64,000 bases of DNA from NCBI GenBank assembly GCA_034406715.1, contig CP137877.1, positions 1 through 64,000 on the forward strand, in the 5' to 3' direction. Position numbers and translations under genes: made by a program. Each line of letters opens with the position of its first letter. Positions within the stretch are counted from its first letter, which is position 1. Shown one piece after another: positions 1-64,000 of the stretch. Below the pieces are notes generated by a model. It saw only the letters and a list, made by a program, of their open reading frames with translations, did no database searches and was not told where the DNA came from. The DNA comes from Rhodotorula mucilaginosa. Lineage: Eukaryota; Basidiomycota; Microbotryomycetes; Sporidiobolales; Sporidiobolaceae.

Positions 1-66
1 CCCTCCCTAACCCTAACCCTAACCCTAACCCTAACCCTAACCCTAACCCTAACCCTAACCCTAACC
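1..66. repeat. Telomeric repeat (CCCTAA)n
   Basis: About ten uninterrupted CCCTAA units, TTAGGG on the other strand, begin at base 6 after a variant first unit and run to about base 66. This is the canonical telomere repeat of many filamentous fungi and basidiomycetes. The C-rich strand reads 5' to 3' into the chromosome, so base 1 is the outer end and the window begins at a chromosome terminus. The short length probably reflects how far the assembly reached. Confidence 0.97.
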
Positions 67-78
67 TAGCATCTCTGG

Positions 79-1640
79 CCGAGGAGATCCGCCGGGTCAA
101 AAGCTGGCTGCCAGTTTCTAATCAACAGCTTTTCGCTCCTCAAAACTCTTCCAGCTTGTTTAGGGTCTTGAAACTTTGCACATCCCCCGCAAAGCCATCT
201 AATCTCCCTATACTGGTAGCGCGAGCCTCCCAGCTGCCCTGCCAGCAAAGTTGGGAGTGGCCCAAGTGCGCATTCTGCCCTGTCCCTCCTCCTCTCACTC
301 GCTCTCAAAATTCAGGACTCGAGCCGAACGAGCCGCTTTCGAGTCTGGATTGCCTGTAGGCCCTGATAGCACGGAAAGCTGCGTAAACCTAGCCCTCCCT
401 GGCTGTGCAACTGCGAGGGTGGCGAGGAGCCAGTCGCCTCCACTTTCAGCCGCGAGCGCGCTTGCTCGCCTGTTTCGCAAGGAATTCCGCCACTGCGAGT
501 CTCTAGGAATAGCAGCGAGTACCTTTGAGAGCAATTCGAGTGTTTTTCCAGCGGGAAAATACGACAGTTGCGAAAGGGAAGAGCGCGAGTTGATGGGGAG
601 CAGTTTTGCTCAAGTTTCAGCTTCCACCTCTGGGACAAGCCCTTGTGGCCAAAGTGAAAGCCGCACATAGATAGTGCAAGCTCTGAACGGCAGAATGAGC
701 ATAGTCTCGGCGCAAGGGGACGTGTTTTTGTAGACTTGGGCGCCCAAGATCCTGCCTCAAGTGACGTTCTCGCCCAACACAGCTCGTCAACCACCGGGGT
801 TCAGACTCTCGGGTATGCAGAATCAGATAGAGCATTTCGAGTCAATCCGAACCATAGCAAGCGAAAGAATTTAGCACTGGTGGCTGAGGAGAACCGTCGG
901 GTCAAGAGCTGGCTGCCGGCTGGGGTGCACGGCTTTTCGCGCATCAAAAGTTGCTCAGCTCGTGTAGGCTCTCTCGGACATCGCCAAATAGCCTTGAACA
1001 CTCGCAATGAGCCCTAGACTGGTATTTAGGAGCCTTCCCCAGGCCTTGCGCGCACCAGCTGCAAGGTGGCAAAACAAAAATCAAGAGTGCACCTCTAACT
1101 GCTTGCTCTCAAAAATCAGGACTCGGTGCCAGCCAGCTGCTTTCAAATGTGGGCGAAGAGTAGCCTGTCTAAGGGCGGGATCCTGCTTAGACCTGAACCT
1201 CGGGAGCCTCGCAACTGCCAGGGTGGCGAGGGGCAGATCGAGTTCCCTCGCAACTCGACCATCTGACCCTGGTAGCCGCAGCACGACCTGTGCCAAACAG
1301 TTGCACTGTCACAAGTTATCGCAAGGAGAGAGGAACACGGACCCGAATGAGCGCGTCGACGTAGAGTCTTTCCGCCTCGATTTGCGACAACGCTTTGTTC
1401 CACGCGTCCCTGCGGCCTGGATTATGTCGGCGCAAAAGGTGAGCTGCTTCACGGCCAGCTTTCCCAGTTTGCCCATGATCCACCCGACGCGGCGGCACCA
1501 AGCGAGAAGCAGGCGGGAGACTCGGAGATTCTCGCGAGTGCGAGAGCGCGTTTTGGGTAAAAAGTCGTTTCGCCGTTCTCCAACTGCTCTACAGCTGTGC
1601 GCGCACACGAATGTTGATCAGCACGGAGAGGGAGAGACGT
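79..1640. repeat. Subtelomeric diverged tandem repeat, about 805-bp unit
   Basis: Several blocks recur at a constant offset of 804-805 bases. The block near 81 (GAGGAG..CCG.CGGGTCAA.AG) recurs near 886. The block near 302 (CTCTCAAAA.TCAGGACTCG) recurs near 1106. The block near 407 (GCAACTGC.AGGGTGGCGAGG) recurs near 1211. The order is kept, so this is a tandem duplication that has diverged by point changes and indels; similarity fades in the last third of each unit. The open frames here are short, overlap on both strands and show no protein pattern, so I annotate no gene. Confidence 0.7.
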
Positions 1641-1703
1641 GATTGAAAGAATATCCAACTCGCCTTCAGAAAATCTGGCAGAGAAACGAGATGCTGCGCC
1701 CGA

Positions 1704-2247
1704 CTACGACCCCGCTCTCGACGACGACGCCATCCTTGCCTTCTCAGCCTCCAGAGCGCGCTCCAGCTCGTCCTCCTCGACGGGGTAAAAGTAGTCACCG
1801 GCGTAGAGTCCCACAGTCGCAAACGCCGCGATGCCGAACCACAACGCGAGGCGGACGTTCCACGGCAGGACTGCGGGCGGGCGCAAGAGTCAGCATGCGT
1901 TTTTTAGGGATGCCTAGCTGTAACGCACCGAGATATGACTCCCAGACGCTTCGTTCTCCAACTGTCTTTTCCCTTGCCCGTTCGACGAGCGGCGGTTCTC
2001 GCACGGCGGGTCGTGGCCGGACTGGCGGCGGCGGTTGTCGAGCTAATGGCGGTGATGGAGATAATTGCTGCTTGGGTACGGCTGCAGGTGCCGGCGGCCT
2101 GAACGCTGGATGTTGCTGCAGGAGTTGTTCAGGCGTCGGTTCGCTTGAAGGGGAAGAGCGACGGCGGGGAGCTGCTGCGTTTGTAGCGAGAGTACGTTGC
2201 GGCCCTGCTCTCCAGCATCTCGCACACGAGCTCCTGACTGCGAACAT
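1704..2247 (-). CDS. Small predicted mitochondrial membrane protein, unassigned
   Basis: Two exons (1929-2247 and 1704-1870) joined across a 58-nt GTGCGT..CAG intron give 161 residues. The N-terminus (MFAVRSSCARCWRAG...) is rich in Arg, Ser and Ala and has no acidic residues, like a mitochondrial presequence. A long Pro/Ala-rich linker follows. Near residue 115 there is one hydrophobic segment (LALWFGIAAFATVGLYAG), then an acidic, charged C-terminal helix (DYFYPVEEDELERALEAE). The layout resembles single-pass inner-membrane assembly factors, but I do not recognise the family. It is divergent from the sideroflexin gene, with only 183 bp between the start codons. The transmembrane and targeting calls are inferences from composition. 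Confidence 0.6.
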
Positions 2248-2430
2248 GGCGTAGAGTCGAAGGAGGAGGGAGTAAGGCGAAGAGCAGACGAGCGTGTGCT
2301 GACGTGTCACGTGTCACACGAGGGGAGGCTTCTCCGGAAGAGCGGATCTTGGCGCCGGACTTGCAATTCTCCTCTTGTGCCCGGACAGCACCGTATTTAG
2401 AGGCGGAGGGCGTAGTACGTGGGCTTGGGA

Positions 2431-4272
2431 ATGTCTGCTCCCCTTACCACCGCGGCTCCGGCCCAGCTCGACAACCCGCAACATCCGCCGTTCGACATCA
2501 GTGAGTCTTCGAGGTTTCGATACCCACGAGCCAGCTAGACGGGCTACGAGGTGATGCTATCGCTAGAGACACTCGCCTATGAGCTTGCGCTATGGTGCTC
2601 GCCTCCGACTCAAAGCCAAGACGCCGCCGCTGTGAGGAAACCCTCCGAGAAAAGAGTCAACGAAATTCACCGCCCTCTCTATCCCCCGCAGCCCAGCCAC
2701 GCTATGATACCAAGTCCTACTGTGCGTACACGTTACCCGCTCGCATTCGACAAAGACGCAAAGCTGACCCCCTCTGCTGCAGTCGGCCGCTGGCGGCATT
2801 TCGCCTCGATCACTTCGCCGCTCACCCTCCTCGCCTCGTCGGATGACTTGAAGCGCGCCCAAAAACTCTTGAAAGAGTACCAAGACGGAGTTGGAGAAGG
2901 GAGGAAAGCGTGGGGTCACGAGGACCAGTACGGAGTATGGAAGGCCAAGCAGTGCGAGTCCGCGATTCCGTTTTCAAAGTGATTCCTCGAAATAGTGCCG
3001 GTGCTGATACCTCCTCCCTGCAGTGGTCGACTCGTCTATACACCCAGGTGAGTCTGCGCTCCGTCGTGACTAGAGAGAGTTCCGTCTGGCAAACTCCCGG
3101 CATTAACTAACGCTCAACGAAATGCCCCCACAACAGACACGGGCGAACCGGTCCCGCTGCCGTTCCGCCTCTCGGCCTTTGTCCCCACGAACTTGGTCAT
3201 CGTCGCCGGCATGCTCATGCCGAACCCGTCCCTCAAGTCGGTCATCTTCTGGCAGTGGGCGAATCAGTCCCTCAACGGTGAGCGCCCTTTTTCGGGTGTT
3301 CCGAGCTCTCACAGCGACTGACTCTGAGTCGGATTCTTCCTGGGAGTCGCGGTCAACTACTCGAACGCCAACAAGTCGATCAGCATGTCAACCGGCGAGA
3401 TTGCGTGTAAGTTGCCCCTGCTCTCGGCGGCTGGGCTTTGTTTCCCTTGCTCCGCCAAACACCCCCAATGGCCTTGTGCTGACCCTCTCGAGTGAACAGC
3501 CGCCTACGCCGCCGCAACCGTAGCCTCGTGCTCCATCGCCGTCGGCCTGTCGCAGCTCGTCCCGCGCCTGCGCGTCTCGCCAGCTGCGCGCTCCCTCCTC
3601 GGCAAACTCGTCCCCTTTGCCGCCGTCGCCAGCGCCGGATGCGTCAACATCGGCTTGATGCGATGGAAAGAGATGCGAGATGGTGAGTCCACTTGTGACT
3701 TGCTTCCGGGGCGAGAGCGAGGTTTTGGTAAAAGCTGACCCTCTTGCGAGCAGGCATTTCCGTCTTCCCGCCTTCGGATCCCAAGACGGGTCACCCGAAC
3801 AACGAGGTGCTCGGCAAATCTTCCATCGCCGGAACTTACGCCGTCGGTCAAACTGCCGCCAGCCGTGTCCTCACCAACATGTGCGTCGGCGCGTTGCGAG
3901 CTTTTTTTCACGCTCTCCAAAGATTCCGCGCTGACCGAGTCATACGCCCCTCTCGACAGCCCCACCCTGATCTTGCCGCCCATCATCATCACCCTTCTCG
4001 AGAAGCGAGGAGCGTTCAAGGGACCGAATGGCCGCCGCCTCAGCACCGTCACCAACCTCGGTGTGCTTTCTCTCTCCTCCTGCCGCATCTTTCACCAACC
4101 CCACTGACACCACTTCGGCCGCCCCGCAGGCCTCATCGGCGTCTCGCTGCTCGTGTTCCTGCCGCCGGCGATCGCGGCGTTCCCATCGCGCGCTTCGATC
4201 GACCCGAAAAAGCTCGAGAAGCAGTTCCACGACTTGCCGTACAAGACGGTCGAGTTCTCCAAGGGGTTGTGA
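2431..4272 (+). CDS. FSF1: Sideroflexin, mitochondrial amino-acid (serine) transporter family
   Basis: Ten exons give 349 residues: 2431-2500, 2692-2721, 2783-2953, 3024-3047, 3137-3277, 3347-3406, 3500-3682, 3754-3880, 3960-4060 and 4130-4272. Family landmarks appear in order: a PRYD..SYFGR.RHF block, an HPDTGE motif, the segment with MPNPSLKSVIFWQW, a Q..NQSLN..VNY.N block, and several hydrophobic C-terminal segments. Sideroflexins are inner-mitochondrial-membrane carriers; human SFXN1 moves serine for one-carbon metabolism and yeast Fsf1 is the homologue. Length matches the family (about 320-350). The third intron has a GC-AG donor (GCGAGT at 2954); only that junction keeps the conserved K.KQLVDSSIHPDTGE reading. 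Exons 2 and 4 are only 30 and 24 nt. Confidence 0.95.
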
Positions 4273-4575
4273 GGTCGCGGGGTTGTAGAGAGATTCTGTA
4301 TAGAAGGGATTTCCAGCAAAAGGAACGCAACCTTTTTTGGTGCGAGGATCTGAACAGTCTGAACGGGCAAGCAGCTCTGCCGGTGACAACACGACGTCAC
4401 GAGTGCTACACGTGAGATGTAGGGACACTTCCTCGTTGCTAGAAGCGGCGACCTTGAGTACAAACCACTCTTCGCGGAGAGAAGCACCCGCCGATCACGA
4501 ACTCCTTGCTGAATCAGCGCAATGCGTGTCGAGGAAAAACCTTAGTTACAAACGAGATACAAGCCCTCTTCTTCT

Positions 4576-5728
4576 TCAAGTCCGGACAAAGCTCCGTCCG
4601 CTGCATCAAGCGAGAGAGCATGCGAATCAGCCACGCGCTCAGGAAGGGACGGCGCCGAACGGACGCACCTGGCGGTCTTTTGGTGGACCTGGTCTTCGGG
4701 CTTTTCGGGCTTGGCGCGGTTCAGGACCTTGAGGAAGTAGGTCGTCCGGCTGCGCATGCGCGAGTGCAGGTAGGCCTCTGCCGGCGCGGGTTTGCACGAG
4801 CAGGAAGTCAGCCCCAAGCCACTTCGAAACAGGCAAAGAGACGCGAACGCACTGGAGCACTTGAGGTGGTAGTGGATGTAGTCGCGGAACATTTGGATCT
4901 GGGTGATGGTGGCGGCTGCGACTTGGGGCACCGTGTGCCGCGGGAACAGGACTGGTGGAGGAGAGTCAGCACCCGACCAGAAAACACCGCCGAAAAGATA
5001 AACGCACCAAAGGTGACGTAGCCGGCGCGCTCGGTCGTGTCGAGGTCGGGGAGGTGGCGCAGTTCGAGGGGCGGTTCGCGGATCGAGTAGAGGACCTGCG
5101 GCGCCGTCTGGCACGACGGTCGCCGGCGCGCGTCGACAAATTCTTGCAAAAAGACTTTGCCGAGGATGCGGTCCGTCTCTTCCTTAAAGATGGTGGAAAA
5201 GATGACGGTGACGCGGTCGGCGGCGGGCAACAGGTAGATGGCCTCTTCGGGGCGGTAATGGACGCTCATGATTTCCGTCCGCGGGTCCTTCGAGACACCA
5301 TCGCCGGGCTGCGCCTCGATCTGACGCTGGAGGTCGAACGCGCGCTCAAAGGGCGCCGCAAGGGCGTTGCGCTTCAAGAGCGAGACGGCCTCGATCAGGT
5401 CGGCCTGCGCCTGCGGGTTCCCGACGAGTTGCGGGTCCTCGAGGTCGATCTCGAGCGAGACGCTGTACCCCGGTTCGGTGTCGGCTTCGGCGACGAGGCG
5501 GTGGGCGTACTCGCGTTCGAGGACCTGGCGGGCCCCGTACTGGGCGAGCTGGGCCCAGCACGGGACGTCCATCGACAACAAGAGGTGCGACTTGCGGGTC
5601 GGGGTCGAGAGGTGGTACCGGACCGAGTCAAAGTCGACAAAGGACTGGTCGAGCGTGGTCGCGCGCTGGAACTTTTCAGCAATGACCTGCTGGAGGTAGT
5701 AGTTGGTCGGCTCGAGTTCGACGCCCAT
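4576..5728 (-). CDS. ARC35: ARP2/3 complex subunit 2 (p34)
   Basis: Four exons (5008-5728, 4853-4951, 4669-4777, 4576-4600) give 317 residues. Strong family signatures are [11 protein letters not shown]-like sequence early on, [49 protein letters not shown], and a VLFPRHT then [21 protein letters not shown] block leading to [14 protein letters not shown]2 contacts the mother actin filament in the complex that nucleates branched actin at endocytic patches. The last exon has only 25 nt and supplies the typical short basic end (SGRSFVRT). The gene converges on FSF1 with about 300 bp between the two stop codons. A further upstream start cannot be excluded. Confidence 0.95.
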
Positions 5729-7004
5729 CGTTTGAGCGGTTTCGGAGGATGATGACGATGAGGACGACGAGGACGACTTGTCGGCGAGCGCGAGCGGGGG
5801 CGGGCGCTGGGAGAAAGACCGGCGCGAGTAGTTGGCTAGAGCTGGGCTAGTGTGATCGCACGCCTATCCCCGCGCAGCAGAGTGTAGTGAGAGAGCGCGA
5901 AGTGGGGGTGTCGCCGAACCCTCTCCTCCGCCAGCTGCCCAACTTGGGAAAATCCATTTCGCCAGCTGGACTTGCAGCGTGTGTGGCATCCACAGCGAAT
6001 TCCTCTCACTTTGACGCCGACGAGTCCGGAAACCTGTCAACTCTGTGCTCTCGAAAACTCATTTCACGCCCGGTCTCGAAAACACGATCTCCATCGTTGC
6101 AGCATGTCATGTCCTTATACGCGTCCGCTTTTTCTAGCCTCCCGCCGCTGTATGATGGCGCATCCTGCGGCTGCCTCGACACGCCAAGTCGAGCCTCAAT
6201 CTTCCACACGCTCCGGGAACGTGCACCTTGCCGCGGACTGCCACCCGTCGTATACAGAGCTGTCACGCCTAAGACGAGGGCGTCCTGGTGCAAGGGTGGA
6301 ACTTCATGCTCGTTAGTACGGGACGAGAAGCAAGACTCGGGTGTGTGTATGACCTCGAGCTGGCTTTGTTACAACTCCGAGGCCCTGCTTTTTGGCGAGT
6401 TTCCATTCTCCGGCGCGGTTGATGGGGTAGAGCGCACGCACACCAAGAAGGGAGCGAGCCGGTGTAGGTATAGTGAGCGCCGAGCCTCGCATGAACCTGT
6501 TCGAGCGAAACAGGAGAGCACCGCCGTTCAAATCCGGGATTGCGGCTGACGTTCCGGGACATGAGCATGCTCGGAGTGCGCTGCGGGCGTGACAAAGGCA
6601 AGCACCGTTGCAGAGCGCAGCGAGATGTTTGCATCGTCGAAAGGCGTCAAGCTTAGGCCGCGAGTGAACAAGCAAGGCAGAGGCAAAGGGGTAACCATCG
6701 GTAAAGTCTGAGCGCGAGATTCCTCAGCCATGAAGGCGACAGCCGAGTCGGTGCGGCCTCGTCCCCGCGGGCGCAGCCTTCAGACTGTCAAGACGACCAG
6801 CACAGTGGCGGTGCAGCAAGCGAGAATGGAAGCAAAAGCCGACTCTGCGGGAAAAAAAAATGGCTTCTAAGATGAGTGCAGGTGGAGACGGTTCCGCCAC
6901 GCCTGCTTCGACGAGACTTTGTCGTGCACACTCGGCCGCCGTGGTATAAAGGACGGGAAATACAATCAGGGCTTCGGGAGACAGGCTCGAGGGCGTGGAA
7001 TAAC
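5729..7004. other. Interval without a supported gene
   Basis: Upstream region of the ARP2/3 subunit gene and beyond. The longest open frame (plus strand, 5887-6549) has no codon bias like its neighbours, no domain, and competes with open frames on the opposite strand. I see no RNA gene, repeat or mobile element. A stretch of A (6851-6859) and a TATAAA (6944) are present, but I cannot tie either to a start site. Confidence 0.5.
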
Positions 7005-8090
7005 TCACACCCGCTCATGACCTTCCCTCGTCTGCTGTCGAAAAGAAAGCGGCAACGCTTGGCGGCGGTTCGAGTGATGATCAGAGAAGGGATTCCGTCT
7101 TGTATTCGCTGTAGGCGGCAAGCGTTGCGAGCGCGTGGCTTCCCGTGAGGTGGCGCTGTCGGAAAGGAATCAGCAGCAGCAGCAGCAGCCTCAACAGTTG
7201 CAGTCACTTACCCGATGCTTCCGTCACAGCAACTCGTCACAGGAACCACATCCTCGAGTTTCTGTTCAAAGACATGCTGAAAATCGCGTGTATGTCAGTC
7301 TCCACTGATTTGCGTGCAAGGTCGAGCGTTCAAGATCAGGCAATGGACTGCAGACTCACCGTCGCCGCGACGTGTCAAAGCCTCGCAGGTGTCTAGATAC
7401 TACCCATGGCCATCCGTAGCAGTCTTCCGCTCGAAGTCCGATTGAAAGAAAATACGCTCCTGTCCGCGTGGCAAACAATGATGCGATTTTCTCGTTCGCG
7501 CCGTTGCTGCCTGACCTCAGCACCCTTTCGTCGCCAGTAAAAGGTCACTCGGCGTTGCTCTGACCCGCCAGCCGGTTTCGCGGTGCAGCCGAAAAAGTCG
7601 ACGACAGCAGCGTGGCAAACCTGAGGCGCGTCTCCTCCTCGTGCTGCACGCGTGTTTTCGTCGCCGTCGGGTGAGGAACAGCCCAACAGATGTGAGGAGA
7701 AGTAGCAGCATACTCGAGATAGCCTTAAGCTTGTCAGTCGGTCTTGGCGGGGCTGCGAGACCAACAAGGAATCCAAAGCGCTTGTTTGGGTTTTGCGCAT
7801 CTCGTTTTCGGCGGCAGCGAGTGCTTCCTCTCGGTGCCGTGCGAGTCAAGCACCAGCAGTGCTGTGTGACGTTGATGCTGATCTGCATTCCGTCGGGGAG
7901 CAAGTCTTTTTGCGTCAGCTCCTTTTCGATCTTCTTCGCACTCTGCAGTCTGCGATTGTCGCGCTTCGAGAGCGTCACAAGCGCGAAGTTGCGGAGTTGC
8001 AGCGCACCTTCTGGGATGTCGGCTTCGCGACTGCGATTCAGCATCCATTCGACAAGGCCGAGGTTCTTCGACATCATGTCGTCAGCGGAA
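7005..8090 (-). CDS. Possible spliced gene, unassigned
   Basis: The segment near 7870-8085 reads as about 70 codons with strong G/C third positions typical of this genome. It contains SKNLGLVEWML, EGALQLRNFALVTLSKR and a charged KKIEKELTQKD stretch. A second exon-like block ends at a GTAAGT donor near 7210 (reading HVFEQKLEDVVPV), and a third runs from a CAG acceptor near 7150 to a stop at 7005-7007. I could not join the pieces with confidence, nor find the first exon (candidates lie near 8300-8490). Antisense frames are also open. I recognise no domain. Treat the limits and exon structure as provisional. Confidence 0.25.
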
Positions 8091-8689
8091 CTCTGGCACT
8101 TGAGATTCGCGCTGCTGCTGCCTCTGGCAACAACGAGTCGCAAGAAGAGCCTCGCCCTGCTTCTGGCTTCGCATAGCGAGCTGCTCTCAGTGTGCGAGCT
8201 TGAGGGGGAGGGATCCGTGTGAACCTGAGGAGTGCGGTGTTCTTTTCGAGGGTGATTCCTTGACGGGGCGCTGCCCTCTCCTTTCCGCGGTGATAGGGCG
8301 TGCTCGAAGGCAGAGACCGTGAGCGTGTCGTCTGTGCCAGCAGTGCAGCCGATGCAAGCATAGCGGTGTTGCCCAGCTCTTGCAGGCGGGCAGCGCGGCG
8401 TCGAGAAGCATGCGGGATGGCGTCAGCAACAGCAAAGCGGCGGCGGCGGCGGCGGCGACAAGCAGAGTATGAGCGTAAGGGTTGCAAGCGAGCTAGCTTG
8501 TAGTCAAAGGCGACGCGAGTGAGTGAATCGCGGGGGAGAGAGAGAGTAATGAGAGAGTTTGTAATGAGTGATTACAAAGTGGCGCAATTCAGAAGATGAC
8601 GCTGCCTCGGCTCCACTTTGCGCTCACTCTCTCGAGTGTACACGCTCGCCAAGCCATAGAACGAGCACAAGCAAGCACACAGCCGCGCG

Positions 8690-10528
8690 ATGGGAGCGGT
8701 GGCCTCGATTCCGCTGCTCGGCTCGGTGCTGGGGATGGGGACGTCGGCCGTGTCTGCGCTGATGACGGGCCTGGTGTGGTTCTGCACGGGGCAGGCCGCG
8801 TCGGCGTTGACGCGGTCGTGCAACTGCAACTCGTCCGTCGCCACCCGCGTCGGCTTCTCGCTCATCTTTCTCGCCAACTCGCTCCTCGCGTGGACCATGC
8901 TCTCGGACTGGGCCATCCGCCACCTCGCCCGCTACGCGTACGACTGGATCAAACTCGACTGCAAGAAATGCTACGGCGTCTTGGCCGTCCACCGCATCTG
9001 CTTCGCCCTCGCCGTCTTCCACCTCGCCCTCGCCGGCCTCCTCGTCGGCGTCAAAGACACCCGCACCAAGCGCGCCGCCATCCAGAACGGGTGCGCGTGC
9101 ATTTGTCTCGCTGTACAAGGTCTCGATAAAACTGACCATCGGAACGGTGTACACGCAGCTGGTGGGGACCCAAGGTGGCGATCTGGCTCGTCCTCGTCTA
9201 CCTCAGCTTCCTCGTCCCGAACGGCTTCTTCACCTCGTTCTGGGCGACCTACGTCTCGCTGCCCGGCTCGGCCCTCTTCATCCTGATCGGCCTCGTTCTC
9301 CTCGTCGACTTTGCCCACTCGTGGTCCGAGACCTGCCTCGAACGGTGGGAACAGACCGACGCCCCACTGTGGAAGTGGATCCTGATCGGTTCGACCTTGG
9401 GCCTCTACGCGCTCACGATCGCCCTCACCGTCGTCCAGTACGTCTTCTTCGGCGGTAAAGGGTGCGGACTCAACACGGCCTTGATCACCATCAACTGGCT
9501 CGTCTCGCTCGCGCTCTCGATCCTCTCGATCGCCCCCGCCGTGCAGGAATCCAACCCCCGCTCGGGGCTGGCCCAGTCCGGCATGGTCGTCGCCTACACC
9601 TCGTACCTGATCACGTCCGCCATCGCCAACCACGACGACACCGCGGGGCGGTGCAACCCCCTGCAATCCCGAGCGGCGGGAGCGAGAACGGGAATGGTTG
9701 TACTCGGCGCCGTGTTTACCTTTCTCGCGATCGCCTACTCGACTTCGCGCGCCGCCACCCAATCCAAGGCGTTTGCGCCCGGCTCCAAGGCGCGCGCGAA
9801 CCGCGGCGCCGACTATGAAGCCCTCAGCCAGCACGAGGATGGCTCGGCTGCCGAAGCGGGAGGTGGCACCGCGAGTCCGATGGGCGACTTGAGCGGCGGC
9901 GGCGGCGACGGGGCGATCCGGACGGCGCCGCGGAAACAAAACAGCCTAAGGTGGCAAGCCATCAAGGCGGCGATCGATGAAGGGTGAGTGCGCCGAACGT
10001 CGCTCTTCTCGCCGGGAAAAAAAACGCAAGGAAACTCACGGAAAAAACCCCTTCACCAGCTCACTACCCCCCTCGGCGCTGACGGAGTTTGAGACGCAAG
10101 ACGATTCCGACGCAGACGACGACGCGACTGTCACCGGCGGTGGCCCGGTCAACGACGACGAGCGGTCCGGCACGCGGTACAACTACAGCTTCTTCCACAT
10201 CATCTTTGTCCTCGCGACCATGTACACGGCCTGTCTCTTGACCAACTGGTGAGTCCCCGCGCAGATTCTCGCCCCTCCCATCATCAGACCCTTGAGAGAA
10301 AGCTAACCAACGACACCTCGCCCAAAAAACAGGTCGGTCGTCTCTCCCGTGACGGACATGGACCAAGGCCAAGGCCCTGCAGGCGACGACGGCCAGCCGA
10401 TGCGGATCGGGCGGTCGCACGTCGCGTTCTGGATGCGCGTCATCAGCAGCTGGGTCTCGCAGGCTCTGTACGCGTGGAGCCTCGGAGCGCCGTTGCTGTG
10501 GCCAGACCGGTTCGGACAGTATGCCTGA
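8690..10528 (+). CDS. TMS1: SERINC/TMS1 family multi-pass membrane protein
   Basis: Four exons (8690-9090, 9159-9983, 10060-10248, 10333-10528) give 536 residues. The N-terminus has the family layout: GS.LG..TSA.., a Cys-rich CNCNSS segment after the second hydrophobic stretch, then alternating membrane segments and a NGWWGPK block. The middle has the conserved W...Y..SYLITSAIANHD region and a long hydrophilic loop. The C-terminal RYNYSFFHIIFVLATMYTACLLTNW segment is followed by W..R..SSWVSQALYAWSL..PLL-P. SERINC proteins were proposed to place serine into membrane lipids and are now thought to act as lipid scramblases; yeast Tms1 is vacuolar. About 10-11 membrane spans are expected. Confidence 0.93.
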
Positions 10529-10673
10529 GTCTTGTACTTTGGAATGTGTTCTGGATGTTGTGATAACATGAGCTTCAGCTGGAGCCCCCCGTCGGGAGAA
10601 AAAGCTGGGCGAGTCTGATCGGCGTGAAAGCGTGCCCTCTCTCTCTCTAGACTTCGAAGTGTAGAGAGCAGGC

Positions 10674-13013
10674 ATGTCTGTGGAGCTGCCTGACCGCCCT
10701 TCTGCGGCCTACCTGAGCCAGGCTTCCTCTCCGCTCGAGGCCGACTCGGCTTCGTCTCGACCCGCTTCGCCGACCTTTGCCGCCGCCGCCGCCAGACCGA
10801 CGCACGCTTACCCGCAGACGCCCGACCTGAGCCTGGGCGAGTCCTACACGCCGGCGACCTCCTCCTACCCGCCTTCGACGGCTGCTGCGTCCCTCAAGAG
10901 CGGCGGCAGCGCTACACCTCGCTCTGGTTCGCTTTCCAAGGACCCGCTCCTCAAACGACAGCAGCAGCAACGACGAGGGGGAAGCGGTCTCCTCACGCAA
11001 TGGTTCAATAAGGGCATCTCGCATGAAGAAGATCGCGGCAGGAGGAGGTTGTCGTCCTCGCAAGTCGAAGCAGCCGCAGCGCCGTCCGGAGGCGAGTCTT
11101 TGACGAGCAGGGACTCGGTTCGACGCATAGCAGCGAGTAGGAGGCCATGGTGGCACATCTCGCGAGAGATGGCGCAGCGCATCGTCGGATTCGGAATGAT
11201 TGCCCTGTGAGTCCGTTCCGGAACTCGCGCAGGATTGCTTGACTTAGGAACTGAAACTCGCACACGAGGACAGCGTCGGGATGAACGACTCTGCGACGGG
11301 TGCGAACTTGGACTCGATGCAGGAGCACTACCACGTCGACTATGACAAGATTTCGATCGTCTTCCTCGCCAACACGGCCGGGTACTTCCTCTCGTCCATG
11401 TCGTCCTCGTTCATGCTGCACCATTTCGGACTCCAAACTTCGCTCCTCGTCGCCTGCGCCGGCATGTCGATCGGCTGTGTCGTCCTCTCGATCGCGCCGC
11501 CGTTCCCCGCCTTCATCGTCATGCTCATGTTCATGGGCTTCGGATCCGGGGTGAGTCTGCGCTCCCCTTTTTTTTTGGAAGTTCTCCCGCTGACTCTGGG
11601 TCGTTCCACAGATGTACGATGCCGTGAGTCTCAAACCCCACAGTCACCAGAAAGGGGAGCTAACCAGCCCCCCGCAGTGCATCACCATCGTCATCGCGCA
11701 CGAGGAAGACGGCGTCCTGATGAGCCTGCTCTACTCGTGCTTCGGAGTGAGTTCACTTCGACGAACGACAGTATTCTCGATTAATGACACCTGCTCTGCC
11801 CACCCAGCTCGGCGCCATGATCTCTCCGTTGGCGATCGGTGCGTTCCTCGACCGCGGGTACGCCTGGAACCGGTATTACAAGTGCGTTGTCGGCTTTGGA
11901 ATCTAACCATCCCAACACTGACGAGACACCACAAACCATTAGCATCCCTCTCGGAATCTCGATTCTGCTCGCCGTGATCGGGTTCCTCGTCTTTCGCGGC
12001 TGTGAGTCGAGTGTCGGAAAGAAGAGTTTAGGGAGATTCTCCGCTGATCCCCCCCCCCCCTGCTCACAGACATCCCGCCTCCGGACGAGGCACACGAAGC
12101 TCCACTCTCGACAGCCCAAGCACCCGGCTCGGTCGTGCACGAGCACGCGAACGCGAACACGGTCACGCAGGGAGAGGTCGTCCACGCGCGGTCCAAGATG
12201 TCGGCACAGCAGCGGATGAAGCGCGCGTTCGGGATCAGGGCCGTCTGGGTCGGCATCGTCCTCATCGTCTTTGCGTGAGCTTCTCCCGTGGTGCATATTC
12301 GGGATACCAAAGACACATGAAATTGACCGCCGCCCATCCGCAGCTTCGCCTCGACCGACATCCTCTCGGCCTGGAGCGTCTCGTTCCTCCTCTCGAAGCG
12401 CAACGCCCCCGCCGCCTCGTCGCGGTACGTCCTGTCCGGCCTGTGGGGCGGGATCGCGACCGGTCGCGTCGTCCTCGCGTGGGCGTTGGCGAACCGGTTG
12501 GGCGAAAAGACGTTTGCGGTCCTCATGCTCGCGGCGACGAGTGCCATCTTGGCCGTCTTGTACGTCAGGAGCTTTATCGTCGATGCTGGTGAGTGGCGCG
12601 CGACTCTTTTCTCCACCTCTTTGCTGTGCGGTCTCGGGAAGAGCGAGTGCTGAATGCGCCGCCCGCGCAGTCGCCCTCGCGCTGGTGGGCTTTTTCCTCG
12701 GCCCCGTGACGCCCAAAGTCCTCGCCGCAATCGGAGCCCGCGTCCCGCCGTCGCTCAAAGGCTCCGTGGTCTCTCTCCTCGTCGGAACCGGTAAGTCGGC
12801 AAGAGATGCCCAAACGCGCACGACGAGATCTGACACCCTGACACCCGACCCCCCCGCGCAGGCCTCATCGGGAGCTCGGTCGGACCGCTCCTGTTTGGAG
12901 TCGTCGCCGGTCGCGGGGGCCTCTCGCTCTTGCCGGCCGTCATGATCGGAGTGAGCGTGTTTTCGATCGGAGCGTGGCTCGCCGTGCCCAAGAACCGGAG
13001 GAGGGAGGATTAG
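10674..13013 (+). CDS. Major facilitator superfamily transporter (fungal BSC6-like group)
   Basis: Ten exons give 581 residues. They include a 12-nt exon at 11612-11623 that encodes only MYDA between two GTGAGT introns. The first 170 residues are hydrophilic and Ser/Ala/Pro-rich. Membrane segments then begin at IVGFGMIALLVG, followed by GMNDSATGANLDSMQEHY, FGSGMYDACITIVI and the GLGAMISPLAIGAFLDRG loop. A central cytosolic loop and a second set of helices follow, including FASTDILSAWSVSFLL and GLIGSSVGPLLFGVVAGRGG. This is the topology of a 12-helix MFS carrier. It resembles the uncharacterised BSC6-like fungal transporters; the substrate cannot be told from sequence. Confidence 0.85.
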
Positions 13014-13790
13014 ACGCGTCTCCTTCCTTGTAGAACTCTTTAGATCTGTTTGAGAAACACCAAAAGTTGTATTGCCATGGGTATAGACCGTCTGGCGCGG
13101 TGTTGGGGCAGCTAGCGGAACTCGAGAGTCGCCGGCCTCCGGGTCAAACCAGGTTGCCGGACCGAGAGAGAACCACGCTGCTCGGGCATCGCTACCAAAG
13201 TCGGGAAGACTGCCCAAAAAAAAAAAGGGAAGAGGCGAACTTCTTGGCGGCTACAGCTCCAGCTCCAGCTCTGACCACTACGCATTCGCTCCTGCCTGGC
13301 TGCTGACTCTAGGCGGACACTCTCGAGGGCTACGCATAGACGCACACAAGGTGAGGCACCGTGCCCTTGTCCTCGTAAACGCCAGTCGAGTGCTCCAGAC
13401 CCTCGTTCGCTGGGGCAGGGAAGAGGCGAACCTCGCTCGGACTCGCCACAGAGTCCCTCCGGCACGGCTTGGAAAGGCGCAGCATGGAGCTACTCAGGCA
13501 TACAGCTCGGCCAGCCCGCAACACCGACAAGGAGCGAGCGGCCAAGTCGGCGACGCCACCCGGATTTCGATCAACGGACGTGGGAGAGCGGACTCGAGGG
13601 CTCGCTCGCCAGCATGGCAGGGAGCGGGGCTGGCGGGGTCCGAATGGCCGGGCAAAGACTCGGGGAAACAGGCAAGAGCGGGTCCGGCTCTGGGGAAGGG
13701 CATGCGAGCTGACTTTGCGCCCCGTCCGAATCTCGAAACTCAACTTTGCAGGGAAAAACGGCAACCGCGACTAGACACACAAAAGACCAG
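13014..13790 (+). promoter_or_regulatory. Intergenic region upstream of the ELO gene
   Basis: No supported gene in 777 bp. It contains a short GCTCCA repeat near 13255-13275 and a run of A near 13217. Open frames on both strands overlap and lack codon bias. It should hold the 3' end of the MFS transcript and the ELO promoter. Confidence 0.45.
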
Positions 13791-15165
13791 ATGTCCTTCG
13801 ACTATGCCTCTGCCCGCCCGGCCGCGCCGAGGCCCTCTTCGTTCCTCGCGTCGTTGACCGACTCGCCGCGCCCGCCTGCGCCTTCCGGCGTCCCGAGCGT
13901 CGTCCACGACACGTACGACCTCTTCCTGAACCCCGTCGTGCCCATCACGTTCGGACTCGTCTACTTTGTCGTCGCCAAGACCTTGTCGCACTACCAGGAC
14001 GGCAAGAACCGCATCCGCGGCAAAGGCTGGGACACGGTCGTCCTCCTTCACAACATTATCCTCGCCGTCTACTCGGCGTGGACCTTCCTCGGCACGGCGC
14101 CGCACGTCTTTGGCGAGTTCTGGCGCGGGTTCGCCAACAACGGCGTCGCCGGCTTGACGCACGCGTTCTGCGACTCGGACTCGTCCGTCTGGAGTGCGAC
14201 CTTTTCCAAGTACTCGTACCTGTTCTACCTCTCCAAGTACTGGTGCGTCTCCGCGTCCTCGTTTTCGGTTGAGTAGCCTGTGCTGACGCGAACGCCTGGC
14301 GCCAACAGGGAGGTCCTCGACACGGCGATCCTGCTCCTCAAGGGCAAGAAGGTCGGCATGCTCCAGAGCTACCACCACATGGGCGCGATCTGGACCATGT
14401 ACGCCGCCTACGTCACCCAGGCCATGCCGGTGTGAGTTGCCCTTCCGCATCTCCGCGTCAGATTTCCGATTCATTGAACCCAGCTCGCTCCACGCACAGC
14501 TGGATCTTCTGCGTCGCCAACTCGCTCGTGCACTCGATCATGTACTCGTACTACGCCTGCACGGCCGTGTCGATCCCGTTCCCGCGCTTCCTCAAAAAGT
14601 CCATCACGCGGATGCAGATCACCCAGTTCCTCGTCGGCGGTTCGCTCGCCGCGTCGTACCTCTTCATCAAGCTCCCGGAGGTGCCCGGATCGGGTAGCGC
14701 CGCCGAGAAGGCGCGCCAGCACCTCTCGTCGGCTTCGTCGTCGTTCGAGGCGGGCGTGAATGCCTTTAGGCAGGACCCGGCGACGTGCCTCCGCAACGTT
14801 GGCCAGATCAACGCTGTCAAGGTGAGCAGCCATGGTGGTCTGCCGGTGTTGGCATACTGGGTAAACTCGCAAAATTCATGGATGCTGATTCTCCCCCAAC
14901 CTCCTCGCAGCTCAACGTCGCCTACCTGATCCCTCTGAGTGAGTCTCGCTGTTCGGGGCCGTTGGAGCACTCACAATCGCTGTCCGAGGCATGGCTTCGA
15001 CTGTGGTGTCCCTCTTGACCAGCGAACAGCTCTGACTGACTCGAGAAATCACGCTTTGCCGCAGCCTACCTCTTTGTCGCCTTCTTCGTCCGAACTTACC
15101 GCAAGAACGGCAACGCCGCCGCCGCCGCCAAGAAGGCGTCGACCAAGGCTGCCAAGGCACAGTAA
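13791..15165 (+). CDS. ELO-family very-long-chain fatty acid elongase (3-ketoacyl-CoA synthase)
   Basis: Five exons (13791-14242, 14309-14431, 14500-14821, 14911-14938, 15065-15165) give 341 residues. ELO landmarks are present: an early membrane segment, the K.WEVLDTA-type block (KYWEVLDTAILLLKGKK), the histidine box region SYHHMGAIWTMY, N..VHSIMYSYY, and the ITRMQITQFLVGG segment. A basic lysine-rich tail (AKKASTKAAKAQ) could act as an ER retrieval signal. ELO enzymes condense malonyl-CoA with acyl-CoA in the ER. The box reads QSYHH rather than the usual HxxHH, so the first histidine is glutamine (see findings). Substrate length cannot be predicted. Confidence 0.92.
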
Positions 15166-15592
15166 ACCGTGTCGATACACCTTGCTTCGCTTCGCTTCGC
15201 TTCGATCCAAAAGGGAGATGACATCTCTCCTCGCGTCTCGCGCGCCTTGCAAGTCAAGTCAGACTTTTCGGCGCCCTTCTCGCATCATGCATGGTTTCGC
15301 TTTCTGTTTTACCCATTCCACGCCAGGCAGAGCCTCCAAGCTCTTGCGCAGAGAAGCATGTCTTTACATCTTAATTCCCTGTCCATCTAGAATCTCGCTC
15401 TCCTTTTTCGTTGTAAATCATGGTTAGCCTTTACGAACGCTTCTCTCGGGTCCCTTCACGTCTCTTTGCCCAAGTGACTCATTGCGCTGAGACGGAACCG
15501 CTTCTCAAGTTCTGTCCGACATGCTACCGATCCAACGCCACCGCCGACAAAACCCGTCCCTCTACCTCGCCACCGACACCTTCATGCCGCCG
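15166..15592. other. Intergenic region between convergent genes
   Basis: This stretch of 427 bp holds the 3' ends of the elongase and RidA gene 1. A short CTTCG microsatellite lies at about 15184-15205, and an AT-richer tract fits a polyadenylation region. No gene seen. Confidence 0.5.
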
Positions 15593-16095
15593 TCACTCTC
15601 GCTTGATCGCCTCGACCTCGAGCTCGACCAACATCTCCGGAAAGGCGAGTCGTGCCACGCCGAGACAGGTCCAGAGCGGGCGATGACCGGGAATGCGCGT
15701 CTTGAGCTTTTCGGCAATGTATTGCCACCGGTCGCCCATGTCGACTTGGTAGCTCCGGAGGGAGTAGACCTGGGAGTGGGCGCGAGAAGTACAGCAGGTA
15801 AGCAAGCGAGCGCTCGGGAGAAGGAACGTCCTTCGAGAGATAGAGAGAGAGAGAGTCGACTCACGTCTTCCCACCCTCGCAAACCGGCAGCTTGCAACAA
15901 CCGGTCGACGTTCTCGAACGCCTTGTCGATCTGCTCCTTCCACTCGATGCCCGCGAGGTTGCCTTGCTCGTCGCAGCCGCCTTGGCCGGAGCATTTCACG
16001 ACGTTGCCGGGGAGAAAGACGGCTTGCGAGTAGTGGCCCAAGTCGCTCCATTGCTGGCCAGCGCCGGGACCGTTGATGTACTCGAGTTCGGACAT
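15593..16095 (-). CDS. RidA (YjgF/YER057c/UK114) family protein, copy 1
   Basis: Two exons (15865-16095 and 15593-15769) give 135 residues, the normal length for the family. Landmarks are a start with YINGPGAG, GHYSQAV...GN.VKCSGQGG, AFENVDRLLQAAG, and the C-terminal GHRPLWTCLGVARLAFPEM..ELEVEAI block. RidA proteins deaminate reactive enamine/imine intermediates such as 2-aminoacrylate and form trimers. A near copy lies 1.1 kb upstream on the same strand with the intron at the same codon, so the two arose by tandem duplication. Copy 1 differs in the first loop (CDEQGNLAGIEWKEQ against WDNEGNLEQYDAHQQ). Fungal RidA proteins can be mitochondrial or cytosolic; no clear presequence is visible. 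Confidence 0.93.
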
Positions 16096-16752
16096 TGTAC
16101 GTTTCTCGGCGGGTGTAGCTTGTCGTGTCAAGGCACAAGCTGTGGTAAGAGAGACGCGCGGGCATCTTGAAGAAAGAGCAGAGAGGCAGAACACTCCGAT
16201 CGAAAAGCTGCGGACTTCGGATCATGGAGCCTGGTCCAGGAACGAACCCCTTTGGTCGTGCCGCAGTATAAAGAGTGATGCAGTACCCTTGGGAGCGAGA
16301 TTGGGAGCCAAGGGAAGCGGATGTGCCGACAGGTCAAGTGATGAGCATGATCGAAGAATCTCCTGATCTCTGCAGCGCGCGCGAGCTCTTGATTCGCTTT
16401 CGCAGCGAGTCCGGAGCCAATTTGCCGGACATCCATGCACCGACCACAGCAAGGAGTAGCTGTATGGCTGCAGGCGTACCTGTCACTCACGTGCCGTGCT
16501 CTTTGAACTTGCGTCTCCAGCTCAACCACAAAAAGCTCGGAAAGGAGCATTGAAACTCGCAGGTCATAAACGCGGGCTCGGGCCTCATTGTTTTCCCTGC
16601 TTTGCTGATTCTAGATGTTGCTGCATATAGTAGAGCGGCGCTGAACCTTGGCCGACGCCCGTCGCCATGCTGTAGTGACAGTGGCAAAAGTAGCCGAGTC
16701 CGGCTCGGAAACGTCGCGCACGGTCTTGCGTACAGCATAGAACCACCGACGC
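16096..16752 (-). promoter_or_regulatory. Spacer between the tandem RidA genes
   Basis: This 657-bp stretch should hold the promoter of copy 1 and the 3' end of copy 2. No supported gene. It shows no clear duplication of the promoter upstream of copy 2, so the two copies may be regulated differently (inference). Confidence 0.4.
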
Positions 16753-17233
16753 CTACTCCTTCTTGATAGCCTCAACTTCGAGCTCGACCGACATGGCGGG
16801 GAACGCGAGTCGCGGTACGCTGAGCGCGGTCCAGAGCGGGCGGTGGCCGGGAATGCGCGCCTTGAGTTTGTCGGCGAGGTACTGCCAGTGCGCGCCGATG
16901 TCGACTTGGTAGCTTCGGAGGAGGTAGACCTGCGCGCAAGTGTTCCAGGTCAGCACGGGAAAGAGGCGTCAAGATCTCGACGAGAAAGAGTCTCCAAAAA
17001 CGCACGTCCTCCCATCCTCGGAGTCCCGCAGCTCGGAGAACTCGGTCGACGTTATCGAACGCGTTGTCGATCTGCTGGTGTGCGTCGTACTGCTCAAGGT
17101 TTCCTTCGTTGTCCCATCCGCCTTGTCCCGACAGTTTGGCGATGTTGCCGATCACGACGGCTTGCGAGTAGTGGCCCAAGTCGCTGTGCTTCTCGCCCGC
17201 ACCGGGTTCGTTGATGTACTTCAGATCGGACAT
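16753..17233 (-). CDS. RidA (YjgF/YER057c/UK114) family protein, copy 2
   Basis: Two exons (17006-17233 and 16753-16929) give 134 residues. It has the same architecture as copy 1: YINEPGAGEKHSDLGHYSQ, GNIAKLSGQGGW, AFDNVDRVLRAAGLRGWEDV at the exon junction, and GHRPLWTALSVPRLAFPAM at the C-terminal active-site region. The second exon is exactly 177 nt in both copies and the junction falls after the same Glu-Asp codons. Expected role is hydrolysis of enamine/imine by-products of amino-acid metabolism. It shares a roughly 300-bp divergent promoter with UBA4. Confidence 0.93.
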
Positions 17234-17532
17234 GGTATCGATGTATAAAGCAAGAAAGCAAACCTATGCACAGCGTCGCGAGAGATGAGAAGAAGGTCGA
17301 TCACTCGGTCCGATGACGCGGGCAGCTTGGTCAGCAACAAGGCAGCTTTCGGACTTTTTGCGGAAGCACTCGGAAGGTGCTCCAGACGCTCCGGAAGTGG
17401 GTGTACGCCTGTTCCGGGATCGATAAGCAGGACCGGAGAAAAGTCAACGACCGGCGCATTTCTCTTCGCTTCATCGATATTGCACCGGTGCCGCCGCCCT
17501 ACAGCACGGCGGGGACTAGGCGACCTGCAGAC

Positions 17533-19535
17533 ATGTCGGAAATGCGAGACCAGCTGCTGGCCGAGTTGGCAGCAGCGCGCGCTACCGTCGCTCGCCTCGA
17601 AGCCGCACTCGATAAAGTCAACCTCGACCGCGACAACTCAAGGAGCAGCAATGTAGCGAACGAGGAACGCCATGCACCGAGACCGAGAAAGGCTGCGGCT
17701 CGAGACTGGCCGCTCGACCTGCGCGAGTACATGCGCTACGGCCGACAGATGATGCTCCCTCAAATCGGTCTCGACGGTGAGTTCTCTCGCGGTGACAGTG
17801 CACCCAAAGGTCCTGACGCCTGCGCGTGCCTGCAGGACAGCTCAAACTCAAGCATGCACACGTCCTCGTTGTCGGAGCGGGCGGACTCGGCTGCCCCGTC
17901 CTCCTCTACCTCGCCGCAGCCGGAGTCGGTGCGTCTTGCGGACAGCAGTGAAGAGCTCTCTTGACTGACCGGTGTGAGCGCCCTTCCAGGCCAGATCACC
18001 ATCATGGACCACGACACGGTCGAGTTGTCGAACCTGCACCGCCAAGTCTTGCACACCGAGGACCGCGTCGGCATGAGCAAAGCCGAAAGTGCCAAGCAGG
18101 CCCTCATCGCGTGCGTTTGCTCCGACGTTTCTACTCAGCCACAGCCACTCATGTACCCCCCTCGACAGCCTGAACTCGGACGTCCGCGTCGAGGCCGTCC
18201 AACTCGCCTTCATCCCGGCCATCTTTCATCCTCCGACGGGACAAACTCCTTCCGAACTGCTCGAGGGCAGGTACACGCTCATCCTCGACTGCAGCGACAA
18301 TCCCGCGACTCGACATTTCCTCAATGCCTACGCGGCAGCGCACCAGATCCCACTCGTCAGCGGCGGAGCCGTCCGCGCCGAAGGCACCGTCGGCGTCTTC
18401 AACCTCCCCTTGACCGGCTCCGCCTCCGACGACGACAACCGCGGACCCTGCTACGCCTGCATCTTTCCCCCTTCTGGACCTCCCCCTTCTCCGCCGCCGC
18501 CACTCTCCGTCTCGCAATTCGAAGCCCTGACCGACCAGGAACGCAAAGAGCGAGAACGGCTCGAAGACCTCTACTATGAGCGGTTGAGCCTGTCCGGGAC
18601 GGGCGCCTGCGCCGACGAAGGCGTCGTCGGGATCTTGTGCGGCGTGGTCGGGATCGGGATGGCGAGCGAAGCGATGCGCGTCCTGCTCGGAATAGGTGCG
18701 CGGGCGCGCGTGATTCGGAATCGAGAACAACATATGCCTGCGGAAAAAGCTGACTCGGCCAAGACACACGCACGCAGCTACTCCGACCCTGCACTTGTAC
18801 TCGCCTCTTTCCTCGTCGCCCTACCGAACCATCAAGATGCGCGCTCGCAAACCGACCTGTCCAACTTGCGGCGAAACGCCGTCCCCCTCCTCGTCGACAA
18901 CGACCCCTCCGTCGACGGCAACCTCGCGTTGGCAAGACTTCCTCGCCCGTCGAGATGGCACATGGCCAGGCTGGTCCGACCCTCTGTGCGAGACGCCCGG
19001 AGTGGGTCAGCGTGCCTCTTCCTCCTCGGGGCGAGCGGATTCGAGGATCCGAGTGCAGGACTTGCACGAACGACTCGGTTCTTCTCCCGTGAAGAAGTCT
19101 GTACTCATCGTCGATACGAGACCGGCATCCGAGTACGGCATCGCCAACCTCGAAGGCAGTATCAGTGAGTGGGGTTCCGGTCTCCTCTTGACAATGTCTC
19201 TTCTTTGCTGACGCTGTTCTCACGCACGGCCAGACATCCCATTCCCTCGCCTCTTAAAAGACCCTTCACTCGCGCTGACGGCGGCGGCTCACGACCCAAG
19301 CGACGATTCCCCACCTGTTCCCGATCGAATCACCTTTGTCTGCCGGCGCGGGAACGACTCGCTCCTCGCTTCGCGCGCGCTCCGACGCTACCTCGAAGAG
19401 CACGCCGCCGCCGGAGCAGGGCAAAATGAAGAGACTGCAGAGAGGATCGAGGGCAAGACGGTCGAGGTGGATGATCTGATTGGGGGATTGAGTGCCTGGG
19501 CGCGCGAGGGAGAAGAGGGCTTCCCCGTCTATTGA
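17533..19535 (+). CDS. UBA4: UBA4/MOCS3: E1-like activating enzyme for URM1 and molybdopterin synthase with rhodanese domain
   Basis: Six exons (17533-17776, 17836-17928, 17990-18110, 18169-18695, 18778-19164, 19234-19535) give 557 residues. The N-terminal coiled region is followed by the [18 protein letters not shown] block, the ATP-binding [12 protein letters not shown] loop, [15 protein letters not shown], and the adenylation core [14 protein letters not shown]. Zinc CxxC pairs are at CYAC and CPTC. The predicted catalytic cysteine lies in [13 protein letters not shown]. The C-terminal rhodanese-like domain has [19 protein letters not shown] and the persulfide loop CRRGNDS. The enzyme adenylates and thiocarboxylates Urm1 for tRNA 2-thiolation. 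The linker between CYAC and the catalytic Cys is Pro-rich and long. An upstream in-frame start exists, but MSEMRDQ fits the family better. Confidence 0.95.
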
Positions 19536-19725
19536 TTGAAGCGAGGGGTTTCGAAGCCTTTATTCGAGTGCTTTAAGGAGACAACACGTCGTATCTTACA
19601 TCCACCTGAGCTCAGGCGTGCAAAACCAAATTCTTGCGACATATGCGCTTCCTCCTCTCTCCCTTTCCTCACACACGCGTGACGAAAGCCACGGGCTAAC
19701 AGAGATACAACACCCCGCGTTTTCT

Positions 19726-21897
19726 CTACCACATGAACCTCTGCCACCTCCCCAACTCGCGCTCGTCCCTCCCCTGTAAGCCCTTCCCGTCCGCCCCGAC
19801 CTCAAACTCCCACTTGAACGGCCGTTCCAAGAACAACCAGACACACACCGCCTGAACGGCGAGGTACAACACCGCTTCGAGAACGAGTCGACGCTTGTAG
19901 GTTCGGGTCGCAATAGCCGAGTCGGCTACAGAGGAGGAGGTAGAGGGCGAAGGGGAGAGGTAGAGACGGAGGATGAGCAGCGAGGTGAGAAAGTAGCGCG
20001 GTTCGAGGAGCGGAGTTGGGATCAAGACGGCGCAGGTCGCTCCGAGCAAGAGAATCAGCGTCGACACGGTCATCCTGCCCGCTCGAGCTGGAGCGCCATG
20101 TTGGCGTCAGCTCCGCAAGCTCATCTGCAGAAGAGACGAAAAGGAATTTTGAGTTTTCCGCCGGACGAACGCACCGAGTTGGATCCACAAGAGTCGGGCG
20201 GCGATAAAGTACCCCGGTGCGAGAGCATACCGCGCATACGGATGTAGGTCGATGATCCGGCGCCAGAGGTAGAAGGCGTAGTGGCGATTGTCGGCGAGGA
20301 GGAAGGGATGCGCCACCCTGTCAAATTGGGCGGGCAGAACGGGGGGTTAGCTTGGAGGAAGGGTGTCGGCGGCGGAGGAGAAGATTGAACGTACGTGTAG
20401 TTATGTATAGAGTACAATATCAACCCGAGCGCCAGGATCGAGCCGACGATGCGACTGCCCGGGAGTCAGCCCGCACGCTCGAAAAGATCAACTCCGCAGC
20501 GAAGCGTTTTTTTTCGCGACTGACCTTGGTGTTTGCAATGAGCCCGAGATACTTTGCTTGACTTGTGACACGCCGAGGAGGTGCGGTGAGAAGAAGAAGG
20601 CGGCAAAGGCGAGGAAGTACCAGACTTGGGCGACATGAACCGTCGGGACGTGGTTCGACTTGTCGCCTACAGACGAGTCTCGCCAAGCGAGGTAGCGCAT
20701 CAAGCATCAGCGCAGCTCGGTCGTAGAGATCTCGAGATGAGGCGACCATATCTCTTGCTGAAGTAAAAGACGCCGCCGGCTCACCGAGGACGATGTGACC
20801 GCCGTTCCAGCGCACAAAGGCGATCGCTGCCGCAAACACGGGGACGTAACTCGCCAGGACGGGAGTGAGCGCCGGCAAGTCCTGCAGCGCTAAGCTCAGT
20901 AATTTTAAAGGGACGGTGACGAGATCGGCTGTCAAGTCCCGAGTCCAGCGAGTCAGAGTCAGTCAGTCAGTCAGAGTCAGAGTCAGTCACGACGGAAGGA
21001 AGGGGGGACGCCGTACCTGGGCGCGCATCCCTGAGGAGCGGATCGGAGGAGAAATCGCCCTTCTTGTTGTCGAATAGTCGTAATCGATCGATGAGGGCTT
21101 GAGCGGCGACGAACGCGACCCAGACGGTATTGGTCTGCCGAAAGAGGAGCGAGATGGCGCCCAGCTTTGCGAGGAAGCCGGGGCCAATCAGTCCCACAGC
21201 GCTCTCATAGAACAGGAGCACGCGCGTACTCACGAGAGCTGAAGGGAGGTACCGCCTCTGGAGGGCGAAGCGCCAACTGAGCAAGACGGCGACGACGCTC
21301 GCGAGGTCGGTGTAAAACATCCACGCCCACCACCCGAGCATCGGCATCCCAGCGATGACAAGCCCTTCCCATGCGTAGGTTTGTCGTCGTGGACTGGCGC
21401 CAGGACGCGTACGGAGGAGGAGGGCGAGGAGGGACGAATACAAGAACGGGAGGGAGAAGGAGAGGACGAGGTTGGTCGCTCGGAGTGCGGCGAGTGAGCA
21501 CGGGTCGGGTGTGAATGACTTGATTAGGGGTAGCTGTCGCCGTAAATGAGCGAGTGCGGCCGGGATCAAGTAGCTGTTTTGCGGGAAGCGATCAGCAGCA
21601 AGTCGGAAAATCGAGGGCGAAAAAGAGGACGCACAGTCCGGGCGGAGTAGTCAACGCCGGGTCCCAATGTGACCACTGTCCGTTGCAATATTTCTGGGTC
21701 TGTGGCACATGAAAGATCTCGTCCTGCGGCGTGTGGTGCGCAAGTGAGTTCTCTTAGAGGTTGAAGAGGTTGAAGAGGTGCGGACTGACCATGTAGGGTT
21801 CGGGGACGGATCGGTTGACGCGGACTGCGACGTGTATGGATACAGCAGTGCATAGCAGGTACGCCGCCCACCACCTTACGCTAGAGCGGCGCTCCAT
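19726..21897 (-). CDS. ALG10: ALG10/DIE2 dolichyl-phosphoglucose alpha-1,2-glucosyltransferase
   Basis: Nine exons give 511 residues: 21790-21897, 21635-21723, 21234-21573, 21017-21164, 20785-20928, 20525-20666, 20395-20454, 20175-20317 and 19726-20087. Family motifs include PEPYMDEIFHVPQTQKYC at the first lumenal loop, WDPALTTPPGLYL, SLLFRQTNTVWVAF, GGHIVLGDKSNHVPTVHVAQ, and HPFLLADNRHYAFYLWRR followed by PRYFLTSLLI near the end. Alg10 adds the terminal glucose to the lipid-linked N-glycan precursor in the ER. The 69-nt intron at 21165-21233 is in frame and was called because it restores the family reading. The acceptor of the last exon could also be six bases later. The intron at 20929-21016 carries the GTCA repeat. 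Confidence 0.93.
20951..20992. repeat. GTCA microsatellite inside an ALG10 intron
   Basis: Repeated AGTC/GTCA units fill the 3' part of the ALG10 intron. On the coding strand they read as repeated CTGAC, the branch-site consensus used by fungal introns, just upstream of the CAG acceptor. Confidence 0.8.
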
Positions 21898-22027
21898 CTC
21901 CCCACTTGCACGTGAGAAGGCAGAGTCGAAGGAGTGAACGTTCTCTCCGACTCCGACTCGTCACCTCGAAATTACGCAGACTATAGCACGAAGGAGACTC
22001 CCATGCAGCCCTAGCCCTTTGGTCGCT
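21898..22027. promoter_or_regulatory. Short shared promoter of ALG10 and the ANP1-type gene
   Basis: Only 130 bp separate the start codons of two divergently transcribed glycosylation genes, so both 5' UTRs and both promoters must fit or overlap here. Confidence 0.6.
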
Positions 22028-23771
22028 ATGCTGTCCACCTCGAAGCGGCGGGCGATATTCCAGTCGCTGCCCTTGCCCGCCAGCAACCGCTCGGCGCACC
22101 GCACGTACGCATACGAGGACAAGGACAAGGACGCGCTCAAGCACACACGACGTTCGCACCGCCGCAAGCTGATCGCCCTCCTGGTCGTCGTCGTCGCCAT
22201 CATTGCGCTCTCGTTCGCATGGGCTCTCCTTCCACCCAAGAAGCGGATCAGGACCACTCGAGGCTCCAAGGTCGTCGCGAGGGCTTGGGGGCATGCATCG
22301 CGCACGGAAGCAGTAGGCAGGGGAGGCGCTCTCGTCGACGAACAGGGCAGGATCACTCCCGCCCGCACTTACAACGAAACCGTCCTCGTCAGTAACCCCC
22401 CCAGTTCCACCTACTCGAGCTGCAAAACTTACAGAATCTGATCGTCTGCAACGACACAGATCCTCTGCCCGATGCGGAACGCGATCGAACACATCTGGCA
22501 CTTTTTCCACCTCGTCGACTCGCTCACCTACCCGCGCCACCTCTTGCACCTCGCCATCCTCGTCTCGGACACCACCGACGGCACCTACACTCGCGCACTA
22601 GAACTCGCAGACGAACGCCAGTACGGACGCAAATACAGGGGGAACGGGAGGTACGGTCGCATCAGCGTGTACCACAAAGATTTCGCGGCAGATCAACAAA
22701 AAGCCGACGACCTGGACGGCAGCTCGAACGTGTACGCGGGCGCCAACATTGGCTCAGAGCGACACACGTACGAAGCCCAAGTCGGTCGGCGCAAGTTGCT
22801 CGGCAAGAGCCGCACCTGGCTGCTCACTTCGTCCCTCGCGCCCGAGATCGATTGGGTCCTCTGGGCCGACGTCGACCTCGTCGATTATGAACCGAACCTC
22901 ATCGAGCGCTTGATGGCGTACGCGGAGGGGTCTTCGGACGCCGCTACGCAGGGAGCAGATGTCGTCGTGCCCAACTGCGTCTGGAAAACCTACAACGAGA
23001 TGGGGTGCGGTTGTTTTTTTCTCTTCTCTATCGGGCTCATTTGTTCAGAGGCATCATTCGCTGACCAACTTTTTCCTCCCGGAAGTGCCTACGACCGCAA
23101 CAACTGGGTCGAGACGCCCGAATCGCTAGCGATGAAGGCCGCTCTCCCAGCCCACCAAGTCCTCATCGAGGGTGAGTAGTCCCTCGCTCGGATCCAGCTT
23201 ATAGCAAGCCGCCCGAGAGAGATTTGACATTTCTTTGAGGTGCATTCACCCGACTTCAACTCACCCTACAGGCTATAAAGACCACCCCACCTACCGCTTC
23301 AACCTCGCCTCGCTCGCGCCTTCCCACCCCGCCCAACTCTCCCCTCACAACCCATACCTCGCCAACCCTTCCCTCCTCAAACTCTCTTCCCTTCCCTCCT
23401 ACCCACCCCCCGATCTGACCCTCCCCGCCGCTCTCGCTCTCGACGCCGCCACCGCCACCGCCCCCGTTCCCGAAACGCTCAACCTCGACGGCGTAGGCGG
23501 TTGTGCAGCCCTCGTGCGCGCCGAGGTGCACCGCGAAGGGGCCATCTTCCCTGCGTGGCCACCGGTCGATCACCAACTCGAGACGGAGGGATTCGCACAA
23601 ATGGTAAAAGCTCTCAGAAGAGGCCGAGAAAGAGATGGACGAGGGAGACTGCTCGGCTTGCCGCGGTATTATGTCTATCACGGTGCGGGCCCTTGTTTTC
23701 TCATCGTTGCCGGCTCAATTACCGTTATTGAACTGACTTATGTGTCGTTCCCACCAGGACTCTATGGCTAG
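22028..23771 (+). CDS. ANP1/VAN1/MNN9 family alpha-mannosyltransferase (GT62), Golgi type II membrane protein
   Basis: Five exons (22028-22387, 22460-23004, 23086-23171, 23272-23682, 23758-23771) give 471 residues. A short basic cytosolic tail is followed by one membrane anchor (KLIALLVVVVAIIALSFAWALL). The catalytic domain begins ILCPMRNAIEHIWHFFHLVDSLTYP, then LAILVSDTTDG, ARR-type basic residues, and the metal-binding WADVDLVDYEP (DxD). AYDRNNWVETPES and GVGGCAALVRAEVHREGAIFP..PVDHQLETEGFAQMVK close the domain. These enzymes extend the mannan backbone in the cis-Golgi. The last intron is a multiple of three and in frame, so the final 14-nt exon is uncertain; reading through would add 25 residues. 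Which of the three yeast paralogues it matches is not settled. Confidence 0.92.
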
Positions 23772-24245
23772 CGAAAAAGACACTTTACCATGTCACAGCT
23801 GTACTTTTATTGATTCGCAATGCAACACTTGCACCAGACGCTCTTTCTTGCTGACCCCTTTCGGGTGCAGACGATGCTTACATCTACAGGAAACTTGGCA
23901 TGGCGAAGCTTGAGCGGGATTGCGGACAACGGCGGGCAGCTTTTTTCCAACGCCGTTCTTTGAGCGGGACGCTGTTTCAATTTGCACGCGACGCTAACTT
24001 CACCTCGGCGATGAACTGTTGGTATTGCGTTGATGTTTGAACCCGATCAGGTGGACGTGAAGGCTCTTCCAGCGATTCGGGGGAAGCAGAAGAACCGTTC
24101 GATTCGAACCAGATCAAGCACGACTTTCGTCGTTTCTCAGTCAACCTCCGGAAACCCGTGAAGAGTCATTCCTGTAGCAACTCCGCCCGAACGCATTCCA
24201 CAGCTCTCTCCAAATCACGGCACCGCGACCCAATCGCCTTCGTCC
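23772..24245. other. Intergenic region between convergent genes
   Basis: 474 bp with lower GC than the neighbours, holding the 3' ends of the mannosyltransferase and the Ser/Pro-rich gene. Nothing else recognised. Confidence 0.5.
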
Positions 24246-25588
24246 TTATGCACCACCGCCTTCCCCCCGTGCCTCCGCCGCTTCTCGCCGCGTCTTCCTG
24301 CTCTCTTCGACCATTTTGCAAAACCTCCGGCAGAGGTAGATCGCTTCGTCGAACAAGGCAAGAGTTCGCGGATCTCCTTTGGGATCCGTGGTAGTTGATG
24401 CCGGTGAGGACGAGGATGGCTTCGAAGGAGGTTGCGAGGAGGGTGGCGGCGACGAAACGACGGAACAGGGTAAGGCCTCGAGGTCGGCGATCGCGGCGTC
24501 TGCCGCTGTCTCGTTCGATTGCGACAGGGTGGATGTACGCGCCAGTGCAGGCGCCGCGCAATCGAGCAAAGGCGCGTTGATCTCGGTAATAGGCTGCAAT
24601 CGCTCGGCCGCCGGTGAAGGCGTGCGCCCGCTTGCTTCCACTCCGGTAGCGGCTGCGCTCGGTTCGACCGACACCGCATCTATCGCGATCTTGCTGATTG
24701 ATCCTGCGGCTGCTCCGGTGGGCGAGATCTCGCCGGCGCTTCGACTGGGTGAAAGCGAGGACGGAATCGAATGGGCGACGTTGACAGTTCCTGGCGAAAC
24801 GCTGAGTTGACTTGCAGACGACTCCGGAGTAGGTGTATGACGTCTGGTTGAGTTTGAGGGAGAAGCTCGCGGCGAAGGCGACCGGCGAGGGTGAGCTGGC
24901 CGGGTTGGAATGATCAGACTTTCATCGATGACATCTGTTGACGAGGGCCCGTAGATCAGTCTCTAGCCACACGGAAGAGATCACAGCCACAAGACTGCTC
25001 ACCGTACGTGAGCAGGTGGTTTTGCACTCGGAGCCACCGCTCGCGAGGCGATAGGGTAGGTCGGTGACGCAGTTTGCGAACGTCGAACGAGTCGACTCTG
25101 TGGCCGGCTTGGAGGTGCTGCACCAAGAGATGGTCATACTCGACCATCACGATGCAACCGTTCCTGTTCCGGGTTGGCATGGCATCGACGGCCCAGCTGA
25201 CTTTGATCTCTGGTCGTTCAAGCGACGAGGGCCGCTGTTGCGAACCGGGACGAGAGGGCAGCGGACTTGGTCGAACGGGCAGAGAACGACGCGAGTCGGA
25301 GGCCTCGGGGGAAGGTCGATGCCCATAGTCCCTCCACGCTGGAGAGGTGGACCGCTCTCGTCGCGCCGGCGAGCGATTTGTCGCCGTCGATGCCCAGCGA
25401 TCGCAGTCGCGCTTCCGGTCACGCTCGTATGACGGCGACCTTGCCCGCTTGCGCGGTGGCGGCGAGTCGCTCCGAGCGCTCTGTGCTCCGGACCTCGCCC
25501 GTTCGGTTTCGGGATGCGGCGGGAGTTTGCCATGTTGGAAGCGAGGCGGAGACCCGGACCTGGTCTGGCCGTCGTCCGCCAGCGTCAT
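24246..25588 (-). CDS. Ser/Pro/Arg-rich protein of unknown function
   Basis: Two exons (25003-25588 and 24246-24934) give 424 residues. The first 110 residues are basic and rich in SP and RS-type pairs (SPPPRKRARSPSYERDRKR, RSPARRERSTSP), as in nuclear RNA-processing proteins. A more ordered segment follows (PEIKVSWAVDAMPTRNRNG, CIVMVEYDHLLVQHLQAGH, RERWLRVQNHLLTYDVIDE). After another disordered stretch comes a C-terminal helix, DPRTLALFDEAIYLCRRFC then KMVEESRKTRREAAEARGE. I recognise no named domain. Both intron ends are good (GTGAGC..CAACAG) and the frame continues for 230 codons beyond the junction, which supports a real gene. Confidence 0.6.
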
Positions 25589-26045
25589 TGTCGAGATCTA
25601 GTTTGAAGACTCCACACGCGCCAGTTCCTGTGGACCTTTTGACCGCTCAGACTCGAAGGCAAGAGAGGCTCGAGCCCCACTTTCGGATGCAGATCTCCGA
25701 GGAGGGGGAGCGCGCGTACGGGGGCGTATAGAGCGGCGAAACCTGGATGACCGCCAAGCAAGCACAAGCTTCACTGAGACGCAGGCAGGAAAGCGATGAA
25801 CGGAAGAAAGGAATCGGAGCCAAGTTGAGTGAAAGAGTCTCGGCGCAAGGGAAGGGAAGGCCCCTGCTATGCAGCTGCTTGCAGAACTAGTGTAGCGACT
25901 GGAGCGCCGTGAGGGTAAAATGGTAACAATGGCAACACGCGAGACGGGACAAGCAAATGAGAGCAACAAGTATAGACAAAGCCGGTCCCCCCTTCTCACC
26001 ATTCTCCGAAGATCCAAGCCAAGCGTCTCCTCCCTATCGCACCCC
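25589..26045 (-). promoter_or_regulatory. Intergenic region
   Basis: 457 bp between the start of the Ser/Pro-rich gene and the end of the Myb/C2H2 gene, both on the minus strand. It should hold the promoter of the former. No supported gene. Confidence 0.45.
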
Positions 26046-26428
26046 TCAGTGCCCACCTCCGTCACCACCACCTCCCCCTTCCAACGTCGACGGTCCTTGC
26101 GCCGCCAGGAACGCCTCGAACCCGGGCAGTTGACCAAACATGTCGGCATCGAGGACCAAATCGGGCCGGTGTTGGTGATGGTGATGGTGATGTGCGGCGG
26201 GCGGCATCGACGCCACGACGCTGTGACTGTGCGTCGGGTGGCCGTACAACAGGTCGCGGAAGTGCTGCGGCTGGTCCGGCTGGGGCTGCATCGACATCGA
26301 CATCGGCATCGACATCGGCATCGCCGACGACGGAGAAGCTCCCGCCGACGTTGTGGGCATCCCGCGCGGAGCCGAGACTTGGGCAGCGAGGGCTTGCAGA
26401 GCCGGATCGAGCATCGAGTTGTCGTCCT

Positions 26429-26460
<32 letters not shown>

Positions 26461-29400
26461 TGATCGACATTTTCCGTGCCGGATGCTGCCGCAACTGGAG
26501 CGGGCGCCGGCGCTGGCGCCACGTAACGCTGGCGCTGACGCTTGGTCTGGCGACCGTTGCCCTTCGGCACCGGCGAGGTGTCGTCCTCGGGTCCACGCTT
26601 CTTTTCGCTCCCCGACGCAGGAGCAGCAGTCGAGGCGGTCGGGGGAGCCAGAGCCGGATCCACCGCCGCCGCCGCCGACGCCTCCTTTGCCGCCGCTCCG
26701 TCCGCATCTCCGGTCGTAGACGCACCAGCGACCCCACCGGCAGCAGAAGCAGCATCAGCAGCGCGAGCCTGCTCGTCCTCGGCCGACTGCTTCAAGATCT
26801 CGGACTGGATGTTTTTCGCGCGCTGCATCTTTTTCGCGCCGCGCGACGTGTGCGTAATGTCGACCGCCTCGAACGTGATCGTCGCCGTCTGACCCGGCTC
26901 GGGAGGATCGACCGACGAAGTCCCGTCTGGGTAGTGGTACAGCGCACGGACGTAGTGCACCATCGCTTGCTGTGGCGCAGAAGGAGTCTGTTAGCGAAAT
27001 GTTCTGGTCCCGAAGCAGACGACCTGAGTCACGCACATGCTGCTGCAGGTTGTCCTTGCGCGAAAACATCTTGCCGCATCCCGCGACCGTACACGGGAAA
27101 GCTGGCAGACGGAAGAGGAGGGAGAGTCAGCCAACAATGACCGTCTGGAAAAACCCGCGCCGAACTCACGCTTCTCGCCACGGTGAACCGACTTGTAGTG
27201 CCTGCGCAAGTGCTCGCTCCTCTTGAACGCGGCGGTGCAGTTCTCCGCAGGGCAAGTATGCACCGTCGTGCCGCCTTTGCTCGTCCCGCCTCTCGCACCC
27301 GGTCCCGTCGGCCTCCCCTTCCCCGTCGGCACAATCTGCATCAACGCCGTCCCGCGCGGTGGGGGGCCTTCCCCGCGCATGTAAGCCTGGTACGTCTCGT
27401 CATTCATCTGGGGTTGGTTCGCCTGCCCCGACTCGTTCATCTCCTTGATCGCTTTCGCCAAAAACTCTTGCCGTTTCGCCTCGCGTTCGGCTTTCTGCTT
27501 CTCCAACTCGCGCTGCATCTCCTCTTGCAAGTCCTCGATCGGTTTCGTCCGCCGACCGCGCACGATCGTGTTCTTCTTGAACGGGATCGGCGGGTTCTCG
27601 ACCAACGCCGTCTTGAGGAGGTAGTGCTGTCCCGCGTTCGAATGGACGCGCGTTGTCGGATCGCGAGGGAACGGGTGACCCGGCAGGTCGGGCGCGGGAG
27701 GGAGCGGGGGAGGGAGTTGGTCCGGCGAGATGTACGGGATGTCGACGAGGCGGCCGGTCGCGATCGCCGACGCTTTGCGAGGCGCTTTCGCGCCGTTTCC
27801 TTTACCCGCCGCTTTCGTGGCTGTTTTTCCGGGTCGACGATCGTGTTAGTCGTCGACGTTTGCTGTTGTGCGCACTCGAGAGAAGAAAACTCACCCTTCT
27901 CCTCCGTCTGCGGCGACTGTCCCCCCTCCCTGATGCTCTCTTGCCCCGCAACTGCCTTGCCGTCCTGCTGCTGCTGCTCCTGACCGGACGAACCACCGAC
28001 GACCATCTCGTTGCTCGGCGCGTGCTGTTGCTGCTGCTGCTCCGGTTGCGATTGCGATTGCGATTGCGATTGCGATTGCGGTTGCGGTTGCGGTTCTTGA
28101 GCGACTTGCAGGTACAAGTTCGGGTCGAGAACGTCGTCCGAGGTTGGTTCCGGCGGTCCAGAAGGCCCTGCTGCTGGTGTCGAAACCAGCGTCAGTTCCA
28201 AGAGCGAGCACGGCAAGAAAGAGGTGTGTGTGCGCACCCAGAGTCGACGTGGTCTCTTTTCCTTTGCCCTTGTCGTGGTGATGGCCGCTCGCGTCGACCC
28301 TCGAAGCCTCCTCTTCGCCCGATGCCGCTTCGGAGGTCATCCGCTCGGCAGCTCCTTCGCCCGAAGCGGTAGCAGCAGCCGGTGAAGCCCTCTCTGCAAG
28401 CGGAGAGAGTCATCAGTTCACGGCAAAAGACGGACAATCGAAGCACGCGCAGAAGGCCCAAGGACTCACGGTTCGCCGCCGGCGGCGTCGACTTGTCCCT
28501 CAAGTACTTGTACCACCTCATCGAGCAGCCCGTCGCGGCCCTGCCCATCTTGGCGCCAATCTCGTCCCACGTCAGCGGCGGATCCGAGTAGTGCACAAAC
28601 TGGACGAGTTTGCGGTCTTCGGCTGGGGTCCAGCGCGCGCGCGATCCCGGGCCGCGACCGGGTTTGCTCGTCGTCGGGGTGTTGCTGGTATTGGCGGTGG
28701 TGGTGCCACCAGTCGCGGCGGTGGCGGTGGCGGTGGCGGCGGTTGTAGGCGTCGTCGCGGGTAGAGGACTCTGACTGGAAGGACTGCGAGCAGCACCAGG
28801 CGGGGCGGCGGCGGCGGTCAAAGTTGGACTTGTAGTAGTGGCTGGACCCGTTTCGACAGTCGCAGCTCCCATCTCGCCCACCTGCCCGTCTTCGACCTCC
28901 TTCGACGAGTCGCCGAGTCCTTTCTCGGTGGTGGGCTTTTCGGCCGCTTCGAGTCGTTTGCGGATCAATTCGAGGTGCACCTGGGCCGGATCGCGAGTCG
29001 CTCCGTATTGGGGTTTCTGTGGGTGAGCTACAGCAGCGATGGCGGCGGCTGCGGCTGCGGCAACGGAGGAGGTCGAGGCGGGAGGGGGAGGAGGAGGAGG
29101 AGGCCCTGCTGCTGCTCCCTCTCCCATACGAATGGCGCGCTGGATGAGCTGGGCGAACGCTTCGTCGTGGCCATAGTGAGCAGCATCGTCAAAGCCTCGG
29201 CTGTTGGACGACGAGGCGGAAGCTGCTCCGGTCTGGAAGGGCAAAGCGTACGCGGCGGCGGCGGCAGCAGCAGCGTGGTCGTGACTTGTGCTGCTGCTAA
29301 CTCTGGGCTGCGTGTTGGAATGCTCGTGTGCTCGATGCTCGGCTGTCACGTGAGAGTCGAGCCGAAAGAAAGACAGGGGCGAATCAACAACTGAGCGTCA

Positions 29401-29489
29401 GAGAGGAGGACGAGAGCAAGAGCGGACGCACCGAGGCTGCTGGCGAGCACGGGAGCACTCGAGTGCACCGGTATATCGTCCAGATCCAT
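26046..29489 (-). CDS. Putative transcription factor with Myb/SANT domain and two C2H2 zinc fingers
   Basis: Seven exons give 1001 residues: 29432-29489, 28470-29342, 28238-28393, 27895-28173, 27170-27820, 27037-27101 and 26046-26969. The start MDLDDIPVHSS comes from a short first exon. A Myb/SANT domain lies at about residues 255-305 (RARWTPAEDRKLVQFV, TWDEIGAKMGRAATGCSMRW with the spaced Trp residues). Two tandem C2H2 fingers lie at about 650-700 (CPAENCTAAFKRSEHLRRHYKSVH and CTVAGCGKMFSRKDNLQQH..MVH), a pair like that of MSN2/MSN4-type factors. The intron after exon 6 splits the second finger between its two histidines. Flanks are Ala, Gln, Pro and His-rich (QPQSQSQ repeat, HHHHHH near the end). 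Exon 4 has a CAGCAG acceptor, which would allow one residue more or less. Confidence 0.88.
28044..28095. repeat. Hexanucleotide TTGCGA/TTGCGG repeat
   Basis: About eight hexamer units within exon 4 of the Myb/C2H2 gene. On the coding strand they encode an alternating Gln-Ser/Gln-Pro tract, so length change would alter the protein without shifting frame. Confidence 0.8.
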
Positions 29490-29645
29490 CCCTCGCACTG
29501 CACCCACGTGTGCAACAAGCGGAGTGGAGCAAGAGAAGGAGAGAAGGGGTCAAGCAAACGGGAAAGAGGGGGCAGTCTACAGTGATCGCCACTCGCACAG
29601 TCCGAGTCGCACTGTCAATAGGTAAATCGATAAGATACAGGTGGA

Positions 29646-31668
29646 CTACTCCTTGGCTACCGCCGCGGCGCGCTTGTAGTGCACCTCCTCGCTGTTGGCC
29701 CGCAACCGCTGCGCCGCCTGCTCCGGCGTAATGTCGCGCTGCGTCTCGGCAAACAACTCGAACCCGACCAGGTACTTTTTCACCGTCGAACTCCGCAACA
29801 ACGGCGGGTAGAACCCGACGTGCAAGTGCGTGTACGCCGCCACGTTCCCGTCCGTCTCGGCCACCCTCGCATCCCTCGCCGACAGATCCGCGTCCGAGCG
29901 GTACACCGGCGCCTGGTACAACCCCATCGAGTACGCAAACGAGCACTCGAACAAGTTGTCGTACCGCCTCCCGACGCTCGTCAACGTCCGCGCGAAATCG
30001 AGTCGCTCCTCGGCTGTCAAGTACGCGATCGAGGGAACGTGCCGCCGATGCGGGATCACCAACACCTCGAACGGCCACGCGGCCCAGTACGGGACCATCG
30101 CGACAAAGTGCTCGCCGACGTGCACGACGCGCGAAGAGTCGGGCGCCGACCGGTGCAGAGCGAGTTCGGTCGACGCATACGTGAGCAGGAGCGAGGGCAG
30201 GCCGTTCGTGCTGCGGCGGCGGCGGCGGCGTTGTTTGAAGTGGAAGTCGAACGACATAGAGCAGAGAAGGTTCGGCACTACTCGTCAGTTTCCGGTCACT
30301 CCCCCGGACAATAAATCGAGAGGCAATGAACGGCAGCCCAACTCACAGCGTCGGCACTCCCTCGGTCGGCTCGTACGCGTGCGCATAGTCCCTCTGCGCG
30401 TGGACGATCGTAGTCGGGATCGTCGGCACGTACGAGAGCGACCACGCCTGGCCGTGCGGGTGAGGGTTCGAGCAGCCCATCATCGAGCCCTTGTTCTCAA
30501 AGCTGCGTGGGAGTATTTCGCGTGAGAGTCAGTCGCGTGGGGGTTCCCGTGTTGCCACGCAGGGTGGCGGACGCCTTTGCTAGGCTTTCCGAGACACAAG
30601 ACTGCGAACACCGAAACGAGAGAGCGCGACTTACATCTGCATGTACTTGATCCACGGGTTCTCGTTGGCTACGTCCTTGTACAGCTTGATCCTGTGAGCA
30701 TCATGAGCACCGCTTTCGAGTCAGCACTTTGCGCGGTCACGTTTAGACCACCAACAGCGTGACAGAAGCACATCTCAAAAAGCGCAACTCACCAAGTCTC
30801 GACGACCCGTTCGACGCCCTCATCGCTCATCTCGGCGACGGTCAAATCGTGCCTCGGCGAGAAGCAGATGACGTAGCATTTCCCGCGGGCGGGTTCCGTC
30901 TGGAAGAGGCTCGCGACGGCCGCGTCGGACGAGGCGGGTGCTGGGGGAGTGACTTGCTGAGGGAGGAGGGCGGCAAAGTCGTTCTATTGAGCGAGCGGGA
31001 GACGGGGTCAGCCGCCAGTTCTTCGTCATCAAGTAGAATGCATACATCGTCCCATCGACCGACGTGGCGTTTTTCCCGCGTAGTCCGGCCATGTTTGACC
31101 GAGAAAAGAGGGAAGCGAAGACCCACCTCGAACACGAACGTGCCCTCGTACTTCTCCGTCTGTTTCCCTCCCGCACGTTCATTCCCGGGGCACAAGTAGC
31201 ACTTTTCGTCATACTCGGGCAAGCTCGTGAGCTGAGGCGGTTCGACGGCGCCCTGCCAGGGTCGCTTGGTGCGGTGGGCTGTACGGAGGTGAGAGCGCAA
31301 AGTGAGGGTCAGCGCTGCGGAGCTCGGGTCGCGGGTAGCTTTTGGGTGAACTATTTGAGCTCCTGCACGCCCTCTCAAGCCCCTAAGCCGAGGATCCATC
31401 GCGAGATCAGCAGCCCACATTCGGCGTCATTTCGAAATCCAGGCATCCGCGTTCTCGTACGCTGCTTCTCCGAGCTCCCCGCCTTGATGGGTCCAACGAG
31501 ACGTGATCCAGTCGGCGAACACTGTGATAAGAGCGCCCCCGGGAGAAGGACCGAAGACTCACGGCTACAGAGGACCCACTCTCGCTTGAGCGGGTTCCAG
31601 CGCCGGTGCGAGTGGTTCAGAGGGTCGAACGCCTCCGGAGTCGTCGTAGTGGTAGCTTCAGTCGCCAT
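29646..31668 (-). CDS. GAL7: Galactose-1-phosphate uridylyltransferase
   Basis: Six exons (31563-31668, 31127-31278, 30983-30793, 30635-30691, 30347-30502, 29646-30210) give 408 residues. The order of motifs is that of [66 protein letters not shown] with the catalytic HPH, YVPTIP, then [19 protein letters not shown], and [14 protein letters not shown] near the end. It converts galactose-1-phosphate and UDP-glucose to UDP-galactose and glucose-1-phosphate in the Leloir pathway. The start at 31668 (MATEATTT) was chosen over an in-frame ATG 55 codons upstream, because the family starts shortly before the HSHRRWNP block. No other GAL gene lies beside it. Confidence 0.95.
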
Positions 31669-31982
31669 GTCCTCTCGTAGCTTGTCTGGCTCTTGCTCCG
31701 AGTCGTCGAGTAGAGGTGACCAGAGCAACCCGAAACCTTTTTTTCGTTCGTTTTCGCCGAGAGATTTGCGCAGACGCGGGCGCGGGCCGACTCGCGTGGG
31801 CGACTCGCGGGGGCGATCAGCGACACTCATCACTGCCGTGTGAGGAATTCATCCATAATTTATATGCATGTGCAAAAACAGACAAGGTCTGTGAATACAA
31901 GGAGGACTCTACACGAATACTCAAGTTCTCGTCCGTCCCTTTTGTGTGCGGTTACAGACCCATAGAAAGGTACCGTGGAGAG
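31669..31982 (-). promoter_or_regulatory. GAL7 upstream region
   Basis: 314 bp between the GAL7 start and the end of array member 1. It includes an AT-rich stretch at about 31850-31880 (TTCATCCATAATTTATATGC). No gene seen. Confidence 0.4.
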
Positions 31983-32441
31983 TCAGTGTGTCCAGGTACA
32001 GTTAGCAATCCGTTCCTTGTCTTTGTCCTTGCCTGTGTCATAATCTGTTTCGGCACTCAGTAACTTTACCAAGAATGCATTTGCTCGGCTTCTGCGCTTT
32101 TTCAATCGGATCATCTCGCGAAGGTTGGCCTGGCACAGAGGACAAGGGCACTGTTTGTCAGCAAGAATTGGGCTCTGGAGGAAGGAGCAAGACAACGACT
32201 TGGCTTTACCTCTATTGCTGCTTCATCTCTTGCTGACCAGTCAAATCACTCTGTAGCTCTGCCGCCAGTTCTTCAAGGCGGTGGAAGTTTTCTCGCGCAG
32301 GGACATGACCCTGTCCCCAAAAGAGGGAAGGGGGCAAGTCGGCTCGAAGTGGTTCCTGTTGCTACTAGAACCAACCGGCGCAAGGGTGCTGTGGTGATAA
32401 TGAAACCCGGGCTGGTGTTGATTGGAAAGGGGATGCTCCAT
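31983..32441 (-). CDS. TCCGCGGA-box family member 1 (short, possibly truncated)
   Basis: The first exon starts at 32441 (MEHPLSNQHQPGFHYHH) and runs to a GT near 32239. A second block beginning at a CAG acceptor near 32152 (CPCPLCQANLREMIRLKKRR) continues in frame to the stop at 31983. It was placed in the family because of the promoter palindrome about 190 nt upstream, its position at the head of the minus-strand array, and a His/Tyr-rich start followed by a charged helix. The 315-nt second-module exon of the other members is missing, so it may be a remnant. The donor (GTGATT) is weak, so the exon junction is uncertain. Confidence 0.35.
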
Positions 32442-33331
32442 CTCTGAAGTAGCCGTCTCGAGAGCGTGTCGGAAGCGAAAATACGCCCAGCGTCGTCTCC
32501 GCTGGAAGGCGAGAACGAGTTCAAGCCTGTATGCGCTTGTGTCGAGTCTCGGGTGAGAGACGGGAACAAGAGACTGTAGTTGGAGGCACCGCAGGCCGCA
32601 GGCCGCATTGCGCAAGGAGCGAACACCTTCCGCGGACACGCCGGGACAAAGCGGTGCGAGCGGTGTGCGCGTGATCATTTCGGGATCAAGCTTTCTTTCC
32701 TCTGCTCCGGAGTTGTCATAGAGCCCTGTGACTTGGTTCTGGCGTCTGCAAGACTTGAGCTCAAGACACTCTATGCCTGAAGAGGTCCCTCTCACCTTTC
32801 AAAGCTCAGCCTTTCAAGCTCGTTTGCGCGTCTCTTTTGCTGTCCCTACCCGATCCTGACCCAGAAATCCAAGCTTCAATCATCATGTATAGCCTGTTTG
32901 GACCTTAGTTGTGAACAGGGACAAGCATTGGCGACACAGTAGGGTCCGGTTTTGCATTGAGCTGAGACTGGTACTTCCTGCACTCCAGGCCGATTCACTA
33001 GTTGCCACTTGCCATTTCTTGGGTACTCTCTCTCAAGCTTCAAATGCAAGGCAAAGATATGCAAGGGTACTCCTGATGCAAAAGATCGCTGTCAGTGGGA
33101 ACTTGTCCGTGTCACATCATTGAGTTTGGGCCCTGAGGCGAAGATTCTGTGCAGATTCAGAACTCGCAAGGAAGGACTACAAAGGCCAATCATACAGATT
33201 TGGATTGTACAGATTGTTGTACAGAGAAGAGTGCATCTCCGTTGTGCTGTTAAGAGGACTGTAGGGAATCGGTCCCAGTCCCATCCTCCTAACTGTGAAA
33301 CATGGCTTCCATCTGATTCCCCAGGAAGAGG
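32442..33331. other. Interval with the member 1 promoter; otherwise empty
   Basis: It contains the TCCGCGGA box of member 1 at 32629 and, further on, AT-richer sequence with only short open frames on both strands. No repeat or mobile-element ends recognised. Confidence 0.45.
32629..32638 (-). promoter_or_regulatory. TCCGCGGA box, member 1
   Basis: Minus-strand reading CCCGGCGTGTCCGCGGA, 188 nt upstream of the member 1 start codon. Same core as the five other boxes. Confidence 0.65.
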
Positions 33332-34695
33332 TCAGGCGGGGTAAAACAGCCCGTGGTCTAGATAATAGTGGTATGGAGGGTATCCTGTGTTGCCCAGACT
33401 GCCCTGCTCATTGTTGGGGACTCCATTGCGAGCCCAGTGCATGTTTGGAACGTTAGGAAAGTGTCCACCTGGCACTGCGGGACAAGGACCATAGTCGGGG
33501 CCAGTTCCCTGCCGTTGGTGCGGCTGCCTGTGCATGTGGTGCTGTGGTGAAGTGGCTGTGTGAGATGACAAGAGACTCAGTGCCGGCAATGCCGGCTGCT
33601 CGGGGTGGTCATAGAACCTGCTATCGATCCAGAAAGGCCCATTGCCAGATGGACACAGGTTTGTGGCAAATTGACCAGAGGCTCCCAGCGCACGCCCCTG
33701 TGTAGATTTGAGCACAGCCGGTGGAGGTCCACGTCGTCTTTTCGGATGGTGGTCCGCCGTGCTGCCCCGCCTTTTGCAATTGGCTGCAGCACATTTGCGA
33801 GATCAGTACATCAATGCAGCAGAGTATACCCAGCAAAGACTGTACCACTTCGGACCCTATTTGCACGCCGTTCAAGACCTGCCAAGTAATGGTATTCTTC
33901 AGCTTGATGCTTTGATTTGGAAAACCAGAGGTGGAGGAAGATGTGGACTGACTAGCTGCCGTTACATAGCGTTCAAAAAGTCTCTCAACTGCCTGCATAA
34001 TAGTATGGATATGAAGCAGCTCTCAGTCAGTGGGTGGAAGCTGGCGCCTGGCATCATCTTTTTTGTTTCCATGCAGCAGAGATGCCTACTCACCCACGTG
34101 AATTTCCCGTGGAGGCTTAGTGTGTCCAGGTACTTCCCAAACACCTTGAGATTGGTGTTGACCATACGTTGCATATCAGGTCCTTCTTCGTCATACTGCT
34201 TCCGGCGTTGTTCCATTTTGCCATGCCACATCCTGGCCTGTTTCTGTAGGGATTCGGCACGTCTTTCCAAAGTTCTGTTATCCTGCTGACATTTGTATTG
34301 TGAGTTGCTGCACAGCAGCCAAGAATAGCTCAGGATTGGCGCACCTGGTTTGCAGCCTCGGAAGGTGTAGCCGCTGACAATCCCTGCTGAGGATGGTCAC
34401 GTTCTGCCTTGAGCCAGTCAATGCGGCGCAACGCTTTCTCGTACAGGTACTCGATCCGTTCGTTGTAAGTACCACGTTCCGGAAAGGCGGAGTTGACATC
34501 AATATTGGCTGCATTATGGGCGTTGGCGATTTGCGCAGTGTGACCGGAGCGTGTGATGGGATTCTCGGAGCCTGGTGCAGGTGTGGATTTTCTCTAGTCA
34601 GCATCGGTTGGCAAGTCAGGCAGGAAAGGGTGTTCCAGACCTTTGCCGTCATTGCCGTTATGGAACTCAAAGGAGTAGTAGTCGTGGTGTGCCAT
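33332..34695 (-). CDS. TCCGCGGA-box family member 2
   Basis: Five exons (34641-34695, 34345-34571, 34094-34282, 33953-33992, 33332-33783) give 320 residues with all phases consistent. The helical core includes RGTYNERIEYLYEKALRRID and the module TNLKVFGKYLDTLSLHGKFTW, which ends exactly at a splice site after Trp. A 40-nt exon reads AVERLFERYVTAA, followed by a basic patch (PKRRRGPPPAV) that looks like a nuclear localisation signal. The C-terminal tail is rich in Pro, His, Tyr and Asn (GYPPYHYYLDHGLFYPA). Member 3 has the same Trp junction and an identical 40-nt exon length. I recognise no known domain; the nuclear location is inferred from the basic patch only. Confidence 0.65.
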
Positions 34696-35101
34696 CCTGC
34701 TCGCGGTCTCGGTGCGGGGTGGTTGAGTATCTCGGCCAATAAAGCGCAATGAAGCTGGTGCTGCGGCTAATTGATGCAACACTGCAAAGTAGATGTAGGA
34801 AACCAACCTTGCAGCTGTCGAAACCAGCCCGCGTCCATCAAAGGACACGTTCCGCGGACATGCCGAAGCGGTTCGAGCGCCGCCAGACTTATTCGCCCCT
34901 CTTGCAGGCAGGCGCCCAGCAGCTATAGAGTCTGCAAGCATGTTACAACAGGCGCGGCGAAAAACAAAAGTGGCAAAGGAAGAGAGGCCCGATGACCAAA
35001 AAGAGACAACAATCTTGATCAGAACGAGCCGCTTGGGCCACTGAACAACACCAAATGAAAAGCCAAGCAGTAGGAGCAACATAATAGGGCGAGGAAGGTG
35101 A
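34696..35101 (-). promoter_or_regulatory. Promoter region of member 2
   Basis: 406 bp between the end of the SCP2 gene and the start of member 2, holding the TCCGCGGA box at 34851. No gene seen. Confidence 0.5.
34851..34860 (-). promoter_or_regulatory. TCCGCGGA box, member 2
   Basis: Minus-strand reading GCTTCGGCATGTCCGCGGAA, 156 nt upstream of the member 2 start codon. Confidence 0.7.
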
Positions 35102-35910
35102 TCAGAGCTTGGCGCGGGTTGTGCTGGCGTCAGGCGAAGCGTTCGCGACGGTAGAGGCGACTTGGTCGAGTTTTTCGCGCTCTTGAGACAGGACTCGGAG
35201 CGCGAGGTAGGCGCGGTCGAGATCACCGCGGACTGCAAGACGCTGTGTATTGCAGTCGGCTGTGAGTTTCGGAAGTGCAAATTGTGGGGCAGGCGCAAGC
35301 AACCGGCTGCAAGCTGCGAGGACAAAAAGAGCGCATCAAAGAGCCGGACGCACCTTGGCGGCGTACAGCTTTTGTGGTTGCAGCTGCGAGAAGAAAAGTC
35401 GTCAGATTGGAGATTGGATTAGAAGGTGTCTAGAGCTGCAACCGGATGGACTGCAGACTGGCGTCCCACCTTGCCCGTCGCGAGTCCGACGAGGTCGCGA
35501 TCCGAGATCTTGATCGTGACGTCCGGCTTGAGCGGCGCTTTCTCTTCTGCCTTGAGACTCGCAACGCGGCCGCGTGTCTGCGCGCAAGAAAGACCGATCA
35601 TCGCCCGCACAGCGTCAGCGCATTCCTCCCGAGTCTTTTGCGAACGGCCGCCAAGACGAGTGCCAGACAGGCGCACCTTTACATCCAGGTACCACCTCGC
35701 CTGATCCCCTTGCTTGTTGCAGACGTCGAACAAGTAGACGGTCCGGACTGCGCGCAGGAGTTGCTTCTTGGGCGTCGTCGTCGAGTTGTCGAGGACAGCC
35801 GCGATCAGGGCCATGACGCGCGACGTCTCGAAGCCGGGCACGACGATGGTCGGGTCCGCGAGAGCGGCCTGAGCGAGGCGATACGAGCGCAGTGTGCGGC
35901 GTGTAGACAT
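35102..35910 (-). CDS. SCP2 sterol-binding-domain protein, predicted peroxisomal
   Basis: Four exons (35677-35910, 35470-35577, 35354-35383, 35102-35242) give 170 residues. The SCP2 fold is marked by PGFETSRVMALIAAVL, YLFDVCNKQGDQARWYLDVK, and the signature KPDVTIKISDRDLVGLATGK followed by LQPQKLYAAKRLAVRGDLDRA. The protein ends in -AKL, a canonical type 1 peroxisomal targeting tripeptide. SCP2-domain proteins bind acyl-CoAs and other lipids and support peroxisomal beta-oxidation. The typical fungal protein is about 125-130 residues; this one has extra residues at both ends. An upstream exon starting MDSRGRD near 36067 is conceivable but not needed. It sits between family members 2 and 3 and is unrelated to them. 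Confidence 0.85.
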
Positions 35911-36667
35911 AGAGCGTGAGCCGTTTCGTCGAGTCGGGAGCATGTGGGGGGAAAGAGAGCGATGAGAATGAGCGAGCTGGAAGGCGGCAGCGGGAGGGCT
36001 TGATGAGTCGCGCACGCACAGTGACCAGCTTGTTGTCCACCAGTACATCCCTTCCACGGGAGTCCATCTTTCGTACCGCGGTCGCGTGCAAGGAAGAGTG
36101 AAGGGATGGTGGGGAAAAAGCGGGACGTGCACGTGAGCAAAGGCAAGCTCACGCTGTACACCCTATCAAGGCACTGTAGGCTAGCCTTTCCATACATTGT
36201 CTTTGTGTCCCTCTGGATGTCCTAGCGAGTACGGTGTCCTTATTCTCGTGATCCGACTTGTCTCAACTCGCCGCAACAGCAGTGAAGAAGTGATCTTTTC
36301 GAAAAAGCGGTGCTTTTTCAGTGCTTTGTGCTCTGCAGAAGAGGCTACTAAGGCATATCTTCTTGGCTCGGTAAGCCGTGTACTCCTCGGGTGCTGCTGC
36401 TCCTGCATTTTAACAGTCCCTGAAGCTGTTCTTGTGCTGGACCTTCTTGTTTTCGCCATTGCTGTCCTTCCATCTGCTCCCTGCAATCTATGCCCTTGGC
36501 AAACTATTTGAGCTGCAAATCTCAGCCTGTCACCGCCCTTTGCAAAGGACGGCACTCAAGGCGGACAAGAGGCTGGGGAGCAAGTGGCAGAACGGCAGCA
36601 GCTTGCTTGCACGAGCTGGCTACCTTGTAAATGATCATGAGAAGCTGGGGACATATTGCTACTATTC
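35911..36667. other. Interval without a supported gene
   Basis: 757 bp with the SCP2 promoter and the 3' flank of member 3. Short open frames on both strands. The GC content falls clearly toward 36200-36660. Confidence 0.45.
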
Positions 36668-38335
36668 TCACCAGTAAGAGTTATGTATGTGCCTGTGAAA
36701 ATCAGGAAAGAGCAGTTCGGCATCGAGATCAGACAATCCTCCCGTAGTATCTGCAGGGCAGTGAGAGCGGGGAGGGCGTGACAATGCTGTGGCGGGAAGA
36801 TTGTGGCTTTCCATATGTACAACCTGGCCCTGCTGCAGACTGTGCATGGCATCATAAGCAGGCTGGGCAAAGGATTGATCAACTTGGCAGATTGGGGGTG
36901 GCACAGAGAGCACTGCGCGATGTTGCGTGTTGGGCTGGAACACACTAGGTGATGGCTCAGTCCTCGCCTGAGGTACGCATGCTGGCATTGTTTCTGGAGA
37001 GGGATCTCGCGCAGTGTGTGGCTGCATCTGTGGATGGTCATGCTGCAAAGACAACCATGCTGTAAGTGGTGAGATTACTGATGTAAGAAACTTTATTGGA
37101 CCAGGTCACCATATATGCTTCTGGATGAGGCAAGCCAAGGAAGGCCCCGCTGGGAGGAAATTGTGGGAGTGGCTGTTGCTGTGACAGTGATATGGGGTGT
37201 TGCTGTGACTGGGCACTACCGGCCACCGCTTCCACTGAGCTCAGTTCTAAAGCCTGTGTGAGCATGCCCTCCTGTGCCCTCCTGAGGTTTTCCTTCCTTT
37301 GAGAATGGAGCCGGTGACGCGGCTTCAGACGGTCCGTCAGAGTCTGAGTCAGGCCCGGACGGAGAGCTGATCAAAGTAACACAAAGTAAGGCTGTTGCTC
37401 CTACTTGTGTTGAAGCATACCAACTCACTATCAAATGGCTTCCGCCGTTCAAACAAGGCAGTGACTGGCTGCGGAAGAAAACAAGTCTGTGATCTGGCAG
37501 AGAACAGACACACTTGCTGCACCTACTCACCCAAATGAAGGACTGGTCAAGCATCAGTGTGTCAAGGTACAGACTGAACAGTTCAAGATTCTGATTCAAG
37601 GTAGTGTTGGCTGTTGCCCTGCGAGCCCAATACTCCTTGCCCTTCGCCAGCATTCGCTGATGCCACCCGTTTGCTCCCTTTTGATGCTTTTCCGCGTGGG
37701 CAAGCGTGACCCGCTCAACTTCCGCCTGCTCTTGCTGTATTTCCTGAGCTGCCAATGTCACAAGCTCGCCAACCACAACGTCAAACTTGCCAAAATGTCC
37801 AGCCTTTTCCGGATCTGGTGGAGCCAGAGTAAGCTCTTCCACCGGCTGTACACGTGAGAATGATTCAGCGTGGGTTCGTCTAAAAACAGTCAAGAACACT
37901 GTTGTTCAACACATGAAAGAAGCCACAGCGTACCCAGGAGATTGTAATGTTAAACTGTATGTCTTCAATGTCTTCTCGAAGCAGAGAGAGCCGTTTCTGG
38001 ACGTGTTCCGGATCTCCCCTGGCCAACTTGGCCCAGAAATCTGGCATCATCACGGTACTCTGCCACTTGTGAGCTTTGGCAAGCTCCGCCCACGCCCACT
38101 CCCGGGCTTTTGCAGTTGCGTCCTGTTCCAGCTGCGAGATTCGTTGGCACGCCTTCTCTGCCAACATGTTGACCGTTTGTGTGTACTCTGCTGCAAGCGG
38201 AGACTCGGCAAGAATGGCAGCTGTGCTAATTGTAGCAGGGGTGTTGATCAGATGCAGAGGCATGGTGAAGTGCTGGTGGTGAGGGGGCGCGCCGTAGCCT
38301 GAGCTGCCGGCAAAATGGTGAGGAGCGTCCGCCAT
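36668..38335 (-). CDS. TCCGCGGA-box family member 3
   Basis: Five exons (37934-38335, 37531-37845, 37429-37468, 37110-37366, 36668-37042) give 462 residues. The N-terminus is Pro/His-rich (YGAPPHHQHF). Module A (EYTQTVNMLAEKACQRISQ ... LREDIEDIQFNITISW) ends at a splice site after Trp. Module B is a 315-nt exon that ends NQNLELFSLYLDTLMLDQS then FIW, again at a Trp junction. A 40-nt exon (PVTALFERRKPFD) matches AVERLFERYVTAA of member 2 in length and position. The tail is Gln/Pro-rich, then ends LFPDFHRHIHNSYW. Module A aligns with member 6 (EYAAHVNDIVQACHDRLDLL ... FGETIHWP). Predicted mostly helical with disordered ends; function unknown. Confidence 0.68.
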
Positions 38336-38888
38336 TTGCTTTGAGCGCGGATCCGCAGGTAAGAGAGTTATTACGGCGGAGCCAATTTCCCTGAGAGCGC
38401 AGAGACTGCAAGCGGAGATCAAGGGTAGCACAAGAGGTCAAGACGCTGGGGAAGCCCAAGTCCCGAGGGAGCAAGAGCGGTGCAAGTCCGCGGACAGTCC
38501 GGGCATCGAGCGGTCTCGCGTTCGAGAGGATTGCGTGCTCGGGCCGAGCCAAGCCGCTTGTATAACGTCGGTGCAACGTGGGAAAGCGCTGCTACGTTGG
38601 GAAACAGCGGCAGGCCTTGCCATTAAGCGGATGTTCGAGCTCAGCATCGGCAGGCAGAGATCGCTTCGTCACGGAACTTTTGTATGGCTCGGATACAGGA
38701 CTTTCTTGCAGAATTGACCATAGTCAGAAGCTGTACCCGGCCTGCAAGAACAGTACATCAAGCCCTAAACAGCGGCAGTTCCACAAGAAAGAGACGAAAT
38801 CGCCCTGAAAGACGTCAACCTCGTCGCGACTGCTTTTTCGATCCAAAGGTCTCCTCTCCTGCGCCTCACACTCTCGCAAACGCCTCAA
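38336..38888. promoter_or_regulatory. Divergent promoter region of member 3 and the basic unknown gene
   Basis: 553 bp between two divergent starts; holds the TCCGCGGA box at 38487. No gene seen. Confidence 0.5.
38487..38496 (-). promoter_or_regulatory. TCCGCGGA box, member 3
   Basis: Minus-strand reading CCCGGACTGTCCGCGGACTT, 152 nt upstream of the member 3 start codon. Confidence 0.7.
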
Positions 38889-40388
38889 ATGCGGCGCGGG
38901 AAGAGGCCTGGCGAAGTTTTCATTGCCGAACGCTGGCCACACGACCGCGGCTTGAACGTCGGCAGCTTGAGCAACGCGACCGACGCCATGTTCGTCCCGA
39001 GTCTGTCGAACCCGGCCTCGTCTGCAACCTACCGAAGGAGCGCTGTCAGGCCGCTAAGTTCACCATGGAAGCCTCTCGGATCTTCGACGAGTGTAGCCTT
39101 GCACAGCCGAGGCCGTGCGAGCGCGAGCTCCGACCGAACCGAGTGCACGAGCGTTTACCGCGAACGCCTGTCGGCGACGCGGGGAGGCTCGGACGGGCGC
39201 GCGGGCAATCAGGACGGAACTTACGAAGTAGAATGCACAGGTGTGTGGGGTCTCGAGGAACACACTGTCCGCCTTCTGACCAGCTGGGAAACTCTCGCAT
39301 CCGCAGATTCCGAGCTGCCGTCGCCACTCGATCTCGTCCCTCGCAGCTTGCGGACGTCCGCGACCTCGCGGAAGCGTAAAGCAGGCGAAAGCGACCTTGA
39401 AGCCGAGTCAAGCTCGCTTTCAAAGCTGCGCAAAACCGGAGACAGCACGCGGCAACTGCGGCTCGAGACGAAACGGAATGCCCTCGGCATCTTCTTCCCC
39501 GAAGCAGCAGAGCGCAGCCTCCAGCGTGCCCAGACCAGGAGTCACATCGGCACTTGCGGTGATCTCGCGACTGGAGCATCCAGCTTGTCTTTGCCGGATC
39601 AAACCCACCCTCGCGCAGGGTGGCAGAAAGTCGACATTGTGTGGCATTCTTTCAAAACTCCTCCGGGTTCCGACGAAGAGGACATCTTCGCAGAAGCTTC
39701 TTCTCCCTCCACGTCGCAGCAGCCGACTCTCCGCGCGGACTCCGTTATTGGCACCCGCGCTGCGCCTCGTCTGCCGCTGTCGCCAGAAGAGACGCCCGGC
39801 GAGCCGCCGCTACCGCTTCCAGGATGGCAACACCTGCTCGGCCGTCACGAAACACACAACCTGCAGCCTCTCCAGTCACTCGCAATTCCTCAGCCGATTC
39901 AGACGGGCGCATCAGGCCAGCTCAACCTTTGCGCACCTCACCCGGCGCTGCCGACTTCTCCGCGATCAACAAGCGCTGGACATCCAGCAGAGGATCCCTC
40001 ACTCGGCGAGCTCGAAGATCGAGAGATCGACGAACACAAGACGCACGACGCGCCAGTGCAGTCGTCGCAGCAACCGGCACAAACCGAACCGCAAAAGAAG
40101 AAACGCAAGAAGAAGAAGAAGCAGCAGAAACAACAGCTCCCGCTCCCGGCCAACAACGGCACTGATTTCACTCGCAAGCGGAAGAAAGCTCGAGCGCGTC
40201 AAGCGGAACGAGACCGGCAAGCCGCCTGCCGCTGCGCTCTAGAGCGAATCGACGCGTTCGAGCCGACGGCGGAAGACGAAGCGCGTCTACAATCGCTGAT
40301 GGCGAAACCGCCGCCGTGGGTTGAAAGTCTTGAGCGGACACAGGCAATCTTGAAACAGTTTGCAAAGATCTGCGGTGGCAAAGCTTGA
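38889..40388 (+). CDS. Basic protein of unknown function, single exon
   Basis: One uninterrupted frame of 499 residues in a genome where most genes are split. The first two thirds are Ser/Arg/Pro-rich and probably disordered. A short patch reads GWQKVDIVWHSFKTPPGSDE. Near residue 395 there is a strongly basic run (QKKKRKKKKKQQKQQ) and then TRKRKKARARQAERDRQ, typical of nucleolar or nuclear proteins. The last 60 residues look ordered and helical (ALERIDAFEPTAEDEARLQS ... SLERTQAILKQFAKICGGKA). No named domain recognised. Convergent with the nucleoporin gene, with 93 bp between stops. The start could be further downstream. Confidence 0.6.
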   Translation: MRRGKRPGEVFIAERWPHDRGLNVGSLSNATDAMFVPSLSNPASSATYRRSAVRPLSSPWKPLGSSTSVALHSRGRASASSDRTECTSVYRERLSATRGGSDGRAGNQDGTYEVECTGVWGLEEHTVRLLTSWETLASADSELPSPLDLVPRSLRTSATSRKRKAGESDLEAESSSLSKLRKTGDSTRQLRLETKRNALGIFFPEAAERSLQRAQTRSHIGTCGDLATGASSLSLPDQTHPRAGWQKVDIVWHSFKTPPGSDEEDIFAEASSPSTSQQPTLRADSVIGTRAAPRLPLSPEETPGEPPLPLPGWQHLLGRHETHNLQPLQSLAIPQPIQTGASGQLNLCAPHPALPTSPRSTSAGHPAEDPSLGELEDREIDEHKTHDAPVQSSQQPAQTEPQKKKRKKKKKQQKQQLPLPANNGTDFTRKRKKARARQAERDRQAACRCALERIDAFEPTAEDEARLQSLMAKPPPWVESLERTQAILKQFAKICGGKA

Positions 40389-40481
40389 TTCAAGATGGAC
40401 GCTTCTTTCTGTAGCAGCTTGTGATATCAGAATTTTCGGTTTCATTCGTGTTGCGCCGTCCGAGGTTCCTACGAGAGACTG

Positions 40482-43400
40482 CTACTCCTCGTCCGTGTGT
40501 TCCGAGATGGCGTCGAGGCCTTCCTCGTCGTCGTCGTCTTCATAATCCTCGTCACCAAACTCGTCTCCTTCCCACTCCTCTTGGTCCCCGTGCTCTCTCG
40601 GGTGCTCGTCGTCCGCAGCACTGTCGGCATCGCTGCCGGAGTCGCTGGCGTCCGAGTCGTCTTGAGCGGGTGCCGCAGGCGTAGGAGCCGTCGACGGCGT
40701 GACTCCGGCGAAGCTGAATGATGGCTTCGGCGCCCCGGCCGAGGGCGTACCGGTCGAAGCCGGAGGCGCACCGAAAGAAAAGCCAGTCGGAGCCTTGGCT
40801 GCAGGCGGAGGCGCGGTCGGAGTAGAAGACGCGCCGAAAGAGAAGGAAGGCGCCGGCTTGGAAGGAGTCGTCGAGCTGCTGCCGGGGAATCCGAAACTGC
40901 CGGCGAATACCGGCGCCTTGGAAGCGGGAGGCGCAGCCGGTGTCGACGTTCCGAGCGCCGGTGTGGATGCTCCAAACGAGAAGGAAGGCTTTGGCAGCGC
41001 AGTGGCTGCCGGCGTCGTGCTGCCGAACCCGAACGAAGACGAGGGCGGAGGAGGCTTGACAGGCGTTGCGGTGGGTGTCGTGCCGAACGAGATCAGAGCC
41101 TTGTGAGGGATAGATGCGGGAAGACCCGGTGCACCAAGAGAGGGCGGCAGCTTGGACGGAGCTGGCGATGCCGCCGGAGTGGAAGAAAGGCTGATAAAGT
41201 TTGCCGGCGCAGACGCCGACTTGGCCGGAGTCGTCGTTGCGAGACTGGACGGCAAGGGACCCCAGTCAAAGCTTGACGAGGCAGAGGGTGGCGGAGTGCC
41301 GTTCGACTTGAGCTGTGCCGCGCCGGCATGCGTGCGCGAGGACGTTCGCAATCCCCGTGAGCCCGATGTCGCCGACGATGATGAAGGAGGGGAGCTGGCG
41401 ACGGGCGTCGCGAACGAGAAGGACGGAGCCGCCTTCAAGTTCAGAGAGGGGAAGACTGGGGGCGGGGCGGTGGCAGCCACGGTTGCGGTGGCAGGTTTGG
41501 GTTCTGATCCGCCGAGGTCAAGGCCGAAGGAAGACTTCGGTCTCGCTTCCAAGGGCGTCGCGGGCGACGCGGGCAACACGGTTTCGGCCTTCGACAAGGA
41601 TCCTCGCATGGGCGGCAGCTCGACCGATGCGCGAGGCGGCGAGAAGTGCCTTGGGCGAGGGAGTCGATCGCCGGTGATGGGTCCGTGCGAGAAGGCGAGT
41701 TGAATCTCTGCACTCGGGCGCGAGAGCTGCGCCGTTTGCGAGCCACAGGCTGTGCGGTTGACGAGCGGCGCCGAGCCTCGCAGACTGAGGAGGGCCTTCT
41801 TGAGGTTCCCGGCGACTCGCTCGGCGCCCAATGCGGCCGCGGCCGCCTCACTCGCATCTTGGCCGTTGACCGGCGCGCTCGATCGAGGGCTCGGAGACTG
41901 GCGCAGGATGGACGACTGGTCGAGCACAGCCTTCAGGGGCGACATGGCAAAGGACGTCTTGCGAGGGGTCGTCGGCTTGTTGCTGCGCTCGACTACCTGC
42001 ATACGATGCAAGCGCGCAGCGATCTCGTCGAGCTCGAGGCCCTTTTCGGTCGCTGCGACCGTGATATTGCGCATCGCCCGTTGGATCGAGTCGAGGGACG
42101 GCGCCCTGTGGCGCGGAGAGGTTTCGTCAACGGCGTGACCATAGGAAACAAGCCACCAATCCAGATGCTCACTGCAACGTGGATTGCCCAAGCTTTTCCT
42201 TCGCGAGTTGCTTCTTGAGCGAGAGCAAGTGTTCCTCGAGCTGCTCGATCTTGGCGCGGACAGCCTGGCCACGAAGCAAGGTATAGTCAGTCAGCGTGCA
42301 CGCGCGATAAACCGATGACTGAACCCACCTCGACCTGGTGGCGAATCTTGCGTTGATTTTCGGTTTGTTCTGGTCCGAGTTGGCGCACGCGGACCAGCTT
42401 GGCGAACGCTGGATCGGATCGCGCACGGAGGAAACGAGAAGCTTCTTCGCGCTTCGTCTCGGCTGTCGAGATGTGTAGAGGTCAGCGGCAGGTTCGCGAC
42501 GGCGGAGAAAAGCAAGCGGGCGCGCACCCTTGAGGATCTGGCTCTGCAGTTCGGTGATCCGGCGCTTCTGGGCCACAGCCGCCGCATGCAACGCCTCGAC
42601 ACCGGGCTGCGCCTCTCGCGTGAGTTGCTTGAGCTTGTCGACGTCGCCGAACGACCAGTGCTGCACATCGAGTCGCGGCCGACTGTCTTTCGTGAGCGGA
42701 GGATGGCAAGGCCGCCCAAGCCCGGCGACAAAGTCTTTTATGATCGCGCTGTTCTTGCGTAGCTGCAGTATGGAGGCGCGACAGAGTGAGCGAAGAATTT
42801 GGAAAGAGCTCGTCACGAGCTGACTGACCAGCTCAAAGTCTTGCTGCACGCCGAGATACGCCTTGAGGAACTCGCCGGCCATGCCTTGCTCCGTGACACC
42901 GGGCGGCTTGGCGCCGCCGGCGGCGATCAGCTGCGAGCCGAGCTTCGGTACGGGCGTGCTAGCGACCGAAAGGGCACGTGGCGCTGCCGGTTCGACCGGC
43001 TTGGCTGCAGGAGCTGGAGCAGGCGGTGTCGGAGCGGGAGCGGGCGAAGGAGCCTTGGTCGTGGTCGTAGCCGAGGGTACTGCCAAAGCTGGAGGCGTAG
43101 TCGCTTTCGGTGCGCCAGCGACATTGCTGGCGGGGGAGGCCGACGAAGCGGCGGCGGGTGCACCAAAAGAGAACGAGGGCTTTGACGCCGGTGCTCCGAA
43201 CGATCCGGCAGTCGGCGCAGGCGACGGCGTTACCTTGGCTGGCGCGGCGGAGAAGCTGGGCACCGCGAGCGGCGGCGCCGAAAGCGGAGAGCTCGAACGC
43301 GGTGCAGTCGAGGTAAAGTTGAGGAAACCTCCCGGGGATTTGCTCGTCGTCGGCGAGGGCATCGGAGGCACAGCGGGTGCCAGACTCGAGGCCGTCTGTT

Positions 43401-46400
43401 GTGCCGAAGGCGACGGCGCAAAGCTAAAAGATGGCGTTTTCGGTGCGTCGGCGGGCGGGGGAGCGAAACTGAAGCTCGGAGCCTTGACGGGTTCGGGAGC
43501 TTTGGTCGCCTCCGGCTCCTTGACTGTGGTCGGCTGCGATGGAGTAGGCGACGGAGGTGCCGGGCTCAGGCGAGACAGCAAGGATGGCTGACTGCTCGGC
43601 GCCACTGCCGGTGCAGTCTCTTCACCGCCCTCGCTCTCGTCCAGCTCGTCGCCGCTCGCACCCTCCTCCTCCTCGTCCTCTTCTTCCTCGTCCTCTTCGC
43701 CAGTCGCGCCTTCGTCCTCCTCCTCAGCAGCTCCCTCTTCTCCTTCGTCCTCGCTGCCCGGCTCCTTGGCACCGAGGCGATTCAGCAGACTGCCATCGCC
43801 GCTCGACCGCAGCTTCTCCTCCGGAGGACTGCTCGCAAAGCCAAACAAGCTCTTCGTCGTGTCCTTGGGCTTTTCGGCCTTGGGCGAACTGGCAGCCGGG
43901 ATCGAGACCGGCGCGGGCGCAGACGCGGGAGTCGTCGCAACCGGCGACTTGGGCGCAAACGAGAAAGTCGGTTTCGTTTCCGTCGTGGACGACTCGATGG
44001 CGGGCTTGGCAGCGGGCGCAAACGAAAAGGCAGGCTGTGATTCGACTTTGGCGTCACTTGCGGCGGCGGCTTGAGAAGGCGTCCTGGGAGCGAAGGAGAA
44101 ACCGGTGGACGAAGCCGAAGGCGACGGCGTTGCGGCCACACCGAAACCGAAACCGGTACTGGCGGAAGGCGACTTGGCAGGTGCAGCTGCACCAAACCCG
44201 AATCCGGACGAGGATCCTCCTGCAAAGGCGCCAAAGCCTCCGGCACCTGTCGACTTCGGGAACGCAGCCGAAGAACCGGACGGCGCAAAGGAAAACGCCG
44301 GCTTGATCGGCGCGACAGGCGCTTCTGCTGTTGTTGACTTGTCGGCCTCCGTTCCGTCCGACTCAGCATCCGAGTCGTCCGAGTCTTCGTTCGATTCCTC
44401 CTCCTCCTCCTCAGAACCTTCGTCATCCTGCTCCGCCTCGTCTTCCTCCTCTTCCTTCGGTGACTTTTCGGCGAGTTCGCTTACGACAGTAGCCGGCGTC
44501 GACGGTGCAGCTGCGGTTGCCTCGTCCTTGGCAGGAGTCAATTTTGGCGCGGCAAACGCGCCGAACCCGCCAGCAGTACCGCCGAAACCGAACGCCGACC
44601 CACTCGGCTTCTTCTCCTCGGGGCCGGCGGGGGACTTGGCTGGCGAAGGGGCGAAGGAGAAAGCGGGAGGAGCAGGAGCGGGGGCGGAGGCAGGCGAAGT
44701 CGAAGCGTCGTCTTTCGCGGGCGTCGACGTTGCCTCGTCCTCCTTCTTCGGCTCGTCCGCCTTGGCGACAGGCGTGGCAGGCTCGGGCGACTTTGCCGCC
44801 GTCGCCGTCTCGGGTGTCTTCGGCGCGAACGAGAAAGTCGGTTTCGGTGGTTCGTCGCCGCCGTCCTTCTTGGCAGGAGGTGCCGCAAACCCAGCGAACC
44901 CTCCGCCAGTGGACGTTCCAAACGCTGACGTGGCAGGCTTAGTCTCCTGCGAGGCCGACGCCGGAGTCACGGCTGGCTTCGGCTGTTGACCAAAGCTGAA
45001 CGGGCTGCCGCCAAAGGGAGAAGATGTCGGAGCAGTCGCACTCGCAGCTCCGAACCCAAACGCCGGTGGTTTCGCAGGAGCCGCGAGTCCAGGCGTCGCT
45101 GCAGTCGAAGACACGGCCGCAGCGCCAAAGACGCTGGTCCCTAGTCCCTGCGTGGACGGCGACGACGTCGCTCCAAAGCCGAGACTGCCGAATCCGCCAC
45201 TGAGAGACTCGGTCGCCGGCGCAGTGTCACGCTTCGGCGGACCCGCCTTCTCCGCTTCGCGGACGCTCTGACCGAAATCGAGTCCCGTCTTGGTCGGTTC
45301 CAAATCAGGCGGTTCGTCCACGCGCGGTTTCGCCGAGTCGTCGTCGTCATCGCCCATGCCCTCCTCGTCATCCTCGTCATCCGACCCCTTTGCGCCCCGC
45401 GTCGCAGTAGGAGCGAAGGAGAATTTGGGTGCTGTCGTCGTCGTTGAGGAAGACGTAGGCGACGCGGCGACGGTTCCGCCGGACCCAAACGCAGACGCCG
45501 TGGCGCCGGCACCAAAGACCGACTTGCCCGGCACCGCAGCAGCACTGCCGCCGCCGCTGCCGAACGCGCCGAATCCTCCCGTGGCAGGTTTCGCAGCCCC
45601 AAACGCAGCAAACCCTCCCGACGAAGGCGTAGTCGTGGTCGCGCCTCCACCAAAGGCAGGCGCCGACCCGAACGCCGATCCGGATCCAAATGGCGAAGCC
45701 TTGGGCGTCGTACTCGCAGCCGCCGCTCCGAAACCGCCGCCGCCGCCGCCACCGCTCGTTGACTTGGAAGCGACGGATCCGAAAGCTGAGAACCCGCCCG
45801 AGGACGGGACCGCCGCGAATGCTGATCCCGCTGCAGGGGTGGTTGCCGCCGCACTAGAAACTGCGGGCGTACCAAACGGCGAGCTCGTAGCTGCAGTCGA
45901 GCCGAACGCGCCAAACCCGCTGCCAAGCGCAGGTGTAGTACCGAATCCAGACGTGGTGCCAAAAGCCGGCGTCGACGACGGAGTAGTCGAAGCCCCAAAG
46001 GCAGTCGAGCCGAAAGCGGACACGGGCGGTTTAGACGACGACGCGGCGCTGGACCCGAACGCGGGAGGTGTCGACGCCGCTCCAAAGGCCGAAGGCGCGG
46101 CGAAAGCTCCAAATGCAGTCGGCTTCGATGCCGGCGCCGGTGACGGTTTCGCCTCGACCTGACTCGCCGCCGCATCCTCGTTCTCTTGCGTCAAGACATC
46201 CCGACTCTTGATCATCCCCTCGTACTTGCCGTTCGCGCGCTCATTCTTAAAAGTCCAATAGACGAGCGCACCCCGACTCGTATAAACCAAGACGGCGGGG
46301 TCTCCCTGTTCCGCCGAGAGGTCCAACTCGAGCGCGAGAGGGCAGGCATCGTCGCCCTTGTCACCGGTCGGCATGGTCGGTCGAGTGTCTTCCGGGAGGG

Positions 46401-47750
46401 TGAGGGTCGCCCATCCGTTGGAGGGCGAAGTGGGCGAGTAGGCGGCGGCTTGCGCGAGGACGCCGATGTCGGCAGAGGGGGCGTTGACCATCACGAGCAG
46501 GTGCTTGAACGGTTCCCTGTGAGAGACGGCTCGAAATCAGCAAGTGCGGAAAGAAACAAAGAGTCAGAGGGAAAATCCCCCACCAGTTCCGGAATCGACC
46601 AACCCAACGTCGTCCCTGTCGTCCCATCATCCCAAACGGCGGACACGGATCCGCAAACTTGGTATAGCTCATCTCCTGTCCCGCCTTTGTGATCACGTAC
46701 ACCTCGTCCTCATGCTCGACATCCTCCTCGCACTTCGTTCGAGGTTTCGCATACGTCGCGAGAAAGACGTTGTTCTCGAGCCATTCGACCGAGCGGACTT
46801 CGAAAGCACCACTGGAAGAGATGTCGGCCGGAGCGGGCACGAGCGCTTTTTGCTCGCCTTCCGGGGAGAGTTGGACGATCGTGCCGGATGCAGTTCCGAC
46901 GGCGAGTTGCTTGCCCTTGACGGACCAGCAGGCGGAAGTGGCCGCGAGATCGGAGGGGAAGGTAGCATGGACGGCCGATGTCTCGAGGTTGAAGATGGTG
47001 AGAGGCGCGGCGGCGGACGGGGCGAGGACCGCGAGGAGGGGCGAGTCGGGAGCCGGATTCGGGCAAAGGTCGATCAGGGATTCGCCCGCGACGAGGGCTG
47101 GCAACGTCTTCAGCGGCGCGCTCTGTAGCAGATGTTCGGGTGAGGTTTCACGACCGTCCAAAGTTGCAACGTCAGTCGCGGGCGCAAGGGAGCCAAAGAG
47201 CGAGCGAGAGCGCACCTGTCCCTCAACGAGCGACTTGAGTCTCCACACCGCGACCGACCCGTCCCTCAATCCCGCAACGACGAGTTTCTCTCCCATTGCG
47301 AATCGCAAAAAGTCGACCGGGCTCGGAGTCGGTACATGCAGGGCTGGGTCCACTTTGGGTGTGTCATGAGGCGACGCGGACCGCGCCGTCGAGCGCAGAG
47401 TCGGCAGCGAGAACAGCCCAAAGCCTGCGGCGTACACGCGTGGGATCAGCAGTGCATCCAGCGTTGTCTCTAAGGCCAGAGAGAGAATCGCGAACTGACC
47501 GCCTTGGCTCGAAGCGGCGACGACCCATCCAAAGTGGTTGCTCACGGCGAGCAAGTGGCCCGGTTCGGCCGTACAGGGCACATCTTGATCGAAAAATGTG
47601 TCGCTCAGGCGCAGCGTCGCGCCCTTGACCGGCTGCGTCAGCGTCAGGAACTGCGGGCGGTCATGAGGAGAGCGAGGTCAGCTGGCTGCGTAGTCAGAGC
47701 GCACGACGGGGAGGCAGACTCGCCTCGGTGTTCTCCTCTGGCGCTTCCAT
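40482..47750 (-). CDS. NUP159: FG nucleoporin of the NUP159/NUP214 type
   Basis: Nine exons give about 2232 residues; the largest is 42829-46516. The N-terminus (exons 2-5) is a beta-propeller with GHLLAVSNHFGWVVAASSQG, LVVAGLRDGSVAVWRLKS, WSVKGKQLAVGTASGTIVQL and VEWLENNVFLATYAK, as in the Dbp5-docking propeller of Nup159. A huge low-complexity region follows with FG/FGA and SFSFAP repeats and acidic stretches. Near residue 1500 a helical coiled-coil region has HWSFGDVDKLKQL, AVAQKRRITELQSQILK and KIEQLEEHLLSLKKQLAKEK. A second FG stretch and an acidic tail close the protein. Nup159 sits on the cytoplasmic face of the pore and helps mRNA export. Intron 1 uses a GC-AG donor (GCGAGT at 47723); no GT donor gives the right phase. 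Confidence 0.92.
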
Positions 47751-48126
47751 CGTCGCCTTGCTCTCGACTCCTCGCAAGCTGTACGTGCGCGAGAGCAGCG
47801 AGAGATGTTGGCTGAAAGTGAGAACGCGGAACCGGAACTCGCAGCTTTCAGAGTGGTCGACAGCCTCCGCGAGTATGTGAGTTTGTACGGGCCTAGCCAG
47901 TATACAGGAGGACCGTCTGTTTTGGGGGCAGCTCGGAATCGGAAAATACGCTAAAATCGGATGCGCTTCTCTCGAAACCGAGTCTTTTCCCGCGCTCCTC
48001 TCTACGGCATGACGCGGTTTACAAGTTCCGAACCTCCTGCGACGTCCTAGAGTAGATAACTCGAAATCGCAAGGAGTGCGAGTATGTGCGCAGGAGGGGA
48101 GAGGCAGGGCGGAACGAGACGTCGGC
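47751..48126 (-). promoter_or_regulatory. NUP159 upstream region
   Basis: 376 bp between the NUP159 start and the 3' end of the Ca3427-like gene. No gene seen. Confidence 0.45.
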
Positions 48127-49527
48127 TTATTGCAGTTTCGCCACGCTCGTGTCGACAAAGTCTTCGAGGTTCCAACCGGCGGACGGTTCGGACAAGACGC
48201 CCGCGGCGACCAGTGTGCTGTACGTTCGCGAGTAGCAGGGTCAAGAATGCAGCCGAGTCAGCAATCAAGCAGGATGGGACAGTTAAAACTGCAGCGAGAG
48301 TAGGCGAGAGAAAACGCACCGCAGGGTCGACTCGACCATACTCTTGCTAATCTCGTTCACCTCTCCCTTGGGATACTCGACCTGCTTCAACCAAGCCTCG
48401 ACATCCTCCCTCGGGTACTCCCACGTCGTCTCCACAAACTCCTTCGAACTCGACTCGCGCGCCTCGGGCGCATCGAACGCGTGGATCGAGGTGCTCAACT
48501 CGGACAGGAACTTTTGCAGCTGCGTGTGCTGCGGCGAGGAAGTGGAGAGGGTGGAAGGAGTGGCGACGATCGCCCAGCTGTGCCATGGCGTTGGGACGTT
48601 GCCGATGAAGCGGACCTCGTTCAAGTAGGGCTGCGGGCGGCGCGAGCAAGCGGGTGTGAGCACGAGGCACGAGATTCAAGCGGCAGATTTCTGAGGTACC
48701 TTGGTCGTAAAGTGCTCCCACATCTGATCCAAGTCCACACTCCGTCAGCCTCGTCTCTCGACGGCGCCGGAAAAGATTAGAAAACTCACGAAAGCGGCTG
48801 CTCGGCCATCGTTGACACCGTCGCGGAGGTTCTTGAAACTATCGAGCACTGTACGAGTCCCCGATGGTCACTTTCAATGTCAGACCCGCCGACGCCAGCC
48901 AGCTCGAAAGTCAAGACATTGCTTGGGAAAAGGCCGGCGCACGGTGCCCGTACCTTCAAACCGGATCGGCTCGACCTTGCCGTCCTTGTCGGTCCAGCCT
49001 TCCCGCAGAGCCATGTAGCTCGCCATGACCTGACTGCCACTGCGGGGGGGAAAGAGTGACTGTAAGACTCAAAAGCCCCACGCTTCGCGCATCGGAGGAG
49101 TGAGAGGTATGCCCACTCCGAACGCACCTGCCGACCCTCGACACGCCAATCTTCTCCCCCCTCAAATCCTCAAGCTTCTGATACTTGCTGTCCTTGCCGA
49201 CGATGACAGTCCAGTTGAGCGGCGAAGTGACATAAGTCCCGACGAGTTTGAACTCGGCAGTTTGTTTCGCGATCCCGGCGATGAGAGATTCGGTCAAGGC
49301 GATCGCGACGTCGATCTCGTTCGCTTTCAGGCGAGACATGATCTGGCCGGTGCCACCTGCGGACCCGTATACGGCTGGTCAGAAGGTCCTGATCTGAAAC
49401 TCAGGCCGCGGCGGGGGAGCGGCTCACTCGGGCATTCGACCAGTTGGATGTAGTCGCTCTGTGCCGCGAGCTGTAGCAGCGGACTACTAAAGTGTTCGCG
49501 AACGTATCCGATCCGAAGGGCGGCCAT
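48127..49527 (-). CDS. Ca3427-like periplasmic-binding-protein-fold (PBP2) protein
   Basis: Seven exons (49428-49527, 49128-49356, 48954-49039, 48790-48848, 48700-48723, 48320-48630, 48127-48217) give 299 residues. It begins directly with the first beta strand (MAALRIGYVREHFSSPL). Features of the type 2 solute-binding fold follow: GTGQIMSRLKANEIDVAIAL, the strand-crossing TSPLNWTVIVGKDSKYQKL, LRGEKIGVSRVGSGSQVMAS, and DGRAAAFMWEHFTTKPYL. The closest group I know is the fungal Ca3427-like PBP2 family, related in fold to bacterial NMT1/sulfonate-binding proteins. There is no signal peptide, so it is probably cytosolic. Ligand unknown. Exon 5 is 24 nt. Confidence 0.8.
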
Positions 49528-50462
49528 TCTCTTCGTGCTGCGAGGCGGGGATTTACCGACGAAAGCAAGGGTCAGGAATCTGGTTTTTGAGATGGTCGTC
49601 GCATCATGTTCGTAGCGGCGACGCCTCCCTGAAAGCGCCTCCCGGGTACATTGGCAGTGAGCTCTTTCTGCGTGTCCAACAGACGGCGAACCGCTCGCGC
49701 CAACGGTGTCTGAAATCAGCAACCGGACAGCTCCAACACCTCGACTGCATGGCGCCTCGTTTGCGGCCGGTCCAGAGACTGAGCGAGTGCAGCCTTGGAC
49801 GTTGTACCGCGGTCTAGCGGACCAGTACCCCGTGCAGCCCTGTGTAGGCGGGCGGAGGAACCGGGTCTCTGGATCGATGTGGAGCAGCGATCGCAACCGC
49901 GCGAGAAGGTGACACAAGCGTGGGCCGAGCGGCCAGGGGCACCGGTGCCTAGGACCAATCGAGGACGTCCACACACCTTGAATGCTGCAGTATACGCTCT
50001 CCCAGTGAGCAGTAGCGCGGTTAACGTCCGATTCGCTGATGAACCGACGGTCGAGGTCACGTGCGGCGAATTCGACTCCGACTCCTGCGCGCGCGGTTTA
50101 CTCGCTCGGAAGCAGCGCCAGTAAGAGTCGATCGCGAAGATGCTGGTATTGCTGCTGCGCATACCCGATTTCGCTATGCGCGCGCACCTTTTCTGGCCCG
50201 CGCAGTTCCGCGCGGCGCGCGGTCCCGCCATTCCTCGGCTCAAAGCTCAGAGACAGGAGCTTTACACGAACGGCCAAGAGATGAATGGGCGTTCTTTTCT
50301 TGGCCCGCGGCCTGAGCGAAAGAGGCGGTGCTCAAGGATCGCTCGGCTTGTCCGCGGATTTGGTCCCGGCGGAAAGGCAATCTCCCGCCCTTGGTCGCCC
50401 ATCTTTCTTCCACCATCCACCTCCTTGACCCAAGAAGCAGACTCGCTAGTCTTACTTCTATC
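49528..50462. other. Interval upstream of the plus-strand array
   Basis: 935 bp between divergent starts. The only open frames overlap on both strands without codon bias. Contains the TCCGCGGA box of member 4 at 50349. Confidence 0.45.
50349..50358 (+). promoter_or_regulatory. TCCGCGGA box, member 4
   Basis: Reads GCTCGGCTTGTCCGCGGATT, 105 nt upstream of the member 4 start codon. Confidence 0.7.
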
Positions 50463-51166
50463 ATGTTACAGTCTGCCGCCGGAACTAGCAGGAATCAGCC
50501 GGCTCTTTACGAGCCCTTCGTCAATCAAGTTCAAGGGGTTGTGAACGCAGCCAACCGCAAACTCGAGATACTCGAGCGCGCTGCGCTAGCTCCGGTTGAA
50601 CGTGACGTCGATAGTTAAAACTGAGGCTCGCAAGTGGGCAAAGTCCGTTTGTACGCCCGAGTCCCTGCAAAAGGTCCATTGCGCGGCTCGTGCACTTGTC
50701 TTTGCCCAGGCTCGCAGCGCTCTCCATACATATATCGCAAGTCCACTTTGAAGAAAAGATCAGCTGGCCTGTGAGTGCGGCATCAATGAGCGCAAGGATC
50801 ACTGTCACAGATCACGGAACGCTGACGGATGTACACAATTTTTAGACCGTCGATGAACTGGTTGCAAGCTCTTCTGGTTGGGATCAACTCCCCTTGCCCG
50901 CGGACAACCAGGCATCTTTTCAAGACCGAGTCTCTGCATTGGTCAAGCAGATGCGCAACCGCGCAGACGAGATCGACAGAATGATGCGTGCAGAAATTAC
51001 TGCACGCGTTGACGAAAGACGTCAGCAAACTGCCGCATGGCAGGAGAGTATGCTTGTTCCGCGCAGAAGCAACAACTACAAGCAATTCCCAGAGGGTAGT
51101 AGCCTGCACTTGACTAGGCTTCGTGATCTTGTGAAAGACTGGAGCCTTTCAACCCCTTTTGATTGG
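50463..51166 (+). pseudogene. TCCGCGGA-box family member 4, apparently decayed
   Basis: The first exon-like block (50463-50770) starts MLQSAAGTSRNQPALYEPF and reads module A of the family. It changes frame about twice: near 50616, where ARKWAKSVCTPESLQ continues in another frame, and again near 50720 before FEEKISWP. Its length, 308 nt, is not a multiple of three. The second block (50846-51166, 321 nt) is intact and reads module B (TVDELVASSSGWDQ ... HLTRLRDLVKDWSLSTPFDW), ending at a GTAAGC donor after Trp like other members. No clear 40-nt exon or C-terminal tail follows. It could be a pseudogene, or the breaks could be assembly errors or very short introns. Confidence 0.5.
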
Positions 51167-52249
51167 GTAAGCTGCGCCTTTGCCCCCACTGTCGCACACC
51201 ACCTTTTTGGGAATCTGCTAATGAGGCTAGACCTTGTTGCTGCCAGGACGACCACACTCTCACTTATCAAGCCGCTGGATGGCAGCAGCAAAGGGCGCCG
51301 TTTCGGGGGTTCAACCGTAACTCGGGTAAGGGTCACAAGTCTGCAATAACCAAGTACTGGTAACTGACTTCTTCTGGCTGACTAACTATACAGCGTTTGA
51401 CCCTCAGGCTCGTCGTCACTAGTGTTGATGAGGCAACATATACACTCGCCCAAGTGTAGCATGCAAAGGTAATGACAAATAGATGGCCTTGACCTTCTCA
51501 CCTTGTCTCGACCGTTTCGTCAACTTCTCTCCATGTTTCTCCCATCTCTTCCCGTGTTTAATTTGCCAATTGTGTTCCCTTTCTTCACTGTCACCGGAGC
51601 TTGGCTCAGCCTTGTGGTTGGGTTTCAACTGGATTCCTATGCGAGTTTGGTGCGAGAGAGGTGCATCACTGTTGGCCGGAGAAGACCCTATCGGAATACA
51701 TAGTCTGCATGGCAGACAGCGCTTGAAAATCTGTAGCGCGACGAATCATTGTTGATTCTCCAGTGATGGCTGTGAAGACTGTCACAGCTGCAGTGCGCAT
51801 CGATCGCGTAGCCTTGCAAAAGCGGCCCATCTTTGTCTCCCTTACGCACAGTTTCTTGGGCTATGACCCGCACATCTGTTGGCTGGTAGACAGAAGGCTA
51901 ACCCTACGCGCGCAACTACGGCAAACCTATCATAACGAATACCGTTAAAATGAATATCTTGCACTTTTGACCTGCGTCCACCCACTTGGTTCCCAGCCAG
52001 ATTGACCAAATAGTGCATAATGTATAATGAAGAGTCAGCGGTCCGGAAAGCGATGCCTCGAGGTCATTGAATATTGAGCTTCTCGGAGCGGTACCGGCTT
52101 GTCCGCGGATCCGTCGAAAAGACACCGCCACCGCCGGCACCACACCCCCTTTTTCCCCTTCGTCTCACCCTGGCAAAGCTCATCCAGAGTCAAGAGTTGC
52201 ACAAAGCTGACCCTGGACACGGAACCCCTGCCAAGGAACAAGAGACAAC
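51167..52249. other. Interval between members 4 and 5
   Basis: About 1.1 kb with lower GC and only short frames. Remnants of the missing 3' exons of member 4 may lie here but I could not identify them. Holds the box of member 5 at 52100. Confidence 0.4.
52100..52109 (+). promoter_or_regulatory. TCCGCGGA box, member 5
   Basis: Reads GGTACCGGCTTGTCCGCGGA, 150 nt upstream of the member 5 start codon. Confidence 0.7.
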
Positions 52250-53003
52250 ATGTCTCACTCGGTTCCAGCGTACAGCGCCGGCAGGCCAAACGAGGCCGCC
52301 AGCAGGCTGCGCCACAACGGACAGTATGTGGCTCGCGTTCAAGACGTCGTCAACAAGTGTCATGCCAGAACCCAGCTCCTCACGGAGGGTAGCCTGGCTG
52401 AAGTCAGGGGTCTGCTGATGAGCTGAAGCAGGCAGTCCTTGCTTGGGGTCAGACAGTGCTGGCTCCTGAGATGCTGATTCGACTCAGGGTGAAGGCCCAC
52501 TCTCCCATCGCCAGTCGACTCGAGGCTCTTGCAAAAGAGGTCGATAATCTTGACCTAGGTCAGCCAATGAATTGGCCAGTACGTGACAGATACGCTCATG
52601 CGTTTGCAAAAACTTGCGAGTTAAGCTGTTGATCGTATTTCTTCCCGAGCAGGGCCTATATGACTTTACAAACTCGGCCGATGCACCTCAAGGAGTGGAG
52701 CCGTGCAAGCTGGGCACTGTATATGGGCGGATCTGGGATATTATCCATGCCGCCCTCTCCCGGGCGGAAAATCTGTCCGACCAGAAGCTGCGAGTGATCA
52801 TTCAGGACAGCAGCTCGAGAAAGGTCGAAGTCGCGTTATGGGTGGAAAGAATCCTGGACCCAGTCAGAGAATTGATGTATGAACAAAATCCAATCTTGTT
52901 CAACCAGAAGTTTGCTGCATTCAAAGCAAGCTGCAAGCTCTCCATGTCCTCGTCGCCGACTCAAGCTCGACTTGCACCTTCGACAACTGGATCCGTCGAC
53001 TAG
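52250..53003 (+). pseudogene. TCCGCGGA-box family member 5, frame disrupted or unusually spliced
   Basis: The first exon (52250-52578) reads MSHSVPAYSAGRPNEAA ... VQDVVNKCHARTQLLTEGSL, then needs another frame for AVLAWGQTVLAPEML ... LGQPMNWP, where it ends at a GTACGT donor. A 29-nt GTCAGG..AAGCAG segment at about 52393-52421 would restore the frame if spliced, but that is very short for an intron. The second block from 52653 reads module B (YGRIWDIIHAALSRAENLS, YEQNPILFNQKFAAFKA), close to member 6. It reaches a TAG at 53001 without the expected Trp junction, although FDNW is present in another frame. Whether it is functional is open. Confidence 0.45.
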
Positions 53004-53540
53004 GAATGGCGTCGAGGATCGCAGGACTCGTCGAAGGATAGTCGGATGTTGAATGATCGGAGCCGGACTCTCTTTCACATGCGAGATTAGCTCGCTTCGC
53101 TCCCATCTCGTTCTGTTCCTCTTCTCCTTTTTCTTTAGGTCACTTTCGCTTGAATTCCTAGGCTCAGTTCTCTGTCTCTCGTGACCAGGCAGAAAGAAGA
53201 GTCTACAGAGTTCCAAGCCGTGCTAGTCGTCGTCCGACCTCGCCTTCAGCAGCCGACGCGACTTGCACAAGCATTGGCGACGGGGACCTTGCGTGCACTT
53301 TCCCACTGGTGAGCTGACATACTGCAGGTTGCACATTCACAGGCTAACAGAACGCATGGTGTGCCCAGGATGTCAAGGACATTTTCCCTCACAACGCGCT
53401 GCAACCTACGAGTCAAGCAGGCCATGAGCAACGACCTACATGGGGTAAATCTCTTTTCCCTACAAATCACCACTCGCGCAATCTCCAAGTGCATCACTTT
53501 TGCCCTGCTGTATTACCTATAGTCGATCTCTAACTGCAGG

Positions 53541-53891
53541 CACATTCTGCTCACTACTTTGACTGGGATCGCCGAAACAGCACAGTTTTCTGTTTACCCA
53601 CCGCAAAACCAAGCGCTAGCTCCGCCTGGCGGAGTACATCCAGCTTACGCTGTGACGTATGCTGGTGCGATGGGTGGCCATTCTCCACCTAATCCGCCGC
53701 CTCCTCCGCCGCCTCCTCTGCCGCTCAATCCGCTGCCTAATCCGCATGGACTGGCTGGACCAAGCCAAGTCTATCAAAGTATCCCACCGGGGAGCTTTTT
53801 CCCAATCACGGGACCGCAGGCCAACTGGTCCGGTCATCATCATCATGTGCCCATGTGGCCACCAGCAGTTTGGCCATACTTTCAGCAATGA
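53541..53891 (+). CDS. Pro/His/aromatic-rich C-terminal exon, probably of member 5
   Basis: An open frame ending at 53891 reads TGIAETAQFSVYPPQNQALA, PPPPPPPPLPLNPLPNPHG and ends GHHHHVPMWPPAVWPYFQQ. The composition matches the tails of members 2 and 3 (Pro, His, Tyr, Trp, Phe). Exon-like blocks at 53253-53308 and 53369-53444 lie between it and member 5, but the phases of my joins do not fit. I therefore list it separately. It could also belong to a further, lost family member. Confidence 0.35.
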   Translation, partial: HILLTTLTGIAETAQFSVYPPQNQALAPPGGVHPAYAVTYAGAMGGHSPPNPPPPPPPPLPLNPLPNPHGLAGPSQVYQSIPPGSFFPITGPQANWSGHHHHVPMWPPAVWPYFQQ

Positions 53892-54548
53892 AGTCAAAGG
53901 TGTTACCTGTTTGGTAGCTGAGGTTGCAAGATTGGCGCGAGCATGGCACGAGGCGGTTGCTCCTGTCAAGCCCCTTTTGACACCATACAGTTTCCCACAG
54001 ACATTGCAAGGGGAGGGCAAACTGTGGAGTTCCATAGATACGAATGATTACGAGGGGGAAAAGGCAAAACTGAGGGACAGAGCTTCGTGTCCGCAAACCC
54101 AGTCAAGTCACTGATCGGATGTCCTACCACTGTGCTGGACCCACTCAAGGGCTGGGCTATAAGGATAAACCCATGTAAGGAAGCAATACGCGCCGCAATG
54201 GCACTTCAGGCAAAAGAGATAGCGAGACACGCACGAGTGACGAGAGTTGAGAAGGTCGAAGGCTCGCGTTCACGCGTTCACGGCGCACCCTTCCTCGCGC
54301 CAATCTGCCCTGCCTGTGTATATCCTTGCCTAAACATGCAGCTCTACCCATAGACCTGGCAGTGTACAAGGATCGGATTGATCCAGAACAGAACCAAGTT
54401 CCTTTGGCATGTTCACCGAGTCGGTGCAATCGCCCGGCTTGTCCGCGGAGTCGCGAGAAAAGGGGTTCATGTGTTGCACTCGGCAGCACTTGTGGCTTCT
54501 CTCTTCCACTTTCCTTCAGTTGTCATCCACCACCACAGCAGCAGCAAC
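53892..54548. other. Interval before member 6
   Basis: 657 bp without a supported gene; holds the box of member 6 at 54440 and a CAGCAGCAGCAA tract just before the start codon. Confidence 0.45.
54440..54449 (+). promoter_or_regulatory. TCCGCGGA box, member 6
   Basis: Reads CGCCCGGCTTGTCCGCGGAG, 100 nt upstream of the member 6 start codon. Confidence 0.7.
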
Positions 54549-55569
54549 ATGTTCCCCACTATTCAGGCGTCCGGGACCGTGCATGCCGTCGCAGGAACAG
54601 ATCAAGCTGATCCACCGTCTCCCGACGGAGAGTACGCGGCTCACGTCAACGACATCGTCCAAGCGTGCCATGACAGACTAGACCTTCTCAAGCGACGTAT
54701 GCTCGCTTACGCTACAAAAGATTCTAATGCGCTGAAGACCGCGGTGCGCCATTGGGCACAGGCCGTGCTGGCTCCCGCATCACTTGGCCGTCTTGCCACA
54801 AAAGCCCGCACACCAATTTTTCAGGAGCTTCATGAGCTTCGTCAGCAAGCGGGCTCGGTTGGCTTTGGCGAGACTATACACTGGCCTGTGAGTGTGTCAC
54901 ACTGAACACATGCTCACTGCACGGACCTAAGCCACATTGTATTGATCCATCACCTGATGCAGACCACGGATGAGCTGATGGATCTTCCTGATCCACGCTT
55001 TTCTGACTCGGTCTGCAATCTCGAGGCCTTCATTGGGACAGTTGAGTCCCTTGAAGAAGCCGTTGACGAACATGCCGACAAGCTCTTCCGCCAGCAGCGA
55101 GACGAAGTTTTTGACCTCCTAAAGGTGCGGAGGGGGGCGGTCATAAGATGGGAAAAGGATATGCTGTGTCGAGCGAAAGAAGAGGTTTACCAACGGAATC
55201 CCCGACTTCACAACGCGCGTTTTGCCGCTTTGCGCAAGAGCGTAGATAGCTTCACCCTTATGCAGCGTTTCAGGCTGGTGAGTTGGGTTGTCTGCAAACG
55301 CACAAAAGGCGGGACCAAGGGCTGCCTTGATTGATCAGTCTTCTGCCTTTGCAGCGTGTTTGCGACATTTTTACTGGTGCAGTGTCACTGGAAACAAATC
55401 ACACCCATCGTCGGAAACGCGAAAGAGGTAAATTCTTCCCTCCTTATACACGTATTCAAACCCTCCCCGCCATCCTCTCTGCTGACAGACTGATTCGGAA
55501 TTGGTGAAACAGACCAGCCGTCCCCCTTGGAGCCGCAGAAACGACAGCCACCTCTGCGCCGATTGTAGT
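54549..55569 (+). CDS. TCCGCGGA-box family member 6
   Basis: Four exons (54549-54887, 54963-55277, 55355-55427, 55514-55569) give 260 residues with all phases consistent. Module A (EYAAHVNDIVQACHDRLDLL, VRHWAQAVLAPASLGRLATK, LRQQAGSVGFGETIHWP) ends at a splice site. Module B is exactly 315 nt, as in member 3, and includes VRRGAVIRWEKDMLCRAKEE and RNPRLHNARFAALRKSVDSF. The third exon starts RVCDIFTGAVSLET, the counterpart of the 40-nt exon of members 2 and 3, and runs on into a basic patch (NHTHRRKRERD). The short tail is Pro/Arg-rich and lacks the aromatic ending of other members. This is the best preserved plus-strand member. Confidence 0.65.
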
Positions 55570-55824
55570 GCTGTGACGAATGTTAGGTCTGATCCGAAAT
55601 CGCCTGTGCACCCGCTTGATCACGAATTGCCTTTACCGCGCGTTCCGTGGGCATGAGGCTAGCGGCCGGCGTAGGCCCACAACCCACATGAGCGTTTTAA
55701 GGGGCAGTGCGTACCGATGAGCTCAGGACTCTTTTCTGCATTCGTAGTAGCAGCTCAAAGCATTCAACCTCATTCCAGAGCGCAGGTGAAGCGATGGCGT
55801 TGCAGACAAACGAACGAAAGTGCT

Positions 55825-58800
55825 CTACTTTGGCGGCGGAGCACCCCGAATCGCCGCTCTCGCCGGCCCCCAGTTCGCTTGCGGGTTGATCTGGTATCTG
55901 ACGAGCTTGATGTTGTCGAGGAGCGCTTCCGTCACTTTCGGGTTGTGCGCGAGCGAGACCTCGTGCCTGTTTCGAGCGGGAAAGCCGTAAGACGAGTCAG
56001 AGTCCGGATCTCCCCTGATCCCCAACCACGCAAGTCTCGACGGCGAGGCGTTTGCGACGCTGACAAACAACCAGCAAGAGCGACCAGACACTCACGTTTG
56101 CTCCTTGGCCAACAAGCTCTTGGCCGGACTGCCGTCCTTGACATTCTTCATCATGACCGGGTTCGACTTGATCCACTCGCGAATCACGTCGTGCACAAAT
56201 GTCCGCGGCGCGTTCGTCTTGATCGATCCGGCGACGGCGTGCGAGCGCGAGATCTCGTACCCGGCGTTCAAGAGCGCCGAGCTGCAGATTCCAAAAAGTC
56301 AGCTCGAGGCAGCTCTTGACGTGGGAGCAAAGACGAGCTGAAACGCACCCAAAGGTCGAGATGGGCGGGCACGTAGCGTTGAACAAGCTCGCCATCTTGG
56401 ACGGCGAAAAGTACAACGGCGCTTCCGTTTCCTGCACGGTCCGAAGATGAGCAGCTCTCGGTCAATGACGTGCCGCACAAACGAACCCGGCACGGCCACT
56501 CACAGAAAGCGCGACGGTCAGCATGCCCTTGATCCGGTCCGAAGTCTTGAAGTCGCTCGCGTGCTCCTCGACGTGGGTGAGCATGTCGCGCACGAACGCC
56601 TTGTTGTGCAGCGGCGCGGCCCACATCGGTCCTCCGATCTGTGCGTCCAAACGACAAAATGGGATCAGCACTCTTGGTCTCTCTTCACGACCCAACACGA
56701 AAAGAGCACGAGAGCGGCCGAGCATGCAAAGCTTCTTCTCCCTGGAACGTACATGGAACTTGCCCCCGCACTCGCTGCACCGGTCCCCCTTGACTTGTTC
56801 CGGCGGACCGGCGGGGACGTGGTACGTCAAGTTGACGTTACCGTTCTTCTCGCTGACGCGTTCCTGCACGCGCCCGAACGGCTGCCAGTGCGGAGACTGG
56901 CACGTGTGGCAGTAGTAGACGAGGGCGGTTTTCCTGTGAGTCGCGAAAGCGCGCGCTTCGACATCAGCCCGCGACTCCCGAGAAAGGGGAGGTCTAGGGA
57001 GAGAACGATAGATGGGTAGGCTCGCTGGACTCACGAAGGCACCGCCTTGACTTCTTTCGGACCCGTCCTCACGCGGATGAACAAGCGCACGTAGAAATCG
57101 ATCGAGAGCGACAGTTGCGGTTCAATGTACCGGCCGTACCGAGCGGCGGTCGTCGCGAGCGAGTGCAAGACGAGTCGAAGACCCTGAAGCCGAACCCGAA
57201 GCAAGCAGTTTGTCAGGTACATTTTTCGCGGGTCACTCGCAAGGGAAAGGCATGAAGAATGAGCGCACCACTTCGTGAGAGTACTCGGCGTTGACGCAGA
57301 CGCCACCGTAGTGCGTAAAGCTGCAAGGCCGACCGACGAATCAGTTCCTGCGGCGACACAAAGTGCGAGTGGAGTGGAGTTGAGGCTGAGAGGCGGGACT
57401 CACGCCTTTTCGGGGTAGTTGTGGCCCGCCAGGACACCCATATCCGTGCACGTAACACACATCAAGCCTATGCGTGCATGGTAAATCCCCAGCAACGTCA
57501 GTCTTCGTTCAGGCCGACCGACGCGAAACACCACCACAGTCCTGCACTGAGAAAGGGAGGAGGGGAAGGACCGGAACGAGACGCTCACCTCCGTCTGCGA
57601 TGGCGTTCATGGCGGCGTCGAGGAACGGAACGGCGCTACCGTACGGGTCGAGGTCGACGCAGTCGAAGCGGGCTTCTTCGGCCCGGTGTTGGTACATGAA
57701 GACGCTGGTTCGATGGTTCGACAATTCGTCCGGCAAATCCAAAGATCAGCCCTGCGAGCGGGAAGGACATTCTCCGCGAGAAAGCGGAATCCAGAAAACC
57801 AAAAACGCACCACGCGTCGCCCTCGTTGGCTCTCACTTTGCCCAACTTGGCCTCCTCAATCTGGGCTTTACTAAACTCCTTCCCCGGCTTGATCTCGTCT
57901 TCCGTCATCCCTTCCGTCCCGGGAATACTGTGCAGCCCTTTCGGCGCCAGACCGTTAAAGGCAATGTTGCGGCGAATGTCTTCGACGGCTGAAGCCGAGA
58001 GGTCGTTCGCAATCACGTAGCTGCGCGCGGTTGGGTGTCGGACACCCTCATCTTAGTCAGCATCTTCTCTCGCGGGTGTATACTGAAAGAGAAAGGGAGC
58101 GCATACCGAAGGAGAGGGAGTTCTTTGGCGTAGCGGATCGCGCGGAGTCCCGTGGCAGACAACGCTTCGAGCAAGGAAAACTTGAATGTCGGCGCTGGCG
58201 GGAGCGTCCCTTCCTCCTGGGTTTGTTGTGCCAGTGGCCTCAGCGCCAGCGTCCGCAAAACCAAGTATCTTGAAAGGAGGAACTCACCCTCGTCGTCGTC
58301 GTCGTCGTCGCCTCACTGCTGCCTCCCCCTCCTGCTGTAACGGGCGCCGCCGCCGCCGTCCCATCTTCCGCCTTTCTCCGCTTCGCACCCACTTGTCCAT
58401 CAGCCTCACCCTCCTTCAAAGCTGTCGTCGCCTCCTTCCCCTTCCCCTTCCCCTTCCCCTCATCCTCACCCGTTCCCGTCGCTTTCCGGGCAAACTTTTC
58501 GCCCCCGTCTCCTCCCCCATTCAAGTCCCTGACCCTCTTGCGCGCCCACTTGCGCTTCAACCCTTCCTCCCAATATTTCCTCTTTTCGGCCTGCCTCGTT
58601 TCTGACCAGGTCCGGATGGCGACGACCGACAAGTCGCGGTTGTACTCCTGGACGGGGTTGAGAAAGACGGGAGCTGTTCCGCTGCTGGTACTGGAGGAGG
58701 AGGGAGGGGCGGCAAAGAGGATTGAAGTGGTCGATTCGGTGTGGACCACAAAGCCTTCAGGTACGGTAGGCGCTGTTTCTGTTCGAGAGGGAGAGTTGTG

Positions 58801-59022
58801 GGTCAACCCTGAGTTGTGCTCGAGAGCGACCAAAGCCCCTCCGCAAGTAACGCACGCGGTTCTTCGACCCGCATCGTCTCGTCCACCGCCGTCATCGTCG
58901 GGATCTCTGCGTGCGCCATGGTTCGTGCTGCCGTCGTGCGGAAAGAGGAGCAGCAGCAGCGATGAGGAGGAGGAGCGATCGAGCGAGGCAAGAGCTGTAG
59001 CGAGTTCGAAGGGCTGCTGCAA
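55825..59022 (-). CDS. TRM1: tRNA (guanine26-N2)-dimethyltransferase
   Basis: Twelve exons give 720 residues. Trm1 landmarks in order are [41 protein letters not shown] for SAM binding, [16 protein letters not shown], the catalytic [57 protein letters not shown], a zinc site with C-x2-C pairs ([11 protein letters not shown] and [10 protein letters not shown]), and [15 protein letters not shown]. The C-terminus is [21 protein letters not shown]. The enzyme dimethylates G26 of tRNAs in nucleus and mitochondria. It has a long acidic/basic low-complexity insertion ([12 protein letters not shown]) near residue 190. The start at 59022 keeps one open frame; an alternative ATG at 58920 would need a 29-nt intron. 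Confidence 0.95.
58434..58460. repeat. CCTTCC microsatellite within TRM1
   Basis: Four to five hexamer units that encode the [10 protein letters not shown] tract of the TRM1 insertion. Confidence 0.75.
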
Positions 59023-59317
59023 GTATAGCCTAAGCGGGAACGTGCAGTCGACTGTAAGACCACTCGAGTCGCCCCGCGGTGCATACGCGAGCAGTCAACA
59101 CTCAGTGAGCACAGCCTTCCTCCCTGGCCTCCTCTCCTCTCCTCCCGACTTCTCGATCGAGTTAACTATTAGCCAATAGCAAAGTGTAGCTTCACTTTGC
59201 AAAAACGATCACCCCAAACATCCTCTCATTGGACAATCGAAAAAACAAAGCCAAGCACGACAACATGATCATCCCCTCCTCCAACCCTCCTCCTCCCCCG
59301 CCTCCATACCGCGAGCT

Positions 59318-61136
59318 TCACGACGACGACGACGACGACGAAGTAGAAGTGGCGACACCCGCCGACGACAACGGTCCCGTCTGGTACAGCAGATTCGCAT
59401 GCGGAGTCGGCTGCCAAACCGGATTCGCGACTGTCAGTCAGTCAGTCACCACAAGCTCGGCGAAATTTCGCAAGAATGACGAGGGCAAAAAAGGCCGGGT
59501 GACTCACCAACATGCTCTGCGCGACCGCCTGATCCATCCTCGTCTGCTCCGCGCCGCTCGTCGTCGTCGTCGGAGGAGCTTGAAGCGACTGTTGTTGTTG
59601 TGGCGGCAGAAGGTGGTGGTGATGATGCGACCCCGACCCCGACCCCGATCCCGCCGCCCCGGGCGTGGGCGCTCCAACCGCGAAATCACCGAATACCCCT
59701 CCTCCTCCCCCTCCTCCTGCACGATCCGTAGGCGAAACAGCAGCAGCAGCTGAACCATCCCCCCCACCGCCGACCACCCCTTGTCCGACTTTCTTCGTCG
59801 GTCTCGTCGTCGACCCGTTCGCATTCGAATGAGAGTGAGAGTGAGAGTGAGGAGGAAGGGAAAGGGGAACGAAAGGCGCGGGAAGTTGTTGCTGCGCGGC
59901 GGCGGCGGTCGAGGTGGCGTTCGAGGGCGAGATCGGAGCAGACTGAGCGACACCGGCTCCGTCTCCCCCTCCTCCTCCCACAGCGGCGGACGACGACGAC
60001 GGCGGCAGCAGTACTGGCGACGGCGGCAGCGGCGGCAACCAATTCGCCCTGACCTCCCTCAACTGTTCCTCCGTGACTTTCCGTCCGCCTTGCAACCTCT
60101 TGACCAACTCCTCCAACTCTTGAATCCTTCTCTCGGCGTCCCTCAACGCCCTTTTAACCTTTTCTTCTTCCTCGGCTCGAGTCTTGGCGAGTCGTTCGAG
60201 GCGATCAAACTCGGCCGCTTTGCGATCGCGCGAACGTTGAGCCGCGAGCCGGTTCCGCTCTTTGCGCGTCGTCGTCGTCGTGGCCCCCGCAGCAGAAGCT
60301 TTTCCTCCGTCGGCGGCGGAGCCTTCACCACCACTGCCACCAGCGCCGGTGGTAGAGGCGGTCGCTTGTCCACTGTTGGCGGTAGACGGTTGTTGAGCGG
60401 GATCAGAGGAACCCGCTCTTCCTCCTCCGTTGCTCGTCTCTCCATCTCCTCCTCCTCTTCCTGCAGCAGAGCCCGCAGACCGAATCGCCCTCGGAGTGGA
60501 CGACGACGACGGCGGCGGCTGTTGGACGAATGGTTGTTGTTGCTGCTGTTGCTGTTGTTGATGGATGAGCGAAGCGGTGGTCAATGCCACGGCGGCGGCT
60601 GCGGCTGCGGCTGCCCCTGCCGAGGAGGAAGCAGGCGTGGCTGGTGTTGCGATCCGGGCGCGTTTGTTTTGCCTCGGACGCGGCGGCGGCGGAGGAGGCG
60701 CGGCCGTCGTCGCAGCAGCGGTGGGCTGAATGGCGGACGATACGGCCAGCCCTGAGGAGGTGGCGGTGCTAGGCGCTGGAGTGGGCGCATCGAGTCCGAC
60801 GAGGTTCAAGTGCGGTTCAAACTCGAGTTGGAGCGGCGGGATTTGGTGATGCAGCGCGTCGAGGGACGGATCCACTTGCGGCGGCGGAGGAGGCGCATGC
60901 CCAGTCTGGATATCGTTCGCATGCTGCTGGTGCTGGTAAGCGTTGGCGTACTGTTGAGCGTACGCGGCTGCGAGGTTGTTGTGCGCCGAGTCGACGAGAT
61001 GCGGGTGGTGCGAGTGGTGAGCGGCAGCGACGACGGCGGCGAGCGCAGGGTCGAGTGCAATGTCCGGCTGCTGCTGCTGCTCGCGTTCGCGGGCCCTCTG
61101 CTGCTGCTGCTGCTGCTGCTGCTGTTCCGGCTCCAT
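59318..61136 (-). CDS. bZIP transcription factor with long low-complexity flanks
   Basis: Two exons (59504-61136 and 59318-59430) give 581 residues. A poly-Gln start (MEPEQQQQQQQQQ) is followed by Ala, His and Pro-rich sequence. The basic region lies near residue 290 (RKERNRLAAQRSRDRKAAEF, with the N..AA..SR signature). The zipper helix follows with Leu/Ile spacing (RRIQELEELVKRLQGG) and is short, about four heptads. The second half has poly-Gly, Ser-His repeats and poly-Gln. The exon 1 donor is taken as GTCACC at 59503, so the protein ends ANPVWQPTPHANLLYQTGP then a Ser run. GTGAGT four bases earlier would give a basic, less natural end. The gene is divergent from the DHH gene across 238 bp. 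Confidence 0.87.
59433..59449. repeat. GTCA microsatellite inside the bZIP intron
   Basis: On the coding strand it reads GACTGACTGACTGACAG right up to the acceptor, repeating the branch-site consensus CTGAC, as in the ALG10 intron. Confidence 0.75.
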
Positions 61137-61374
61137 CGCGAGTGCGAGTGGGGCGACAAGTGACACGTTGGCAGGAGAGAGAAGAAGGAGCGAACACGTC
61201 AGTCAGAGCTACTGAGCAAGTACCGCAGGGGAGGCTTTAGCTAGCGCACGATCGAGAGCGAGACTGACGTCGCGAGTTGGCCTTCCCAAATCAGACGCAC
61301 GGGTACGGTCTCTCTATACACAGTGCATGCTCGTACGCACGCGGACTGCCCGAGTCACCGCAACACTCCGAGCC

Positions 61375-63266
61375 ATGCCGCCGAAACGAACCCTCCCGTT
61401 CTCGTCCCAGCCTCCGGCCGCATCCCCACCATCCAAGAAGCCTCGACCATCGCCAACTCGACCGAAAAAACAGGCTCGATCGCCTTCGCCGGTCACCACT
61501 CTTCGAGATAAAGCAGGCCATGGCGAATGGAAAGACTGGCCCGCGCCGCAAGAGCAGATGGAGACCGCTCGCGAATGGATCAGAGAATGGTGAGCCCTCT
61601 CTCATTGCTCCGTTGGTCGCTGGAGAAGCTGATCCCTTTCGACTGTAGCGTAAAGGGAAAACACCGAGGTGGGCTCACGGTCAAGTTGGAATCCCAGTAG
61701 GAGAAGGATTGCCGCTGAAACCGACAAAATCGCACCCCTGCAGTTTTGCTGATCCCGGACAAGGACGCCGACGGACTCTCATCGGCGTGCCTCCTCGCGC
61801 ACACGTTCCACACGCTCGGACACGACCCGTCCCTCCTGCAAGTGTACCACCTCCCCCGCTCGGCGACCAACATCCATTCCGACCGAGCCCGGTCCGACAT
61901 CCTCTCAACCCAGTTCCCTGCTGCAAACCAACACAACGACGACGACGAGGGTGGACCCCCTACGCGGTGCATCGTCCTCGATCAAGGGTCCCGACCCGGT
62001 CCGGCTCTCGTTCCAGGGATCGAAACCCTCCTGATAGATCACCACTTGAGCGATACCTTCCCCTCGGGTCCGATCACCGTCCTCTCGGCGTGTCACTCCC
62101 TCCCCGTCGCCACCACCTCCCTGCTCGTGTACGAACTCTCTTCGACCCTGGTTCCCACTCTGAGGGGTTCAGGGCCAACGGGACTCGCAGCTTTGATCGG
62201 CGCGTATGGCGACCTCGGAGCTGGGAAACTCAAATTCGGAGGAGGAGGCGACGACGAACCGTGGCCTGCTTCGCTCGCCCCGATCGAGAAACAGTTGACC
62301 AAATCCGCCCTCTCGAAAGCCGTCGCCCTCTTGAACGCCCCTCGTCGCACTCCCGAATTCAAAGTCGCAGACGCCTATTCCGCCCTCGTCGCCGCCGCCG
62401 CCGCCGCCGCAACAGCTCAAGCCGATGGACTCTCGTCAAAAGTGCTCAAGGGGATCCTGGATGACGACAAGTTGATCGAGGCCAAGGAGAGGACGAGTGC
62501 GGAAACGGCGAGGTGGCAAGCGGCACCGCCGGTGTTTACGAAAGATGGCAAGATCGCAGTCGTCACCATCGATTCGGGCTACCAGAGTGAGTCTTCGGCG
62601 ATTCTGCTAACGCTCATGTCGAGTTTGAAAGGAGTCCTGATCCTGTTTGTCCTCGCTCCCTCGCTCGGCAGTTCATCCGGTGATTGCGACTCGCTGGACG
62701 GGCACGCTCCGAAAAGCGAAAACCCTCGTCTGCGTCATGGTGCGTCTTTCACTTACTCGCTTTTGCTCTACCTCTTTCCCTTTCCAAGTCCTCCAATCTT
62801 CGAAAACGGACAGACTCTAGAAACTTGGGGTACTGACGGTCTCTCTTTCTTTGAATTCGTCGGCGGGCAACAGTGCGCCAATACAGGTTACACGCCGGGC
62901 TTTGTCCATTTCTCCTGCCGCGCCCCCCGCAGAGGCACTCAGGACTCGTCCGCCCCTCCCGTCGTCGACCTGATCGCCTTCCTCCGCTCGCTCGCTCCCC
63001 TCTGCGAACAACTCGCGCCGGGGTGGACGTCCCGCGTCGGAGAGGATTGGGCTCGCGGACATCGGGAAGCGACGGGGGGCATTGTCAAGGTGGAAGAGTT
63101 CCGGGTGTTGATGGAGGCTTGTCAAGTCGGGGTCAAGAAGGACAAGGACGAGAAGAAGAGCAACGGCGGCGCGGCGAAGAAGGTGATTGATCCGGGACAA
63201 AAGACGACGTTGGATGGGTTCTTCAAGATTAGTCCGGCGAAAAAAGTGAAGGGGGAGAAGGTCTAA
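61375..63266 (+). CDS. DHH-family phosphoesterase with N-terminal basic region and C-terminal PIP-box-like motif
   Basis: Five exons (61375-61589, 61649-61668, 61744-62586, 62672-62739, 62874-63266) give 512 residues. The first 60 residues are basic and Ser/Pro-rich (KKPRPSPTRPKKQARSPSP), like a nuclear signal. The catalytic domain has DHH motif I (VLLIPDKDADGLSSACLL), motif II (RCIVLDQGSRPG), motif III (ETLLIDHHLSD), and a later conserved LIGAYGDLGAG. The middle of the protein resembles the second subdomain (VVTIDSGYQIHPVIATRW). The C-terminus is QKTTLDGFFKISPAKK, matching the PCNA-binding consensus QxxLxxFF. DHH proteins hydrolyse phosphodiester bonds (RecJ nuclease, oligoribonucleases, polyphosphatases). 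Exon 2 is a 20-nt microexon. The substrate is unknown; a replication-linked nuclease is an inference. Confidence 0.85.
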
Positions 63267-63595
63267 TGTGAAGTGGGCAAGTATCGGAGCGTTTATTAGA
63301 CTGAGCGATTTGACGAAAGACTCCCTCTTCCCCAAGAGGCCCTTTCCGCGACGAGCAAAGAAGCATTTCCGGGAACCGAAAAAGCAGCATTGCGCCACTT
63401 CCGTAGATGTACCTCTTGCAGCTTTTGTCTCGAATCCGCCTCTCGGGGCTCACGATTGCGGGACCAGTTGGAGTCCCGAGGTTGAAGAAACGAAAGAGTC
63501 CGTAGCAGTCCAGCTCACGAGAGGCCCTGCCTGGCGGTCTCGAATCTATGTCGTTTCTTTACTCCTCCTCCTCCTCCGTCACCGCTACCTTGGTG
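63267..63595. other. Intergenic region between convergent genes
   Basis: 329 bp with nothing recognised; should hold two 3' UTRs. Confidence 0.45.
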
Positions 63596-64000
63596 TCAGC
63601 CCTCAGCCTCAAGCTGAGCAAACCGATCCAAATCCTCCCGACTCGGCAAGATCCCCCCCCATCCTTCCACCTCGTCCCAATTACAACCACCTCTCTTCGC
63701 CGCCCAATCGCCCACCGCTCCCCCTTGTACCAAATACTCGCAGTACGGCGCCACCTCCTCCCTCCCCTTCCCCTCTCGGTCTCGGTTTCCGTCGTCATTG
63801 TCCCCACGCGCGGGGGAAAGTGTTCGGCGGAGCGAGATATCGGGAGAGGGTCCAGGGAGCGGCGCCGTAGATGGTAAGGACAGGTACAAGATCTGCAAAG
63901 GCGGTATTGTTCGCAGTAATGCCTCGAGCGCTTGTGAGTCCGAGGTCGAGGTCGAAGCCGCGGTGGTGGCGTTCGAGTCCGGTCGCGAAGGCAGAAGTGT
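63596..64000 (-). CDS. C-terminal part of an unassigned gene running off the window
   Basis: An open frame enters from base 64000 and ends at a stop at 63596. It reads ALEALLRTIPPLQILYLSLP, then a charged Arg/Asp-rich stretch, then VAPYCEYLVQGGAVGDWAAK and DLDRFAQLEAEG at the end. No start codon is in the window and an intron cannot be excluded. No family recognised. Confidence 0.4.
   Translation of the reverse strand, partial: TLLPSRPDSNATTAASTSTSDSQALEALLRTIPPLQILYLSLPSTAPLPGPSPDISLRRTLSPARGDNDDGNRDREGKGREEVAPYCEYLVQGGAVGDWAAKRGGCNWDEVEGWGGILPSREDLDRFAQLEAEG

Follow-up and report, generated by a model that had tools for sequence, protein, structure and literature searches.

Six loci near one end of a Rhodotorula mucilaginosa contig are, by sequence comparison, a single, apparently lineage-restricted protein family that lies in two subtelomeric, outward-facing tandem arrays. 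The best reading, which we regard as probable, is that gene birth and death shape these arrays, that their proteins are helical and intracellular, and that the copies share a promoter box, itself probably bound by a zinc-cluster factor. The window, meaning the whole 64,000 bp stretch analysed (G000:C14:1-64000), carries CCCTAA telomere repeats at its start and contains no Rfam families or tRNAs at default thresholds. Three loci are located on the minus strand (M1–M3, 31.96–38.34 kb) and three on the plus strand (M4–M6, 50.46–55.57 kb), the outward-facing layout given in the initial annotation. M3 and M6 are open, M2 is probably so, M4 and M5 have a broken exon 1, and M1 is a remnant. The two tandem arrays with their broken and remnant copies bear out the local duplication, decay and divergence that had been proposed, and this record of frames displays the birth and death of copies in this strain.

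Gene models and the duplicated domain

M1 (31957..32441, minus strand) is a decayed remnant with an ATG at 32441 and a module-B end near 31957–32000. It was recognised through short matches to the module-B ends of M2 and M3 (E 2e-4 and 0.004), and a 47-nt DNA repeat (D3, 31953–31999) is common to all three minus-strand copies. M2 (33332..34695, minus) is probably intact, with its start exon and the joining of its tail predicted. The predicted exons are at about 34695–34641, 34571–34345 and 34282–34094 and then from 33992, the tail being an open H/P/Y-rich frame that ends at 33332, and a stop is avoided only with an extra upstream intron. M3 exon 1 (37934..38335, minus) is an open frame for a histidine-rich N-terminus and module A, with a phase-0 GT-AG intron after a Trp codon, and exon 2 (37531..37845, minus) is an open frame for module B. 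Exons 3–4 as modelled (37468–37429 and 37366–37038, spanning 37038..37468, minus) would encode a basic, Q/P-rich tail, the splicing of which is uncertain as the gene finder picks another joining than this model. A further P/H/Q-rich frame is present at 36668–37105.

In the plus-strand array, M4 exon 1 (50463..50770) encodes module A in a broken reading frame and is followed by an open exon 2 for module B (50846..51166), which is 26% identical to module B of M6. The frame of M5 exon 1 (module A, 52250..52578) is likewise broken, and it is open in P0001, a protein from another R. mucilaginosa strain. M5 exon 2 (52653..52961) encodes module B, and the gene model of P0001 attaches a proline/histidine-rich tail frame (53560..53891, plus) to M5. 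M6 is composed of exon 1 (module A, 54549..54887), to which P0001 is 97% identical over 124 residues, exon 2 (module B, 54963..55277), predicted to form a helix of ~60 residues and a second helix, and exons 3–4 (55355–55427 and 55513–55568, spanning 55355..55568) with a short basic tail and stop. In M3 and M6 the modelled exons stay open and are joined across GT-AG introns, and exon 1 of M3, M4, M5 and M6 ends with Trp or Trp-Pro before a phase-0 intron.

The members share little sequence identity, as the initial annotation had stated: values within arrays range from 26 to 41%, with 39% between M2 and M3 (77 columns), 41% between M5 and M6 (56 columns; 28% in module B) and the lowest value between the module B of M4 and M6. 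When the whole genome was searched with M3, the match to M6 (108 residues) had an E no better than 0.09, and M4 and M5 were absent from the matches listed. That the six genes nevertheless constitute one family, also claimed earlier, follows from homology across both arrays that exceeds shuffles. Module A of the plus array matched that of the minus array with a profile probability of 94.1, and pooled module B did so with 65.6, values reached by none of 30 shuffles in either case. Six other comparisons (M3B-M6B, M3B-M4B, minusA-minusB, plusA-minusB, plusB-minusA and M2-long vs plusB) were not above their own shuffles, so the inter-array link rests on module A and pooled module B.

Modules A and B seem to be two copies of one helical domain of ~90 residues, each carried by a phase-0 exon. 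With pooled rows, A matched B at a probability of 92.6 and a score of 40.7 over 85 columns, where 96 shuffled comparisons went no higher than 16.8; within the plus array the probability was 83.1, again reached by 0 of 30 shuffles. The two-module core of the initial annotation is real, though its proposed module-B pattern is followed only loosely. That annotation had missed the likeness between A and B.

Its statement of knowing no family with this architecture agrees with the database searches. None of the five member sequences tested reached a curated Pfam cut-off, the best match being M6 to DUF7939 (E 0.0014), whose 19.4 bits fall short of the required 27, and Foldseek analysis of module B against solved structures gave no matches at E up to 10. 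The best profile match to solved structures, a terpene synthase stretch (E 0.018), was taken as chance. The model of M6 module B is predicted to be helical (pLDDT 78), and the packing of its hairpins is uncertain given a pTM of 0.41. The homolog search provided one R. mucilaginosa protein for M6 (P0001) and one ENA contig for M3, a frame of which (P0002) is 98% identical to M3 over 227 residues including exon 2. This search ran to E 10 and relied on 5-residue words in common, which may have hidden distant homologs, and the family is clade-restricted at the sensitivity available. Genome searches with M6 and M3 identified the two C14 arrays and one weak match, a relic, on C9. Of the expected clade-restricted, expanding family, the restriction thus holds at that sensitivity, while the expansion is local only.

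A putative promoter box in the window and across the genome

A 15-bp box, CGGNNTGTCCGCGGA, is found 99–187 bp before the ATG of all six copies and nowhere else in the 64 kb (0.004 expected). On the minus strand it reads CGGCGTGTCCGCGGA before M1 (32629..32643, 187 bp from the ATG), CGGCATGTCCGCGGA before M2 (34851..34865, 155 bp) and CGGACTGTCCGCGGA before M3 (38487..38501, 151 bp). On the plus strand CGGCTTGTCCGCGGA precedes M4 (50344..50358, 104 bp), M5 (52095..52109, 140 bp) and M6 (54435..54449, 99 bp). The box has the form CGG-N5-CCGCGGA. Its inverted triplets at fixed spacing, CGG-N5-CCG, were present in 6/6 window sites located by TCCGCGGA alone, and of the 30 CTTGTCCGCGGA sites examined first, before CGG entered the search pattern, 27 had the upstream CGG. 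The box is the most telling feature of the window and was missed in the initial annotation.

Across the genome there are 98 and 95 box sites, 193 in all, each carrying CGG by definition as part of the search pattern, against about 1.3 expected; the reversed control gave 0 and 0. Neighbouring sites under 12 kb apart are co-oriented in 60 of 72 cases, and arrays are frequent. Among 74 sites with 40 bp taken on each side, only the two bases adjacent to the box are clearly preferred (0.40 and 0.22 bits), with two further positions at 0.12–0.15 bits; as this preference is limited to the adjoining bases, the box is kept and the flanks are not. For ten paralogs found by protein alone, the box was exact in four, had one or two mismatches in three (the distance to the start being known for two of these) and was absent in three. 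As a control, 2000 random stretches of 571 bp were taken from the window, and none held a box with at most one mismatch.

Several further families of orphan array genes, for the most part unrelated at the sensitivity used, have the box in front of them too. Searched with an early HMM built from modules A and B, the first 30 box loci gave no convincing member (best E 0.0034). At the first 30 sites the stronger coding side was sense in 10, reverse in 13 and undecided in 7, which weighs against the main reading. In the arrays on C16 and C5 a W-P helical pattern seemed similar by eye. When 34 pairs of profiles from different arrays or sub-arrays were compared, C5-C8 alone (score 18.1, probability 4.9) exceeded 16.8, the highest shuffled score, which came from four other profiles; a single superfamily behind all boxes is not upheld by this comparison. 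Conserved genes behind the box encode an M16 peptidase, XLF, a TPP enzyme, Tom37, GT92, COG2 and an actin family protein, which rules the box out as an exclusive tag of orphan families. Literature searches with box fragments listed no paper on Rhodotorula by title, nor did a search for TCCGCGGA as a whole word, and for the genomes of Rhodotorula or Microbotryomycetes, their gene families and their promoters, no title among the matches listed concerned such arrays or such a box.

Proposed mechanism and competing explanations

By sequence, each gene consists of copies of the ~90-residue domain, predicted to be helical, with one copy per phase-0 exon, and a variable tail. Symmetric exons of this kind and whole genes duplicate easily, and copies then break and diverge. 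The box of each copy may drive its transcription, and a Zn2Cys6 factor is the likely binder because the box holds inverted CGG triplets. Such a factor would switch on the whole gene set together, since further orphan arrays, and some of the conserved genes, have the same box ahead of them. Transcription and splicing of the array genes, like factor binding at the box, are inferred from sequence. Hydropathy analysis of M3, M6 and P0001 identified no hydrophobic N-terminal signal or membrane stretch, hence proteins of the M3/M6 type are probably intracellular; their helical hairpins, in pairs, could bind partners there and come to differ in their choice of partner. L065, a protein of another array, has a hydrophobic stretch (KD19 1.92). 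More tentatively, one factor and a portable 15-bp box may define a genome-wide regulon. It would take in separate, fast-evolving array families confined to the species, whether helical or not, as well as some genes for mitochondria, DNA repair and the Golgi, and new genes would be born in it by arising, or by being duplicated, beside a ready-made box.

The modules could instead be partner-binding surfaces under diversifying selection in non-self recognition, incompatibility or drive, as near other fungal telomeres, which we consider rather unlikely. Intact and broken copies do coexist in the arrays, 75 of 150 box positions are within 150 kb of the ends of nine contigs where 25% would be expected, and lineage-specific genes of Neurospora, in the parts of the source consulted, cluster with HET genes near telomeres (PMC10684091). 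Between strains, module A of M5 is 78% (54 residues) and 93% (42 residues) identical, against 94% in module B of M5 and 97% in module A of M6. This divergence may, however, be drift, because M5 exon 1 is broken in this strain. A comparably unlikely explanation is a gene nursery without special function, in which relaxed subtelomeric duplicates would be transcribed only because of a general promoter box. It would account for the broken frames in 2/6 copies plus one remnant, for the low GC content (54.1% vs 60.5%) and for a box general enough to include conserved genes, but free drift would not leave M3 and M6 with their frames, splice phase and Trp-Pro pattern despite low identity.

A link to mating-type selection, put forward solely as an inference of the initial annotation, did not stand and is highly improbable. 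STE3 is located at C12:498 kb and the homeodomain pair at C7:869-870 kb, positions that speak against membership of the mating-type locus for arrays on C14, and Pfam identified no homeodomain in the five member sequences. Least probable is that the fast evolution and arrays reflect secreted effectors or a transposon remnant: hydropathy shows neither a membrane stretch nor a hydrophobic N-terminus in M3, M6 or P0001, the arrays are not bounded by long terminal or inverted repeats (31.9–56.0 kb), and no Pfam transposase was found among the five sequences. Birth-and-death arrays under a common box remain the preferred reading.

Comparison with known systems

When their proteins share little that searches detect, orphan genes are difficult to recognise as a set. 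In this genome several orphan families are linked by a short promoter box that they have in common, and a hidden orphan-gene set may be switched on together. How new genes gain expression, and whether scattered orphan families act as one system, can be tested in a culturable yeast.

The site of the nitrate regulators NIT4/NirA has a similar TCCGCGGA octamer; in contrast to that system, the genes tested behind the box include no nitrate gene. The lineage-specific genes of Neurospora, as described in the parts of the source consulted, have few or no domains, and their duplicates are often clustered and lie toward telomeres (PMC10684091). The R. mucilaginosa arrays resemble these clusters in being apparently lineage-restricted, duplicated and telomere-proximal, and differ in the 15-bp box before separate families, of which those parts make no mention for Neurospora (PMC10684091). 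In Saccharomyces, the pleiotropic drug resistance element PDRE1, given as TCCGCGGA in the portion of the source consulted, is bound by the zinc-cluster proteins Pdr1/Pdr3 (PMC11111045). No drug pump is among the genes tested behind the R. mucilaginosa box. The last eight bases of this box equal PDRE1 as given there (PMC11111045), but the box is no palindrome and, with CGGNNTG preceding those bases, is 15 bp long.

The gene family and its doubled domain

The window covers positions 1–64,000 of contig C14, in a genome of 20.35 Mb and 19 contigs, and is a chromosome end, as CCCTAA telomere repeats open it at positions 1–67. Low-GC islands (54.1% versus 60.5%) house the family, which is arranged in a minus-strand array (M1–M3, 31.96–38.34 kb) and a plus-strand array (M4–M6, 50.46–55.57 kb). 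The arrays are flanked and separated by conserved genes: galactose-1-phosphate uridylyltransferase, SCP2, a Nup159/214 propeller, a THI5-like gene and a tRNA dimethylguanosine methyltransferase. The SCP2-type gene (35000–36160, minus strand) is located between M2 and M3, and the minus array is therefore interrupted by a conserved gene. The position of the arrays does not support the mating-type link suggested in the initial annotation.

Intact and broken copies occur together. In the gene models built from the sequence, the exons of M3 and M6 are open and M2 is probably intact, while exon 1 is broken in M4 and in M5 and M1 is a remnant, in keeping with the decay of some copies proposed earlier. 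In M3 and M6, modules A and B, encoded by exons 1 and 2 respectively, end in Trp or Trp-Pro, after which comes a phase-0 GT-AG intron; M6 module B is the exception and terminates in Leu. The members were also described as sharing little sequence identity, and it is indeed only 26–41% over the aligned parts even within one array.

Profile comparison of small alignments (one to five rows, without secondary structure) linked the two arrays through module A with a probability of 94.1 and through pooled module B with 65.6, values reached by 0 of 30 shuffles in each case, which upholds a single family across both arrays. Module A also matched module B, with a probability of 92.6 for pooled rows (peak of 2.5 in four shuffled sets of 96 comparisons) and 83.1 inside the plus array (0 of 30 shuffles). 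Module A of the plus array against the long M2 row was barely above its shuffles (18.8 versus 17.5), and a further six comparisons, of other splits or of single rows, failed to exceed theirs. Given the A–B match and the joining of the arrays through A and pooled B, the two modules are most simply read as a single domain that was duplicated as a symmetric exon; both modules of the proposed two-module core were found, but as apparent copies of each other rather than separate units. An AlphaFold2 model of M6 module B with six rows predicts one helix of approximately 60 residues and a second helix (mean pLDDT 78, pTM 0.41), with no PDB match by Foldseek at E up to 10.

Whole-genome protein searches with M3 and M6 matched the two arrays only, among the best candidates scored, plus one weak match to the M6 end on contig C9 (250136–250354, minus strand; E 0.02) that contains an internal stop and is perhaps a relic. 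A search of 5.8 billion proteins at E up to 10 returned one match for each query. The M6 match is hypothetical protein C6P46_000979 (P0001) from another R. mucilaginosa strain (90% identity, 47% covered), a single model that fuses M5, including the tail rich in proline and histidine, with M6 module A. In that strain exon 1 of M5 has an open frame, and identity to the window strain is 78% (54 columns) and 93% (42 columns) for M5 module A, 94% (79 columns) for M5 module B and 97% (124 columns) for M6 module A. The M3 match, a frame on an ENA contig (P0002), is 98% identical across M3 exon 2 and the following sequence, with introns read through.

A box upstream of every copy

Six copies of the pattern TCCGCGGA are present in the window (1.8 expected), one upstream of each member and in coding orientation. 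The 15-mer CGGNNTGTCCGCGGA, a putative promoter element hereafter called the box, is found at the same six places and nowhere else in the window (0.004 expected from composition), 99–187 bp before the ATG used in the models. An initial genome search with CTTGTCCGCGGA gave 121 sites versus 2 for the reversed pattern, with CGG in front at 27 of the first 30. Genome-wide there are 193 box sites, 98 with a purine next and 95 with a pyrimidine (1.3 expected), and the reversed box has none. Flank preference, measured over 40 bp on each side of 74 sites, is clear only at the two box-adjacent bases (0.40 and 0.22 bits); two other positions reach 0.12–0.15 bits.

The sites are clustered, with 47 neighbours less than 5 kb apart versus about 9 expected, and 60 of 72 neighbours under 12 kb share a strand direction. 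On nine contigs of known length, whose ends may not be telomeres, the 150 kb nearest the contig ends hold 75 of 150 sites versus 25% expected; counted by cluster, they hold 17 of 35 arrays versus only 13 of 50 single sites. Three same-strand boxes at C4:520631, 525323 and 530015 are separated by two intervals of exactly 4,692 bp, a spacing suggestive of a recent tandem triplication. Same-strand double boxes 30–109 bp apart occur at C2:1517009 and 1517039, C16:91216 and 91314, and C10:107074 and 107183.

Other genes behind the box

The box also stands before other families. Protein searches, with a single query from each of three array families, yielded ten paralogs that had been neither chosen through the box nor previously fetched. 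Four carry an exact box about 110–150 bp upstream of where the match begins (C5:596 kb, C18:343 kb, C18:354 kb, C6:74 kb), two a one-mismatch box at a similar distance, and one a two-mismatch box whose distance would fit; upstream of the other three, nothing better than four mismatches is present. A gene would have an exact site by chance with a probability of about 0.001. Of 2000 stretches of 571 bp drawn at random from the window outside the six boxes, 8 carried a two-mismatch site and none a closer match; 1000 stretches of 1800 bp held no site with fewer than three mismatches. All four members found of a fourth family lie in the C7 array behind boxes, which is not an independent test.

Twenty array regions, holding 43 of 74 sites, were fetched. 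Adjacent genes are mutually homologous at about 25–45% identity in several, including those on C16, C7, C2, C8, C5 and C18; in the others, neighbouring genes gave short matches or none. Between different arrays or sub-arrays (C2 and the remaining arrays left out), one of 34 profile pairs, C5–C8, weakly exceeded the shuffled maximum. L061 (C8) and L065 (C5), from unlinked box-led families, have the C-terminal motif H.IG.RA.RRYGI followed by W in common, and the minus strand of L037/L038 matches it more weakly (E 0.0095). Four box-led genes at C7:118.6–128.1 kb (L052) encode proteins that have W.FP and VWDS motifs and do not resemble the helical family. Five array proteins were compared with Pfam and none scored above cut-off, and the C18 family had one match elsewhere, in Rhodotorula sp. 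JG-1b, among 8000 candidates scored.

Conserved genes follow the box as well. Ten sense-side segments, chosen mainly by coding score among the 30 loci that come first by contig order, yielded a Pfam family in five (M16 peptidase, GT92, XLF, TPP enzyme, Tom37) versus one of ten on the reverse side, and COG2 and an actin-family protein are two further predicted box-led genes. With a crude gene finder whose training set was about 2,000 codons, the stronger coding side of these 30 loci, some of which overlap, was the sense side at 10 and the reverse at 13, with 7 undecided; box direction is therefore kept in arrays and not visibly elsewhere.

Predicted function and regulation

The member proteins would act inside the cell, since no hydrophobic signal was found in M3, M6 or P0001, and their helical pairs may bind partners. 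Selection on the family may favour recognition, or it may merely be relaxed. Transcription would start from the box, and the box-led genes may be co-regulated. The CGG-N5-CCG arrangement and the Pdr1/Pdr3-like end suggest that a zinc-cluster protein binds it: the last eight bases of the box are the Pdr1/Pdr3 element, as given in PMC11111045.
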